Positions 1 to 64,000 of a stretch of 64,000 nt of DNA are shown here, piece by piece. The notes under the pieces were generated by a model, which saw nothing but the letters and a program-made list of their open reading frames with translations, did not search any database and was not told the DNA's origin. Where the stretch lies: contig CP048719.1 in the NCBI GenBank assembly GCA_022641835.1, forward strand, positions 186,001 to 250,000. The letters are read 5' to 3'. The DNA is from Petasospora fabianii. Taxonomy: Eukaryota; Ascomycota; Saccharomycetes; Phaffomycetales; Wickerhamomycetaceae. Numbering within the stretch: the stretch's first letter is position 1; every line of letters begins with the position of its first letter. Made by a program: the position numbers and the translations under genes.

Positions 1-922
1 ACGTAAATGACAGGAACTGAGCAGCCAAGAGTTTTGAACACCCTGGGGTTGTGCCTTTTCCACTTCCCGCCTTCCGGGGCACCCGCATCGTGCAGCTTTC
101 GAGAGCGCAGCTTCCTGCGAGTGCACCCACATCTAACTTGGCTAGCTGTAGTTGTGTCATGATGTGTGACTTATCGGTCTCTCGGTACGAAGTAGAAAGG
201 CAGGCTAGATACAAGATAGTCTAAGGGATAGTGGTACTCGCTGCCCAGAGACTGTGGTGTATATGGCTCTAGGATTGTCTCCCTCTATGAACCTTCCATA
301 TCACCCAGGATCCCTTGAGTAAATAGTGTAGCCAGCGGCACAAATCAGCAAAGACCGAAAAGAATCAATGGAGCTATCGGTTACCATCTAATTTCTTCTT
401 GCTATGCACCATCAATTCATGCAGCAACTCCTACTCGAGCCCGCTGATACGGGCTTTACGGAGAACCGTCCAAGTCAACAAACGTCAAGTGTATAATGCA
501 CAGAGTAGCCACTGGAGGCGCTTTGTTGGACATTTTGTGGGGTGTGAATGCTTCCCGCTTCTGCGAATACGAAGATTGGAAGCTTGGCCCATCAGAATTA
601 TACACGGCAATTTCTACCGTGTATACAAGTGGCTAGAATGTGATAATGCTCATATATATCCCACTCATACTGTTGAATGGGCAGTAAGCATTAATCACAG
701 TCTTTCAATTCAAGCGGTTCAGAGCAGGCAGCCGTGTATACCCTCTAGAGTGGAAGCAGTATGAGCTAGGTTAGACACTCCAAAAGACGAAAACCTACTC
801 TGTATGTCTTAGCGAGCGACTTCGCTTAAGCACTGGTACGTATGTTTGGTAACTCAATCTTAAAATCAAGTGTATTATATTTATATAATTAAGCAGCTCC
901 TCCGGTCGCTTCCAAAACGTTA
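1..922. other. Intergenic, no gene recognised
   Basis: This stretch lies downstream of the GPI wall-protein gene that is read leftwards and runs to the window edge. The only long frame (399-764, +) gives an undomained, low-likelihood peptide with no family resemblance. I see no tRNA boxes or repeats. It may contain the 3' end signals of the wall-protein gene and promoter sequence of a gene lying further left. Confidence 0.5.
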
Positions 923-2161
923 TCAGAACAACATGACGAAAGAGATGGCCAAACCAAAGAAGGAGGAGCCAATCAAGGCAGCCTTAGCCTCGAATGTGGA
1001 GATGACAGCCTCAGAGGTTGTAGCGTCAGTAGTAGAAGCCTTCGTGGTAGTCTTAGTGGTAGCAGCGTCAGTACTAGTTGCAGCCTCGGTAGTAGTCAAT
1101 GGGCAGTAGGTTGTGTACTCAGTAACAACGCCCTCGGATGTAATGGTGACAACGGTGACACCAGTGGTAACGGCAGTCTCAGAGCACTTGTTCTCCTCAC
1201 AAGATGTGATGGTGACGACGGTGGTACCGATGTCAGACTCAGTAGCGGTAGAAGTAGTGTTGAAGTAACCAGCAGTGGCGGATGTCTCACCAGTAGTAGC
1301 GGTGGAGTCCGCCTGAGCAGCTGACTCGCCAGCAGCGGTAGACTCACCAGCAGCGGTAGTCTCACCAGCGGCAGTAGTCTCACCAGCGGCAGTAGACTCA
1401 CCAGCGGCAGTAGTCTCACCAGCGGCAGCAGACTCACCATCAGCGGTAGTCTCACCAGCGGCGGTAGTCTCACCAGCGGCAGCTGACTCACCAGCAGTAG
1501 TAGACTCACCAGCAGCGGTGGTGGTCTCCTCAGGAGCGGTGGTTTCCTCGGCAGCGGTGGTCTCCTCAGCAGCAGTAGTCTCGGCAGCAGTAGACTCAGC
1601 AGCAGTGGTGTCAGGAGAAGTGGTGGTGGTCTCACAACCACCGGTGTACTCACAGGCCTGGAGTCCGGTGTCAACGGTGTAGGAGTCAGTCAAAGTAGTA
1701 GAACATCTGAGAGTACCAGTTGGCTCAGTAGAGAGGGTACCACAGGCCTCCAAAGCGGAGGAGACGTAACCACCGTAGTACTTCCACAAGGTCCAACCAC
1801 AGTTCATACAAGCTGGGTATTGCTTAATGAAGTCGGAGTCGTCAGAACAGAGACATGTGGTGTTGTATGGACCAGCGTACTGGTTCTCGGTGTTTGAAGT
1901 ACAAGCAGAACCGTAGATGATAAGCATACCACAGGCGGCGTGACAGGCGATGGAGGCACAGTCATCGGCGGAGGCAGCGAGAGCATAGGCCTCTGGGTCT
2001 GGGTGAGCAATGGCGATGGCCTCAGCGTAGGCATCAGCATAGGCAGCGGCGGCACCAGCAGCCTGTGGGTTGGCGTTAGCCCATGGGAGGGCCTCTGGAG
2101 AGGCAGCGGCGGAGACGACCTTAGCGGCGAGAGCGGCGAGAGCGAAGCGAGTGAATTGCAT
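923..2161 (-). CDS. GPI-anchored Ser/Thr-rich cell-wall protein with cysteine-rich (CFEM-like) head
   Basis: The 412-residue product starts with a signal peptide (about residues 1-20). A cysteine-rich domain follows (about residues 65-185), with spacing that loosely recalls CFEM domains, including a CLC pair and a CMNC pair. The middle is a long Thr/Ser/Ala/Glu stretch with roughly twelve imperfect six-residue AGE(S/T)(T/A)A-type units. The C-terminus is a hydrophobic tail (last 20 or so residues) typical of a GPI-attachment signal. It is therefore probably secreted, heavily O-mannosylated and linked to the membrane or wall glucan. A canonical CFEM aspartate is not clear, so haem or iron binding cannot be claimed. 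The ATG at 2161 is the first in frame and is followed at once by the signal peptide. A TATA box lies 80 bases upstream. No orthologue name is given because such proteins are poorly conserved. Confidence 0.8.
1318..1530 (-). repeat. In-frame 18-base tandem repeat (AGE-type hexapeptide)
   Basis: Imperfect 18-base units (on the + strand, variants of ctcaccagcggcagtagt) encode Ala-Gly-Glu-Ser/Thr-Thr/Ala-Ala in the stalk of the wall protein. Repeat arrays like this commonly vary in copy number between strains. Confidence 0.75.
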
Positions 2162-2240
2162 TTTTCAGGTCGTGCTTTAGGAAGAAGGGAAAGATCTATA
2201 TGGTGCACATCTGAGAAAGAAGCATGCGGACCCGTCCAGT

Positions 2241-2248
2241 CTTTTATA
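2241..2248 (-). promoter_or_regulatory. TATA box of the GPI wall-protein gene
   Basis: TATAAAAG on the minus strand, 80 bases upstream of the ATG at 2161. This is the usual spacing and sequence for a regulated yeast TATA promoter. Confidence 0.5.
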
Positions 2249-3213
2249 AAGCAGGGAAAAGAACTGTAGCTTGGTCATGATGCATCCTCGAAGGCTGGGA
2301 GGCCAAGCGAGACAAGCATAAATTAATAAAATAAAGGAATCAAGCATTGTTATGCGCAACATATGGTATGTTTTGGCGCCATAAATAGGACTTGTATAGG
2401 AAAGGAGTTGGAAAAAAAGGGTGTATATTCATTATTCAGTGGTTGCGCCGAAACAGACGCAAAAATTAACTCTCCGCGTTGGAGCGCTTCGTCCTGCAGA
2501 AGGAGAAAGGAGGGTCCCCCTAAGATTATGATATCTGAGGAGATTCGTTTTAGTTGTTTGTGGCCGACCTTGCTTCCTTACAGAGAGTGAAGCCGGAGGA
2601 GTGGGAGAGGTTACTTTGAATATGTGTTGGTAGGGTGGTGTTCGGCACTATTGTCTATCCTTCGTAAATAGCCGGAGGTATCGGGCACATCTCCGACGCG
2701 CGCTAGCGGGCGGGACTGATCTTTTAGATAACCTCGATCGACGATCAGACTGGAAAAAAATATAAACATGGCTCTCCGCATGAGTATGCATCGAGGAGCC
2801 CGTGGGGCTAGACCTACGAGGTGGTGCTACTGGTTAAAACTGTACCGAATATGTTAGAAGGCGATAAACGATACGGTATGTGGTAAGCCACGGGCCACCA
2901 GACTCGTACTCACTCGTACTGGAGGAAAACCACCAGTAAGTCAGTATTATAGAGCCTTAAGCGCTTTGCCGCTACCGCTTTGGTCGAACAACTGCCAAGA
3001 AGAATTGGTTGGCGGCGGAGGCCAGCTTCGCAAACTTCTGAGGCATGACCGAAGGGGAAGCCTTTATATTACGAGTCCGTCAAGGTGGCCCCACAAGACG
3101 GTTTACCATGACCCTGGTAGTAACAGTTCGTCGAAACTGATCGTCATCGTCAAATCCGATCAGCGTAGTACATGCATTTTGACCCAAAGGTACAAAATAC
3201 CAATGCCCGCTCT
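2249..3213. other. Intergenic: promoter of wall-protein gene and 3' flank of RAD7
   Basis: About 1 kb lies between the wall-protein promoter and the RAD7 stop. Small frames are present but none looks like a protein family. The size suits the extended promoter of a regulated wall gene. No RNA gene was recognised. Confidence 0.5.
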
Positions 3214-4998
3214 TTAAACAGTGTCACTCTGTCTTCCAATTACTCTCATACCCTCTCTGATGTTAGCCTTTGAGGTGCACCTGTTGTTGCCGTAACAATC
3301 CACAACCTTCAATTGTGGACAGTTCTTGCCAATAAGCTCCAGCATCACATCATCCACAGCTCTAACAAATCCACAGTCGAGATATGTCAAGTTTGGGCAT
3401 CTCATGATTTGAAATGTCATTGCTGTCAGGTCCTTCACTGAATTAATGGATAGTTCCACAAGTGAGGATCCACTATGAAGAAGCATCTCAATTATACCAT
3501 CATCAGCGAGGGAGAAACACTTGCGAAGATACACCTCATTGAGACCAAAATTGGCATCCCAATCATGGAAAAGTCCCACAAATCCTTCGCTAGTGATCTG
3601 GTCGAGAAGCTGAAGTGATAATTTCCGTAGGTTGCCAGCAAATGGTCTCAAACCGTTGATGAGGAAATCATCGGTGAGAGCAGAGCATCCATCAAGCGTA
3701 AGAGAGGTGAGTGTTTCAGCGTTGATGCTGAGTAGGTTGATAAGAAGTGCATCATCGACTAGATCTTCATGATGTGGATATGAGATCTCCAAATCTTTGA
3801 GCTTCGTTAAATATGCAGGCATTAAATCGTAGGACTCTTTGTTCTTGATGCCATCGAGTCGAGACAGTTTGAGGGATTCCAAGTTCTCACCACATTTCTC
3901 CAACATCAGCGCCAGTGTCTCATCTGAAAATCTATGGGTATTGGACAACTTGAACGACTTCAATCTCGATCCAACAGAGTTGAAGAAAGACTGCCACGTC
4001 TCGTTGTTGATGAGGAATGGACCATCAAGTTCCATGCTGTGAAGATGTGGAAGGTTCGTGGAAAAATATTTCAAGTTGTCATTATGTAGTCTGCCGCACA
4101 TGAGTAGTGTGAGTTCCTCAATTTGCGGACAGTAGGCGGCAATCTGGTTGTATGCGGAAATGGTCAGCGCTGAACAATCCCAAAACTCCAATTTTTTAAG
4201 TTGTGGATCCAAGAAGAGCTTGAGAGTGTTATCCCCAAGAGATCTGTTTCGACACAAAATTCTGGAAATCTTCTTCAGGTTGATATCACCAATGTCACCG
4301 AGCTCATCAACGTCGTAGATACGATCTGTCACTTTCTTGATGGCCAAGTCTTGAAGAGATGGAAGCTTAACGTCCTGGCGGTCCAACAGGGCAACAGCTA
4401 GTTTTTGCCGTTTCTTTCTCGACAAAAGTTGGTTCTTCTTAATGGCTCTTTCCTTCTCATTCTGTTTGTCAGTACACTCCGGACAGAGATACCCTCCCGT
4501 CTCTGAGGTCTTTGAGTAGACATTAATGATAAATTTCTTGAAACAGCCGGCACATGTTTCTTCCTCTCCGACAACTCTTCTCCCTGATACTGCACCCTCG
4601 CCGTTCGCAGCCATCTCGTCTTCAGAATCAGTGTACTCGTCATCGTCGTTCTTACCAGCAGCAGCTCTTCGCTTGCGCCTGGCGGCGATCCGTAGCTTAA
4701 GCTCTTCGGGATCTTCTTCCACAGCTACTTCTTCAGCAACATCCTCTCCATTCTCCTCAATATGCACTCGCATTTGCGCCTCGCCTTCACGCTGCAGCAA
4801 TTCCCCTTCCTCCTCAGGAGTACCCTCAACCTCCCCAGCGGCGACACGGGCCATATGACGTTGACGAATACCCTCAGCACTGATACCCTGCTGACGGAGA
4901 AATTCTGTGAGGGCAGAGTTTGGACCACGGATGGCCTCAGCAGGACCAGCGGTGTTCTCCACGGAGTTGATGCGGTACTTCAACTGTCGTCTGCTCAT
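3214..4998 (-). CDS. RAD7: Nucleotide-excision repair protein Rad7
   Basis: The 594-residue product resembles yeast Rad7. It has the N-terminal motif GPNSALTEFLRQQGISAEGI, an acidic/basic linker, a CxxC...CxxC zinc-finger-like segment (about residues 145-175), and then a long run of leucine-rich repeats to the C-terminus. In S. cerevisiae, Rad7 acts with Rad16 (the NEF4 complex) in repair of transcriptionally silent DNA and belongs to a cullin-type ubiquitin ligase with Elc1. The frame extends five codons upstream only through a TTG, so the ATG at 4998 (Met-Ser-Arg-Arg) is taken as the start. It is divergent from STE6. The family match is strong. Confidence 0.92.
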   Translation of the reverse strand: MSRRQLKYRINSVENTAGPAEAIRGPNSALTEFLRQQGISAEGIRQRHMARVAAGEVEGTPEEEGELLQREGEAQMRVHIEENGEDVAEEVAVEEDPEELKLRIAARRKRRAAAGKNDDDEYTDSEDEMAANGEGAVSGRRVVGEEETCAGCFKKFIINVYSKTSETGGYLCPECTDKQNEKERAIKKNQLLSRKKRQKLAVALLDRQDVKLPSLQDLAIKKVTDRIYDVDELGDIGDINLKKISRILCRNRSLGDNTLKLFLDPQLKKLEFWDCSALTISAYNQIAAYCPQIEELTLLMCGRLHNDNLKYFSTNLPHLHSMELDGPFLINNETWQSFFNSVGSRLKSFKLSNTHRFSDETLALMLEKCGENLESLKLSRLDGIKNKESYDLMPAYLTKLKDLEISYPHHEDLVDDALLINLLSINAETLTSLTLDGCSALTDDFLINGLRPFAGNLRKLSLQLLDQITSEGFVGLFHDWDANFGLNEVYLRKCFSLADDGIIEMLLHSGSSLVELSINSVKDLTAMTFQIMRCPNLTYLDCGFVRAVDDVMLELIGKNCPQLKVVDCYGNNRCTSKANIREGMRVIGRQSDTV

Positions 4999-5521
4999 TA
5001 TGAAGACCTTCAAGTGACGATGATATGTGTCTTTGATACTGATCTGGTAGAGAGATGGAGCTGATTTGCCACTCGGGCTCGATCTCTTCGCGCACGACTG
5101 CCTTATCGATCGCGGGCACGCATTGCCCCTGGATTGGTGAGAGGATACGTTATTCCGATTTGCTTTCCCCGGGCCAATACCTTTCTGGTCTCCTTAGTTG
5201 GCATGGTTGGTGGATAGTAAAACCTTGGAACGTAATAAGCCCTTTTGAAATCTGATTCCGGGACTTTAAACAGTCACTTGCCACTTCGATGGTCATGACG
5301 CATAGAGAGTGGCCCTACCACCTTGAAGCATGTAATCCGAGCACTATTGTGCCCTCCGCTTTTGGAAAATGACTTGGGCTGCTACTGCTTCAACTGCACC
5401 TGATACTCGAGATGAGGCTCCTAGGCAAGACATGACACAATGATTCAGACAAAAGTTTCACTGACATCACCAGAAACTTCTTCTTCAAAAGGGCCTACCG
5501 TCCTTGTATCTCATCACGAAC
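4999..5521. other. Shared promoter region of RAD7 and STE6
   Basis: This 523-base divergent intergenic region holds the candidate a-specific operator described separately (5344-5365). It also has an upstream ATG at 5440 whose short frame runs to 5631, overlapping the STE6 start in another frame. No conventional TATA box is obvious on either side. Confidence 0.5.
5344..5365 (+). promoter_or_regulatory. Candidate a2/Mcm1-type a-specific gene operator
   Basis: An HMG-box-like CTATTGTG (5344-5351) is followed four bases later by CCGCTTTTGG (5356-5365). The latter fits the CCN6GG Mcm1 core and is flanked by AAAA. It sits about 157 bases before the STE6 ATG. In yeasts outside Saccharomyces, a-specific genes such as STE6 are activated by the HMG protein a2 together with Mcm1 through paired sites of this layout. 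CCN6GG occurs often by chance, so this is only a candidate. Confidence 0.25.
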
Positions 5522-8500
5522 ATGTCCTGCCCTGGCACCGGACTCCAGTTATCAGAACAAACACTGGACCCGAAGATGCTAGCTTCTTCCCCTACTACTA
5601 TCGCTACAGACAGCACACTCGGGTTATCTAACTACGAGGATATTAAGGGAAACTCCCTTTTCGACCTTGATGTTCAAAACGACGCTGCTGACAATGTGAA
5701 GGATGAAAGCTATTATGCCAGAGTACGGAAGGCAAAGCTCTTCATGCTCTTCGAGAAATCGGACTCGTTACTGTTGTTTTCAGGTATCGTGGCCACTGTG
5801 CTTGGTGCTCTTGGGCCTCCAATCTCTTCTATCCTTATGGGTCGTGTCTTTGACGTACTCTCTAATTACCTGAAGGGGAAGTACTCTTCGAAGTCAGAGT
5901 TCATGCATAGCATCACACTCTCCACAATGGCGCTACCTGCTCTTGGTGCGGGATCCATCATCGTTGTTTGGGCTACTATCACATGTTGGATGCTCTTCGG
6001 TGAAAGACAAGCTCTTCGTGCCCGCCAGCATATGCTCACCACATTCTTGACCAAACCGATCTCTTGGTATGAAGGTAACGACAAGGTGATGGGTGATCTT
6101 ACACAGACCAACAGATGTATCGAGGAAGTCAGATCAGGATGTGCCGAAGCTTCAGCTCTTACATTACAAAGTATCATCTCAGCTATTGCGCTCTTTGGTA
6201 CCTCGATGTACTACTCATGGTCTGTCACCCTAGTTACACTTTGTACCACACCATTGATTGCTGTAATGGTCTTCTTCTTCACCCGATGGGTTGAGAAGTA
6301 TGCCAAGCTTGAAAATGATGAAACTACAGAGGCAGCCAAAATCCTGGACTTTTCACTGGTCTCTGCAAAGCAAGTTAGACTATTCTCAACCCAGGGGTAC
6401 GAAACCTCCAAATTCGTGAGTGCTGTCACCAGGTGTAAGGACGTCTTCATCAAACTCTCAATCATCTCGGCAGCAAATGTGGGCTCCTTAAGATTCATCG
6501 TTCTCTGTATGTTCGTTCAGGGCTTCTGGTTTGGTTCCCATCAAGTCAGAAAGGGCAATGCATCTCCAGGTGATGTCCTCACTTGCTTTACATCTTGTCT
6601 TATGGTCGGTGAAGTGCTAAAGTCTTGTTTTCCTCAGATTCTTACCATTCAGACTGCTAATGTTGCCATGACCAAGATTCAGAACTTTATTCAGCTGCGT
6701 AAGATAACCACGGTGAAGAGCAAGTTCACCAAAAATTTCAACGTGGAGGACGCCAAAAACATATCTCTTTATCCAGAGACGTGCTCTGGTGACATCAAGT
6801 TTAAGAATATTACATTTGCATACCCAACACGACCAGATACAAAAGTCCTAAACAATGTCTCTGTTCACTTTCTTGCCGGTAAGACCACTTTCCTAGTTGG
6901 TCGTTCCGGATCTGGTAAGTCAACACTCGGGTCCCTTCTGCTCAACTTTTATACCCCAAGCAAAGGACGTGTTGAGATTGATGGCTTTGCCGTGAATGAT
7001 GTGAGCTCTCGTTGGCTCACAGACAATATTACACTCGTTGAACAGACATGTACCCTGTTCAAGGATACCATCAGAAACAATATCCTCATGGGTTGTGTTT
7101 CCTCCGGCACGGAGAACGTGGCTAATTCCGATCTTGAAGAGGCCGTTCAGATGTCCCTGCTCCAAGAGGTTGTCCGTGACTTGGACAATGGCCTGGACAC
7201 TGTTGTTGGTCCTAATGGAATTACACTCAGTGGTGGCCAGCAACAGAGAGTGGCCATTGCGAGGGCGAGACTCAGAGATACACCAATCTTAATTCTTGAT
7301 GAAAGTGTCTCAGCTTTGGACATTGTCATGAGAGATTTAATGATTGCTGCCATCAAGAAGTGGAGACAGGGTAAGACCACCGTGATCCTGACACACGAGT
7401 TCTCACAGATTGGTGATACTGATTACGTCTACCTCATGGAGAATGGTGTCATAGCAGAGCAAGGTTGCAGAAGGGATCTGAGTGGCGATGGTTTGTTCAA
7501 CAGACTTGCTTCCATGCAAGGAACCTCTTCGGATGATGTTGACGACATCGAACTCGATGTAAAGCAATTCGAGAAGGCTGTTGAACGCTCATTCCTCAAT
7601 AAGGTTGGTTCAAGAATTTCAACACAATTCTTCTCAACTGTCAACCCACTTTCTCACTTCCAGAATCAAGAGTTCAACTTTGAAGTTGATGAAGGGCTCT
7701 TCATGAGACCTGTTACAAGACGTGCCAAGCGTGCACCAAACGCGGAGGTCACTGGTGTGATTGCTGATGATAAGTCGTTGAGCGGGAAGGATGTTGAAAA
7801 GGGTATCATTGACGATGATAATGAAAGACCTGAGCTCACTCCAATCCTTCAGATTGTAAAACATATGATGAAAACTGTCGAAAAGAAAGGTGTCCTGGCA
7901 TTTGGTCTTTTCATGACAGTGCTAAATGGTGGTGTCTCTCCAGCATTTTCCTTCTGTTTTTCCAAACTCTTGTCTGGTATTGTTCCACAGAATGATGACG
8001 TCGGAAGTAATCACTACCTCGTCAAGTGGTCTGTTATTGTACTTGCCATGGCCCTGGCTGATGGTGCTACTTTGTTCTTTAAGGACTTTACACTTCACTA
8101 CTCTTCTGAGCTTTGGATCTTTGGCCTGAGGAACAAGGCGTTTAGGAAGATCACAGAGCAAGGCCTCACCTGGTTCAGTATCAAGACCAATTTAGCCTCG
8201 GAGGTTAGTGCTTTATTGATGAATGATGCTAGAGACTTGAGATCGCTTGTATCTCATTTTTTGAGTGTGGTCACTACAGTGATAATCCTTGGCTCCACCG
8301 GTCTGATCTGGGCTTTTATCGAGGGCTGGAAATTGTCCCTAGTCTGTGTTTCCATGCTTCCTGCTTTTGTCCTGACTTCGGGACTCTATGCTGGTCTGTT
8401 GCAATCCAGTGAGAATAACTACAAAAATGCCGTTGCTGATCTCGAGAACCAGCTGTATGAAACAGCTAGAGGCTTCAAGACAATTAGAACTTTGCGACTT

Positions 8501-9604
8501 GAGTCATACTTTGATCAAAAATACCAGGAAAGAGTGGATGTGTTGAAAAAAGCTGCAATGAAGCGTGCTATCTTCACTGGGATGGGTGTTGCCGTGACCA
8601 ACATGCTGACCTTTGTTGTTGAAGGTATATTGCTTTACTATGGTATGAAACTTGTTGGTGACAAAGAATATGAGACATCAAAGGTCATGGAAACATATGT
8701 CTTGCTGATTTTTTCCATCATGAGTTGTGTACAACTGATGAGTGAGGTTCCTGATATCAGCAGAGGACAACGAGCAGGTACGTATACTTTCCGAATTTTG
8801 GACCTGATGCCAGATGAGGTTGAGTCAAGAGGATCGCTTGTTCCGAAGATAAAGCCAAGTGAAATTGTTCGTTTTGAGAGCTGTTTTTTCAGCTATCCAT
8901 CACTGCCGAATCAGAAAGTCCTCAACAATGTCAACTTCTGCTTGAAACGAGGTGAACACGTTGCTGTTATTGGCGAGTCAGGTTCTGGTAAGTCCACCCT
9001 GACGCTTTTGATCACGAGGCTTTTTCTCACCGCTGCACAGACTGTGTTCTATGAAGGAGTTGATGTGAATGACATTGATGTCCACTTTCTGAGAAGCAAA
9101 GTTGCCATGGTAGACCAAACGGCCAACTTTTTCGATGGCACCATTAGAGAGAACCTCCTCTATGGCATGGGTGTGGATGTTGATGATGATGAGATTTACT
9201 CCACCTTGAAGCTTGCTAACATCTATGACTTTGTGATCTCACTTCCGGAGGGGCTTGAATCTCGCATCGACACACAGTTGATGTCTGGCGGACAGGCTCA
9301 ACGTCTTTCAATTGCCAGGGCACTTATTAGAAAACCAGACTTGTTGATTCTCGACGAATGTACGTCTGCGTTGGATGCTGAAAGTACACAAAAGATTGCA
9401 CAGCTTGTTGGTGAGAATTTGAAGGACTCGGAAATGAGTATTCTAATGATTACACACTCGCAGGAGATGATGACTATATCCGATCGTGTTGTGGTAATGA
9501 GGGCTGGCACTGTTGCTGAGGAGGGTCGGTACGAACAGCTCTACGCTTCGAGAGGCGAGCTATTCCGAATTGTTACCGCTGGTTGTGCTGATGGCTTGAG
9601 TTGA
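5522..9604 (+). CDS. STE6: ABC transporter Ste6, a-factor pheromone exporter
   Basis: The 1360-residue full-length ABCB transporter has two halves, each with membrane spans followed by an ATPase domain. Half 1 has Walker A GRSGSGKST (460-468), signature LSGGQ (569-573), Walker B ending ILDES and an H-loop histidine. Half 2 has Walker A GESGSGKST (1151-1159), signature MSGGQ (1254-1258) and ILDEC. The N-terminal half matches S. cerevisiae Ste6 closely, for example around GERQALRARQ, NRCIEEVRS and FVQGFWFGS, so the a-factor exporter assignment is stronger than a generic multidrug pump. It should export the farnesylated a-factor lipopeptide in a cells. The first true ATG is at 5522; the frame upstream opens only with TTG. 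At 1360 residues it is longer than S. cerevisiae Ste6 (1290), partly through the linker between halves. Confidence 0.93.
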   Translation: MSCPGTGLQLSEQTLDPKMLASSPTTIATDSTLGLSNYEDIKGNSLFDLDVQNDAADNVKDESYYARVRKAKLFMLFEKSDSLLLFSGIVATVLGALGPPISSILMGRVFDVLSNYLKGKYSSKSEFMHSITLSTMALPALGAGSIIVVWATITCWMLFGERQALRARQHMLTTFLTKPISWYEGNDKVMGDLTQTNRCIEEVRSGCAEASALTLQSIISAIALFGTSMYYSWSVTLVTLCTTPLIAVMVFFFTRWVEKYAKLENDETTEAAKILDFSLVSAKQVRLFSTQGYETSKFVSAVTRCKDVFIKLSIISAANVGSLRFIVLCMFVQGFWFGSHQVRKGNASPGDVLTCFTSCLMVGEVLKSCFPQILTIQTANVAMTKIQNFIQLRKITTVKSKFTKNFNVEDAKNISLYPETCSGDIKFKNITFAYPTRPDTKVLNNVSVHFLAGKTTFLVGRSGSGKSTLGSLLLNFYTPSKGRVEIDGFAVNDVSSRWLTDNITLVEQTCTLFKDTIRNNILMGCVSSGTENVANSDLEEAVQMSLLQEVVRDLDNGLDTVVGPNGITLSGGQQQRVAIARARLRDTPILILDESVSALDIVMRDLMIAAIKKWRQGKTTVILTHEFSQIGDTDYVYLMENGVIAEQGCRRDLSGDGLFNRLASMQGTSSDDVDDIELDVKQFEKAVERSFLNKVGSRISTQFFSTVNPLSHFQNQEFNFEVDEGLFMRPVTRRAKRAPNAEVTGVIADDKSLSGKDVEKGIIDDDNERPELTPILQIVKHMMKTVEKKGVLAFGLFMTVLNGGVSPAFSFCFSKLLSGIVPQNDDVGSNHYLVKWSVIVLAMALADGATLFFKDFTLHYSSELWIFGLRNKAFRKITEQGLTWFSIKTNLASEVSALLMNDARDLRSLVSHFLSVVTTVIILGSTGLIWAFIEGWKLSLVCVSMLPAFVLTSGLYAGLLQSSENNYKNAVADLENQLYETARGFKTIRTLRLESYFDQKYQERVDVLKKAAMKRAIFTGMGVAVTNMLTFVVEGILLYYGMKLVGDKEYETSKVMETYVLLIFSIMSCVQLMSEVPDISRGQRAGTYTFRILDLMPDEVESRGSLVPKIKPSEIVRFESCFFSYPSLPNQKVLNNVNFCLKRGEHVAVIGESGSGKSTLTLLITRLFLTAAQTVFYEGVDVNDIDVHFLRSKVAMVDQTANFFDGTIRENLLYGMGVDVDDDEIYSTLKLANIYDFVISLPEGLESRIDTQLMSGGQAQRLSIARALIRKPDLLILDECTSALDAESTQKIAQLVGENLKDSEMSILMITHSQEMMTISDRVVVMRAGTVAEEGRYEQLYASRGELFRIVTAGCADGLS

Positions 9605-9879
9605 CTCAAGAGATGATACGATATGACCTGAAAGAAGAAGACTTCACTTGCATGAATGAAGCTGTAGCAAATCTACTTAGTGATCCTACTGCTATCGCAA
9701 AAGTCCGGGGTTGTGTGTGTGTGCGCGTACCAAAATTCTGACAGCCTCTTGGGCCGAGGTAAGATTTACCCGCATTATCTTTCATCACAGTAAATCTTTA
9801 TTTAGCAAGAGTCAGACACCAAGAGGAGATATTGTGACTCTTCAGAGGCGACAAAGTAGCACCAGTCTCTCAGTGTACC

Positions 9880-11578
9880 ATGCTCGTACAGCCCAGGTCG
9901 TTACTGCTTTCCTTCCTCTCGGTCGTTCTCGTATGTCCAGCATTTCCCCCCTCATCGTCATTGGCAAGACAAGACTAACACCATACGCACACAGAACCAC
10001 ATCCCACCCACTGCATGGCTCGTGATAGACTTCATATTTGATATCTCTACATTTTGGATTCGCAAGCTTTTCGAGTTCTGGAACAGGAAGAGCCCGACGT
10101 CCATAGCCAAGCAGAAGCTGCTCACGGCAGAGACTTACGAAGAATGGCTGGCTGGGGCATACTACCTTGATAGACTCACCGGGTCAGATTTGTGGAGGCA
10201 TAACTTCAGCAGCACGAAGTACGACTATCGACTTATATCTGAACGACTGAAGGAGTTGAAAGATGCGAGAGAAAATGACGATGTTGAACAGTTGCTTAAA
10301 CTGTTTAGGACGGGTGGCTTTTTGAGAAGCTTTGGTGGTATAGCTGGAAGGGAGTTATACAATCGTTCGTATGCCGGTACGAAGATGCTCATTGAAGATT
10401 ATATCTCAGAAGTACTGCACTGTCTCCATTATCTGGATCAGGCACCCTTCAGTCAGCATCAACTAACCTCAAACCAGCTAAAGCTCGACTTCTTCCACGA
10501 TTCCAGACAGGCATTCGGTTCTACTGCTTTAATCCTACAAGGAGGTTCATTGTTTGGATTATGTCATCTGGGTGTCGTCAAGGGTATGTACTTCAAGGGC
10601 CTGCTACCGAGAATCATCTCGGGTAGCGCTGTTGGGGCCGTTGTTGCATCCCTCATTTGTACTCTGACAAACGAAGAACTTGCAGAGACACTCATGAACA
10701 TTCCTGAATCACTTTCGCAGATTGATAGACTCAACACCGACGTTGATGAGCGCTATGGATCCGTTATTGAAAACGTCGTCAGCAAAGGTTACTCACAGGA
10801 CATACTTGTGTTTATGAAGTATGTCAAGGATCACATCGGAGACCTGACATTCGAAGAGGCATACCTCCAAACCAAGAAGATTCTCAACATCATTGTGCAT
10901 CCGACGGACAGATCAATCCCATCTTTGCTGAACTACGTGACTGCTCCAAACGTTGTAATCTGGTCCGCTATCTACGCATCCATCGGTACCGGTGTCCTCT
11001 CCGACAATGTTTCGCTCTACATCAAGGACCTCACGAATCGGGTCATTCCAATGAAGGCATCCTCTTCTCCTGATTGTGTATTCTTGACTCCACAGAAAGC
11101 TAACGAGAGACATAACGCCGAAAGTCCATACACACGAGTCACCGAGCTTTTCAATGTCAACAATTTTGTCATCTCACTTGCCAGACCATACCTTGCCCCA
11201 CTCATCGTCAATGACATCAAACACAAGACCGGATGGAAGGTCAAGAGAGTGCTCCAGCGCCTATTGGGTCTTGAACTGCAACATCGTGTCGAACTTATGG
11301 ATCGTACAGGTATGCTATTCTCTTTTGTGAAACGACTTGCTGTTGATGAAAAGGCACCAAAGAACGGTAGTGAAGTCACAATCGTGCCAGAGTTGAGGAC
11401 ACTTGTCAGGGACTTCGGCCGGGTGTTCGATGTTCATCGAACACATGAGAACATCCCATATTGGATACTGGTAGGTGAGAGGAGTGTTTGGCCCGTGTTA
11501 CCTATATTATGGACGCGGTGTGCGGTCGAGTTTACGTTAGATGATTTGTTTAATAAGAAGAAGAGAAGACATGTGTAA
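9880..11578 (+). CDS. TGL3: Tgl3-type patatin triacylglycerol lipase, apparently without its catalytic serine (spliced: 9880-9930, 9995-11578)
   Basis: The spliced product is 544 residues. The main frame has no ATG at its beginning, only GTG at 10022. An intron with GTATGT (9931), GACTAAC (9973-9979) and CAG (9992-9994) joins an upstream exon, giving ...VVL-NHIPPTAW..., which aligns with the S. cerevisiae Tgl3 N-terminus (ATLDHIPPFVW). The patatin region (about 195-235) keeps the oxyanion-hole glycines (LQGGSLFG). However, the GxSxG motif reads GSAVG: residue 229, codon GCT at 10628-10630, is Ala where Tgl3 has the catalytic Ser (GSSMG). The HX4D acyltransferase motif reads KGYSQD, with Lys281 replacing His. 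The rest is well conserved, including ESPYTR and ELFNVNNF. Known Tgl3 acts on lipid droplets, degrading triacylglycerol, and stabilises other Tgl proteins. Convergent with ELP6, as in S. cerevisiae. Confidence 0.88.
9931..9994 (+). other. TGL3: Spliceosomal intron of TGL3 (64 bases)
   Basis: The donor is GTATGT, the branch site GACTAAC at 9973-9979, and the acceptor CACACAG ending at 9994. Splicing keeps frame exactly between codon 17 and codon 18 and restores a conserved N-terminus, which strongly supports it. Confidence 0.82.
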
Positions 11579-11601
11579 TGACATTAATGAAATGAGATAA
11601 G

Positions 11602-12384
11602 TTAACGGAAGAAGAGCTTTGTGGTTTGATCACGAGACACCAAGAAAAGATACTCCTTCTCAGTCACCTGTAAGGACTTGAATGGGATTGCTCCACGAGA
11701 TATCGTGAGCGTTCCAGTGACGTCCTTTGCACGACCCGTATCGAGCGGACGTAATGCGATGTTCAGCTTGGACATGTGAGCCAACCGGTTGAGGAACTCA
11801 TTCATCTTGAACTCAGGAAGCTTTTCATTGGCAACCTTGAGAGTGTAGAGTTCCGGGTCTGCTGCAGTAATGATAAATAGTGATGTAGATGCCCTGCATA
11901 GTACTGCAATCTGGTCAAGGAGTTGTGTGGCATTGATGGGCGTAGCGGCGAGCAGGACCTCGATTCCTTCGATAATAAGCACTTTGTGGTTTCTCTTGAA
12001 TGACTTGATTTGTGTGACAATTCCCTCAACTGTCTTCTCTAACGATGCTGGGCTCGATATCTTGGAGAAGAGGTCAGAGAACAGATCGATGAAGTGGAAC
12101 CCTTCACCGGTCTCAACACCGGCCTTCCTGAGGTCCTTCTCGAAGAACTTCTCATTGTGAAGAAACGATATCAAGACAGTATCAGCCACTACATTGGACC
12201 TTCTAGAGGGCTGATCATGGTTGAGATGACATGTACCATAGAGAGCGTTCTCCACTAGGGAGTTGATCAGCCAGCTGGGCGATGTGCCTTGAGTGTGTGT
12301 GACGACACCCAGCAGACGCTCATTCAGTTGCGGAATGATTGAATTGTCGTGGAAGAATGTGAGGTCCTGTTTCTGTGTGGTCAT
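11602..12384 (-). CDS. ELP6: Elongator complex subunit Elp6
   Basis: The 260-residue RecA-like protein matches Elp6 along its length. It has the N-terminal QDLTFFHDNS, the central WLINSLVENALYGTC, and the C-terminal motif TGRAKDVTGTLTISRGAIP with the ending TKLFFR (TKLFYR in S. cerevisiae). Elp6 forms the Elp456 hexameric ring that binds tRNA and supports the Elongator reaction that modifies wobble uridine (mcm5/ncm5). The gene is convergent with TGL3, with a gap of only 23 bases. TGL3 and ELP6 are also convergent neighbours in S. cerevisiae. On the other side it shares a 185-base divergent promoter with ZUO1. Confidence 0.93.
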   Translation of the reverse strand: MTTQKQDLTFFHDNSIIPQLNERLLGVVTHTQGTSPSWLINSLVENALYGTCHLNHDQPSRRSNVVADTVLISFLHNEKFFEKDLRKAGVETGEGFHFIDLFSDLFSKISSPASLEKTVEGIVTQIKSFKRNHKVLIIEGIEVLLAATPINATQLLDQIAVLCRASTSLFIITAADPELYTLKVANEKLPEFKMNEFLNRLAHMSKLNIALRPLDTGRAKDVTGTLTISRGAIPFKSLQVTEKEYLFLVSRDQTTKLFFR

Positions 12385-12500
12385 CTAGCGTGTGTATGGT
12401 CTAAATTTGTGTGTATGTTAAACACAAACTGGGTAGAAGCTGTCACAAGAAGTGTCTCCATCGCCCTCACCGTCTGTTCGCGAAAAGTTGATGGAGGAAC

Positions 12501-12510
12501 AAAAATTTTC
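12501..12510 (+). promoter_or_regulatory. RRPE-like element upstream of ZUO1
   Basis: AAAAATTTTC lies 60 bases before the ZUO1 ATG and matches the ribosomal-RNA-processing element found upstream of yeast ribosome-biogenesis and translation genes. The match is short, so confidence is limited. Confidence 0.35.
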
Positions 12511-12569
12511 CAGTACTGAGGGTACTATACTATCTTCACCAAAGATCAAGAAAAGCAACCCACCATAAA

Positions 12570-13859
12570 ATGTCCCTTCCATCCCTCCCAACCAACTTTG
12601 GTTCTGAGAACTTCAAGGCTCACGCAAAGTACACTGCCCCAGTGCGCCGCCCAGTCGAGCCAGTCGGCCGCTACTTCCTCGCCCATGCCTCCCGTGCTCT
12701 CAGAGGCCACACCTGGTCTGAGTACGAGAAGATCGAGGCCGAGAAGAACGTCTCTGTCGTCAGCGAGGCCGACGAGGATGCTGATCTTGGTGACGAGCAG
12801 CAGTCTGAGGAGCTTCTCTCCCACGACCCACGTGACTGGAAGACTGCTGACCTCTACGCCGTGATGGGTATCTCTCATCTCAGATACAAGGCCACCCCTG
12901 ACCAGATCAGACGTGCCCACAGAAAGCAGATTCTCAACCACCACCCAGATAAGAAGGGTGAGAACAACCTTCACGCCGACGGTTTCTTCAAGATCATCCA
13001 GAAGGCTGTCGAGACCTTGCAGGACCCTGTCAAGCGTCAGCAGTACGACTCTGTTGATGAGAACGCTGATGTTGCCCCACCAGCTCCAAAGTCCAAGTAT
13101 GACTTCTTCGAGGCCTGGGGTCCATTCTTCGAGGCTGAAGGTCGTTTCTCCAAGAAGCAGCCAGTCCCATCCCTCGGTACCATTGAGTCTACCAAGGCTG
13201 AGGTTGAGACCTTCTACGACTTCTTCTACAAGTTTGACTCCTGGAGAACCTTTGAGTTCTTGGATGAAGATGTTCCAGATGACTCCTCCAACAGAGACCA
13301 CAAGAGATACGTTGAGCGTAAGAACATTGCTGCTAGAAAGAAAAGAAAAACTGAGGACAACAAGCGTCTCTTGGACCTCGTTGCCCGTGCTTTCAAGGAG
13401 GATCCACGTATGAAGCTCTTCAAGGAGGCTGAGAAGAAGGAGAAGGAGCGTCTTAAGTGGGAGCGTGAGGCTGGTGCCCGTGCTGAGGCCGAGGCCAAGG
13501 CTAAGAAGGAGGCCGAGGAGGCTGCTGCTAAGAAGGCTGCTGAGGAGGCCGCTGCCAACGCTAAAGCTGATGCTAAGAAAGCCAAGGAGGCCGCCAAGTC
13601 TGCTAAGAAGAAGAACAAAAGAGCCATCAGAGGTGCTGCTAAGGACAACGACTACTTTGGTGATGCTTCCCAGGCTGAGGCCATCGATTCTGACATTGGT
13701 CTCTTGATCGAGTCCTTCGATGATATGCAATTGCAGGACGTTGCCACCAAGGTTACCGGTGCTGACGCTGCTACTGCTAAGGCTGCTATTGAGGCTGCTG
13801 CTAAGGAGATTACCGGTGCTGGTAAGCTCCCAGCTTCCGTCTTGAAGTACTTTGTTTAA
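12570..13859 (+). CDS. ZUO1: Zuotin, ribosome-associated Hsp40 (J protein)
   Basis: The 429-residue product has an N-terminal segment, a J domain (about residues 95-165) with the HPD tripeptide in LNHHPDKKG, a zuotin homology region, a highly charged Lys/Glu/Ala-rich middle that binds the ribosome (about 270-360), and a C-terminal helical bundle ending LPASVLKYFV. Zuo1 pairs with Ssz1 to form the ribosome-associated complex, which stimulates Ssb chaperones at the exit tunnel. Length is close to the S. cerevisiae protein (433). Codon use is strongly biased (GCC, AAG, GAG, CGT), as expected for an abundant protein. That bias also leaves a stop-free antisense frame, which I reject. Confidence 0.95.
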   Translation: MSLPSLPTNFGSENFKAHAKYTAPVRRPVEPVGRYFLAHASRALRGHTWSEYEKIEAEKNVSVVSEADEDADLGDEQQSEELLSHDPRDWKTADLYAVMGISHLRYKATPDQIRRAHRKQILNHHPDKKGENNLHADGFFKIIQKAVETLQDPVKRQQYDSVDENADVAPPAPKSKYDFFEAWGPFFEAEGRFSKKQPVPSLGTIESTKAEVETFYDFFYKFDSWRTFEFLDEDVPDDSSNRDHKRYVERKNIAARKKRKTEDNKRLLDLVARAFKEDPRMKLFKEAEKKEKERLKWEREAGARAEAEAKAKKEAEEAAAKKAAEEAAANAKADAKKAKEAAKSAKKKNKRAIRGAAKDNDYFGDASQAEAIDSDIGLLIESFDDMQLQDVATKVTGADAATAKAAIEAAAKEITGAGKLPASVLKYFV

Positions 13860-14694
13860 GGTTAGAAGACCACACGGCACGAAATAGAAAGGCATCCTGT
13901 CGGTCACATAATGGGTCGTTTCAACTCATATGTAGTCATTAGGTAATCAGTCAGTGCTTTACTTCTGACCCTAAACGCGCGAAAGTGATTTTCTGAATAA
14001 CTGTGGCTTCATCAGTGCTAGTATGCTAGCATCCACTGGTCGCAAGACGGAGGATAGCACCGCAGCATATCTTCCATCTTTCTGTAACAATATACACCTA
14101 AAATGACGCGCTTCATACTTACTTAAGCAGCTGGAGAAGAACATAATCTAGTGCTACATTTCCGTTCTGTAAGGCCCTATCGCGGGGAAATCAAAGGCAT
14201 TGCCATATCTAGCGCCTTTGTGCTCGCTGTACAAGTCCCCTGCCAAGACTGACCCACTGAATAACAGAGCCCACAAGGGTATCGTACGTTACCTCTGAAG
14301 TTTCAGATACTGTATAACTATCTTGAAAAGTTTTTTGTTTTTTCATAAAGCAACAAACATCTCAAAACGATAACACGGGCGATATGGCGAAAAGTGCTCC
14401 ACCACTGTGGAAATACCTAATGCTACCGGCGATAAATCTTCTCGGGCAATGGACGGACCATGCCGCATTGGGCACTTTATCCGAGAAACCGGACCGGACT
14501 TTTGACAGAAGAAGAGAAGACGCCGTTGACCTTTGATGTATTCAACAAGTTTTCCGAATACTTGCCTTCGATAGCATGAGCAGCGTGAAGTTTTGACAAG
14601 CTGCCACCCACAGAGCGTCTGGTATAAATTTGGTTAACTGGACGTAGTTGCTTTCCTTGCTTCATTCCCATTAGCACATCCACCGTCCGTCACC
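13860..14694. other. Intergenic: ZUO1 3' flank and YOR1 promoter
   Basis: An 835-base gap. Near its right end is TATAAAT (14623-14629), 66 bases before the YOR1 ATG. I looked for perfect Pdr1/Pdr3 sites (TCCGCGGA-type) and saw none. No RNA gene or extra coding region was recognised. Confidence 0.5.
14623..14629 (+). promoter_or_regulatory. TATA box of YOR1
   Basis: TATAAAT, 66 bases upstream of the YOR1 ATG at 14695. Confidence 0.5.
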
Positions 14695-17600
14695 ATGGGT
14701 TTCTTCACACGAAAGGAGCACTCAGAGAAGGATTCGGAACACCACACTGAGGGGATACCCTTGGAAAACGCCACAACCAAGTCATCCGGATCCCATTATG
14801 ACCCTGACTTTGCTAAACTCCAAAGCAAAATGCAAGTGAGGGAGGGAAACTGGATTCTCAAGCTGTTGACCGGGAAAAAACCACGTCCAATAGTCAAGAA
14901 TGATGAGATATATCCTTATCTCACCGCTAACTGGTTCTCCGTCCTCACATTCCAATGGACTTCAGACTTTATCAACCGGGGATACCTCAGAAGAATCGAA
15001 ACTGAGGATCTCTACCAACTCGGAGGGGACCTAAAGGTCGATGAGATGACCAAGAGGTTATTAGCTAACATTGAGAAGAGATCAGATAAGTGGGAACAAA
15101 CGCACCCCGGAAAACCTTGGGGCTTGTGGCTCCTATTCCTCGCTCTTTCTGATACTTACAAGCAGAGATTTTGGTACGTGGGTGCCACGAACAAGGTTAT
15201 CGCAGATGTATCCCAGGTTTGCACACCACTTCTTGTGAGAGCACTTGTCAAGTACATTCAAAGGAAACCGACACATGATCCAGGTGTTGGTCATGCCATT
15301 GGTTACGCTATTGGTATTGCTGTAATGCAGATGGTCTCGGCGCTGGCTATTGCTGCGTTCTTCCACACATCTATGGTGACCGGTGCTCAAGTCAAGGCCA
15401 CATTGATGAACATCATATATGTCAAAAGCTTCAAGCTCAGTACAAAGGCACGTTTTGAGTTCCCAACAAGTAAAATCAGCTCCATGGTCATGACTGATCT
15501 GAACAGGATTGATATTGCTGTTGGTACTTTCCACTTTTTGTGGGCTTTCCCAATCTCTTTCGGTGTCGGTTTGGTGGTGCTCATCGTCTCCATTGGCTGG
15601 CCCGCTGTCATCGGTATCCTTGTCGTCTTGGCCTACATCGCAACTACATACTTCTTTAATAAGAAGTTGAAGGATCTCCGTAAGGCTTCTGTTCCATACG
15701 CAGACAAGCGTACTCGTGCGATCAATGAGATCGTCGATAGTCTAAAGATGATCAAGTTTTACTGTTGGGAGAAGCCATACTACACGATCGTTGAGAGCCA
15801 CAGGGTCAAGGAGAAGAAATTTGTCTTTTGGATTCAAATTCTCAGAGCTTTCCAAAACTCTGGCACTTCATCAATAACATATTTTGCTGCCATGGTCACA
15901 TTCCTCGTGATGATTTACGCTCCAAGCACAGGCGGTCACTTCTCATCATACAACATCTTCTCCTCCATCACATTGTTCAACATGCTCAGAATGCCACTTA
16001 ACCTGATTCCAATTGCCACAGCTCAAGCTATTGATGCTAGTATAGCACTCGAGTCTGTTGCCAAGTTCCTTCAGGTTGAGGAAGGTGAAGACACGCTTGA
16101 GAGGCATGCGATTGATGACTCCGAAGATGCTATCCACATTGAAAATGCCACGTTTGTTTGGGATCTCGAGGAGGATGAGTTCTCCAAGTCTGCAAAAGCT
16201 GAGGCTGTCAATGTCAAATCTAACACAACTGTCAAACTAAGACCCGTCACATCCGACACCATCGATGAAATCAGCGCTGGTGATGATGATGATGAGGAGG
16301 AGGAGGAGGAGGATCTGAGCTTCCCAGGGTTGAAAAACATAAGCCTGGACATTCACAGAGGTGAGCTTGTCATTGTCACAGGATCCATCGGTACTGGTAA
16401 GACATCCCTGCTGAACGCCATTGAGGGTTCCATGAGAAAAGACTCAGGCCGCTCCAGCATCTATGGTTCTTTGACCTTCTGCTCTTATCCATGGATCCAG
16501 AACGCTACAATCCGCTCCAATATCACATTCGGTCGTCCTTACAATAGCCGCAAATACAATGAGGTTGTCCGTGCTTGCTCCTTAGATGTGGACCTCAGTG
16601 TCCTTCCAAATGGTGACATGACAGAGGTCGGAGAGCGTGGTATTACCTTGTCTGGTGGTCAAAAGGCAAGAATCAATTTAGCCAGAGCAGTGTATGCTGA
16701 TAGAGATATCATTTTGCTTGATGATGTTCTCAGTGCTGTTGATGCCAGAGTCGGTAAGCATATAATGGAGCAGTGTATATGTGGTTTGCTCGCTGGTAAG
16801 ACTAGGGTTCTTGCTACTCACCAGTTGTCCTTGATTGATGCTGCTGATAGAGTCATCATTCTGGATGGTTCTGGCTCTTTGGACATTGGTACTGAGGCAG
16901 AGCTTTTGAAGAGGTCTAAAGAGTTCAAGAGTTTGATGGAGTTCAGCAAAGACATTGAAGAAGATGAAGAGACTAACGGGGAGCCTCTTGAGGATGCCAT
17001 TGCCCTCGATGAGAAGGCACTCGAGAAGCAACTCACTCATCTCACAAAGACCGAGACTTCAGGCGCTAATAACAATGAAGGTGACTTCGACTCAAACAAG
17101 CAGTCTGAAGAGCAGAGAAAGACCGGATCGATTGGATTGATGGTTTACTGGCAGTACATGGCTGTTGGATCAGGACGGTGGGCCTTTCTTATCATTCCAC
17201 TCTTCTTGATAACTTTCGTGGTGAACGGTTTCTTGCAAGTGTTCTACTCAGTGTGGCTGTCCTTCTGGCTCAGTAACAAGTTTGACTTGACACAGGGAGC
17301 ATACACTGGTATCTTCTGTATGCTTGTCATTGTCGCTTTCCTCTCATATATTGTTCTCTACTGCATGATGGCTGGAATCAACAACAATGCAGGTCTGGAG
17401 CTGTTTAACATGGCTTGTTCAAAGCTCCTCAAGACTCCCATGTCATTCATGGACGTTACACCAGTGGGAAGGATTCTCAATAGATTTACTAAGGATGTGG
17501 ATACACTTGATAACGAGATGATTGAGCAGCTCAGACTTCTCCTTACGTCTGTCAATCTTGTCTGTGCCACTTTGATCTTGTGTATCATTTACATTCCTTG

Positions 17601-18912
17601 GTTTGCGCTTGCTATTCCATTTGCTGGTGTTCTCTACTACCTCATTTTTACCTACTACAAACCATCTGCTTTGGATATAAAGAGAATTGAGTCCACTAAC
17701 AGATCGTTCGTATTTTCCTTGTTCACTGAGACATTGTCTGGTATGAAGGTTATCAAATCCTATGACTCCCAGGAGAGATTCCAAGAGAGGTACAAAGTGC
17801 TCATTGACAACATGAACTCTGCCTATTACTTGACTTTTGCCAACCAGAGATGGTTGTCTATCAGATTGGATATCGTATCTGCCGCTTTGACTTTGTTTAT
17901 ATCCGTTATGTGTGCCTGCTCCGTGTTTGATGTTACTGCTTCAAGTGCTGGTCTTTTGGTGTCGTACATGGTTCAGACTTGTGCATTGATGTCTCTTCTT
18001 TTGAGAGCCTTGACTCAGGTGGAGAACAACTTTAACTCGGTTGAAAGACTACTTGAGTATGCCTATGACTTACCAGAAGAGGGACCATTTGAGAATGAGG
18101 CCAGCAAACCAGAGGCCAGCTGGCCACAACATGGCTCTATCCGTTTCGAGGACGTTTCCCTTGCTTACAGACCAGGTCTCCCACTTGTCTTGAAAAATGT
18201 CACATTTGATGTCAACGGTGCTGAAAAGATTGGTGTATGTGGAAGAACTGGTGCTGGTAAGAGTACCATCATGAATGCCCTGTTTCGTGTGAGTCCATTG
18301 GTCAGCGGTCGTATATGCATTGATGACGTTGATATTGGCCAACTGGGCTTAGATGATCTTAGATCCAAGCTGTCGATCATCCCACAGGATCCTGTCCTCT
18401 TCCATGGTACCATCAGACAAAATTTGGATCCATTCGGAAACGCTACTGATCAGCAACTGTGGGATGCTTTGAGAAGATCATGGCTTGTCGAAGAGGGTGC
18501 TTCGGGTCTTGGTTCATACACCCAGGGTGATAACATCAAGTTCTTACACAAGTTCCACTTAGACCAGCTTGTCGAAGATAACGGTGCTAACTTCTCTCTC
18601 GGTGAGCGTCAACTACTGGCACTTGCCCGAGCTTTGGTGCGTGACTCCAAGATCTTGATCATGGATGAGGCTACTTCAAGTGTTGACTATGAAACTGATG
18701 CTAAGATTCAAAGTACTATTGCCAACGAGTTCCGCCAATGTACCATTTTGTGCATTGCTCATAGGCTCAAAACTATCTTGAGCTACGACAGAATCCTGGT
18801 CTTGGACAAAGGTGAGGTCAAGGAGTTTGATACCCCAATCAACTTGTTCAAAATGGGTGGTATTTTCAGTGAAATGTGTGAGAGATCTGACATCACAGAG
18901 ACTGATTTTTGA
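14695..18912 (+). CDS. YOR1: ABCC-family multidrug transporter Yor1
   Basis: The 1405-residue product is arranged membrane domain - ATPase - membrane domain - ATPase, and lacks the extra N-terminal membrane domain of longer MRPs. ATPase 1: Walker A GSIGTGKTS (563-571), signature LSGGQ (652-656), and a Walker B ending LLDD, with Asp where an active site usually has Glu; this is the asymmetry typical of ABCC NBD1. ATPase 2: Walker A GRTGAGKST (1183-1191), variant signature FSLGERQ and canonical IMDEA. The N-terminal region (YPYLTANWFSVLTFQW) matches Yor1, which exports oligomycin and other organic anions from the plasma membrane and also flips phospholipids. A run of four Asp and six Glu precedes NBD1 (about residues 528-540). 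It is the next gene after ZUO1, as in the S. cerevisiae chromosome VII block. Confidence 0.9.
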   Translation: MGFFTRKEHSEKDSEHHTEGIPLENATTKSSGSHYDPDFAKLQSKMQVREGNWILKLLTGKKPRPIVKNDEIYPYLTANWFSVLTFQWTSDFINRGYLRRIETEDLYQLGGDLKVDEMTKRLLANIEKRSDKWEQTHPGKPWGLWLLFLALSDTYKQRFWYVGATNKVIADVSQVCTPLLVRALVKYIQRKPTHDPGVGHAIGYAIGIAVMQMVSALAIAAFFHTSMVTGAQVKATLMNIIYVKSFKLSTKARFEFPTSKISSMVMTDLNRIDIAVGTFHFLWAFPISFGVGLVVLIVSIGWPAVIGILVVLAYIATTYFFNKKLKDLRKASVPYADKRTRAINEIVDSLKMIKFYCWEKPYYTIVESHRVKEKKFVFWIQILRAFQNSGTSSITYFAAMVTFLVMIYAPSTGGHFSSYNIFSSITLFNMLRMPLNLIPIATAQAIDASIALESVAKFLQVEEGEDTLERHAIDDSEDAIHIENATFVWDLEEDEFSKSAKAEAVNVKSNTTVKLRPVTSDTIDEISAGDDDDEEEEEEDLSFPGLKNISLDIHRGELVIVTGSIGTGKTSLLNAIEGSMRKDSGRSSIYGSLTFCSYPWIQNATIRSNITFGRPYNSRKYNEVVRACSLDVDLSVLPNGDMTEVGERGITLSGGQKARINLARAVYADRDIILLDDVLSAVDARVGKHIMEQCICGLLAGKTRVLATHQLSLIDAADRVIILDGSGSLDIGTEAELLKRSKEFKSLMEFSKDIEEDEETNGEPLEDAIALDEKALEKQLTHLTKTETSGANNNEGDFDSNKQSEEQRKTGSIGLMVYWQYMAVGSGRWAFLIIPLFLITFVVNGFLQVFYSVWLSFWLSNKFDLTQGAYTGIFCMLVIVAFLSYIVLYCMMAGINNNAGLELFNMACSKLLKTPMSFMDVTPVGRILNRFTKDVDTLDNEMIEQLRLLLTSVNLVCATLILCIIYIPWFALAIPFAGVLYYLIFTYYKPSALDIKRIESTNRSFVFSLFTETLSGMKVIKSYDSQERFQERYKVLIDNMNSAYYLTFANQRWLSIRLDIVSAALTLFISVMCACSVFDVTASSAGLLVSYMVQTCALMSLLLRALTQVENNFNSVERLLEYAYDLPEEGPFENEASKPEASWPQHGSIRFEDVSLAYRPGLPLVLKNVTFDVNGAEKIGVCGRTGAGKSTIMNALFRVSPLVSGRICIDDVDIGQLGLDDLRSKLSIIPQDPVLFHGTIRQNLDPFGNATDQQLWDALRRSWLVEEGASGLGSYTQGDNIKFLHKFHLDQLVEDNGANFSLGERQLLALARALVRDSKILIMDEATSSVDYETDAKIQSTIANEFRQCTILCIAHRLKTILSYDRILVLDKGEVKEFDTPINLFKMGGIFSEMCERSDITETDF

Positions 18913-18970
18913 GTAGACAAAGCAAGTGTCTTAATGGATAATCAATAACCGTAAATGTAGTCTATAGAGC

Positions 18971-19702
18971 TCAGATGTCGATTTGTGTAAAGTCATCAAC
19001 TAGCTGAAGGTCCTGTTTGTCGTGCTCGCTGATCTCGGCGTTACCGTCCCGAACAGCGACAAGGGAGAACATGCCGGCTTCCATTGCGGCTCTGACTTCT
19101 TTAACATTGTCACTTAAAAACAGCACGTTCTTGCCCTCTTTGTTCAAGTCTTTTAAGATGTTGCTGTAGCTTTCCTTCTCGAATTTGTAACCAGATGTAG
19201 TGATGTCAAAGTATCCTTTCAAGAGGCCGTTCATATCGGTGCTGACACCGTTCACATCAACGTGTCCAAAAAGTAGCTTCTGTGCCTTGACGCTTCCACT
19301 TGAGTATATCAGCACGTCTTTACCCTCAGAATTCCATTTCTTGATGGAGGAGATGGCGTCAGGGTAGAGTGGGGCCTTAATCTCCCCGGAGTCGTATCCT
19401 CCCTGCCACACAAGACCCTGAAGCGACTTGAGCGTTTTCTCTTTGATATCGTTCTTCACAAGGGATTTGATGTGTGCTTCGAGCGTATCTGCATCATTCT
19501 TTGTCTCTTCTGGGAAGTCCACAAGGATGGAGGAGATGGTGGAGTTGGATGCCTGGAGAGGGAACTTCTCCGCTGCCAGGACCGATGGCAGTTTGTTGAG
19601 GAAATAAGGGAAGAGACCCTCTTTGACGAATGTGATGGGGCACACGGTGCCTTCAATGTCCAGCAGGACTGTTGTGATTGTGGAAGGGATCTTGATTGAC
19701 AT
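18971..19702 (-). CDS. UTR4: Enolase-phosphatase E1 (methionine salvage)
   Basis: The 243-residue HAD-superfamily enzyme has motif I LLDIEGTVCPITFV near the N-terminus (nucleophile Asp and the EGT of the MtnC group), motif II IYSSGSVKAQKLLFG and motif III FLSDNVKEVRAAMEAGM. It converts 2,3-diketo-5-methylthiopentyl-1-phosphate to acireductone in two steps (enolisation and dephosphorylation), which recycles methionine from polyamine synthesis. Length fits the family (227 in S. cerevisiae). It converges on YOR1 with a 58-base gap. In S. cerevisiae UTR4 and RAD23 are adjacent; here they are about 6 kb apart. Confidence 0.94.
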   Translation of the reverse strand: MSIKIPSTITTVLLDIEGTVCPITFVKEGLFPYFLNKLPSVLAAEKFPLQASNSTISSILVDFPEETKNDADTLEAHIKSLVKNDIKEKTLKSLQGLVWQGGYDSGEIKAPLYPDAISSIKKWNSEGKDVLIYSSGSVKAQKLLFGHVDVNGVSTDMNGLLKGYFDITTSGYKFEKESYSNILKDLNKEGKNVLFLSDNVKEVRAAMEAGMFSLVAVRDGNAEISEHDKQDLQLVDDFTQIDI

Positions 19703-19876
19703 TGGAGATTGTATTATCTAGAATTGGAAAGATGAGACAGGTCCACCATGTGGACCGAGACCGTCCTTTTGTTCCCGGCCATGACGACCATCGGACTTTC
19801 GCGGCGACTTCTCTTCTACGGGACACTCAATCTGTTAAACCCAACCTCTATATTAAATCCTTGAAGAGTATACCGT

Positions 19877-22139
19877 TCACCACCATGCAGAGCGTCTCCT
19901 TTTAGACATGCTACTATGCGGGGCTGCTTCGTCGTCCTCTGGCTCATCCACCAGATCGAACTCATTGTCATCCCCAGCCAAGTCATCTTCATCATTCTCG
20001 CTATCGTCATCACTGTGATCATCACGTTTATCAAGTCTCACTTGGTACTGCATTCCCTCAACACCAGCATTAAGATCATAGACCCTTGATTCATCCTCGG
20101 AGTCACTGAAGACAAACCCACCTCTGTCGAATGTGCCCATTGAACGGGATTGCGTAGTGGTGGTTGTCGTTGCTGTTGTGGCTGTTGTACTCTCCCTCAC
20201 AGCCGCCTTGTACTTTTTCAGGCCCTCAATGATCTTCCTCTCAATATTGAGTCTGTGTTTGATGAAGTGAAGCTTTGGATAAGTAGCACTTTGGCCATTC
20301 TCAATCATGGCCTCCAATCTCTTCTCATCTGGATCGCTCAGTAGAAATCTAAGGTCGAGTGGATTAAGCTTTGGAAAGATCGACACAGTACCGCTAAAGT
20401 TTTGCAACCACAGATTAGACCAGTCCTGATCCATGAGATGTGGCAACAAATCCAACTTCCTGATCAACTGCAACCACTTCCTATTTTCAAGCTTTATGAA
20501 ACTCTCAAGTCCTGCACCAATGAAGCCGCCTCTTAGTCCCGTCTTAGATCGGGAAACAGGGCGACCGACAGATCCCTTTGGAGCAAAATAGAACAATGAG
20601 ATATGCGGATTGACTTGACTCACCACAGAAAACTTGACGTTGTAGTATGTGTTTAAAGCCTCCACTGGTATATCCGTTCTCAGTGATCCATCTTTGAACT
20701 TTGTTCCAAAACTGAATGGGATGAGCTCTTCAGTCTTTGGATCCTTCATCATCAACACCACAGGATTTAGCACACCTGGAACCGCAGATGATGCGAGCAA
20801 TGTACTCCAAACAACACAGTTAGGTGCTGTGATGTGATTACACAAGATAACTGGCGAGTGCGGATCAGCTGGAACAGTGGATATGTTCAAGATCTTACCT
20901 GTTTTCTCATAGATTTCCTTAAATGTCATGGATCCCATAGTGAACCATGTAGCCTTCTCAGCCCAATCAACAGCGTCGAATCTGGCACCAGTTTTCCACC
21001 AACGAGGGATGTATGTCAATGGCCCCTCTTCACAAGCAGTGATTCTGTTGGCAAGCTCAGGTTTCAGTAGATCACGGAGTTCATCATTCGTACGTGTTGC
21101 TGCTAAGGCCGCCACGATTCCACCACCTGATGTACCACTGATGATATCAGGAAGCACATCATTCTCAAGGAGGGCTTTAATGACACCAAAATGGTTGTAT
21201 GCCATCGTGGCACCACCTGAAAGACATAATGCGGTTCGTCCAAAATTCCTGTTAAGCGATTTGAAGAGCGACTTCTTGAGTTTGGGGGATACTGTAGTAT
21301 CGTCGATAACGAGGCCAATTGCCCTTGTGACTTCCCTGTTGTACTCCTCCACAATGGCCTTGGTACCAAAGTATGTTTGTGAGTAGAGAAGTGGATTCTC
21401 CGTACCGGCAAAATTCGCCTTGATGCAGCTTTGTAGCAGGAACATTAACTCTTCGATGTTATCACCAGCTTGTAATGCCTTGAGTTTCTCAACGGTGACC
21501 TTCAATGTATCGTAATCGTAGTAGTAGAAGTGCTCTTTCTTTTTCCACTTTGACAATCCAAGGTAGTCATCAAGCTTGATGGCATTCTCGACCCACTCTT
21601 GATAGTTCTTACTGTGTCTAAGTATCCTTCTCAGTTTGCCCTTCTTGCCCGTCCAGCGGAAGAATCTCTCGTACAGTGCGATGTATACTCTGAGGAACAA
21701 ATACAGGATGGTCAAAAACGACAACCATATCAATATCGGTATAAGAATCGGATATCTCAAGGCCTTGTAAGACCAGCTTTGGAAATACTCATCTCTTTTT
21801 CCACCGGTCGCCTTGGATCTTTTCTTACTTGAAATCTCATTGCCATTCATCACACGCTTATGCATTGGTGCCCAGTCGTTCTTCGAGGTAATCTTCTCCA
21901 CGGGCTCTATAGTTGTGCTTAGTTCCTGAGACCCAACGAGCCGTTGGGTAATGTCAACCATCTCCTTGGTAGATAGAGGCACCTGTGGGGCGGGTTCATC
22001 GCTCAATGCTCGGGCAAAAGCCTGGATGTCTGTAATGAGATGGTTAGTATGGGGAAAAAGAGCCGGGGAGCACAGCCGTTGTCATGCTTAAAGGAAGAGG
22101 AAACAACTTACGATCTGGATTGACATAATCGATATCCAT
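19877..22139 (-). CDS. TGL4: Tgl4/Tgl5-type triacylglycerol lipase (spliced: 22112-22139, 19877-22029)
   Basis: The spliced protein is 726 residues. The long frame opens without a usable ATG. A 28-base first exon (MDIDYVNPD, split in the next codon) joins through an 82-base intron (GTAAGT, TACTAAC, ACAG) to HIQAFARALSDEP. The product has a hydrophobic segment (about 100-125) and a patatin domain with oxyanion glycines LSGGATM, GTSGG with catalytic Ser310, and the DGS motif with Asp456, so the catalytic dyad is intact. The C-terminal third is acidic and low in complexity (Thr-rich, then Asp/Glu). Tgl4 and Tgl5 mobilise triacylglycerol on lipid droplets; Tgl4 also links lipolysis to budding through Cdk1 phosphorylation. 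Species that did not undergo genome duplication could have one gene for both, so TGL4 versus TGL5 is not resolved. Confidence 0.87.
22030..22111 (-). other. TGL4: Spliceosomal intron of TGL4/5 (82 bases)
   Basis: On the minus strand: donor GTAAGT starting at 22111, branch site TACTAAC at 22043-22049 and acceptor ACAG ending at 22030. It interrupts a codon after its first base, following nine codons of exon 1, and restores an ATG start. Confidence 0.88.
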
Positions 22140-22904
22140 GATAAAGCCCTAATGCTATTGCTTGTGTCTATATGCTTATTGTGTGTGGGCTAAATTTGTG
22201 ACTGTGCAGTTACTTAAACGTTCGAAGATGTGTGGCGAACCCATCAAGAGATACCGGGGTTCATGTTGCTCCGGGCCTGGAGGGCCGCGGAACTAATCGG
22301 AGGATCAGGTGCACTGGGGTCTCTCTCTGATCTGTCACGTGCCTTCCTCATTCCAAAAAGAATCTGTCATTCTCGGGCGTGGTGATTACTACGACATATA
22401 GAGTTACAGTGGGCGACTGTTTTCAAGAAGAAGATTACTAAAACTGATCCGATAGTCATCCTGGCCCAGTATGCGAGACTTTATAAGTAGAATGCTTGGT
22501 AAGGAACTCTTCTTATGCCGCAATGATGCTGTGATTGTTTGGTAGCATTTGATCTGATATCGCATCTAGTTTCCGGGGTTGTTTCCGCCTGCATGGTGCA
22601 GTTTCTGAGGTCCCACACCGAATACCGTAGACCACAACGAATTAGCTTCACTAGACCCATTAGTGAACACTAACTCATGACCTGAAGTCCTTCCGTCGCT
22701 ACAATTTGGATCATCTTCTTAGAAACAAGTGACATTATTGGGCGCATGTTTCGCTTCGCACGCCCGGGCTCGCTGATGATGTCCGTTAGCGGAAAGGCTG
22801 ATAATAAACGCACACAGGACCAATATCTATAAATCTCTGATCTCTGGCTGTGACTCTTTCTGCCAACGACCATTTCCTTCAAAAGTCACACAAACAGATA
22901 TATA
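22140..22904. other. Divergent promoter region, TGL4/5 and ketopantoate-reductase-like gene
   Basis: A 765-base region. TATAAAT (22828-22834) lies about 75 bases before the ATG of the rightward gene. A candidate CACGCCCGAGAA element (minus strand, near 22370) resembles, but does not equal, the repeated CGCGCCCGAAAA motif found elsewhere in the window. No RNA gene was recognised. Confidence 0.45.
22828..22834 (+). promoter_or_regulatory. TATA box of ketopantoate-reductase-like gene
   Basis: TATAAAT, about 75 bases upstream of the ATG at 22905. Confidence 0.45.
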
Positions 22905-23936
22905 ATGGCCAAAAAGATCCTCATAGTGGGAATGGGTGGTGTCGGCACCGTTGCTGCCTACACTCTTCAGCTTGGTGGGGCCGAAGTTACCTCAGTAATC
23001 CGTTCAGACTACGACATCGTCATCGAGAAGGGATACAAGATCAATTCTCCAGACTTTGGTCTCATTGAAGGATATAGACCTTCACACATTGCCAAGACAG
23101 CCAAAGAAGCTAATGAGAAATATGGTCCATTTGATTATGTCGTTGTGACGACTAAGAACATCCCAGATCTCAACAATGTGGAGGACATCTACGCCGATGC
23201 CGTGTCTCAGAACACTGTGATTGTTCTCCAACAGAACGGTCTTGGTATTGAGAAGGCTGCCTTTGAGAGATTTCCAGGCCATATTGTCCTCTCTGGTGTC
23301 AGTATGATCAGTTCGGCAAACTACAACGGCGAGATCAATCAAACCGGTGGTGACTCCCTTGCAGTTGGCTACTTTGATAACGGAGTAAACACTCCAGAAG
23401 AGCAGCTTGCTAAGGCTGAGGAGTTTGTGGCGCTGTACAAGAAAGACCAGAACCAGTGCTTCATAGACAAGGACTCGAAGTATACCAGATGGCGTAAGCT
23501 GGTCTACAACGCTGTCTTTAACACCATCGCCACAGTCACCAACTTGGACGTGGGAAGACTGGAGGAGTTTGGTGCCGCTGATGGATTGATCTTCCCTGCT
23601 ATGGACGAAGTCATTGCAATGGCTGCCTCTGATGGTGTTACACTCGATCCTTCAATCAAGCAACTGATGTATCACAGTGATGATGGCGACTGGTATGCGC
23701 CATCCATGCTTGTGGATCTTCGCAAGGGCAACCAGATCGAGTGTGAGGTTATTTTGGGTAATGCATTGAGAATAGCGAAGAAAAACGGCGTCAAGACTCC
23801 AATATTGGACGTTATCTATGAGCTATTGAAGCTGACACAGATGAGCATCAAGGAAAAGAGAGGCCTGATCAAGCTTCCAGAAGTGAGACCAATTGAGGAC
23901 CCTGAGGGAGCTGCTGCTAGTAGAGCTGGGTACTGA
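22905..23936 (+). CDS. Ketopantoate reductase family protein (ApbA/PanE)
   Basis: The 343-residue product opens with a Rossmann dinucleotide motif, ILIVGMGGVGTVAAYTL (GxGxxG). It carries the family's C-terminal catalytic signature: RWRKLVYNAVFNTIA (catalytic Lys and Asn) and LRKGNQIECEVILGNALRIA (KGxxxE). Enzymes of this family reduce 2-dehydropantoate to pantoate with NADPH for coenzyme A synthesis. Fungi carry several paralogues of uncertain substrate, so the exact role is not assigned. CAB4, another CoA-pathway gene, lies 28 kb away in the same window; I read no operon-like meaning into that. The catalytic residues are present, so it is likely an active oxidoreductase. Confidence 0.82.
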   Translation: MAKKILIVGMGGVGTVAAYTLQLGGAEVTSVIRSDYDIVIEKGYKINSPDFGLIEGYRPSHIAKTAKEANEKYGPFDYVVVTTKNIPDLNNVEDIYADAVSQNTVIVLQQNGLGIEKAAFERFPGHIVLSGVSMISSANYNGEINQTGGDSLAVGYFDNGVNTPEEQLAKAEEFVALYKKDQNQCFIDKDSKYTRWRKLVYNAVFNTIATVTNLDVGRLEEFGAADGLIFPAMDEVIAMAASDGVTLDPSIKQLMYHSDDGDWYAPSMLVDLRKGNQIECEVILGNALRIAKKNGVKTPILDVIYELLKLTQMSIKEKRGLIKLPEVRPIEDPEGAAASRAGY

Positions 23937-24142
23937 ATAGCTATCTTCACAAAGACGTAATTTCGAATCAATGACATTAAATAGTACGTTATGAGTCTCT
24001 CTTCGGACTGACGCGGTGTAGTGTCTTCGCGCGCTTTTGGGATGTCAACACGAGTAAACAGTCCGTTACCAAAACAAAGTACCCCACTGACCATCTCACA
24101 GCTTCACTTATCCAAGCTAGAACGACAACTAGCATCACAGAA

Positions 24143-25606
24143 ATGGTGCCCTCGCGATCCCATCACAGAAGTCGGGCAGTTGCTGATGTGAAAAAGCAGG
24201 ATACGACGGCGTCATTATCCGCCACCCCTTCGCCTTCAATGAACTCGGAATCTGAACTGTCTGGGGCATCCAGCGATGAGGACTCAGAAGATGATCCCCT
24301 TTCTGATCTTATCGGTCGCTCTAAGGAAGTTCTTTCGACGTTGCCGGCTAAGCGCCCTTGTTTATTCACAGTGAGGGATGGGCAAAAGATCTTGAAGGCA
24401 CCACCAACCAGCTCTGCGCCCTTTGCCCCTCCAGCGGTGTCATTAGATTTGATGAGAAGAAGTGACGCACTTATGAAGAAGCACGAGAAAGATGATGAGG
24501 AAGCCATGTCGGCTGTTAAGGAAGAGGAAGATTTCGACAAAATGTTGAAGGAGAGTTTGGACCATCGGGCCTACGATAATCTTGATTATGTCACATATAT
24601 CAAAAGTCACCGTAATACCATCAAGATGAAAGACTTCTTCTACCTCGCAACATCACGCTCATATTTTAAGTCGGACACAGTGAAGTTTCCATCTATTCTC
24701 TTCGCTATTCCTGGTGCAATAGCTCCTGGTGAGAAATTTGACGTCTTCAACGAGGTGGATCCACTGAGAATTGTGAAAGAAGCTGACCAACTCATGTTTG
24801 GTGACGCTGACAAGGCATACACAATCAGCTATTTGAGGAGAATAGGGGCAGATCCAACCATTCAGACGGTTAATGAATCGCATATCAAGCTTGACTCGAA
24901 AAGGCGTCTTCCGGAGGTGCCACTCGTACTCTCACAGATTTACTACTTGATAAAGGAAATTACACAATCACCGTATGATGACGCATGTATGGAGGTGGTA
25001 ATACGAGTACTAGGTCTTGTGATGATGGACACTCGAGTATTCAACTACAACACCACCTTCTTCTTTCAAACTATGCTCACGGACATCATAGAGTATATTA
25101 TTGATAAGACGGAGACACTTCCATACGAACGCCTAGTTACCATTTGGAAAGGACTTACAGATTCACCAGAATTAAGAGTAAGGATACTCGAGACGATACC
25201 ACCACAGCCATCTAGAAAGTTATACCACCTCAGAAAAATGTATGCACTTTCAATGATTGGCCCAACTCCAATGGCGGAGGATACAGCACTCAGTGGGGAG
25301 CAACTAAGCTCAATGTGTTGCATGGCCATCTCTACAGCATTTGCCACACTCTCTGGACAGGATCTAGAGCTCACAGAGCAGCAGTATATTGAGTGGACGT
25401 ACAAGTTTAAGGCGATTCTTTACCTCATTCAGATGAATGACCGAAACAATCGTATGACGAATGTTGCATCTGGGTTGGAGAAGTTGATGAATAAAATTAG
25501 ATTGAGTTTCCAAGAGAAGGAACAGGCACAGTGTCGTGCTATGATGGTGTTGCTGTCGTTGGTGTTGGAAGATAAACAAGTTAGAATGAAAAGCATTTTC
25601 GGCTAA
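24143..25606 (+). CDS. Probable Smc5-Smc6 complex subunit Nse6 (Kre29-like)
   Basis: The 487-residue product has an acidic, Ser-rich disordered N-terminus (about 1-150) and an all-helical C-terminal region. It is not instantly recognisable. The arrangement and several segments do resemble S. cerevisiae Kre29: the stretch VIRVLGLVMMDTRVFN compares with AFICLILDRKVFN, preceded by a helix and followed by a segment ending ILETIPPQPSRKL (compare LLQIFPHLQSALL). Kre29/Nse6 partners Nse5 and loads the Smc5-Smc6 complex onto DNA. Sequence identity in this family is very low between yeasts, so this is a tentative call from memory. The alternative is an unrelated helical fungal protein. It is convergent with RAD23. 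Confidence 0.45.
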   Translation: MVPSRSHHRSRAVADVKKQDTTASLSATPSPSMNSESELSGASSDEDSEDDPLSDLIGRSKEVLSTLPAKRPCLFTVRDGQKILKAPPTSSAPFAPPAVSLDLMRRSDALMKKHEKDDEEAMSAVKEEEDFDKMLKESLDHRAYDNLDYVTYIKSHRNTIKMKDFFYLATSRSYFKSDTVKFPSILFAIPGAIAPGEKFDVFNEVDPLRIVKEADQLMFGDADKAYTISYLRRIGADPTIQTVNESHIKLDSKRRLPEVPLVLSQIYYLIKEITQSPYDDACMEVVIRVLGLVMMDTRVFNYNTTFFFQTMLTDIIEYIIDKTETLPYERLVTIWKGLTDSPELRVRILETIPPQPSRKLYHLRKMYALSMIGPTPMAEDTALSGEQLSSMCCMAISTAFATLSGQDLELTEQQYIEWTYKFKAILYLIQMNDRNNRMTNVASGLEKLMNKIRLSFQEKEQAQCRAMMVLLSLVLEDKQVRMKSIFG

Positions 25607-25760
25607 GCTGCCGAATGTGCTGTAATGCTTTAATGACGAGTCTTTTCTCCTACATTGACTGTGGGACATATGTCTTCACGTAGTATCACAAATTAAGAGG
25701 CAGCAAATTACAAAAGATCAACCGTACTAACCACCGGAATAACAAGCATAGACGTGTGTT

Positions 25761-27117
25761 TCACGCATGATCGTTGAAGAGAACGTTAGCAGCTAACTCC
25801 TCGTTCTTATCACAAGCAAAGTAAACCTGGATTACCAAATCTCTTTCAAATCCAAGCTCAACAAGCCTGTTAATAGAGTCCTGTTCAGACTGTGTGATCT
25901 CAATTCTAGTGGCACCTTCTGGGAGCTGTTCACCGGCGCTGTCAACCGTTCCGTGCTCATCAATACCAGCATCACCATCCATGAGCATTTGGACGAAGGC
26001 CTCTGGATTTTGCTGGATCATAGCGGCAAGCTGTGGGTTTTGAGCCGCAAGTTGCTGCAAGATTGGCTCGAGCATCTCTGGGTTGTTTTGAACAACCTCA
26101 CGGAGACCGGCCAAAGGATCACCGCCTGCGGCAGGAGCCTGAGTTGGAGCAGCACCAGCATTAGCGGCAGCAGCAAACAAGTCGCCCTCCTCCATGTCAG
26201 CATCCTGGTCTTCTTCTGGGGCTGGGACCTCAGCAGCAATTGGAATCGGCACCTCGGCAGCGTTCGAGTCAGCCTCTGTGTTAGCACCTTCCGTGGCGGC
26301 AGCATCGCCCTCGGTAGCGGCAGCAGGTGTCTCCCCCTGGGCATCAGAAGTTGGAGCAGCTGGAGCAGCAGATTCAGGGATACCGGTGAGGAGGTACTCG
26401 ACGGCTCTGTCAGGGTTGTTGAAAGCGGCTCTCAATGCGGCCTCAACCTGCGGACGCTCGTATCCCATTTCCATGATGGAGGCGATGGCCTTCTCTCTGG
26501 CAGATCCTGTGGCGAAAGTCGACGCGTCAAAGCTCTGGGCTGGCTCGTTTGTGGCTGGGGCAGCCGATGCTGTGGATGTAGATGGAACTGGAGCTGGAGT
26601 GGATTGTGTGTTGGAGGAAGTGGCTGATGGGGCAGCGCGTGGGGCAGCAGGCGTCTGAGCTGTTGTTGGCTGTGCTGGGGTAGATGGAGCTGCAGTAGCG
26701 GCTGCGGGAGTAGCAGCAGCTGGCTTCTTAGCGGTCTTAGACACCATGAAGATGACTTGGTCATCAGCCTTGACCTTGGAAGCCTCGATGGTCTTGTCGT
26801 CTTGGAGAACCTTACCTGGATCGTAATGTTAGTTTTCTGTATACGTGAGGTACGCACGGTGTACTTACCAGAGTAGACGAGCTTGATCTGGGAAGCCTCT
26901 ACACCCTTGGCCTCAGCAAGTTTCTCCTTCGCAGTGAGAACCTGTTCAATCGTGTTAGTATGTGAAAATTGAGTGTTGATGGCCGCCCTTTATTGGACGC
27001 CTCCAGGATGGACAACAGCGGCGCCAACGGCAACAAACGTGGGCCACTTACGGTATCGCTCGGCTCGAGCACCAAAGGAATCTTCTCCTTGCTGAATGCT
27101 TTGAATACGATCTGCAT
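25761..27117 (-). CDS. RAD23: Rad23, ubiquitin-like/UBA shuttle factor (spliced: 27052-27117, 26869-26941, 25761-26815)
   Basis: Three exons give 397 residues (S. cerevisiae Rad23 has 398). Exons 1, 2 and the start of 3 together make the ubiquitin-like domain (about 1-75): [20 protein letters not shown], then [13 protein letters not shown], then [16 protein letters not shown]. An Ala/Pro/Thr-rich linker follows, then UBA1 (about 150-193), the Rad4/XPC-binding domain with [19 protein letters not shown] (about 279-327) and UBA2 at the very C-terminus ([16 protein letters not shown]). Rad23 stabilises Rad4 for lesion recognition in nucleotide excision repair and carries ubiquitylated proteins to the proteasome. 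Without splicing, the ubiquitin-like domain would be lost. A GGTGGCGAA element lies 94 bases upstream. Confidence 0.95.
26816..26868 (-). other. RAD23: RAD23 intron 2 (53 bases)
   Basis: Donor GTAAGT beginning at 26868, branch site AACTAAC at 26828-26834 (a one-base departure from TACTAAC) and acceptor CCAG ending at 26816. Splicing rebuilds SGKVLQDDK across the junction. It is among the shorter spliceosomal introns seen in yeasts. Confidence 0.88.
26942..27051 (-). other. RAD23: RAD23 intron 1 (110 bases)
   Basis: Donor GTAAGT beginning at 27051, branch site TACTAAC at 26954-26960 and acceptor AACAG ending at 26942. It lies between codons 22 and 23 within the ubiquitin-like domain. Confidence 0.9.
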
Positions 27118-27609
27118 TGTGGAAGTCTGTGTGGTGTTGACAGTGCGTGTCTAGTATTGACGTTTTCTCTCTAGTGCTATTATATTGTTTTCGACGGCCA
27201 TTGATTTTTAGGTGGCGAAAAAGTGCGGAGACGATCTTCCACGCGCCTACTCTTGGCTGCCACTTTGGGGCAATGTCAGGACCAACTGATTGATTATTGA
27301 GATTTGACCACTGCCTGAAGCCTAAATATTCATTTGGACTTTAAACCAGTGTTGATTTCCGGTTTGATGTCCGGTTATAATTGGCTTTGGGATCCCATAG
27401 TGGTTTTAAGCCCTGGTGCAGTGCCCTCAGTTTATCTTCAAGGTTACCTGTCTGTCAAGCCACCTTGCCTGTCGACATCTAAACTCTATCAAATGCCACA
27501 ATCCGATAAGCAGTAAAGCTTACAGTATAATGTATAAACATGGATTAGAATCAACTGTACTAAATAACATAAAACTCAGATGACGGGGGACAAAAGAAGA
27601 ACATCAACA
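27118..27609. other. RAD23 promoter and PSE1 3' flank
   Basis: A 492-base gap. It contains GGTGGCGAAAAA at 27211, described separately. No further gene was seen. Confidence 0.5.
27211..27219 (+). promoter_or_regulatory. PACE/URS-like element upstream of RAD23
   Basis: GGTGGCGAA lies 94 bases upstream of the RAD23 ATG, in inverted orientation. It closely resembles the proteasome-associated control element bound by Rpn4 (GGTGGCAAA) and the related GGTGGCGA element described upstream of DNA-damage genes such as MAG1. Rpn4-type control would fit Rad23's two roles. Confidence 0.45.
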
Positions 27610-30600
27610 TCATGCAAACCACTTTTGGATCACCTGCTGAGTTTCAACTGGATAACCCTGGAGCAGGGCCATAGCTTCACTCTGTGGCAGCTGGCCAAGG
27701 AGTTTCTTGGTAGATGCAGCAACAGCCTCAGCGTTCTTACCACCGATGGAGTTGTATGTGAGAGCTTGGACGACGGAATCAATCACGGCACGTGCATTGG
27801 ACTGGACAGATTGATGGCCAGACTCGATGAGTTGAGAAAGGAATCTGTATGCAAATGGGGCAGCCTCGGTGTCCTTCAAGACAGGAAGGGTCTTGATCCA
27901 GTTATCAACGAGAGCGTCAAAGTTTGGAACACGACTGTTGAAAGCCATGAGAATCTTGGAAATGGCTGTGCATGCGTTCTCAGTGGATGTGATTGTCTGC
28001 TCTGATCTGGCATCAGCGAGTTGTGTGATAGCAAACAATGGTTCCATACATGAGATAGAGAATTCAGCATATGAGTTTGGTGCACACTGTGCGGCAACGC
28101 CAACAGCGTATGCGGCGGCCTGACGGATAGAGCTCTCACTGTGGTGGAGAGAATCGTGAATTGGCTGCAAGAAGAGCTCAGCAAAGGCAGAAGAGTGTTC
28201 ACCGGTGTACTCAATCAAATCAGCAGCAACACAAAGACCAAACAACTTGAGAATAACATTCTCATCGTTGATGAAACTGGCCACTGTTGGTACCATCGAT
28301 CTGAAATGCTCGAGGAAGGAAACCTTGTTGGACTTGATGACCACAGAAAGAACCTTGTTGATCTCATCACACAATTCCTCGTCCGTGTAATCACCCTCCT
28401 CATCATCAACCTCTTCGTTGTACTCATCTTCACCTTCACGGTCCTTGACACGCTGGTAAATCTCCTTCAATGTGCCGTCGGTACAGGCAGTGAAGGACTT
28501 CAACTGCTGAGCAGACAGGGCGTTCTCACCAACAATCTCAACACAGTCAGAGAAAGCGCTGAAGTAGGCGTACTGGATATCTGGAGAAGGTTCGTTACCA
28601 ATGGTCTTGATGAGCTTGTCAGCAATCAGCTGCCACAACTCTAGGGTGTTGGTAGACTTCTGTCCTGTGGCCTCCTTAGAAGAGAGGAGCAAAGATGGAA
28701 GAGCACTGGCAGCGGCTCTGCGCACATCGTCATGCAAATAGAAGTCCAAGGCGGGAAGAGCAATCTCCACGGTGATCTCTCTGGTGTATGGATAGAAGTC
28801 ACCTTTGAGGATGTCAGCATAGCCAGCAATCAAATCAATGGCAGCAGCCTTGTCATCTAGGAGAGCAGTGTGGACAGCAATGTGCTTACCACCAAGTTGG
28901 ATGACATCCCAATCATCATTCTGGTTGAATTCATCAGCCTCTTCTTCGTCCAACAAACTGATGTCCTGAGAAGCCTTAGCGGCTTCGACCAGTGGTGGAA
29001 GGACAGCTGGCAAGAATGGCAAGAATTCCTTACCAATGATACGGGCCAATCTACCCCAACCCTGCTCGAGGTATGGCTTAACTGGATCATCATCCTGCAA
29101 ATCGCTCTGCTGCAAGGCTCCAAAGAGCTGGATCAACTCCTGACTGTGTGGAGCAAACTTCTCCTTACCAACAGCAAGGGCAATCAGAGTAGAACACTCG
29201 ATGCACTTGGCCTTTAAAAGTTTGTTCTCGTCACCCATATCGGCCTTCAAAACGTTGATCAACAATGGCATCAAAGTGTCATAGTACTTAATGAACTTCT
29301 TCTCGGCAGCATCTGCAACAATAGCAATAGTGGTCAAGACTTGTTCTTGGACGTAGCGCTTAGGACTCTGAAGCAAAGTCAACAAGTTAGTTAAAAGGTC
29401 ATCCAAGTATGGCTCCAAAGTCTCCTTAGTGGCATTTTCTGAGAAGTTGACTAAAGCAGCAGCAGCATGAGCCTGGACTCTCGGAACAGAAGCGTTGGTG
29501 AGCTTGGAAACCAAAGCTGGAACGATACGAGAGCCGGCCTGGCGCTGGATAACATCAGCAAAGTCTGTGGAGATCTGACCAAGGGCGTTACAGGTGGCAT
29601 ACTGAACTCTTGAGTGCGAGTCGTTCAAAGTTGGAATGATCAAGTCCAGGATTTTTGGGATGGCAGTGATAAGGACGTCTCTACAACCTTCAGCAGCGGA
29701 GGAAAGGGCCATAAGAGCAGCCTGGCGATCTCTCCATTGGGAAGATCCCAGCATTTGAGTGATTATCTGGAAGAGTGGACCAGCAAGAGCATCGCCACCC
29801 AGTCTCAAAGCGACACGGTCCAAGGCCTGACGACCCGAGTCGTATTCAACTTCCTCATCGTCATCTTCGGTGTTGTCAGCCATGTTCCACTCCTCAGCCT
29901 CTTCATCATCTGGACACACTTCAGTCATCATGCTCAGTGTGATCACTACAATAGCCTGTGTGTATGCTGGGTTAGACTTGCACATCTTTGGAGAAGACTC
30001 GGAGAAAGTTGTGAGGAGCTCCAGCGCCGAAAGTCTGGCTGCGGAATCGAGTTCCTTGTTATTGGCGACAGCAGAACAGAATTCAATGATGGTTGGGAAC
30101 ATGTCCTTGAAAAGCTTTGGGGCAGTATCAACAAGGTCGATGAGGGCCTCGAGAACTGAAGAGAGGGCCTGTTCCTTACCATTTTCAAGGAATCTTGGTA
30201 AACTGTTCATCAAACTTGGAAGGAGAGGCTGAACACGGGGCCATGTCTTCTTTGGCAAAATCTGGAAGAATCCAACAAAGGCAGTGCACGCGGCGATTCT
30301 GACATCGTCTTCGGTATCAGCAAAACCAGTCTCGTAGACTGGGAGCAATTGCTCCATGTGCTCAAGTGGGAACAAAGCTGGGTTGGCCGCAAAGATTCTG
30401 AAAGCGGACTCTCTGAAACTTGGGTCAGGGTTCTTGGTTGCCTCGAACAGAGTTGGCAAGAGCTCGTTCCAGTCACCTGGTACGTCCTCCTTTGCCAGTT
30501 CAGCGATGGCATCGGCCAATTTGTGTCTGACATCGTTAGACTGTGGGGAAACGAAACCATGGAGGAAGTTGGAACGGATCTCAGAGAGAACACCAGCATT

Positions 30601-30879
30601 GACATTGGAGATCTGTCTTTCCGTCACGGACTTCATCTTTGGTGGAGATTTGATAGCGATACGTCTGAACAAGACGGCCGAGAATGCGTTGGCGGCATGG
30701 TTGGAACCGTTTGTGGCCTGTTGAGACAGGAACAAGAGCAGAATGTCAACACGGTCTTCAGTGGACCAGACGGTACGCAATGTGTTCTCTGCGTGTGAAC
30801 GCTGCTCATTGTTAGCGGACGAGAGGTTGCTGAGAAGCTCAACCAACGCGGCGTTGATCTCTGGTGTGATGGCAGACAT
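27610..30879 (-). CDS. PSE1: Importin beta-type karyopherin Pse1 (Kap121)
   Basis: The 1089-residue product has the same length as S. cerevisiae Pse1 and opens MSAITPEINAALVELLSNLS. It is a solenoid of HEAT repeats throughout, with an N-terminal importin-beta domain and the characteristic acidic loop (TEDDDEEVEYDSG) near residue 330. A second acidic stretch (about 800-815) follows KDREGEDEYNEEVDDEEGDY. Pse1/Kap121 binds RanGTP and imports ribosomal proteins, transcription factors such as Pho4, and other cargo through the nuclear pore. No introns were seen. It sits between RAD23 and a secreted esterase. In S. cerevisiae it neighbours GAS1; here three genes intervene. Confidence 0.95.
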   Translation of the reverse strand: MSAITPEINAALVELLSNLSSANNEQRSHAENTLRTVWSTEDRVDILLLFLSQQATNGSNHAANAFSAVLFRRIAIKSPPKMKSVTERQISNVNAGVLSEIRSNFLHGFVSPQSNDVRHKLADAIAELAKEDVPGDWNELLPTLFEATKNPDPSFRESAFRIFAANPALFPLEHMEQLLPVYETGFADTEDDVRIAACTAFVGFFQILPKKTWPRVQPLLPSLMNSLPRFLENGKEQALSSVLEALIDLVDTAPKLFKDMFPTIIEFCSAVANNKELDSAARLSALELLTTFSESSPKMCKSNPAYTQAIVVITLSMMTEVCPDDEEAEEWNMADNTEDDDEEVEYDSGRQALDRVALRLGGDALAGPLFQIITQMLGSSQWRDRQAALMALSSAAEGCRDVLITAIPKILDLIIPTLNDSHSRVQYATCNALGQISTDFADVIQRQAGSRIVPALVSKLTNASVPRVQAHAAAALVNFSENATKETLEPYLDDLLTNLLTLLQSPKRYVQEQVLTTIAIVADAAEKKFIKYYDTLMPLLINVLKADMGDENKLLKAKCIECSTLIALAVGKEKFAPHSQELIQLFGALQQSDLQDDDPVKPYLEQGWGRLARIIGKEFLPFLPAVLPPLVEAAKASQDISLLDEEEADEFNQNDDWDVIQLGGKHIAVHTALLDDKAAAIDLIAGYADILKGDFYPYTREITVEIALPALDFYLHDDVRRAAASALPSLLLSSKEATGQKSTNTLELWQLIADKLIKTIGNEPSPDIQYAYFSAFSDCVEIVGENALSAQQLKSFTACTDGTLKEIYQRVKDREGEDEYNEEVDDEEGDYTDEELCDEINKVLSVVIKSNKVSFLEHFRSMVPTVASFINDENVILKLFGLCVAADLIEYTGEHSSAFAELFLQPIHDSLHHSESSIRQAAAYAVGVAAQCAPNSYAEFSISCMEPLFAITQLADARSEQTITSTENACTAISKILMAFNSRVPNFDALVDNWIKTLPVLKDTEAAPFAYRFLSQLIESGHQSVQSNARAVIDSVVQALTYNSIGGKNAEAVAASTKKLLGQLPQSEAMALLQGYPVETQQVIQKWFA

Positions 30880-31353
30880 GGTCAGATGCAGAGGTGTATA
30901 TATAATCCTTTGAGGGCTTTCTGTGACAGTTCCGTCGTATGAGCCGGTCTATAAACCTGTCTTGATTAGGGTACAGCTCCAACTGAAACCGGAGGGAACC
31001 CGTAATCACTAGGTATGGATGTAAACCACGAGTGGATTTGAATTAGACACGAGTAACAGACGCGTCTCACAGGGTCCTTTCAAGTAGGAAAGTGAGGAGC
31101 AGGAGCAGTAACAAAGTCCAAGAGGTCAAACGACTTGCTCAGTCGGTAAATTTCTCTGTAAGGATAGTGTGAGTTGCAGAGGAGCGCTTCTACGTGCCAT
31201 TGAGGCCGCTGCTGCCTGTTGACAATTTTTTGATTTTTTTCGGGCGCGTGCTCAAAACGCAAAGCAATTACGTAAGCAGAAGTTGGTACAACTTGGACAT
31301 TTATACGTACATATACTTGGATTAAAGAGCTCACCACCACGAGTGTAAACTGG
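30880..31353. other. PSE1 promoter and esterase 3' flank, with one copy of a repeated GC-box
   Basis: A 474-base gap. It includes a minus-strand copy of CGCGCCCGAAAA at 31237-31248, about 360 bases upstream of PSE1. No gene or RNA was recognised. Confidence 0.5.
31237..31248 (-). promoter_or_regulatory. Repeated element CGCGCCCGAAAA, copy 1
   Basis: A perfect 12-base match to two other intergenic sites (41914-41925 and 63853-63864). With copy 2 it shares a longer run, GCACGCGCCCGAAAAAA. A 12-mer is expected far less than once in 64 kb by chance, so this is a candidate binding site of unknown factor. Confidence 0.35.
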
Positions 31354-33003
31354 TTACATAACAAACTGGCTATGGATATCTCTGATGAAACTGATGTGGT
31401 CGGCTCTGAAATTGTCCGCCTCCTGGTAGAATCCATCGATATCAAAGACCAAATTCTTTGGCTGGTTCATATATGAGCTCCACTCAATGCCGGTGTCGGC
31501 AACATTTGGATCCAAGTCAGTGATGAAGCCAGCCCACATTTCAGAAATAGTCTTGGATATCTCCTCGGAACGGTCATCATTCCACCACTTCTGACCATCT
31601 GAAGAGTCACGGAAGCCATTGTCCTCTTGGCCGGTATAGAAGACGTAAGCCACCTCTGTGTAGTGTGTGGCACCGAAGACATAGGTCAGGTTGTAGTTGT
31701 TAGAGTTTGGAATGTTATGACGGTACTTGTACACTGGGAGGCCAGCTTCAGCTGTGAACTCCGCAACGAACCTCGATGGTGCAATGAAGTAGGCGTCACC
31801 AAAAAATGGAGCAACATAGCGGTATATATCAGAGACGTTAAGTAGACCCGTGTTTGGTGCGTCGTAAGATGGCTGCAATGGGGAAAGAGTGTTGTTACGG
31901 CTGGTGTAAAGCTCGTAGATAGTGTTGAGGGAGGTGTTGGTAAGGTGGGGGAAGGTGGACTTAGCAGCAGCGTAGAAGGAAGCAAAGTCAACTATGGTGG
32001 TAGGTGTGAATGCGTTGCCTTCGTCGGTATTATCACCGATTAGAATTGGTATTTTTGTGAATTCTCCATTGGCGTAGCTGTCATATCCAGACTTTGGAAT
32101 AATATCCCCATCAACAACTGGGAAAGGCGTGTATTTCATTATGCCATTGGTGATGTTGAAGGCGTACTGTAGGTCGATCTCATCCACGTCTTGAAGACAC
32201 TCAATAACATCAGAAGCTTCGGTACAGTTGAAGTAGTCCACAACGTTTTCAAAATCATCTTCGTATTGTGGAACGGATGCAGCCCAAATATCATGTAGTA
32301 CAGCTGAACCAGACTCCATTATGGCACCCTTGATGAAAGGAACCTTTCCTGAGGTCATCAACTTACCAACGGAGATAGCTCCTGCGGACTCACCCCAAAT
32401 AACAATATGATCTGGATCTCCACCAAATGCCTCAATGTTTTCTCTCACCCAATTGATAGCCTGTATCTGATCTCTCAATCCGACGTTGGTCCATCCCTTC
32501 TGTGTCAAAGCGTTGGAGGACCAGAATCCGAATGGAGCCAGTCTGTAGTTGATGGAAACACCGATAAATGGCTTGCCAATATCAACGGCATTTTGTATGA
32601 TGAAGGACATGTTGTAAGCAGGGCGACCACCGGTTCCGTCAGCGAAGCCACCACCATGGATCCAGAATGCGACTGGGAGATCTGAGAAGTTACCATTAGG
32701 TTTGACAACGTTAATCGTGAGGCAGTCCTCCGAGTGCTCAAAGTGGGCAGAGTCTATGCCTGACGTGGACCAACAAGCAGAACCATACTCATCAGCGACA
32801 AACACATCATCCCATGACTCGTTATATGGTTTTGGCGGAGCGAAACGAAGGGACCCAACAGGCGGTTGAGCATAGGGAATACCTAAGAAGATATCCTGGT
32901 CGAAGGAGTCCAGGTGAACACCCACCACGGTACCATTGGTAATTGAAACAGATGGAGCAGCAGTGGCACAACCAGCAAGAAGTAATGCGTTACTGAACTT
33001 CAT
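31354..33003 (-). CDS. Secreted type-B carboxylesterase/lipase
   Basis: The 549-residue alpha/beta-hydrolase has a signal peptide (about residues 1-16, ending near ATAAPS). Family motifs appear in order: FLGIPYAQPPVGSLRF, EDCLTINVVKP, the oxyanion-hole HGGGFADG, the nucleophile elbow GESAG in IVIWGESAGAIS, an acidic member near DNTDEGNAF, and a catalytic histidine in FGATHYTEVAYVF. The catalytic triad is therefore complete. Many N-glycosylation sequons fit an extracellular enzyme. The substrate cannot be told from sequence: relatives include Candida rugosa-type lipases, cholinesterase-like enzymes and feruloyl or cocaine esterases. A TATA box lies 70 bases upstream. It is absent from the conserved S. 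cerevisiae neighbourhood, so it may be a lineage-specific insertion. Confidence 0.88.
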   Translation of the reverse strand: MKFSNALLLAGCATAAPSVSITNGTVVGVHLDSFDQDIFLGIPYAQPPVGSLRFAPPKPYNESWDDVFVADEYGSACWSTSGIDSAHFEHSEDCLTINVVKPNGNFSDLPVAFWIHGGGFADGTGGRPAYNMSFIIQNAVDIGKPFIGVSINYRLAPFGFWSSNALTQKGWTNVGLRDQIQAINWVRENIEAFGGDPDHIVIWGESAGAISVGKLMTSGKVPFIKGAIMESGSAVLHDIWAASVPQYEDDFENVVDYFNCTEASDVIECLQDVDEIDLQYAFNITNGIMKYTPFPVVDGDIIPKSGYDSYANGEFTKIPILIGDNTDEGNAFTPTTIVDFASFYAAAKSTFPHLTNTSLNTIYELYTSRNNTLSPLQPSYDAPNTGLLNVSDIYRYVAPFFGDAYFIAPSRFVAEFTAEAGLPVYKYRHNIPNSNNYNLTYVFGATHYTEVAYVFYTGQEDNGFRDSSDGQKWWNDDRSEEISKTISEMWAGFITDLDPNVADTGIEWSSYMNQPKNLVFDIDGFYQEADNFRADHISFIRDIHSQFVM

Positions 33004-33440
33004 TGTAGTGTAATGTGGTGAGCCATATCTTCCAGTACGAGACCAATAGCCACAAGAGGGCCAAAGCTGCCTCTTTTATAGTCAGGGAGGCGCATCTCCG
33101 ACACGGAGTTCACATAGTGCCGACACAGTATTTCATGTGGGGCCGATGTGCGATCTTGTAGTGAGGGAATAACCTCACGCCATGCCGTCGTGAGTCTTGC
33201 GTCTCCTTTTTCCAACGCTTCCGGATTGGGAAGTATATTGTGCAGCATCGGGCGTCAACCGCTACATACTCCCCCGCAAATCCTCCGTCGCTCAAAAACT
33301 CGGGTAGTACAGACCAATCAGGTAAGTTGAGGGTTAGTTATGGGTCATTCACCTTGGGTCATAAGCACAGAAAGGTAGAGCAATAGCATGTATCGAATAT
33401 TAGTCAGCCATAAATAATTTTATAAAAGTCTTGTTAATCG
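33004..33440. other. Esterase promoter and CBS-PB1 gene 3' flank
   Basis: A 437-base gap with TATAAAAG on the minus strand at 33073-33080. No further gene was seen. Confidence 0.5.
33073..33080 (-). promoter_or_regulatory. TATA box of secreted esterase gene
   Basis: TATAAAAG on the minus strand, 70 bases before the ATG at 33003. Confidence 0.5.
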
Positions 33441-35234
33441 TCATACTCTTGAGAACGTATACCCCACCAGTACACCAATTCCGAGAACAGTGAGCGTTCC
33501 TGTCACCAAACCAGCCTTTTGCAGCTTCCAACCCACCATTTCGCAGGCAGTACTTATCATGCTCCACAGGCTCGCAAACAAACCACAGTTCTTCGACTTG
33601 GGCTTTAAGATTAATTCTACTGATGAAAACTCGTGTAGCTTCTCGAATGAGTTGATAGCCTCGACGAGATCATCCTCATCATCAATCAGAATTATATCGC
33701 CTTCTTCATCGTAGTAGAATATCTCATACTCCTGGTCGATATCCCTTATCTCCAATTTATCAGCAATCTCCCCCTTCAGCAACTCAAACAGCTTGATGTC
33801 GTCGTATACCGATACACCACTGTTAATAGTCATGCTGATCTTGTGCGTACGTTGCATCTTCTCATGTTTGATCTTAAACAGTATAGTTTTTCTCTTCAGA
33901 TAGAAGCTCATTCTCGTCAAGCTCTCTGCACTGGGAATCCGCTGGTATCTCACCGAGCCAGACGCACCACCACTGCCACTTGGGCTTCCAGACATGGACA
34001 TGCTTGTGGTCTCATTCCCCTCTGAAAAGCGACGAGATGTGATGGGTACGGAACGCAGAGATGAAGACATCAAAACTTGGTTCAAGGATGGTCGTCTGCT
34101 GCCACTTTGTGGTGTAGCAGCTCGAGAACGCACCCTTGGTGATCGTGAGACGGATGATTCCAGTGTATACATCTCATCAGTGGATTTCTCCAATGAGTCC
34201 CAGAAAGTATCCCACGCTGGAGCATTATCCTTACCGAGACGTGTAGCAACCTCTTCCAGTGTGCTTTTTTGAACGGACCCTTCATTGAAATGTTCCTTTC
34301 TGCCGAGTTGAGCAAGGGCAGTATAGGTCAATTGAAGAACGCTTACAATTCCAATAATGTCACCAGATATGTCATCAACCACTGGCAAGTTGAGAAAATG
34401 GCCCTGATACATTAACCTTAAGGCACCACTCACCGTGAGTGAGCTCTTGGCAAACTCAGGACTCGAAGTAAGCACTCGTGCAACGGTACAACTGGTTGGT
34501 TCGAGACCACGCGCCAGAACACGAAAAGCAATGTCTTTACTAGTGAAGATACCAATCACTTTCTTCGATTCTGAGGTTCCGTCAACCACTAGCAAAGCGG
34601 TTGTGGCATGTTTCACCATCAGAACGGCAGCGGTGTACACATCAGCATGAGAATCAATGTACACTGGTGGTTTCCCATCAGCGACAACAGAGTTAAGAGT
34701 TGGAATGTCAACCAGTTTCCCAAGCTCTTTAACGTCTTTGACTATCCTCTCAGCTTCCAAAGATCGGATATCCTCAAAGTTCTCCTGCACATCTTTCAAA
34801 ACCTCACCAAGCTTTCGAGCATCAACAGCAATCCTCTCCAACCTCAGCATCGCCTGATGGAAGCACCTCGTAATATCAATGACCCCTTTTATATCACCAT
34901 CATCATCAATCAATGGCAAGTGTCTAACCGCTCTTCGGACCATAATCTCGAGCGCCTCTGTGATCGGAGTATCCATGTGCAAACACAACGGATCACGCGT
35001 CATGATGTCGCTCACGGTGGTTATCACCGGATCGAGTCCCTGAGCAGTGACGCGATACGCGAGATCCTTTGAGGTGAATAGTCCCAGGAGCCGACCGTGG
35101 TCCTTCACTAAGACACAATGCACCCGTAAGTCAGCCATTCGTTGTGATGCGAGCAGAACCGTCTCTGTTGTGGGGAGTTCGAGGGGGGTATCGGGTCTCA
35201 GTGTATAGATCGAGGCCCTGCGCTTGTCTGACAT
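33441..35234 (-). CDS. CBS-pair and PB1 domain protein with C-terminal membrane anchor (Mug70-like)
   Basis: The 597-residue product has two CBS pairs (about residues 10-130 and 185-325; motifs such as LGLFTSKDLAYRV and IGIFTSKDIAFRV). A Ser/Arg-rich disordered stretch follows, then a PB1 domain (about 445-530, YEIFYYDEEGDIILIDDEDD is its OPCA-like acidic motif), and finally a single hydrophobic helix at the very end (LVTGTLTVLGIGVLVGYTF). The architecture matches the fungal family that includes S. pombe Mug70; I know of no S. cerevisiae orthologue. CBS pairs usually bind adenine nucleotides, and PB1 domains pair proteins. The terminal helix suggests a tail-anchored protein facing the cytosol. 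Its function is unknown. Confidence 0.85.
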   Translation of the reverse strand: MSDKRRASIYTLRPDTPLELPTTETVLLASQRMADLRVHCVLVKDHGRLLGLFTSKDLAYRVTAQGLDPVITTVSDIMTRDPLCLHMDTPITEALEIMVRRAVRHLPLIDDDGDIKGVIDITRCFHQAMLRLERIAVDARKLGEVLKDVQENFEDIRSLEAERIVKDVKELGKLVDIPTLNSVVADGKPPVYIDSHADVYTAAVLMVKHATTALLVVDGTSESKKVIGIFTSKDIAFRVLARGLEPTSCTVARVLTSSPEFAKSSLTVSGALRLMYQGHFLNLPVVDDISGDIIGIVSVLQLTYTALAQLGRKEHFNEGSVQKSTLEEVATRLGKDNAPAWDTFWDSLEKSTDEMYTLESSVSRSPRVRSRAATPQSGSRRPSLNQVLMSSSLRSVPITSRRFSEGNETTSMSMSGSPSGSGGASGSVRYQRIPSAESLTRMSFYLKRKTILFKIKHEKMQRTHKISMTINSGVSVYDDIKLFELLKGEIADKLEIRDIDQEYEIFYYDEEGDIILIDDEDDLVEAINSFEKLHEFSSVELILKPKSKNCGLFASLWSMISTACEMVGWKLQKAGLVTGTLTVLGIGVLVGYTFSRV

Positions 35235-35944
35235 GTTGCTAGGTTCGTAGACGTGTGTGAGTAGCTATATGAATATTGAGTTTGGCAAGTGCTGACTTTT
35301 GAGAGTGTGTTTTCTGAAGAGAAACCGGGCTGAGCACACTGCGTGTGCGGGTGGCGTTAGGTGTTCCTGTAGTGATGCGGGGGGTCTGCAATGATAAGAA
35401 CGATGATACACAGTTGGACACTATGAGCACGTCTGTTTCGGTGATGCAATGGCGTGAATAGGGCCCGGGGCTTCAGTGATATCTAGGAGCAGGGGTGAGT
35501 TCCCACTGGCTTGCTCCCCTTTATATCAGGAGTCTGGGGAGTGTCAAAGGGCTGAAATGACGCGCATTGTTTGTTCTTACTCAGTTTTACTGTAGCCCGG
35601 AGAAGAGGAGCCATTAGACGAACCGAGTTCGAGGCTGGGGCCGTTCTGAGTTCTAAATTGTGATAGGGCAGACACTACTACAAGACTTTCTCTAGAAAAT
35701 GGACTCTTCGTTTCTGATACATGCGATTATCTTAAACTATCTCTAAAACTCTCCCTAATAGAGATTACAAAAAAGCAATTTGTGGCCCTTACCATAGCGG
35801 TTACGCTGCCCTGACCCCTGGATTTTGGGTTGTTTTTTTTTTTGTTTCTGTTGTGTCAAAAAAAAAATTTGTAGGAGGAGAGGGCCTGATAACCATCGCA
35901 TCGTCTCTCCTGGCGACCTCCACTTCTAGCCTTGTTACATCAGA
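35235..35944. other. Divergent promoter region of CBS-PB1 gene and PXR1
   Basis: A 710-base region. Close to PXR1 are a poly(dA) tract running into ATTT (about 35858-35870, RRPE-like) and CATCGC (35894-35899, the reverse of the PAC core GCGATG). This pair is typical of ribosome-biogenesis promoters. No other gene was seen. Confidence 0.45.
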
Positions 35945-36814
35945 ATGGGTCTTGCCGGCGTCAAAGTGAAACAGAGGTTCGGTTTCGATCCAAGAAATAC
36001 GAAATGGGCCAATGATACAGAAAGATTTGGTCTCAAGTACCTCGAGAAACAAGGTTGGAAGCAGGGTACTGGTCTTGGTCAAGTTACGCACGCTGTGACT
36101 TCCCATGTAAAGGTTGCCATTAAGGATGATACAGTCGGTCTTGGTGCCAAACTTGCTAAGAAGCAGAAGAGAGATGAGTTTGACAGTGGTGAATGTGCCG
36201 GTCTCGATGTGTTCCAGAGAATCTTGGGCAGACTTAATGGTAAAGAGGATGAGATCAACAAGGAGCTTGAAATTCAGAGAAAGGAAAAGATTATCAATGG
36301 TAAGTGGGGAATGCATTTCGTTATGGGCGAAACATTAAAGAGCACGTGGAATGCGGAGGCTAAGAAACTCACGACTGAGCTGAATCAAGAGAAGAGTAAG
36401 AAGAGATCACGAGCCGATGATGAGGATGAGGATATCTCAAGTGATAGCAGTGATCCTGGCTCCGATGTACCAAAGAAGAAGTCCAAGAAAGAAAAGAAAG
36501 AGAAGAAGGAAAAGAATGAAAAGAACGAGAAGAAGAGCAAGAAGGACAAGAAGGAAAAGAAGGACAAGAAAGACAAGAAAGAAAAGAAAGAAAAGAAAGA
36601 AAAGAAGAGCAAAAAGGACAAGAAGAATAAGGACAAGAAGGAGTCTGAAGTGACACGTGAGAGTATGCTTGCCCCAAACGATGCCAGAGAAGAATCACCA
36701 GCGGTAACGACAAGACTCCATGTGAGGTCTAAATGGATCAGACAAAAGAGAGCAGCCACTATGGATGCCAAGGCACTCAACGAAATTTTCATGATCTCCA
36801 ACAAAGAGTCTTGA
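35945..36814 (+). CDS. PXR1: G-patch protein Pxr1 (PinX1-like), rRNA processing
   Basis: The 289-residue product begins MGLAGVKVKQRFGFDPRNTKWAND and has a G-patch (about 25-70; FGLKYLEKQGWKQGTGLG). The conserved INGKWGMHFVMGE segment (about 115-130) follows, and then a Lys/Asp/Glu-rich tail with many KKDKKEKK-like units (about 175-235). Pxr1 activates the DEAH helicase Prp43 through the G-patch in rRNA and snoRNA maturation, and can inhibit telomerase. The tail is probably a nucleolar targeting region. In S. cerevisiae it lies next to SCW4 and YOR1; here it is close to the same group. Confidence 0.94.
   Translation: MGLAGVKVKQRFGFDPRNTKWANDTERFGLKYLEKQGWKQGTGLGQVTHAVTSHVKVAIKDDTVGLGAKLAKKQKRDEFDSGECAGLDVFQRILGRLNGKEDEINKELEIQRKEKIINGKWGMHFVMGETLKSTWNAEAKKLTTELNQEKSKKRSRADDEDEDISSDSSDPGSDVPKKKSKKEKKEKKEKNEKNEKKSKKDKKEKKDKKDKKEKKEKKEKKSKKDKKNKDKKESEVTRESMLAPNDAREESPAVTTRLHVRSKWIRQKRAATMDAKALNEIFMISNKES
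36472..36645 (+). repeat. PXR1: Purine-rich low-complexity tract encoding Lys/Asp/Glu repeats
   Basis: About 170 bases of AAG, GAC and GAA codons within PXR1 encode the basic-acidic tail. It is almost free of pyrimidines on the + strand. Confidence 0.8.
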
Positions 36815-37002
36815 GGGCTCTGACTTATACACGAGCATTCTTTGCATACTAATGATAAACCATGACTTTAATCGAGAACTACGATTGTAGATTAGACCAA
36901 CCAAAAAGCTAGGAAGAAGGTAAACGATTTTATCCGCTATGAAATCATGCTCATCTAGAGCAACAGCTAAGAAGGGGTATGAAAGGGCCATCAGTCAGAC
37001 AC

Positions 37003-38658
37003 TTAGATGATGGCAAGGGCACCAACACCACCTAGCAAGAGAGTGATGAAGGATGTCAACAACACCATGTTGGATCCATCAAGTGGTGGTCTGACGAAAG
37101 AACCAGAACTGCTGCCGGTAGAAGAGCTGCTGGAGGAAGCAGTACCAGAAGAGCCAGAACCACTAGAGGAACCATTAGATCCAGAGGAGGACTCATCAGA
37201 GTCGTCGTCTGAGCTGGAGCCAGTGGAAGAGGCAGAAGCGGCAGAGAGAACAGATGAACACGTGGAAGCAGCAGATGCATCATCGTTGAGGGATGCAGAA
37301 CCATCGAAGGAGCAGTCAGACTCGTTGGAGCCATTGTCCTCGTAGTACTTGTTCAAGAGGTAGGACAACTTGGTCTTGTCATCACAGAAGGAGTAAGCAC
37401 CGTACTTACCAGAAGTTCCGTTAGCACTAATGTCAGAGCAATCGATGAGACCACAAATGGTGGAGTACAAGTCACCATAGTCTTCTTCATCAACATCACC
37501 GGAAACGACACACTTGCTGCCGCTCTCGACACAGTCACAGACATCCTTATCTGGGGTTGGAGGAAGGTCGGTAGAAGCCCTCCATGTGCTGGCCTGTTTT
37601 GGACACTCGAGGGAAGTGGTGGAGGCTTCACCAGAAGTGGCAGAGGAAGGTGACACCTTGGCGAGCTCAGACTTCAAGTTGTTGAAATCATCCAAAGTAG
37701 AGACATCATTACCGTCAACAGATACAAGACCATAGTCGTTTGCTTCCTGGAAGTACATGTAGACAATACCACCAGACCAAACATCGGTCATGTCATCACC
37801 GTACAAAGCGGTAACCTCAGTGAACTCACGTGGAGAAACCTCGTTACAACCATACTCAGAGAAGAAGATTGGTACACTGAGGTTCTTAAACTCCTCTGTT
37901 CTGTCAGCGTAACCAGATTTTTCAAAAGTAGAGTTACCACACCATTCGTACATGTTGATACCGTAGAAGTCAACCTTCTCATCTTCGTCACCACAGGCAA
38001 AGTAGTCGGCAATTGCAACACGAGTCTCAGAATCATCATTAGAGGAGTAACCAACTGGAATGCTTCTGTAACCTTGGTCAGAGATGTACTGCTTAACGTC
38101 TCTGACTGCAGCTTTGACGAAAGCAGAAGCGTCCGAGTTTGTCTTGTTGTTAGTGACTTCGTTACCAGCAAAGAAACCGAGAACGTTTGTATAGTTTGAA
38201 AGGGCATCAACAACGTCTCTGTAACGGTCAAAGAGGTCTAAATTCCATTCTGGAGAGTCTCTGTTGATAGATTCGGATGGCTGGGACAAATCAGCAATGA
38301 TGTAGATACCAGCCTCGGCAAACATATCCATACACTCCTTGTGGGAGACGGTGGTGTTAACGGCGTAAACTCTCAAAACGTTGGTCTGGAGGTCAACCAA
38401 GTATGGTAAGTCTCTCTTACAGGCATCGGCATCAGCGAGAGGATCAACGAAGGAGTTGTCACTGGAAGAGTTTGCAGTGTCTTGCTGGTATGCAATACCC
38501 TTGATATAAAACTGGGAACCGTTGTTGGAGTAAAAGAACTTGTTTCCCACAACCTCGATGGAGGGGATGTCAGCGTCGGTACCATCGGTGTCCTCGTTGG
38601 CCAAGACGGCAGAAGATAAGAGGGACGCGCACAAAGCGAGTGACTTAAAGAATTTCAT
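37003..38658 (-). CDS. GAS1: GPI-anchored 1,3-beta-glucanosyltransferase, Gas1 type (copy A)
   Basis: The 551-residue product has a signal peptide (ends near ALA-NEDT). Its GH72 catalytic domain carries both active-site glutamates, in [10 protein letters not shown] (acid/base) and FFSEYGCNE (nucleophile). A cysteine-rich X8/CBM43 module (about 355-455) follows, then a Ser/Gly-rich stalk and a hydrophobic GPI-signal tail. Gas1 enzymes cut and rejoin beta-1,3-glucan chains to lengthen them in the wall. The gene is arranged head-to-tail with a second copy 1.4 kb away. Both closely resemble S. cerevisiae Gas1 (559 residues); the long serine-rich region after X8 is as in Gas1. Which copy is the true GAS1 orthologue is not resolved. 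Confidence 0.94.
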
Positions 38659-40071
38659 GGTGAGCTAATAGTCTGTGTTGTCCTTGTGTAATAGAGCGTT
38701 ATCTATAGCGGTGAATTGTTATAGTGAAGGAATGGAACAACGACGACAGTGGAATAGCTTGACAAGTGTGACGTTCTGTTGATGTACGAAGGAAAGTTCG
38801 GGGGAAGATGTTTGCAGCGAGCAGTTTCTTTATATTACTCCTCGACGCCGGCTTGAGAGGCAAACGCACACGCACACGCACACACATGAGAAGCCTATTC
38901 CGAAGCCCAACCTCGAACACAAGCACACAGGGGAACGCGTTCAATATTCGACGCGTGTGCCAGAGACACAGCCACGCACAGCCCACAGCCCCCCTGTGCT
39001 ACAAAGACTGGAATGCCGTGGATCAGAGGGGTATCAGTCGATGCAGTGGATCAAAAAGCAACGATTGTCGAGAAGACAACAGTGGTGTTGCGCGTCGCGT
39101 CGGAGGCGGTTGCCAAAAATACATACCGCTTGAATCCAGAGCCTAGAACCTTGAACCTTGAAAGGTTTCAACCCGCTAATGGTATGGCCACCATTCGAGG
39201 TTCCTGGCATTCCATATTTCATAATCCACATTTCTTTCCTATCAACACGTTTTTTGTCGCTTATTTCCAGAGGATAGAAAGCTCTCTATGGCTCGACGCC
39301 AGAGGCCACATGTGCTGCAGGTACCGCCGTCTCGGCTCGCAGTTACGGCGGGGCAGCTGGGCAGCTGGGGCAGAACAATGAAAAGACCAAGACCATCACT
39401 CACAGAAGAAAGCCATGGCAGGCCCCGTGTTTTCCCCTGGGCAGACCATGGAACTCCTCGTAGCTCCCCAGCTCCAACAGAGTTTCAGATCAAGGACCCT
39501 CGGGCTTTCCACCGACCGCTGGCTGCACCTTGACATACTCCCTCCACAACATCGCGTCCTTACATCATCACATCCACAACAGCACATAGCTTCACCACAG
39601 CACAGATCTAGAACCACTATCGATCCAATACAACGCGATTCGCACAGCACAAACCTAGGTAAACATGCAAACATGTCTGTTTACCTTTCCCCTTTCAGCA
39701 AGGTACCATGCATACCACCGCGTCATACAACTGGTATCCATTGACAAACTGGAAAGTTTATACACTGTCCACTGAAACTGCACCACGCTTGGGTCACGTA
39801 ACCGGTGCCCCGGAAAATGGGCTGTATCATATTTAAGCAGCAAGCTACGCCTGTTTCCCAGTTTCCTAAGTGAACCCTGAAGAAATAGAGAGAGACAGAG
39901 AAGAGAGATGGTGCATCCCGTGCTAGAGTAAAACAAAAGGTATCATGTATGAGATTTAAAAACAACGAAATTGAAGATGAAGGTAAACAAAAAGGAAAAG
40001 GCATCAAGTCTTGATTCACTGTGTTGACTCTTCTTTTCACGGGTGTATCAGATCACCGATATGACTCAAAC
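38659..40071. other. Long intergenic region between the two GAS1-type genes
   Basis: 1413 bases. Near copy A is a CA-rich microsatellite (about 38865-38887) and TATAAAG on the minus strand (38828-38834, about 170 bases before the ATG at 38658). Small frames such as 39415-39744 show no family resemblance. The length suits the large regulated promoters of cell-wall genes. Confidence 0.45.
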
Positions 40072-41718
40072 TTACAACATGACGGCGGAAAGACCGACAA
40101 CACCAAAGAGGGTAAAGACGGCAGCCATGAAAGACTCACCAACTGGAGCTCTAATGTTAGCAGCAGAGCCAGAAGAGCTGGAGGAAGAGGAGGAAGAGGA
40201 GGCGGTAGCAGAGGATGAGCCATCAGAATCGTCAGAATCGTTAGAACCACCAGTACTTCTAGAGGAAGAGGAGGTGATGGAGTGAGACACGGTACCGAGA
40301 CCGTCAGTTCCAGCAGCACTCAAGGCGGAAGAACAGGTGGAGGCGGTGGAAGCCTTGTCGTTGATAGTGGCGGAACCGTCAAAGTCACAAGCATCATCGG
40401 CACTGCCCTGCTCAAGGTAGTAGAGGTTCAAGACAAAGTCCAACTGTTGCTTGGAGGAACAGAAGGAGTAGGCACCATACTCACCTGTGGTTCCGTTGGA
40501 AGAGATACCGGAGCAGTCGATGCTACCGCAGACAATACCGAACAAGTCACCGTAGTCATCCTCGTCAACGTCATCAGCAACGACACAAGAAACAGAGGCC
40601 TGCATACAGGAACAAAGTTCCTCATTTGGAGTTGGTGGGAGTTCAGTGTTAGCCTTCCAGTTTTTGTCCTGGGTTGGGCAGGCCAGAGTGGCAGAGGCGG
40701 AGGAAACGTCATCAGAGTGAGCAGAGGTTGGGCTGATAGACCAAATCTCCTCAGAGTAGTACGAGTAGTCGGCGAGGGTGGAAACATCGCCGTTAGCGAT
40801 GGAGACAAGGCCATAGTCGTTGTCCTCCTGGAAGTACATGTAAACAATACCACCGGACCACACATCGGTCATGTCATCACTGTACAAGGCGGCAACCTCG
40901 GTGAACTTTCTTGGAGAAACTTCATTACAACCATACTCGGAGAAGAAGACAGGAACAGTCAAATTGGCAAATTCTTTAGTTCTGTCAGCATAACCTGATT
41001 TTGAGAAAGAAGAGGAACCACACCATTCATACATATTGATACCGTAAAAGTCGGCTCTCTCATCAACATCACCACAGGTGAAGTAATCGGCAATGGCAAC
41101 ACGGGTGTCGGCGTCATCGTTAGAAGAGTAACCAACTGGAATGGATCTGTAACCCTGAGCAGCGATGTAAGCCTTGGTGTCTCTGACAGCGGCCTTGACG
41201 AAAGCGGAAGCATCAGTGTTGGTGTTATCGTTGGTGACCTCATTACCGGCAAAGAAACCGAGAATGTTAGTGTAGTTTTGGAACTCGTCAACAATAGTTG
41301 TGTAACGGTTGTAAAGCTCAACGGTCCACTTTGGATTGGATCTGTCAATGGAGAGACCTGGCTCGGACAAGTCAGCAATGACGTAGATACCAGCGTCCTG
41401 GAGAAGTTTCATACAGGCAGTGTGGTCCTGAGTCTCGTTCAAAGCGTAAACACGGATGGTGTTGGTGTTGACAGCGGCGAGGTATGGGACATCTCTAGCA
41501 CATGCCTCCTCGTCGGCCAATGGGTCGACGAAAGACTGACCCTCGGTGACGTTGGCAGTGTCCTGCTGGTAGGCGATACCTCTCATGTAGAACTGGGAGC
41601 CGTTGTTAGAGTAGAAGAACTTGTTTCCCACAATCTCAATGGCAGGGAGGTCATCAGCGGCAGCCATCTTGAGCAGACCGGCAGAGGCAGCGGCGTAGGC
41701 CAATGTCTTGAACAGCAT
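40072..41718 (-). CDS. GAS1: GPI-anchored 1,3-beta-glucanosyltransferase, Gas1 type (copy B)
   Basis: The 548-residue product has a signal peptide, then a GH72 domain opening with [20 protein letters not shown]. Both catalytic glutamates are present ([10 protein letters not shown] and [11 protein letters not shown]). An X8/CBM43 cysteine-rich module (about 360-460), a serine-rich stalk and a C-terminal hydrophobic tail for GPI attachment follow. It lies between copy A and the FKS3-type glucan synthase, all on the same strand, so it is the copy in the GAS1-FKS3 position seen in S. cerevisiae. That position is weak evidence for true orthology. Differences from copy A are mostly in the stalk and the C-terminal tail. 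Confidence 0.94.
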
Positions 41719-42774
41719 CTCGGTAGATCTAATGAGCGAATGAGAGAGCTATTCGGTTGAGGAGGCCGGAAGATAGGAAGATCAGAAGGAAAGAAGGGCA
41801 GGCGAGCTTTAAATTTTTGGAATCATCACACTCGCGGCTGCCACTCAGAACGCTGGGAAAAAAGGCGCAGCAGCGCGAGAAATGTAAACAAACACGGTGC
41901 GCGGGTTTGGGCACGCGCCCGAAAAAAGTGTATCGTAGAGAGGGTGAGATTGCCGTATTAGGAAAGTCCGGTGTGCCCGCTGCGCCGATTTTTCATAGAA
42001 GATGCCGCGCAAGCGCTATTTTCAGATCTAAATTTACGCCGATTCAAGCCGTTTTCCGCCAATTCGCGCCACTTTGGCGGAGATTTTAGTGGATTAACCC
42101 CCGTGTTACCCTCCTAGACCCCCAAATCAAAGCCTCTTCAACGTCTGGCCAAATAACGCTCGACTCACAATGAAATTAACTTCCAGAAGGTACGCTGCGA
42201 AGACGAGACCCCCACCTCCTCCTCCGATATAAAAAACACCAAGCCTTGCTCTATGCCCAGAAAACTATCGTTCATGACCAATCACAAACTTAGCTCATCC
42301 TCGCCAAGGGCTCTTCGTTTCCTCTTTTATCTTGGTCTTAGTGATCTTCTTGCGCTTCCCAACTTCTAGATCATCCCGATCGGTCACACATGCGCCTCAA
42401 ACGCGACGCGACACATTAAGAAGCAAGCCCCTCAAGATGTCATTTCTCTTGCGTAACAGTTGCCCCATGTAGAACATAAATATGTGTTATGGCTTGTGGT
42501 ATTTTTAGTTCTCTAGACACTGACTACATGTGGTAGTCTGTGATCCCAGTAATCTTTCACAATCAATGACGGCGACGCCGGTCGAGGTTCTACGTTCTGC
42601 ATGTTCCTTTGCATAATCTTGTACGAGCCACGTTATGAAGCTATCAAAACCTTTAGTGTACCTGTTCGATTCTTCAGTAAACCATATTTACGTAATTATG
42701 AGGGTGTATGACACTACCTCTCACCACCATGTACCAGTTTCTGCTTTTCATGTCCGACTCTAAAATATAATCCC
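41719..42774. other. GAS copy B promoter and FKS3 3' flank
   Basis: 1056 bases. It holds the second copy of CGCGCCCGAAAA (41914-41925), about 200 bases upstream of GAS copy B. A GC-rich stretch with TTCGCGCC and TTTGGCGG (about 42063-42078) resembles E2F/MBF-type G1/S boxes. No gene or RNA was recognised. Confidence 0.45.
41914..41925 (+). promoter_or_regulatory. Repeated element CGCGCCCGAAAA, copy 2
   Basis: Identical 12 bases to the copies at 31237-31248 and 63853-63864, about 195 bases upstream of GAS copy B. Flanked by GCA on the left, as copy 1. Confidence 0.35.
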
Positions 42775-45700
42775 TCACCATGCATTCGTCTTGAACACTG
42801 GCATTGTTCCCTTTGTGATATTGGCGAATAACGTAGCATTCACACCAGTATCATTGTTCCATTGTCCACTGGGCTGAATAAGGCCCTCAAAGACGACGTA
42901 CTCATTCACATACGTGGAACTTACGTCCGGTATCTGTCTCAGCATCACCAGTGGTACTGCCAACAAGACAGTGAAACAGGCAAACACGAGAGAAAATAAG
43001 ACCAAATAGCGCATACATTGTTTCCGACGCCTCTTGCGCTGTGACATTCTGAGGGGCCTTCTTGCGCCATGACTGTTTGGTGTCATCCAAAACAAAACCA
43101 GTGTATGGAAGCGGTCTGTAAGTGGAAAGAGAGCGAATGGCAGTTGAACGAAGAGAATCAAGTGCCCCAATGTGAAGTCCATGGCAAACTGACTCATCTC
43201 CATGACCTTACATGGGAACTCTCTGAAAACATTAAGTGGGACGTCATGGTTACCATCTTCCAATGTGACCTCCCAAAACCACAATCCTGTCCACCACAGG
43301 TTGGAAGTGGAAGTGGATACCGGCTCACGACCAAGTAAAAACATTGTGATGAATGAGAACATTATTTCGTTAATACTGATAACACAAATCAAACAGACAA
43401 TTGCTCTCTGGAAGCTAAATCCCTCTAAGAGCCAGACAAGTTCAAACCACATAAGATGAACCAAAACAGCAAGGGTGTGAGCGACAGTTGCAAGGAAAGC
43501 ACCCTTCGAGAGCTGAGTCCTCTGTATCGGTAGCACCTGGCCAGTTACAAATGCAAAGAACCCGATCAAAAGAATAATTGCCATATCTGCAATCAAAGGG
43601 AGGAGTACCAAGACCACCAATCTCAAGAGTGAGTTGGTAGCTGGAACTTCTTTAACACCGTTTTGAGAATTGACAAAACTATATGCTGAAAGTAAGAACA
43701 TTGTAGCGATAGTAGGGATTACCAACTCAGAGAGGTATATATCCCTTCTTCTTGCCTTTCTAGTACCTATTGAATTGTTCCTTTGGTATCCAGTTATTCG
43801 GCCCCTTCTTCTCTTTGCATACGTACTCCACGATCGCTCATGAGTGGATACATGACCACGGCTCAACCAATGAATGAAGTGACGATAGTCAATAAAGAAA
43901 TCCTGGAAAGAGAATTGATGAGGATTGAACATGAAAGGTGCAAAGCACATCGAGACCAAGCTTATCCAAAACCATAACAAGGCTGGCTGCCAGATAGTGA
44001 TGCTGGCGAACAACAAGAGCAAGAACAATCTAGCACCCGTATAAATTGACTGTAAAGTGAATGTCGAGTAAAGCTCCAGGAAGGGAAGGCGGTGCATTGC
44101 AAATCCTCTTCCGGAAGCAATGTATTGGGCATCGCCAAACATAACATCTACTATCAATGATTTGGAGTAAATTTGGCACACAAATACCTCAAAGAATGGG
44201 GAGAGAGAAAGTATGTGGTGTGCAAATCGTGATAGAGCTTTCCACAAGCCACGCTCAGTGAGCTCCTGAATGATAAGAGGCACGAAAGCGATGAAGAAGA
44301 CGAGAAAGACGGAAAAGATGAAAATTGTAACCCAGTTTAATACTGGCTGAATCATGTAACACCCGAGCGGCTCCTGTAGATCAGTGTATGGAACATCCTT
44401 GTTGTATTGACAAATGATAGTTTCACTCTTCAAGGCACCAAGATTTACCAAAACAATCATGAAGAGTTGAACAGACAATGTGATGAAAAGGTTGTTGATG
44501 TGGAAACCGGGATGAGCGTAGTAGAAAGAGAGGAATCTGTCAAGCGGCAACTGGGTTCCCAAATAGTAATACTCTCGAGACAAGAGTTGCTCACCCATAC
44601 CACTTCCAATCTTTGAGGTAAAATTCAAAATTGATGTGAATCCCAAGTCTCTACCCTTACCACACTGGTAGTAATCACAGTGTTTGATTCGACCTCCACG
44701 AACCATGGCATTCATACCAGCAAAGATATCCTCATTCAAGTGTAAACGGCGCTGTGCTTTGGAAATACCACCCCTTGTAGTCATAAAGATGGCATTGAGG
44801 AAGTCTGGGTGACCGTAGTGCAACTTTCCACCAATTTCAGCCAATGTACGAGCAAACAAAGTTCCAAACGTTTGTTCCTTTCCTGCTGCGACGTCACCAA
44901 GTACACCGATGTTTTCCGAGAATATATACTCTCTGGCGCCAACAATAGCCACTGGTGCAGATGTGTTCAAAGAGGCAGTTGGTGAGTAAGGCGAATGGGG
45001 AGGAACATCAAGCTCTTCGAACTCAGATAAGACGGATCTAATCTTCATACATTCTTCAAGGTAGTTGTCTTGATTGGAGTCAACAACCTGGATGTACTCA
45101 CCCCGATAGAATATTAACAGATGATTCTGATTGTCTGACTTACCATCACCCAAGATAGGATTACCCGAGAGGCGGATCTTGTAAATTGGTATACGATTCC
45201 AGTCATTGTCAAACTTGCAGTATCCATCGACAAGGCAGGAGTAATAAACAGGCTCGCCATCACCATTCATCTCCTTAGAGATGTATGCCACGCAGATCTC
45301 CGGAAATGCGCGCAAGAGGAAAAGATAGTCTAATCGCTCATCCAGGTTAAAGTCTTGCAAACGCTGCATAGACACCACCATACGAAACTTTCGTGTGGAC
45401 ATAGCGTGAAGATCCTGCTCCAAAGCCCAGTTGTTATCCAGGTGGTACAGCACAATATCAGGATTCTCAATTCTGAAGAGAAGCTTTAATGCACGAACGT
45501 AGTTCATGAAGCCCGACGCAGTCCTGTACAATGTTTGAGATCGTAATGAGGCCCAGATTCTGGTTCGCAATACATACTCCTCATTAGTATCTTTGAAGCC
45601 AATGCAACTGAACGGAAGATCTTGATAACTTTTGAGACGTGCCTTCTCGTCTGGCAGCTGAATTACAGACTTAGTATTAGGCTCATGTGAGCCTACTGGA

Positions 45701-48700
45701 AGAGGCGTCGGAGTGGAAGGAGGGTCTCTCTTGTTCGGCTTACGAACGAACCATCGCCTCTTGCCCTTTCGGAACTGCATTACATCAGCCTCAAAGTCAA
45801 GAGTTTCTTGGCTCTTCTCGAATGGTTCGGGGATCATTGACCCCACGGACATGGCACTGTCTCCGCTAGCTACGTCACGAGGTAATGTATCGAGCTGATC
45901 ATCCTCACGTTCGGATGCTGTTGCTGTGTAGGTAGAACTTACAGCAGATATTTTCCTAGTTGTATCAAACTTGACAGGGTCTTTTTTCAAGGTTCCGTCA
46001 TTTTCTGCCATCTGTCTTGTATCGGCAACGAAACACTCCCATTCCGAAGGAAAAAGATGTTTCAAGTATTCGAGTAAAGACACACGACTGTCCACGCTAT
46101 TTTCCTTGATAATCTCTCTGAGGGAAAGAAGGATTTTCTCTTTATAGTGAGGAATCAACACAGTGAAAGCAGGCATCGCGTCGACACTCATGGGCTCAGG
46201 CATAGGAGTGGACAAAGACTGCGCAAAGAACGAAACCCGTCTCTGTGCTTCAGATTTGGGTGGAAAGAACTCGGATGATTTAAATGTAGCGTCATCATGT
46301 GCAATGAAGAAGTTTGGTGACTTTAATGTGCTCTTACGGGCACCATCATTCTCAGCTGGAGCCTGGTGATACAAGAGCTTTTGAACCATATCAACAGGAA
46401 GAAGATGCTCCCTGTACATTGAGATGATAATGGCGTTCCACACCTGTGAAACCAAGATCTTGGGCTTGTACTTGATTTCCATGTCTGATGATGCAATGAT
46501 CTTCGTGTAGATTCTTTTAGGTAATCTAGAGAAGATGTTCTTCCAAGGGGTCATAATGGAAATGCCCAATGCAAACGACAACCCCATAGAGAAGAAGCAG
46601 TTACAAATAATATACCAAAGATACGTGTCAAGGAAGAACAAAACCAACTCAGTCAAGTATATCAATCCCAAGGTGAGATGTGCTTGATGTCGACAGAGGA
46701 AGGTCCCCAACCAAACATCACCAACACAACGATCCATGCTCATAATCGACAAGACTCGGATTGGGTCACGGATAGAAAGAGTTAAAAAGAAGTAGGACTC
46801 CAGGTACTTAGCAATAAAGATGACCCACCAGAGCAACACTGAGAACCAATAGCTTCTACCTGTGAGTTGAGGAAACGACGCTGTGAATATTTCAGAGGAT
46901 GCGTACCGTTTCTTCTTTCCTTTGCGCTCACCAAAGGCGAACAATTTGGATAATGGACAAAAAGAGAAGTACACACAAGTCAGTAATGCAAATGCGAACT
47001 GTACCCATGCAACCCAAACTGCAGTATTGGAGTGGGTTTCCAAGCCAAAGAATCCCAAGATAAAAACTGTAGGAGCGAAGTTGAGGAAACCAATAATACA
47101 CAACCAGAAGAGCCGTTTAAGCAATTGTGGAGATCCTGGCCAATGCCGTGGGATAAAAGTCCACTCTGAAATAGTCGCAACAATCTGAATTACTGTACAT
47201 AAAAAACCGACCAATGCGATGACTGTCAACCTGACCTGTTGAAGTGGGGGATTGTCCCAGCGTTGATCATAATCTTTGGTGTAGAGAGTGGGAGAGTTGA
47301 AGGTTGTGAAAAGCCAATATGAGGCAAAATGGATGATCCAGATACGATTGAAATTGGTGGCGACATGAAACCATGTCCTTGACTCTTTATATGTCTTGAA
47401 AAAAGCCTTCTCCCAGTTAGCATGGGCTAAGCACTTGTACCTCTCGACAAGCGGAACATCGACCAAGCGCTGATTTCCAGGAAGAATGGTAATCCTTTCA
47501 ATGCCTTCAGGATACCAGAAGAGCTGGTTTACGTCGTCATAGCCAATGATGAGCTTATGGTCAACTTCTTTCTTCATGAGCTTTCCGCTCGGTGTGACAT
47601 CGTAAACTTGAGCTCTCAAGAAGCGGTAAAGAGGCGTGACGATATCGTCCAAAAACAGACCTTCTACAGCACCATCCTCTTTCGCCTCCACCATGGAAGG
47701 ATCGTTTCTCCGTGCTCCACCGACTTCGTCAGGTGGCACTGGAAGTTGCTGAGCCCCACGCATCAGCCTCGTCTTCAACAAGTTTCGATAGTAATCCCGT
47801 GCACACTTAAAAACGAAGCACAAACACTCCGGTAAGAAGCGAACCTGGCTAGCTTCACCCCATATCAAGAGGTACAAAGCAAGATCTTGGACATATTCCC
47901 GATGAGACATCGAGTTCATTCTCACTCTCCACTTCTTATCAGCAATGGGGTGAAGTGCACTTTTATCCACACCATCATATTTGGAGCCGATATCTACAAT
48001 ATTAGCCTCAAAATACATGTCCTGCTCAACAGCTCGGTTCTGTGCGGCTTTGATGTCGATATTCCTCTTCTTGGCAATTTTCTTGTTTCTCTTGTATGCC
48101 TCACCTTGTAACTTCATGTTGGCGAAACCAACCTCCTCATCTAAATCCAATTGGGCAGCGAAATACCATTTCTTGTAGTTTGAGTCATCTCCACCAATGT
48201 AGGATGCGTGAAGCGAGACTAATGCGGCATCTGTAGGCATTCTACTAGCCCTAGAGTCCAATTGAACCATCAAATGATCAAAGATATTTTTGACCGACAG
48301 CTCTTGAAAACCAAACACAAACTTCAAGTCACCAAAAATTTCACGTATCTGCTGAATGGAGAGAACAGACTGAACACTGCTTGACCAGTTCTGATATCGG
48401 TGGTCCTCCTGGTAAATGTTTGCTTCGGCTGGTGTGTGCAATAACTTCATAGCTGTTGACCACCTTATGGGCATTCCTTCCTTGTCAAACGGTCCATCTG
48501 CATTATCAGTTTCAAACCCATTGACTGCATAGTTGTACGGATCGCCCTCACCAGCCTTTGGAAGCGCACGTTCAGCCAGCGCTTGGGCAACACTCTCTAG
48601 AACCTCCCTGGTCTGTGCTTCATCCGTAGGCGGAAGCAGCTCTCTGATGGCCGAGTCAGCGTTCTCGAAAGTATCATCAGCTCGCTCCTCATTTTGAGCG

Positions 48701-48759
48701 CTGATACCTTGCTCGGAATCTCTCGGTCGTGGGTCACAGTGGCCGTTGAATGGAGCCAT
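42775..48759 (-). CDS. FKS3: 1,3-beta-glucan synthase, Fks3 type
   Basis: The 1994-residue GT48 integral membrane protein lines up with Fks1 throughout. It has an N-terminal cytoplasmic part (ASYIGGDDSNYKKWYFAAQ), a first membrane block (about 465-745), a large cytosolic catalytic region (about 750-1410, with GNPILGDGKSDNQNH, YIFSENIGVLGDVAAGKEQTFGT and LHYGHPDFLNA), and a second membrane block to the end. Hot spot 1 reads FLTLSIRDP (658-666), close to Fks1. Hot spot 2 reads NWVTIFIF (1475-1482) instead of DWVRRYTL. A roughly 100-residue Ser/Lys/Pro-rich insertion sits at about 920-1045, where Fks1 has about 23 residues, and the Gln/Tyr-rich N-terminal tail of Fks1 is missing. Position between SCW4/10 and GAS1 matches FKS3 in S. 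cerevisiae, which works in spore-wall assembly. Confidence 0.9.
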   Translation of the reverse strand: MAPFNGHCDPRPRDSEQGISAQNEERADDTFENADSAIRELLPPTDEAQTREVLESVAQALAERALPKAGEGDPYNYAVNGFETDNADGPFDKEGMPIRWSTAMKLLHTPAEANIYQEDHRYQNWSSSVQSVLSIQQIREIFGDLKFVFGFQELSVKNIFDHLMVQLDSRASRMPTDAALVSLHASYIGGDDSNYKKWYFAAQLDLDEEVGFANMKLQGEAYKRNKKIAKKRNIDIKAAQNRAVEQDMYFEANIVDIGSKYDGVDKSALHPIADKKWRVRMNSMSHREYVQDLALYLLIWGEASQVRFLPECLCFVFKCARDYYRNLLKTRLMRGAQQLPVPPDEVGGARRNDPSMVEAKEDGAVEGLFLDDIVTPLYRFLRAQVYDVTPSGKLMKKEVDHKLIIGYDDVNQLFWYPEGIERITILPGNQRLVDVPLVERYKCLAHANWEKAFFKTYKESRTWFHVATNFNRIWIIHFASYWLFTTFNSPTLYTKDYDQRWDNPPLQQVRLTVIALVGFLCTVIQIVATISEWTFIPRHWPGSPQLLKRLFWLCIIGFLNFAPTVFILGFFGLETHSNTAVWVAWVQFAFALLTCVYFSFCPLSKLFAFGERKGKKKRYASSEIFTASFPQLTGRSYWFSVLLWWVIFIAKYLESYFFLTLSIRDPIRVLSIMSMDRCVGDVWLGTFLCRHQAHLTLGLIYLTELVLFFLDTYLWYIICNCFFSMGLSFALGISIMTPWKNIFSRLPKRIYTKIIASSDMEIKYKPKILVSQVWNAIIISMYREHLLPVDMVQKLLYHQAPAENDGARKSTLKSPNFFIAHDDATFKSSEFFPPKSEAQRRVSFFAQSLSTPMPEPMSVDAMPAFTVLIPHYKEKILLSLREIIKENSVDSRVSLLEYLKHLFPSEWECFVADTRQMAENDGTLKKDPVKFDTTRKISAVSSTYTATASEREDDQLDTLPRDVASGDSAMSVGSMIPEPFEKSQETLDFEADVMQFRKGKRRWFVRKPNKRDPPSTPTPLPVGSHEPNTKSVIQLPDEKARLKSYQDLPFSCIGFKDTNEEYVLRTRIWASLRSQTLYRTASGFMNYVRALKLLFRIENPDIVLYHLDNNWALEQDLHAMSTRKFRMVVSMQRLQDFNLDERLDYLFLLRAFPEICVAYISKEMNGDGEPVYYSCLVDGYCKFDNDWNRIPIYKIRLSGNPILGDGKSDNQNHLLIFYRGEYIQVVDSNQDNYLEECMKIRSVLSEFEELDVPPHSPYSPTASLNTSAPVAIVGAREYIFSENIGVLGDVAAGKEQTFGTLFARTLAEIGGKLHYGHPDFLNAIFMTTRGGISKAQRRLHLNEDIFAGMNAMVRGGRIKHCDYYQCGKGRDLGFTSILNFTSKIGSGMGEQLLSREYYYLGTQLPLDRFLSFYYAHPGFHINNLFITLSVQLFMIVLVNLGALKSETIICQYNKDVPYTDLQEPLGCYMIQPVLNWVTIFIFSVFLVFFIAFVPLIIQELTERGLWKALSRFAHHILSLSPFFEVFVCQIYSKSLIVDVMFGDAQYIASGRGFAMHRLPFLELYSTFTLQSIYTGARLFLLLLFASITIWQPALLWFWISLVSMCFAPFMFNPHQFSFQDFFIDYRHFIHWLSRGHVSTHERSWSTYAKRRRGRITGYQRNNSIGTRKARRRDIYLSELVIPTIATMFLLSAYSFVNSQNGVKEVPATNSLLRLVVLVLLPLIADMAIILLIGFFAFVTGQVLPIQRTQLSKGAFLATVAHTLAVLVHLMWFELVWLLEGFSFQRAIVCLICVISINEIMFSFITMFLLGREPVSTSTSNLWWTGLWFWEVTLEDGNHDVPLNVFREFPCKVMEMSQFAMDFTLGHLILFVQLPFALFPLTDRFHTLVLFWMTPNSHGARRPLRMSQRKRRRKQCMRYLVLFSLVFACFTVLLAVPLVMLRQIPDVSSTYVNEYVVFEGLIQPSGQWNNDTGVNATLFANITKGTMPVFKTNAW

Positions 48760-50123
48760 TGAGGATCTGTGAGGAGGTTGGTGTGTTAATGGGTGTGCGA
48801 GTTATATTAGAAGTAGGGTGTGCGCTAAGACCTTTGGCGCTCGACTAGACGGTTCTATCTCCAGAGGTGCCTGGCATTGCCGGTGATCTGTACTGCCTTA
48901 ATTAGGCATATCTATGCTCCGGTGTGTCAGAGCTTTTGTGGCGGCGGTTGGAACTTTCCTGAACACGTCTCCACCATGATGTATCTGTTTACCTTTCTGA
49001 CATAATCACATACCTGGTGTCTGGGTTTTCTTGTTTCCCTGGTTACTAGTCCTGAAAATTAACGAAATGCAGCGTTTTCATATGGGGCCGTGCAACTTGA
49101 AACTTTGTTCTAATAGGTCTTGGCCAACACCCGTGGCCCCAGTGCCTTTGAAACAGTCTTTTGCTCAGAATGAAGGTGAAGTTGACACTCATGGTTTAGG
49201 ACTTCTGCGCCATGGATCGAGATGTACCGATATCTGAATTCGAGCCCCTATCAACTTGTGGCACATTTTCCCTGAGCGCACCCTCAATACAAATAGCGCT
49301 GTGGGCCGGACCAGGAAAGAGGAGGGGAAAAGTTTTTAGCGCGCGCACAGCGGGAAACTCGTTATTTACTCAAGGAAAGCGAGATCTCGAGGGATATTAA
49401 ACAACCTCTCGGGACCAAACGGCTCGATTGACACCTCTTTTTCTGTGACATACCAATATCTCGCCGACGTCTTCGAGGCTGTCAAAAATCTGATCCAATT
49501 GCTATCGGGTCTTGTAGTGATAAGGTGCCGCCAGAGAGGACGAATCTAGAGTTCTGGCTGCACCGCAGCCTGCATTCCCTCGACGTCTCCGCTCGTGAAA
49601 AGAAATCTTCGGGATACTCGTTTGTAGGAGCCTCACTACTGGTCAAACAGGTTGACCTGGGCTTATCTTGCTCGTGAGTCTCTGTACTGCCTGTCTAGCT
49701 ATCTCCCTCTTCCTGCAGAGCACTTTTGCCCCCCTCGTAACCTGACCGAATCATGGATCCTGGCCCAAGCGGCGCTCCGGCAGGATCTGCCCGGCGCAGC
49801 TAGTTGCTGTTTACTTCCATCCCGATCCGGACGGTTCGCGCAACATGTTTCGGTTGCCACAGCGGCACATGTTTTCTCTCGGCGCTCCGTGGCCTCACCC
49901 TGGCTCGCTCAACTTTTTTTTTCCCCCTCGACTCTATTTCATCCTCCCACACCAACAAGCTTCTGACTTGGAAAGACAACGAGCGCTGTTTCAGTTTCCG
50001 ACTCCTGTTCCTTCCTTTACACAGAGTTAGCTCTATCAAAGTCCAACTTTCTTCACTCTTTTAACTTTTCCCTCCCCTTTTTAGCACATTCGGTCTACAG
50101 AGCGTCCACTCCTTAAGTAAACA
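48760..50123. other. Divergent promoter region of FKS3-type gene and SCW4/10-type gene
   Basis: 1364 bases. It includes several T-rich and CT-rich tracts just before the SCW gene, common in highly expressed yeast promoters. No tRNA, RNA gene or protein family was recognised among the short frames. Confidence 0.45.
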
Positions 50124-51284
50124 ATGTTGTTCTCCAAGCTCTTCACCGCCGCTATGGTCGGCGCTGCCGCCGCTGCCCCTGCTGGCCACGTCCACAACCA
50201 GCACAAGAGAGGTCTTGTCGTTGTCACCGAGACTCAAGTTGTCTACGTCACTGCTGATGTCAACCAGGTTGTTGCTGGTGAGTCTACTACGCAGACATTC
50301 TCCACCCTCAACACCAACTTGGCTTCCCAGTCCTCTCAGTCCACCACTGTGACTTTGCAAGGTCAGGCTGTCGGTGCTTCCACCTACTCTTACTCTGCTC
50401 CAGAGACCACTGGCAACGCTGACACCACCTCTGTCGCTACTGTCCAGACCACTGCTTCTACCAGCTCTTCTTCCACTTCTGCTGCTGCCACCACTACTGA
50501 CTCCTCTTCTGGTGACTTCACTGGTGGCTCCAAGGGTGTCACATACTCTCCATACACCTCCTCTGGTAACTGTAAATCTCTCTCTGAGGTCCAGTCTGAC
50601 TTGGCCAAGTTGACCGACTACGAAATCATCAGATTGTACGGTGTTGACTGTAACCAGGTTGAGAACGTCTTCCAGGCTAAGGCTGACGGTCAGAAGCTCT
50701 TCCTCGGTATCTTCTTCATGGACCAGATTGAGGCTGGTGTTAAGCAGATTGCCTCTGCTGTTGAGTCTTACGGTTCTTGGGACGATGTCTACACCGTCTC
50801 TGTCGGTAACGAGTTGGTCAACGGTGGTGCCGCCTCCGTCTCCCAGGTCGCTGGTTACGTTTCCACCGCCAGATCTGCTTTGAAGTCTGCTGGTTACTCT
50901 GGTCCAGTCGTCTCTGTCGACACACACATTGCTACCATCAACAACCCAGGTCTCTGTGATATCTCTGACTACGTCGCCATCAACGCTCACGCTTACTTCG
51001 ACTACAACACTGAGGCTGCTGACGCTGGTGAGTGGTTGCTCCTCCAGATTCAGAGAGTCTGGACGGCTTGCGGTGGTAGCAAGTCCGTTTTGGTTACCGA
51101 GACCGGTTGGCCACACCAGGGTGACACCTACGGTAAGGCTGTCGCTTCTCCTGAGGCTCAGGCTTCTGCTCTTTCCTCTATCAAGGCTTCTTGTGGTTCT
51201 TCTGCTATCCTTTTCAACGCTTTCGACGACTTGTGGAAGGCTGATGGTGCTCAGAACTGTGAGAAGTACTGGGGTATCTACTAA
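50124..51284 (+). CDS. SCW4: Cell-wall glucanase-like protein, Scw4/Scw10 type (GH17)
   Basis: The 386-residue product has a signal peptide (about 1-19), then a dibasic site HKR near residue 28 that suits Kex2 processing. A Ser/Thr-rich segment (about 70-140) follows, and then a GH17 domain with both catalytic glutamates, in SVGNELVNGG (acid/base) and LVTETGWPHQG (nucleophile), ending EKYWGIY. Scw4 and Scw10 are soluble wall proteins that remodel beta-1,3-glucan. In S. cerevisiae they are a duplicate pair, one in the chromosome VII block and one in the XIII block. Here there is a single gene, consistent with an unduplicated ancestor. Codon use is strongly biased, suggesting high expression. 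Confidence 0.93.
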   Translation: MLFSKLFTAAMVGAAAAAPAGHVHNQHKRGLVVVTETQVVYVTADVNQVVAGESTTQTFSTLNTNLASQSSQSTTVTLQGQAVGASTYSYSAPETTGNADTTSVATVQTTASTSSSSTSAAATTTDSSSGDFTGGSKGVTYSPYTSSGNCKSLSEVQSDLAKLTDYEIIRLYGVDCNQVENVFQAKADGQKLFLGIFFMDQIEAGVKQIASAVESYGSWDDVYTVSVGNELVNGGAASVSQVAGYVSTARSALKSAGYSGPVVSVDTHIATINNPGLCDISDYVAINAHAYFDYNTEAADAGEWLLLQIQRVWTACGGSKSVLVTETGWPHQGDTYGKAVASPEAQASALSSIKASCGSSAILFNAFDDLWKADGAQNCEKYWGIY

Positions 51285-51539
51285 GCTTATCAACTGTTGA
51301 TATTGCCTATACTCTTTGAGTCTTGATTGACTCACGATCTATCTCTTATACCACTCCCTTTTTTCTCTCTTATACCAACTTATCCCTTCTCAGATGTTTG
51401 AAAGTGCTCATGCATTCTTCGTTTATCTTTTATTCTTACTCCATACCAATCTAAATTGATACCTTTATTTTACACCAAGCTGTAGAAACACACAAGCACT
51501 TACACATCGTCACCGCCCTCAACCACTAGGTTGTTTGAA

Positions 51540-52463
51540 TCACTGACCACTCTTCTGTGACATCTCAAACTCCTCTTCCCTCAACTTGGTACTACTCAAC
51601 TTGTTCTGAAAACCATCATCGGCCTCACCGCCAATAACATTGATCACATGGACCCTTAACTCATGCATATCCCTCTCCAGCCTCGTCTTGTTGATGAATT
51701 CGGCACCCTTGACAGTCTCTCTACTGACGACTAAGCCGTCAATGTCCTCGATCACAGCAGTTGGTCCACAAATGTCCTTGATTGGTACTGCGTCGACCTT
51801 AAGTGTGGGTTTGATACGTGCAAGAAATGAGGAGGCGACATGGACACGATAGTCGTAGCTCTGGAGGAATTCGGAATACTTCTTGTTCTTCAGGAGTTCT
51901 TCATCTGTCACGCCGACTATAAGTGTACGTTTTGTGAGAAATGCCGAAGCACTAAGAAGAATCTTGTGGCCATCGTGGAAATGATCGAATGTTCCACCGA
52001 CTGCAGCCACATCGTGTACGGACTCTGAGCTCTCATCTTGATCACGATTTATGGAGGTATTGGTCTCAGAGGCAGATCTCTGAATATTGATAGTCTCAAG
52101 GACGTCCTTGTCTGGGTGGTCGAAATGATCGTAGATATCATCAGAGGTATCAATGATAAGAAGCGTCCAGCCAGGCTCTTTGAGTTCCTTATAGTGATCA
52201 TTGAACAGTACAGACACATTTATCTGGGGCTTCCCAGAAGCCTGAAGTATCTCAGTGGACAATGTGTACGTCTGCGCTAGAACCAGGTCTAGGATGTTAA
52301 GGTGAGTGATCTTGGGCAGAAGGAGTATATCGAGAACAGCATCCTCCGCGAGCTCCTTTGCAGCACGTTCAATAAGGGGCGTGTACGACTTGATGGCAGC
52401 AATGTCACTAATGATTATAAGAGCACTCTTATGTGTCATTGTGATGGTTAATGGTGTAGGCAT
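51540..52463 (-). CDS. CAB4: Pantetheine-phosphate adenylyltransferase Cab4
   Basis: The 307-residue product has a nucleotidyltransferase fold with the signature GGTFDHFHDGHKILLSASAF (HxGH-type motif) at about residues 158-177. FLTKRTLIVGVTDEELLKNK follows. The N-terminal half is the eukaryote-specific extension, as in S. cerevisiae Cab4 (305 residues). It joins ATP to 4'-phosphopantetheine, the fourth step from pantothenate to coenzyme A. An inner ATG (MTHKSALII) nine codons downstream is an alternative start. It is divergent from CWC22 across 203 bases, exactly as these two genes are paired in S. cerevisiae. Confidence 0.94.
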   Translation of the reverse strand: MPTPLTITMTHKSALIIISDIAAIKSYTPLIERAAKELAEDAVLDILLLPKITHLNILDLVLAQTYTLSTEILQASGKPQINVSVLFNDHYKELKEPGWTLLIIDTSDDIYDHFDHPDKDVLETINIQRSASETNTSINRDQDESSESVHDVAAVGGTFDHFHDGHKILLSASAFLTKRTLIVGVTDEELLKNKKYSEFLQSYDYRVHVASSFLARIKPTLKVDAVPIKDICGPTAVIEDIDGLVVSRETVKGAEFINKTRLERDMHELRVHVINVIGGEADDGFQNKLSSTKLREEEFEMSQKSGQ

Positions 52464-52666
52464 TATCTCCTAAAGTTGGGTGGAGAAGATAGCTGATGTG
52501 GTGGACAACCTTCGTTTGCCTTCGCAGCCACAACTTTTTGGTCCGGGGCAACACCACAGAAATTTTTGATAAACAGAGCATTCATACATATACCTTTGTT
52601 AACCTTTTGGACCCGTTTCACGTCACCACGCTGCCAATACGAGGCAACTTCGCTCCAATTACGGTC

Positions 52667-54835
52667 ATGAGTGAACACAGGAGATCACTCACAAGTGCCG
52701 AAGAAGAGTACAAGCGGCTCCAAGAGCTACGGTCTGGTGGAACTTATGTGCCACCTGCAAAGCTTAGAGCGCTTCTCGAGACAATCAACTTTGAGAAGGG
52801 ATCCCAGGAGATGCAAAGAATGGAGTGGGACAACTTAAAAAAGAAAATCAATGGACTCGTGAATAAGGCCAACAAAAGCAACTTGAAGTCGATTGTGGTG
52901 GAGCTGTTCAAGCTCAATCTGAACAGAGGTCTTGGTCTTCTTGTAAGGACCCTCATGAAAGCTCAGAGTCAAGCACTTGGCTTCACTCATGTCTATGCTG
53001 CTTTGGTTGTGATCCTCAATTCTAAGCTACCACAAGTGGGTGAACTTCTGATATCTCGTCTCGTTCTTCAATTCAAAAAGGCCTTCAAAAGAAATAACAA
53101 GGTGCTCTGTCTCTCATCTACTACATTCCTTGCCCATCTCACCAATAATCAGGTGTGTCATGAAATTATTGTGCTGGAGCTTCTTCATCTGCTATTAAAC
53201 AACGCAACTGATGACTCGGTAGATATCTGCTGTGGTATTGTGAAAGTGTCTGGTCAGTACCTCTCTGAAGTCAGTGCCAATGCGATCTCCCAAGTGTTTG
53301 AGAAGATGAGACAAATTCTTCAGGAAGGTAGGGTTGAAAAAAGAACACAGTACATGATCGAAGTTCTTTTCCAAATCAGAAGAGATGGATACAAGGACTT
53401 CCCAGTGGTGGATGAAGAGCTTGACCTTGTTGAGGAAGAGGATCAGATCACCCATAAATTGAGGCTGGATGATAAACTTAAGGCCCAAGACGGTCTCAAT
53501 GTCTTCAAATTTGACCCAGACTACGATCTGCACGAGGCTGAGTATGCTACTGTTAGAAATGAGATTCTTGGAAGAGAAGCTGAAGACGTGGAAGAGTATG
53601 GCGATGTCGAAGTTGAGGAGGATCAAGTGCTGGAGGAGCAAAAAGAAGCCGAAGAGCAAAATGCCGATGGAGGTAAGACGCCGTCCACATTGGAGATCAA
53701 AGATATGACTGATACGAACCTTACAAACTTCAGAAAAACGATTTATCTCATCTTGAAGGGAAGTATGTCGCCGGATGAAGCCGTTCACAAGATATTGAAG
53801 CTTGGCATAAGGCATGAGGACGAGGACAAGGTCGTTGACATGCTCGTAAAAGCATGTTCGCAGGAGAACACATACTCCAAGTACTACGGTGTGACTGGGG
53901 AGAAACTATGTGGTCAAACAAAGTCATGGGCCAGTGCTTTTGCTTTTGTCTTCAGAGAGAACTATGAGACTATTTATAGGCTGGAGTCTAACCCATTGAG
54001 AAACGTATCCAAGTTTTGGGGTCACATGTTGTCGAGTGATGCTCTCGGTTGGGAGGCACTAGATATCATCACGCTCACTGAGACAGATACTTCTAGTGCT
54101 GGTCGTATCTTCATCAAACTCGTGTTCCAAGAGCTGGTTGAGGAGCTCGGTATCCCAGAGCTCAATGAGAGGCTTCAGGAAGACTACATGCAACAACATC
54201 TCAAGGGTCTTTTTCCAACAGAAAATTCAGAGCATCTTCAGTTCTCCATCAACTACTTCACTGCTATTGGTCTCGGTATCCTTACAGAAAGAATGAGAGA
54301 GTCATTGGAGAGATTGAAACAGAAGAGGCTGGAGGAGGATCGTGGTAGGTCCAGATCCAGGTCACGCAGTGGCTCGTTCTCCAGAACAACGTCAAGATCA
54401 AGGTCATCCTCCAGGGGACGTTCATATTCAAGAACACCATCAAGATCAAGATCTTATTCTCGTTCACGCTCATATTCGGACTCGAGATCAAGATCCGGCA
54501 GCTACTCTAGGTCCGGGAGCTACTCCAGGTCGAGAAGCTACTCCAGGTCAAGAAGCTACTCCAGATCCAGAACCTATTCTCGCACACCATCCAAATCACC
54601 TCGTCGTTCTCGCTATTCCAGAACACCATCACCTCGCAGAAACTCTAGATCACCATCATACTCCCGCTCACCACCAAGACGGAACCACTCCCGCTCGCCA
54701 AGTCCACCCCGTGACGTTCCAAGACCAAGAGGTCCCTTGCCAGATCAAAATTCCGCTTATAGGAGCAGTGGTTTTACTCATGGAGGAGGTCGTGCCGGTG
54801 GTTACAACCAAGGTTCGGGCAAATTCCGTCGTTGA
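52667..54835 (+). CDS. CWC22: Spliceosome factor Cwc22 with long RS tail
   Basis: The 722-residue product (from the ATG at 52667; the frame is open further upstream but only through unlikely sequence) has an MIF4G domain (about 50-240; LKSIVVELFKLNLNRGLGLL). An acidic linker (about 285-340), an MA3 domain (about 355-470) and a striking C-terminal Arg/Ser-repeat region (about 559-690) follow. The tail ends in a Gly-rich stretch. Cwc22 joins the activated spliceosome before the first catalytic step and, in animals, hands eIF4A3 to the exon-junction complex. S. cerevisiae Cwc22 (577 residues) lacks such an RS region, whereas fission-yeast and animal forms have one. Confidence 0.93.
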   Translation: MSEHRRSLTSAEEEYKRLQELRSGGTYVPPAKLRALLETINFEKGSQEMQRMEWDNLKKKINGLVNKANKSNLKSIVVELFKLNLNRGLGLLVRTLMKAQSQALGFTHVYAALVVILNSKLPQVGELLISRLVLQFKKAFKRNNKVLCLSSTTFLAHLTNNQVCHEIIVLELLHLLLNNATDDSVDICCGIVKVSGQYLSEVSANAISQVFEKMRQILQEGRVEKRTQYMIEVLFQIRRDGYKDFPVVDEELDLVEEEDQITHKLRLDDKLKAQDGLNVFKFDPDYDLHEAEYATVRNEILGREAEDVEEYGDVEVEEDQVLEEQKEAEEQNADGGKTPSTLEIKDMTDTNLTNFRKTIYLILKGSMSPDEAVHKILKLGIRHEDEDKVVDMLVKACSQENTYSKYYGVTGEKLCGQTKSWASAFAFVFRENYETIYRLESNPLRNVSKFWGHMLSSDALGWEALDIITLTETDTSSAGRIFIKLVFQELVEELGIPELNERLQEDYMQQHLKGLFPTENSEHLQFSINYFTAIGLGILTERMRESLERLKQKRLEEDRGRSRSRSRSGSFSRTTSRSRSSSRGRSYSRTPSRSRSYSRSRSYSDSRSRSGSYSRSGSYSRSRSYSRSRSYSRSRTYSRTPSKSPRRSRYSRTPSPRRNSRSPSYSRSPPRRNHSRSPSPPRDVPRPRGPLPDQNSAYRSSGFTHGGGRAGGYNQGSGKFRR
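54341..54710 (+). repeat. CWC22: RS-dipeptide coding repeat in CWC22
   Basis: About 370 bases encode RS/SRSYSRS-type repeats, including repeated RSRSYS and SYSRS units, followed by SP/RTPS-rich runs. The repeated DNA units may make copy number unstable. Confidence 0.8.
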
Positions 54836-55003
54836 CATGTATTCGTCATGCGCCAAAATACAATGTTAATGATTAGTACACTACCGTAGAAATTTTCTTT
54901 AAATCAAATCATTCAATTCGTGATACGTATTTTTTTCTCTATAAACAAACCAAGCTAGTCGTATCAGCGTAAGTCATCCTGGGAGACAAGTCTCGCCAGC
55001 AGA

Positions 55004-56698
55004 TCACTCCTGCTGGGAATTAGTGGAAGCAGTAAGCTGAGCCTGCTTGACCAAGTTCTGTGGAGCATCCATAGTAGGAAGCATAACCTCAATAAGTCTG
55101 ATCTTGGATGGTTCAGCGAACTCCTTATCATCACAGATCTTATTGAATTCACCAGTGTTGGAGACTCTGACAGCATCGTAGTTCTTAGCACCGAAAGTTG
55201 GCAAGAGAGCCAAGTGGTCCCAGGACTGGATATCGTTGTATTGGGCCCTCTCACCGTGAATGAGTCTCTCAATGGTGTAACCATCATTGTTGAGGACAAA
55301 GATGTATGGGTTAAGACCCCATCTAATCATTGTAGAGATCTCCTGTACGGTCAACTGCAAGGAACCGTCACCGACAAACAAGATCACTCTTCTACTCTTG
55401 TCAAGCTCCTCAGCAGCGGCAACTGCACCGAGGGTAGCACCAACGGAGTAACCAATAGAACCCCAAAGGACCTGGGAGATACCTGTGGTGTTGGATGGGA
55501 ATCTGGTCTGAATGATACCAAAGGCAGAAGTACCAGTTTCAGTGAGGACAATATCACCTTCTCTCAACCAAGAAGACATCTTAGTCCAGATCCATTCCTG
55601 GGTCAATGGTGTGTTGGCACCAGCTGGGGAGTTGGTGAGCTTCAAAGATGGAACTGGAACTGGGGTGTAGTTCTTGGCAGAAGCAGCGATCACCTTGTTC
55701 AATTTCTGAAGAACTGGCTTGAACTGGACACCTGGGAAAGTGGCGTTTCTAATCTTGATGTGGTCAGAGTGGAACTCAACAATGTTCTTAGTCTTGTAAG
55801 AGTAAGAGAAGGAACCAGTGTTGAAGTCGGAAAGCAAAGCACCAACAGACAAAACCAAATCGGCAGACTCGACAGCCTCCTTAACATCTGGCTTGGACAA
55901 GGTACCAACGTAGACACCACCAAATCTTGGGTGCTGCTCATCAACGACACCCTTACCCATTGGAGTGACAAAGACAGGGAACTGAGTGGCATCGACCAAT
56001 TCCTTGGTCTCGGCTTTGACGTTGTGACGGGCGGCACAAGCATCCACCAAGATGACTGGGTTCTTAGCGTTCTCAACCATCTGGCAAACGGTCTCAATGA
56101 CCTCAGACTCGGCCTCCTCCTCATTAGCCTTCAAAGACAAGTCGATTGGGGTGTTCAACAAGTTGGATGAGACGACATCATCAACCAAGTTAGCTGGAAC
56201 TGCGAGGTAAACCGGCTTCTGGTAGACGTAGGCAGTTCTAATACAGCGGTCAATTTCGGCTGGAGCGGAGTTAATGTCCTTGATGAAGGCGGTGGTCTGG
56301 GAAATGTTGGAGGACATTCTGTGGAAGACAGTGAAGTCACCGTTACCCAATGTGTGGTGCAACAAAAGCTGCTTAGCCTGAGAAGAGATAGATGGGACAC
56401 CAACAATGTGGATGACACCAACGTGCTCGGAGTATGAACCAGCGATACCGTTCAAGGCGGACAACTCACCAACACCGAAGGTAGTGACAAGGGCAGAGAT
56501 ACCCTTGACTCTGGAGTAACCGTCAGCAGCGTAAGCAGAGTTGAGCTCGTTGGCGTTACCAGCCCATCTGAGACCCTCAACCTCGTAGATTTTGTCAAGC
56601 AAAGACAAGTTGAAGTCACCTGGAAGACCGAAGATAGTCTGAACCTCTACCTGTCTAAGTCTCTCAAACAAGTAGCGACCCAAAGTAATGTCGGACAT
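55004..56698 (-). CDS. PDC1: Pyruvate decarboxylase
   Basis: The 564-residue thiamine diphosphate enzyme has the same length as S. cerevisiae Pdc1 (563). It has an N-terminal substrate domain with FGLPGDFNLSLLD, and a glutamate in the cofactor-binding motif NANELNSAYAADGYSR (about residue 51). The catalytic histidines appear in the HH pair of LLLHHTLGNGDFTVFH. The Mg-thiamine motif is GDGSLQLTVQE...NNDGYTIER. It converts pyruvate to acetaldehyde, the committed step of alcoholic fermentation, so the species can probably ferment. It has strongly biased codons and a TATA promoter, as expected for a very abundant protein. Confidence 0.97.
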   Translation of the reverse strand: MSDITLGRYLFERLRQVEVQTIFGLPGDFNLSLLDKIYEVEGLRWAGNANELNSAYAADGYSRVKGISALVTTFGVGELSALNGIAGSYSEHVGVIHIVGVPSISSQAKQLLLHHTLGNGDFTVFHRMSSNISQTTAFIKDINSAPAEIDRCIRTAYVYQKPVYLAVPANLVDDVVSSNLLNTPIDLSLKANEEEAESEVIETVCQMVENAKNPVILVDACAARHNVKAETKELVDATQFPVFVTPMGKGVVDEQHPRFGGVYVGTLSKPDVKEAVESADLVLSVGALLSDFNTGSFSYSYKTKNIVEFHSDHIKIRNATFPGVQFKPVLQKLNKVIAASAKNYTPVPVPSLKLTNSPAGANTPLTQEWIWTKMSSWLREGDIVLTETGTSAFGIIQTRFPSNTTGISQVLWGSIGYSVGATLGAVAAAEELDKSRRVILFVGDGSLQLTVQEISTMIRWGLNPYIFVLNNDGYTIERLIHGERAQYNDIQSWDHLALLPTFGAKNYDAVRVSNTGEFNKICDDKEFAEPSKIRLIEVMLPTMDAPQNLVKQAQLTASTNSQQE

Positions 56699-56800
56699 GA
56701 TAATAGTGTGTTTGTATGAGTATGTGTGTGTTCTTAGTGAACTGTGATGACTGGGACAAACTGAAGTGTTGTTGCCACTGAGAAAGGATTTCCTCTCGCT

Positions 56801-56808
56801 TTTATATA
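56801..56808 (-). promoter_or_regulatory. TATA box of PDC1
   Basis: TATATAAA on the minus strand, about 103 bases upstream of the ATG at 56698. Confidence 0.55.
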
Positions 56809-58401
56809 AATCGCAAGCAAAGAGGTTGACACCATTTGATGCACACCAGCCGGTCCGGTGTGCCCCCTACCATTGCATAAACGCATAATACTAACTGAAT
56901 TTTACTGAGAACAAAGGGTCGGACCCAGGGGGGCGAAGGTGGGTGTCCTGATGGCTCTGCAGCTCGACAGCTGATTGAGAACCCTGATCAGGTGGTGTAG
57001 ACATCCGCGGGCAAGACAGGGTGTGCTTCGGGTGTTGTGGTATCAATAGGAGTGTGGAGGTTAAGTACACGGTGTGCAAGTGCTTGCTTCCAGTTCCGGC
57101 CCTTTTTTCTACTGGATTCGCCACTGGATAAAACTTGAGTCAGATCTGACCTAGCCAAGGACTCAGCAGTATGGCTTCCCTTCGACAGCCATCCTTCGAT
57201 AGGCCCAACAGGCCTCAAGCTGCAGTGTCGTCGCCCCACCGCCCGCGCACAATCGCGCCATACGAATCACCCGGTGTGTCAACGGTGTCAACTGGTGATT
57301 GCACAGCTCGCGTTCAGCCTTCAAAGTGTACTAGGGAGTCGTACGATGGCTTTGTCTCCCAAAATGGTTTACTTGATCACCAGCAGCACCTTATACGTGA
57401 GAGTTTAGCTTCTGGACATTATAGTATTGTTGATTGGTTCAAGTCAGCTCTTTATTATACACTTTATTTAAAAAAAGATAATAAAAAACGTCGCCTTTTA
57501 CGTCATGCAGATATCATAGTGATACCAAACGCTATCACTGGTGGCAAGAGCTGATTGAAGCACCCTTGGAAGCTTCTGCATAGACTACCATCTCCTCTGT
57601 ATCTGATCACAGATTGCCAACACCTTAATGATCATCGATGACACTTGTGCTGATCTAACCCTTGCCTTGCGTACGGTCAGCACACTCCATGCAGGTCTTA
57701 AAAAACCCGCACATCAGCATTGAGATAAAGGAAGAACTACATCGCGAGTGAGATTACATCTTATCCTGGCTCAATCGTGAGGCTATATGTAAAGTCACTC
57801 AAAGCTTCTATGGAGCCTCATTTTGAAGGAGAAAAAAAATAAGAAGACACTCAAATTGATATAAGGCTAAACGAATATTTAATAATTATAATCTAAATTG
57901 TATTTTTTTTCGACTCTGTATTTACAAAGTATTTTGCTCAAAATTGAGGAAAAATAATGGCCATTATAGGGTGGAATATTGGTCTAGTATTTTGATTTCT
58001 GTTAGTTTTGACCTTGATTTCCTGTACCTGGACGACTATACTCAAAGTAAGCTGCCTTCATGCTACCCTGCCTGCAGCTTTTTGGTTAGCCAAGACACTG
58101 GCCCAATATAATGCTTATACGTCAGCTAGATTTTATATGCAAAGTTCGATAAAGTGACTATAAGCATTTGCACCTTTAGATCACTTGTAATAGATCAATT
58201 GAAGCACATATCAATCAGCCAAGTAGTAAGGACACAGTGTGCCGAATACTCTGCATTATCGCGCCAGAAGAAACCCAGACACCACTGAAACCGATGCGTA
58301 TCGCTTCAAACGGCCGGCCACACGACAAAGAAACAACCCCACACTTGGCGGTTCGTTGATCGACGTCGCCATACAGTTGACCAGAGCCCATAACGACCGC
58401 T
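56809..58401. other. Largest intergenic region in the window, with an AT-rich core
   Basis: About 1.6 kb between PDC1 and the divergent PEX gene. The left part is ordinary promoter-like sequence. From about 57430 and again at 57830-57960 the composition becomes clearly AT-rich (poly(dA), TTTAATAATTATAATCT and oligo-T tracts). I looked for snRNA, snoRNA, tRNA, RNase P and SRP RNA signals and recognised none. It could hold a replication origin or an unrecognised non-coding RNA. Confidence 0.4.
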
Positions 58402-59427
58402 ATGTCAGCAAACACGGTACTTCATGCGGAGTTTACACCAGAGTCTAGCTCCCGTCGCTCAAGCTCGCTCGGTACGACGAATCCTCTGGTTGCGTCCATC
58501 TTGCACAGGTCCTTCCCGTTGTTCGTGTTGGCAAATAGCACACTCGATTTCTTCACATGGCATACTCGAGACCCGATTTTAAATGGGCTATACTGGTGTT
58601 TGTTTCTTTCGTGTATCTACTACTACCGCCTTGCGTGGCTATTTTGGGGTCTCATCACGACTGTCTTGTACTGCTCTTTCAACTACTACGTCAACTCCGT
58701 ATACGTCGATGTCAGCCATCATACACCCACACTTGACGACATACTCAATGAATTGGACAACATGGTAACGCGGTTCGAGACACTAACTGCCCCCCTGCGC
58801 AATATTAAACCGCAATGGGGCCGAATCGTCAACTACCTTTTCATCGTTACTCCAGTCCACATAATTACTCTCAAATACTTCACCACACCACGTGTCTACA
58901 CGTCGATCCTTCTCCTCATCATCGCGGCATATCACTCTTTGTGGTTTCAGGCAACCATGCGTATCCTATGGAGGTCACAAATGGTCCGTCAGATCTTCCT
59001 CTTCTTCATCGGCTCGCACGCGGCAGGTCTTCATAACAACTACAAGATCCTTAACGTCTCAAGATTGCCTGGCAACAAGAATGGCAAGATAATTCAATTT
59101 CAGATCTTGGAACATCAAAGGAGATGGATTGCTGTCGGCTGGTCCGATAAGCTCTTACCATACGAGCGTGCAAACCATACGAACGAGGCGCTTCAGGCAA
59201 CGTCATCACCGGAGGCGTTCACGTTCCCCTTCAATTCAAATCATTGGAAATGGCTGGAGGACAAATGGAGTGTGGATGCTGAGTTTTGTAAGATGAAAAA
59301 CAAAGAGGGCTGGGTATATTACGATAACTACTGGAAGAATCCATGCTACCAAGACACCATCACCGCATACACGCGCTCGAGAAAGTGGACGCGCAAGGCT
59401 GTTTTGGTAACTGATCACAAAATGTGA
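58402..59427 (+). CDS. Peroxisomal/ER membrane protein of the Pex30/31/32 (Pex23) family
   Basis: The 341-residue product has several hydrophobic helices in its first 220 residues (around 38-55, 60-95, 145-165, 170-190 and 205-220), including an N-terminal reticulon-like region. A C-terminal dysferlin-type domain follows, with SNHWKWLEDKWSVDAEF and KEGWVYYDNYWKNPC. This combination is typical of Pex30, Pex31 and Pex32, ER membrane proteins at contact sites where peroxisomes and lipid droplets form; Pex32 and Pex31 are the closest in size. Which member it is cannot be told from sequence alone. It is the gene just before UBP15, a protease reported to act with peroxisomal AAA proteins in S. cerevisiae; that link is probably coincidental. 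Confidence 0.8.
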   Translation: MSANTVLHAEFTPESSSRRSSSLGTTNPLVASILHRSFPLFVLANSTLDFFTWHTRDPILNGLYWCLFLSCIYYYRLAWLFWGLITTVLYCSFNYYVNSVYVDVSHHTPTLDDILNELDNMVTRFETLTAPLRNIKPQWGRIVNYLFIVTPVHIITLKYFTTPRVYTSILLLIIAAYHSLWFQATMRILWRSQMVRQIFLFFIGSHAAGLHNNYKILNVSRLPGNKNGKIIQFQILEHQRRWIAVGWSDKLLPYERANHTNEALQATSSPEAFTFPFNSNHWKWLEDKWSVDAEFCKMKNKEGWVYYDNYWKNPCYQDTITAYTRSRKWTRKAVLVTDHKM

Positions 59428-59943
59428 CGTGCAAGAGAGCATTTTCAGGGATCTCAAACTAACTAGAATATATTGTTGTTGCTTGTTTATCAGATTGAGT
59501 CAGCATCTCGCTCGATCAATTACTTGTAGCAGACTCCGCAGAGATCTGCCTCGAACCACAGTGTTAGTGCGCATTTTATTTTGGCACAACCCCGGTCGCG
59601 AAAGCGTGAGCTGAAGGCAGAATTAAATATGTTGATCAGCCCTCTCTTTAAGAGACTACAGTGTAAAGCAACTTTCTCATCCCCTTTGGAGAGGATAATA
59701 CATCTTCACTACAGCTCGTACTCATATATACAGATACCAATTGCCACCCGCAACAACCCGCTATACCCATCAACAACCGCGGAGTGAGTTATTCCCTCAA
59801 CCACCGTACTTGCTATGAATTAACCCACATTTACTGATACTGACCTCATAATCAGAAACACCACTGGCGGCTACATTTGCATCACAGCTACTGAGGAGAC
59901 AGAACACAACACTAGGCTTGTCTAGGCACAACGAGGCATCACA
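59428..59943. other. UBP15 promoter and leader
   Basis: A 516-base gap. Its right part carries the candidate leader intron at 59784-59855. An in-frame stop (TAG) lies about 21 bases before the UBP15 ATG, so that ATG is the true start. Confidence 0.5.
59784..59855 (+). other. UBP15: Candidate 5'-leader intron of UBP15 (72 bases)
   Basis: Donor GTGAGT (59784-59789), branch-like TACTGAC (59838-59844) and acceptor AATCAG ending at 59855. All three match minor variants of yeast splice sites at proper spacing. It is non-coding, because an in-frame stop follows before the start codon. Support is from motifs only. Confidence 0.4.
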
Positions 59944-62900
59944 ATGACTTTGGGCGACAACGATCTCATTGTCCTCTCAGATGATGACGCGGTGGTTGAA
60001 ACGCCTCCAAGCACTACAACCACCAATGATACACCAGAACAGGAGGCAATCAAGCGTGCTAGAATGACTCAGCACACTAATTTGGACTTCAGCTTCTTCA
60101 AAGATCAAATCCTTCAGCCCATTGATGATGAAGACGTTATTGAAACAGGCTCTTACACATGGGAGATCAAGGATTTCAGAGGTCTAAGGGAGGACAAAGA
60201 ACGCTCCCCAATCTTCACCATCGGTGGTTATGACTTCAACATTCTGCTTTTCCCTAAGGGCAATGCCAATAACAACCTTGGGCTCTACTTGGAGCCAGTT
60301 CCGAAGAAGCACCTTGATGCAGAGACGGGACTTCTGGTTCCAGATGATCCGAACTGGTATGTCTGTGCTCAATTCACGTTGATCATCTCTTCACCGAAGG
60401 ACAGCCGTGCATGCGTTATGAACACTTCACAGCAAAGGTTCAGTAAGAATGCTACTGACTGGGGGTTCTCCAACTTCACGCCAGTATCTACACTCTATGA
60501 AGCTACGAACAGAACGAAACTGCCATTGATGTTTGACAACAAGGTTAACATCACTGCTTACGTTAAAGTTCTCAATGACACTACTGGTGTCCTCTGGCAC
60601 AACTTTTTAGACTACGACTCCAAGAAGGAAACCGGAATGGTTGGCTTTATTAACCAGGCTGCTACTTGCTATCTAAACTCCTTGCTGCAAAACTACTTTT
60701 GGACTAAGGCCTTCCGAAAGGCAGTGTATCAGATCCCAACTGAGGGTGGTGCCGGAACGGCTCCTTACGAGCTCCAGAGGATATTTTACGAATTACAGCG
60801 CTCGGATGTTGCCGTTCAGACCAACAGGTTGACGGACTCGTTTGGTTGGACTTCAGCGGATGCCTTCCAACAGCATGATGTGCAGGAATTGAACAGGGTT
60901 TTGATGGATAAGCTTGAGTCTAGTATGAAGGGCACCTCTGTGGAGAACATGCTGAATGAGACATTCGTGGGCCGCATGAAGAGTTTCATCAAATGTATCA
61001 ATGTCGATTATGAGTCTTCAAGAGAGGAAGAGTTCTGGGATATCCAGTTGAACGTGAAGGGCTCCAAGAACTTGGAAGAGTCTTTTGAGCAGTACATCGA
61101 GATGGAAACCTTAGAAGGCGAGAACAAATACTCTTCCCCCAATGACGGTCTCCAGGATGCAAACAAAGGTGTTATCTTCACTCAGTTCCCTAATGTCTTA
61201 CATCTTCAACTCAAAAGATTCGAGATGGATTGGGAGGATTTCCGCTTGACGAAGATCAATGATCGCCACGAGTTCCCACCAACCATTGACCTTGGCCGCT
61301 TCACTGAGGAAAAGTCCGAAAACATTTACGACCTTCACGGTGTTCTCGTCCATCAGGGTACAATCGAGACCGGTCACTACTACACCATTATCAGACCATC
61401 CACCGAGGATCAATGGTACAGATTTGACGACGATAGAGTGTGGAAAGTCACCAAGTCAGAGGTGTTCAAATCTAACTATGGTTCTGAGGAACTCACACCT
61501 GCTCAGCTGCACACAATGAACACATACAATCAGCAGTTGTATGCCACGCGTCGTGCAACTAGTGCTTACATGTTGGTGTACATCAAGAGATCCGAGGCTG
61601 CTACCATTCTCGCGGATGTTCCAGACTCTGTTGTTCCGAGACACATTGTTGATGAGGTTGAGGCTGAGATTGAGGAAGAAAAGAGACTAGAGCAGGAGGA
61701 GAGAGAAAGGGCATTCAACTTGGATATCAATATCTTCACCGATGATTTGTTCAGGAAGCACCAGGGCTTTGATCTTGCTGCAAATGAACGATTCATGCCC
61801 CCAGAGTTGTTTGAGAACTCTCCAAAGCCAACTAAGATCAGGATGCTGAGAGATGCAAAGTTTTCAGAAATCTATGCGCTGATCCAGGACAAGACTGGTA
61901 TTGCAGCTGACAAGATGAAAATCTGGTCTATGACACATAGACGCAATCATACATTGAGACCAAGCTTCAGACTAGAAGATATGGACGATCTCACACTTCA
62001 GGAGGTATATGATCGTCAATTCTCGAAGAAGCATGCTGTTCTCAACATCTGGATCGAGGAGCCAAGTAAGGATTTGCTCCACAACTCTTCCACCACCATC
62101 AAGCCACCTTCGGAGACTGCGCATGATACCGATATCGAGGTCATCGATGAAAACTTGATTGAATCCCCAGATATGGTATTGTTCATTAAGTACTTTGACG
62201 TTGAGAAGCAAGCTTTGCTTGGACTTGCCCATATCATTGTCAGTGAAGATGATAAGATCGAGACAGTCCTTCCTTCAATTAAGGGCAGTCTTGGTTTGAC
62301 CACATCTGATGAGATCGAAGTGTTCGAAGAGGTGAGTCCAGGCAACGTTGATGTTGTGAAGACTGGCTTGACATTTTATAAAGCTGAGCTTGGTAATGGT
62401 GACATTCTGACCATCCAGAAGAAGCCAGTCAGAGACCAGGAGATCAATGCTGAATTGCTGCCATTCTACAAGAAGGCTGATGACTTCTACAAGTTCTTGG
62501 CAACTAGACGTTTAATTACCATCAAGCCACTTGAGAGCCACAATTCTGATGATGATTTTGTCGTGGTGGACTCTGATGCTGATTCAGTCGAGGATGAAGG
62601 GAAATTCACAATGTGGATCTCCACCCATGCCTCATACGAAGAGTTGGCCACAAGAATCGGAACCTATATCAAGAAAGATCCATCATATTTGAGGGTGTTT
62701 GTCAACTACAGTGGTAACAGAGTGCAGATGCGCTCAAACTTATTTTTGGGTAACGTCCTTCCAAAGCAGTCATGGACCACCTCGTCACCTGTGTTTGAGT
62801 ATGAGCTCTTGAACATTCCATTTGCTGAACTTGAGTCCATGACATCCTACCAGATCAATTGGATCAACAATAGCTACTTGCACTACACCGAACATGATAT

Positions 62901-63492
62901 TTTGATGAGCTCAGTTGGTAAGACTGTTGGTGATCTTATTGAGAAACTTCAGTCAAAGGTTGGATTCAAGGATGAGGACAAGAAGAATGTAATCATATGG
63001 ATTAATAGTGGCTCGAGATTCACAACTATTGCTGGTCATCAACATGAGATTGAGGCATTGGAGGACAAGGACAAGATCTACGCCGCTGTTCTTCCTGAGG
63101 AGGCTGAGATCTTGCGTGATGTTTATGAACGAGACCCTCCACTTGAGATCTCTGAGCTCAAGAAATTGCCAAATTTGGTTCCGGTGATTCAATTCAACAG
63201 AGATCCAAGAAACATGCATGGTATCTCATTCATCTTTGCTCTATATCCAAATGAAAATTTGAAGAGCATGAGAGACAGAATGCACAAGAAATTCGGTTTG
63301 GGCGATTCTGAGTTTGCTAAGGTGAAGGTGTGTCTGTGGGATCCAGAACTGAGAAATCCAAGGGAGCTGGAAGATGAGAATCTCATTCCATATGATGAAA
63401 TAGCTGACTCCGAGTTCTTATGTCTCAACTTGGTGGATCGTACTAGTCGTACCGGTGGTAACCATCAGGGCGGAGGTATCTCAATCCGTTGA
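59944..63492 (+). CDS. UBP15: Ubiquitin-specific protease Ubp15 (USP7-type)
   Basis: The 1182-residue product has an N-terminal MATH/TRAF-like domain (about 45-190; SYTWEIKDFRGLREDKERSP). The peptidase C19 domain (about 230-560) has catalytic Cys242 in NQAATCYLNSLLQN, and His478 in IETGHYYTII with Asp in RFDDDRVWKV. A long C-terminal region of ubiquitin-like folds follows, as in human USP7 (HAUSP). S. cerevisiae Ubp15 (1230 residues) removes ubiquitin from substrates, including the cyclin Clb5, and affects cell-cycle entry and endocytosis. All catalytic residues are present. The order SCW - ... - UBP15 matches the S. cerevisiae chromosome XIII block, although its strand is reversed. Confidence 0.95.
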   Translation: MTLGDNDLIVLSDDDAVVETPPSTTTTNDTPEQEAIKRARMTQHTNLDFSFFKDQILQPIDDEDVIETGSYTWEIKDFRGLREDKERSPIFTIGGYDFNILLFPKGNANNNLGLYLEPVPKKHLDAETGLLVPDDPNWYVCAQFTLIISSPKDSRACVMNTSQQRFSKNATDWGFSNFTPVSTLYEATNRTKLPLMFDNKVNITAYVKVLNDTTGVLWHNFLDYDSKKETGMVGFINQAATCYLNSLLQNYFWTKAFRKAVYQIPTEGGAGTAPYELQRIFYELQRSDVAVQTNRLTDSFGWTSADAFQQHDVQELNRVLMDKLESSMKGTSVENMLNETFVGRMKSFIKCINVDYESSREEEFWDIQLNVKGSKNLEESFEQYIEMETLEGENKYSSPNDGLQDANKGVIFTQFPNVLHLQLKRFEMDWEDFRLTKINDRHEFPPTIDLGRFTEEKSENIYDLHGVLVHQGTIETGHYYTIIRPSTEDQWYRFDDDRVWKVTKSEVFKSNYGSEELTPAQLHTMNTYNQQLYATRRATSAYMLVYIKRSEAATILADVPDSVVPRHIVDEVEAEIEEEKRLEQEERERAFNLDINIFTDDLFRKHQGFDLAANERFMPPELFENSPKPTKIRMLRDAKFSEIYALIQDKTGIAADKMKIWSMTHRRNHTLRPSFRLEDMDDLTLQEVYDRQFSKKHAVLNIWIEEPSKDLLHNSSTTIKPPSETAHDTDIEVIDENLIESPDMVLFIKYFDVEKQALLGLAHIIVSEDDKIETVLPSIKGSLGLTTSDEIEVFEEVSPGNVDVVKTGLTFYKAELGNGDILTIQKKPVRDQEINAELLPFYKKADDFYKFLATRRLITIKPLESHNSDDDFVVVDSDADSVEDEGKFTMWISTHASYEELATRIGTYIKKDPSYLRVFVNYSGNRVQMRSNLFLGNVLPKQSWTTSSPVFEYELLNIPFAELESMTSYQINWINNSYLHYTEHDILMSSVGKTVGDLIEKLQSKVGFKDEDKKNVIIWINSGSRFTTIAGHQHEIEALEDKDKIYAAVLPEEAEILRDVYERDPPLEISELKKLPNLVPVIQFNRDPRNMHGISFIFALYPNENLKSMRDRMHKKFGLGDSEFAKVKVCLWDPELRNPRELEDENLIPYDEIADSEFLCLNLVDRTSRTGGNHQGGGISIR

Positions 63493-63788
63493 TGAGCCTG
63501 ATGATCGCTATACCTATTACCAGGATGGAGAAACGACATTGTACTGGCTGGCCCTTTACATGAGGTTCAACGTGATTACTATCTTCCACACGACTGTTTG
63601 CTTTTATAGCGTTTGAAATTATATATATGCACTTGAATTATCGAGATATTCTGAATCAACCTCTTTCTCTTGTCTGGAGGGTTGTGAAGTCTCCGCCTGA
63701 GGCGGCGCCAAGCATAGGACCCTATGAGGCTGCTGGAGCATATCGTCCTACAGTTCAGTTTTCTCCGGTATCCTGCTACCTTGGGAGA

Positions 63789-64000
63789 ATTTGTCTGTCC
63801 CAAGGTTTACCATCAGTTTGAACAACTGTAAGCGACTCCTTTTTCGATAGAGCGCGCCCGAAAATACTTACAGTTATGTCCTGGCTTACCGGCAGGCACA
63901 TGTTGCTGTTGTTGACGTTCGTTATTGTTGTCAATGTTGTGCGTTGTAGCATTTCACGACATCCATTGAAGCCAGTACTTGGCGCAAAAACTCTTGTGTC
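63789..64000 (-). CDS. Possible 3' end of a gene entering from the right (uncertain)
   Basis: On the minus strand, a frame without stops runs from the window edge to a TAG at about 63789, roughly 71 codons. It has mixed, protein-like composition (it includes VFAPSTGFNGCREML and DGKPWDRQILPR). I recognise no family. Two other frames are open for part of the way. GTAAGT-like donors lie inside (near 63871), so a spliced structure is also possible. An open frame of this length can arise by chance. Confidence 0.22.
63853..63864 (+). promoter_or_regulatory. Repeated element CGCGCCCGAAAA, copy 3
   Basis: The same 12 bases as at 31237-31248 and 41914-41925, with different flanks. It lies about 360 bases after UBP15 and could belong to the promoter of a gene outside the window, unless it falls inside the uncertain frame there. 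Confidence 0.3.

What the first reader, a model, noticed from the sequence alone, without database searches (positions are those of the whole stretch)
9880..63492. Unduplicated ancestral block matching two paralogous S. cerevisiae segments
Seen here: TGL3, ELP6, ZUO1, YOR1, PSE1, PXR1, GAS1 (x2), FKS3, SCW4/10, CAB4, CWC22 and UBP15. From memory of S. cerevisiae names, seven of these come from YMR304-YMR313 (UBP15, SCW10, FKS3, GAS1, PSE1, ELP6, TGL3), in the same relative order, and six from YGR277-YGR285 (CAB4, CWC22, SCW4, PXR1, YOR1, ZUO1). The single SCW gene stands where the SCW4/SCW10 duplicates tie the two segments together. This looks like a double-conserved-synteny block from before genome duplication, with insertions (esterase, CBS-PB1, UTR4-TGL4-KPR-NSE6-RAD23) and small inversions (CAB4-CWC22 as a pair, PSE1, UBP15).
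Basis: partly seen in the sequence, partly recalled or inferred. Interest (0 to 1): 0.72.

Follow-up and report, generated by a model that had tools for sequence, protein, structure and literature searches.

The report
Unduplicated yeast synteny block
One stretch of chromosome in a yeast outside the baker's-yeast family carries, nearly in order, genes that baker's yeast keeps split between two chromosomes; the pattern is real but of a well-known kind.

Summary
The gene content is real. 12 distinct genes in one 53-kb stretch have S. cerevisiae counterparts in YMR304-313 (7) or YGR277-285 (6); SCW counts in both. S. cerevisiae locus names are recalled. Order is conserved: YMR 7 of 7 monotone, YGR 6 genes with one adjacent swap; 7 of 1,000,000 joint shuffles do as well. 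The two sets interleave, as expected for one ancestral segment duplicated and then differentially lost. The yeast reads CTG as Leu and has a complex I gene: outside CUG-Ser yeasts and Saccharomycetaceae, most likely Phaffomycetales (inference). A second undoubled locus on C1 (FKS1-like, GAS2-like, TIM21) shows the same pattern.

Corrections: 'NSE6' is unsupported; FKS3 is a label by position only, since C4 holds another FKS; SCW is single locally, not genome-wide; the 'insertion' holds UTR4 and RAD23, and RAD7 lies nearby, genes of another known duplicated region (COR/ARC, recalled).

Verdict: ordinary double-conserved synteny, low interest. Boldest reading left open: FKS, GH72 and GH17 wall genes cluster twice, perhaps an ancient duplicated cluster.

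The parts
3214..4998 (-). RAD7-type protein (YJR052W, recalled); left of the block, COR region gene
   Evidence: Pfam rhp7 treble clef domain
10385..11578 (+). TGL3-like patatin lipase (YMR313C, recalled); the open frame goes on upstream of this ATG
   Evidence: Pfam patatin; upstream frame
11602..12384 (-). ELP6 (YMR312W, recalled)
   Evidence: Pfam ELP6; PDB Elongator protein 6, E 2e-26
12570..13859 (+). ZUO1 (YGR285C, recalled)
   Evidence: PDB zuotin, 543 bits
14695..18912 (+). YOR1-type ABC transporter (YGR281W, recalled); strand flipped
   Evidence: Pfam ABC_membrane and ABC_tran; strand
18971..19702 (-). UTR4 (YEL038W, recalled), ARC region gene
   Evidence: NCBIfam acireductone synthase, 199 bits over cut-off 128
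25761..26747 (-). RAD23 (YEL037C, recalled), ARC region gene; UBL part lies in upstream exons up to about 27117
   Evidence: Pfam UBA and XPC-binding
27610..30879 (-). PSE1 (YMR308C, recalled); strand flipped
   Evidence: PDB importin beta-3 full length
35945..36814 (+). PXR1-type G-patch protein (YGR280C, recalled)
   Evidence: Pfam G-patch
37003..38658 (-). GAS1-like GH72+X8, first tandem copy (YMR307W, recalled)
40072..41718 (-). GAS1-like GH72+X8, second tandem copy, 63% identical to the first
42775..48759 (-). FKS glucan synthase, FKS3 by position (YMR306W, recalled)
50124..51284 (+). SCW4/SCW10-like GH17 protein (YMR305C and YGR279C, recalled)
51540..52463 (-). CAB4-type phosphopantetheine adenylyltransferase (YGR277C, recalled); flipped
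52496..54835 (+). CWC22 (YGR278W, recalled); flipped
59944..63492 (+). UBP15, MATH/USP7-type protease (YMR304W, recalled); flipped

Best explanation
The stretch is an undoubled chromosomal segment in a yeast whose lineage split off before the whole-genome duplication of the S. cerevisiae lineage. In that lineage the homologous segment was duplicated and one copy or the other of most genes was lost, leaving UBP15-SCW10-FKS3-GAS1-PSE1-ELP6-TGL3 on chromosome XIII and CAB4-CWC22-SCW4-PXR1-YOR1-ZUO1 on chromosome VII, with SCW4/SCW10 the one pair kept among these genes. In the window's lineage the segment stayed single but gained small inversions, a tandem GAS1 duplication, and genes moved in or out. 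Shown here: content, order, interleaving, complex I gene, CTG read as Leu, a second locus of the same pattern. Inferred: Phaffomycetales membership, FKS3 and SCW orthology, and the S. cerevisiae side (recalled gene order).
For: Gene identities; order and content tests; interleaving in 7 runs; complex I 51-kDa gene; CTG aligned with Leu at 10 of the 13 PSE1 codons visible in the printed alignment, of 15 in the gene, none with Ser; undoubled FKS1-like/GAS2-like/TIM21 locus on C1; single matches for TIM21, SURF4/ERV29 and one eIF3c/NIP1 gene (two exonic matches side by side). PMC12711049 (passages) reports gene order kept around centromeres between Phaffomycetales and the reconstructed ancestor.
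Against: Strands agree for only 7 of 12. NIP1 lies on C3, ERV29 on C2, a BGL2-like gene 80 kb away, so the block is incomplete; the YGR283C/YMR310C family was not found, though the same search also missed RPL26. Three FKS genes and several SCW-like genes leave orthology of the anchors to position. PMC5499181 (passages) says nearly all traces of synteny vanish between distinct yeast subgroups. Locus names are recalled.
Confidence: 0.88

Rival explanations
1. The core GAS1-GAS1-FKS-SCW stays together because linkage of cell-wall genes is selected, not only because nothing broke it.
For: GH72+X8, FKS and GH17 genes stand side by side here and again within 60 kb on C1; FKS1-GAS2 and FKS3-GAS1-SCW10 adjacencies in S. 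cerevisiae (recalled).
Against: Most block genes (ELP6, ZUO1, PSE1, CWC22, UBP15) have no wall function (recalled), so shared ancestry is needed anyway. The chance figure of 0.0007 used thresholds chosen afterwards. The C4 FKS has no GH72 or GH17 match on its contig.
Confidence: 0.08
2. Two unrelated segments, homologous to the chromosome XIII and VII regions, were joined in this lineage.
For: Both sets lie in one 53-kb stretch.
Against: The sets interleave in 7 runs among 11 genes, and one SCW gene stands where both segments have one.
Confidence: 0.02
3. The genome itself descends from the duplication and lost the sister segment.
For: Three FKS and six GH72 genes.
Against: Complex I gene present; the members of both S. 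cerevisiae segments sit together in one segment here; TIM21 and SURF4 give single matches.
Confidence: 0.01
4. Chance, helped by fitting familiar names.
For: Locus names are recalled and several gene names are class-level.
Against: Order and content tests; five genes have firm matches by sequence and all five belong to the two segments by recall.
Confidence: 0.01

Closest known systems
Double-conserved-synteny blocks of the yeast whole-genome duplication (Wolfe and Shields 1997, Kellis 2004, Dietrich 2004: recalled; described in passages of PMC5499181)
   Same: One region of a non-duplicated genome matches two S. cerevisiae segments, interleaved, with a retained duplicate pair as anchor.
   Different: The best known cases are within Saccharomycetaceae; this genome appears to lie outside it, and the block is more broken up by inversions and by genes of other origin.
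Conserved gene order between Phaffomycetales and the reconstructed pre-duplication ancestor (PMC12711049, passages)
   Same: Local order kept over about 208 Myr, with small inversions and insertions.
   Different: That work concerns centromere neighbourhoods; this block was not checked against them.
COR/ARC duplicated region of S. cerevisiae (CYC1-OSM1-RAD7 and ANP1-RAD23-CYC7; recalled)
   Same: RAD7, UTR4 and RAD23 lie within 23.5 kb in the window.
   Different: Cytochrome c is on C2; none of 7 ANP1-family matches is on C5. A paper search for the gene set found 0 papers.

Membership tests
Double-conserved-synteny block | One region matches two S. cerevisiae segments | tested here: met
   12 distinct genes, 7 and 6 per segment with SCW shared; S. 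cerevisiae locus names recalled
Double-conserved-synteny block | Gene order kept within each segment | tested here: met
   P 2/5040 and 12/720; joint 7 of 1,000,000 shuffles
Double-conserved-synteny block | Members of the two segments interleave | tested here: met
   7 runs among 11 genes; 2 runs would mark a simple join
Double-conserved-synteny block | Gene orientation kept | tested here: not met
   7 of 12 agree, near the half expected by chance; not a strict requirement, since small inversions are common
Double-conserved-synteny block | A retained duplicate pair maps to one gene here (SCW4/SCW10) | tested here: inconclusive
   One SCW gene at the expected place, but other SCW-like genes on C1 and C7; no S. 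cerevisiae SCW sequence at hand
Double-conserved-synteny block | Host lineage did not undergo the duplication | tested here: inconclusive
   Complex I gene present, CTG read as Leu, second undoubled locus; no species tree could be built
Double-conserved-synteny block | Reciprocal best hits with S. cerevisiae and order in other non-duplicated yeasts | not testable with these tools
   No yeast genome other than the window's own was available
COR/ARC region remnant | RAD7, RAD23 and UTR4 linked with CYC, OSM1 and ANP1 | tested here: inconclusive
   RAD7, UTR4, RAD23 linked; cytochrome c on C2; 0 of 7 ANP1-family matches on C5; OSM1 not sought

The most novel reading that the evidence does not exclude
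FKS, X8-bearing GH72 and SCW-like GH17 genes formed a cell-wall cluster that was duplicated as a unit before this lineage and Saccharomycetaceae split, giving the FKS3-GAS1-SCW10 locus (window) and the FKS1-GAS2-(SCW-like) locus (C1), and both have been held together since.
Probability: 0.2. Interest if true: 0.4.

Novelty: new member of a known kind. Interest (0 to 1): 0.2.

Why it matters
It adds a data point for ancestral yeast gene order and shows that such linkage survives outside Saccharomycetaceae, but the principle is decades old (recalled). The repeated FKS-GH72-GH17 neighbourhood is the one part that could raise a new testable question: how wall-synthesis genes came to be linked.

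Tried and rejected
Paper searches for the locus names of the two segments gave 0, 3 and 1 papers (listings seen, none opened), and for FKS3-GAS1-SCW10 3 papers (listing only); none is described there as giving the block. COR/ARC gene set: 0 papers. FKS1-GAS2-TIM21-SCW10: 0 papers. Gordon 2009 (PMC2675101), main text searched for SCW4, SCW10, TGL3, ZUO1: no occurrence (nothing else of it read). RPL26 as a landmark for the C1 locus: no match in the genome, which shows that this search can miss a gene that any yeast must have, so its negatives are weak. Species: Cyberlindnera fabianii (12.36 Mb, 44.4% G+C, intron-rich; PMC4125763 whole text; PMC12194250 passages) was considered for its size and introns, but the 224 kb of C5 held here has 46.5% G+C, so the species is left open. 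FKS3 literature: PMC12715860 passages gave function, no gene order. The second non-FKS1 copy on C4 was compared with PDB (1808 bits to GSC2) and with its paralogues, which does not settle which is FKS3. Flanks: of the ORFs listed, 28 were scanned by Pfam (10 right, 18 left); I recognised no further member of the two segments among them.

Full report
What is there. The window is C5:186001-250000 of a 12.34-Mb, 16-contig genome. ORFs were listed and identified by Pfam, NCBIfam (8 of them) and PDB sequence search (8 window proteins). In window order the block genes are TGL3, ELP6, ZUO1, YOR1, PSE1, PXR1, GAS1a, GAS1b, FKS, SCW, CAB4, CWC22, UBP15. Firm by sequence: ELP6, ZUO1, PSE1, CWC22, UBP15 as the MATH/USP7-type protease. 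The NSE6 label for 24143-25606 has no support.

Is it more than chance? S. cerevisiae locus names are recalled; no tool here holds that genome, and paper searches supplied no table. With them the YMR genes run 313, 312, 308, 307, 306, 305, 304 (exact P 2/5040) and the YGR genes 285, 281, 280, 279, 277, 278 (12/720). Jointly one discordant pair of 36 was reached by 7 of 1,000,000 shuffles (the tandem GAS copies count once, SCW in both sets). Sets of 24 random genes in 5,500 placed at most 6 in their best two 10-gene windows in 20,000 trials, against 12 here. The two sets alternate in 7 runs among 11 genes, as expected for one ancestral segment with differential loss after duplication; two joined segments would give 2.

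What organism. PSE1 has 15 CTG codons; 13 fall in the printed part of the alignment with importin beta-3: 10 align with Leu, one each with Ile, Cys and Lys, none with Ser or Ala. A complex I 51-kDa gene is present; Saccharomycetaceae lack complex I (recalled). Phaffomycetales is my best guess, since a block of this length is shared with S. cerevisiae. PMC12711049 (passages) puts that split at about 208 Myr and shows order kept around centromeres; PMC5499181 (passages) says that nearly all synteny vanishes between distinct yeast subgroups, which argues against expecting such a block in a distant group. No tree was built and the species is left open.

Second locus. The genome has three FKS, six GH72 and five GH17 matches, four over the cut-off. 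On C1 a GH72 protein scores 539 bits to S. cerevisiae Gas2 and 417 to the other PDB GH72, the reverse of the window's GAS1a (474 and 545). Its matched stretch lies 0.9 kb from the only TIM21 match and 19 kb from the FKS match. In S. cerevisiae (recalled) FKS1 neighbours GAS2 and its duplicate FKS2 neighbours TIM21, so this is a second undoubled locus of the same pattern. It suggests that the window FKS is not the FKS1/2 orthologue. C4 holds a further FKS. The three are 47-55% identical in the aligned pieces, and only position assigns FKS3 to the window.

Missing and extra genes. NIP1 is on C3, ERV29 on C2, a BGL2-like GH17 80 kb to the left on C5. The YGR283C/YMR310C family was not found, but the same search missed RPL26. 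GLC8 was not sought. The 'insertion' between YOR1 and PSE1 contains UTR4 and RAD23, neighbours in S. cerevisiae (YEL038W, YEL037C, recalled), and RAD7 (YJR052W, recalled) lies 5 kb left of the block; by recall these belong to the COR/ARC duplicated region. So the window seems to hold remnants of two ancestral neighbourhoods. Against this, cytochrome c is on C2 and 0 of 7 ANP1-family matches are on C5.

Verdict. The boldest reading left open is an ancient duplicated FKS-GH72-GH17 wall cluster: the C1 FKS has a GH72 within 20 kb and a GH17 within 40 kb, which random placement of the non-window genes gives with probability 0.0007; the thresholds were chosen after seeing the data, and GH72 alone within 20 kb has probability 0.026. 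The C4 FKS shows no such neighbour.

Noticed in passing
26748-27117: The ubiquitin-like part of RAD23 lies upstream of the listed ORF in two further exons, with GTAAGT donors, a TACTAAC branch motif and AG acceptors; S. cerevisiae RAD23 has no intron (recalled).
   Followed up: partly
9861-10385: The open frame of the TGL3-like gene goes on upstream of its first ATG for about 175 codons without another in-frame ATG, so the start is missing, in another exon or in another frame.
   Followed up: partly
923-2161; also L032:4897-6315 and L032:8101-9027: Three neighbouring genes on one strand with near-identical or similar secreted N-termini; the window copy has a Flocculin type 3 repeat. Looks like a local family of wall proteins.
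   Followed up: no
42775-48759: The window FKS is 1994 aa and holds about 100 residues more than the C1 copy between its N-terminal and catalytic parts.
   Followed up: no
33441-35234: CBS-repeat and PB1 protein, of a kind I recall from fission yeast and filamentous fungi but not from S. cerevisiae.
   Followed up: no
24143-25606: 487-aa ORF without a family in Pfam or NCBIfam and without a convincing PDB match.
   Followed up: partly
L025 and L029-L030 (left flank): TFIIA large subunit, lipoyl synthase and a metacaspase-like ORF (recognised by eye) lie in the left flank; TOA1, LIP5 and MCA1 are near one another on S. cerevisiae chromosome XV (recalled), possibly another conserved neighbourhood.
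   Followed up: no
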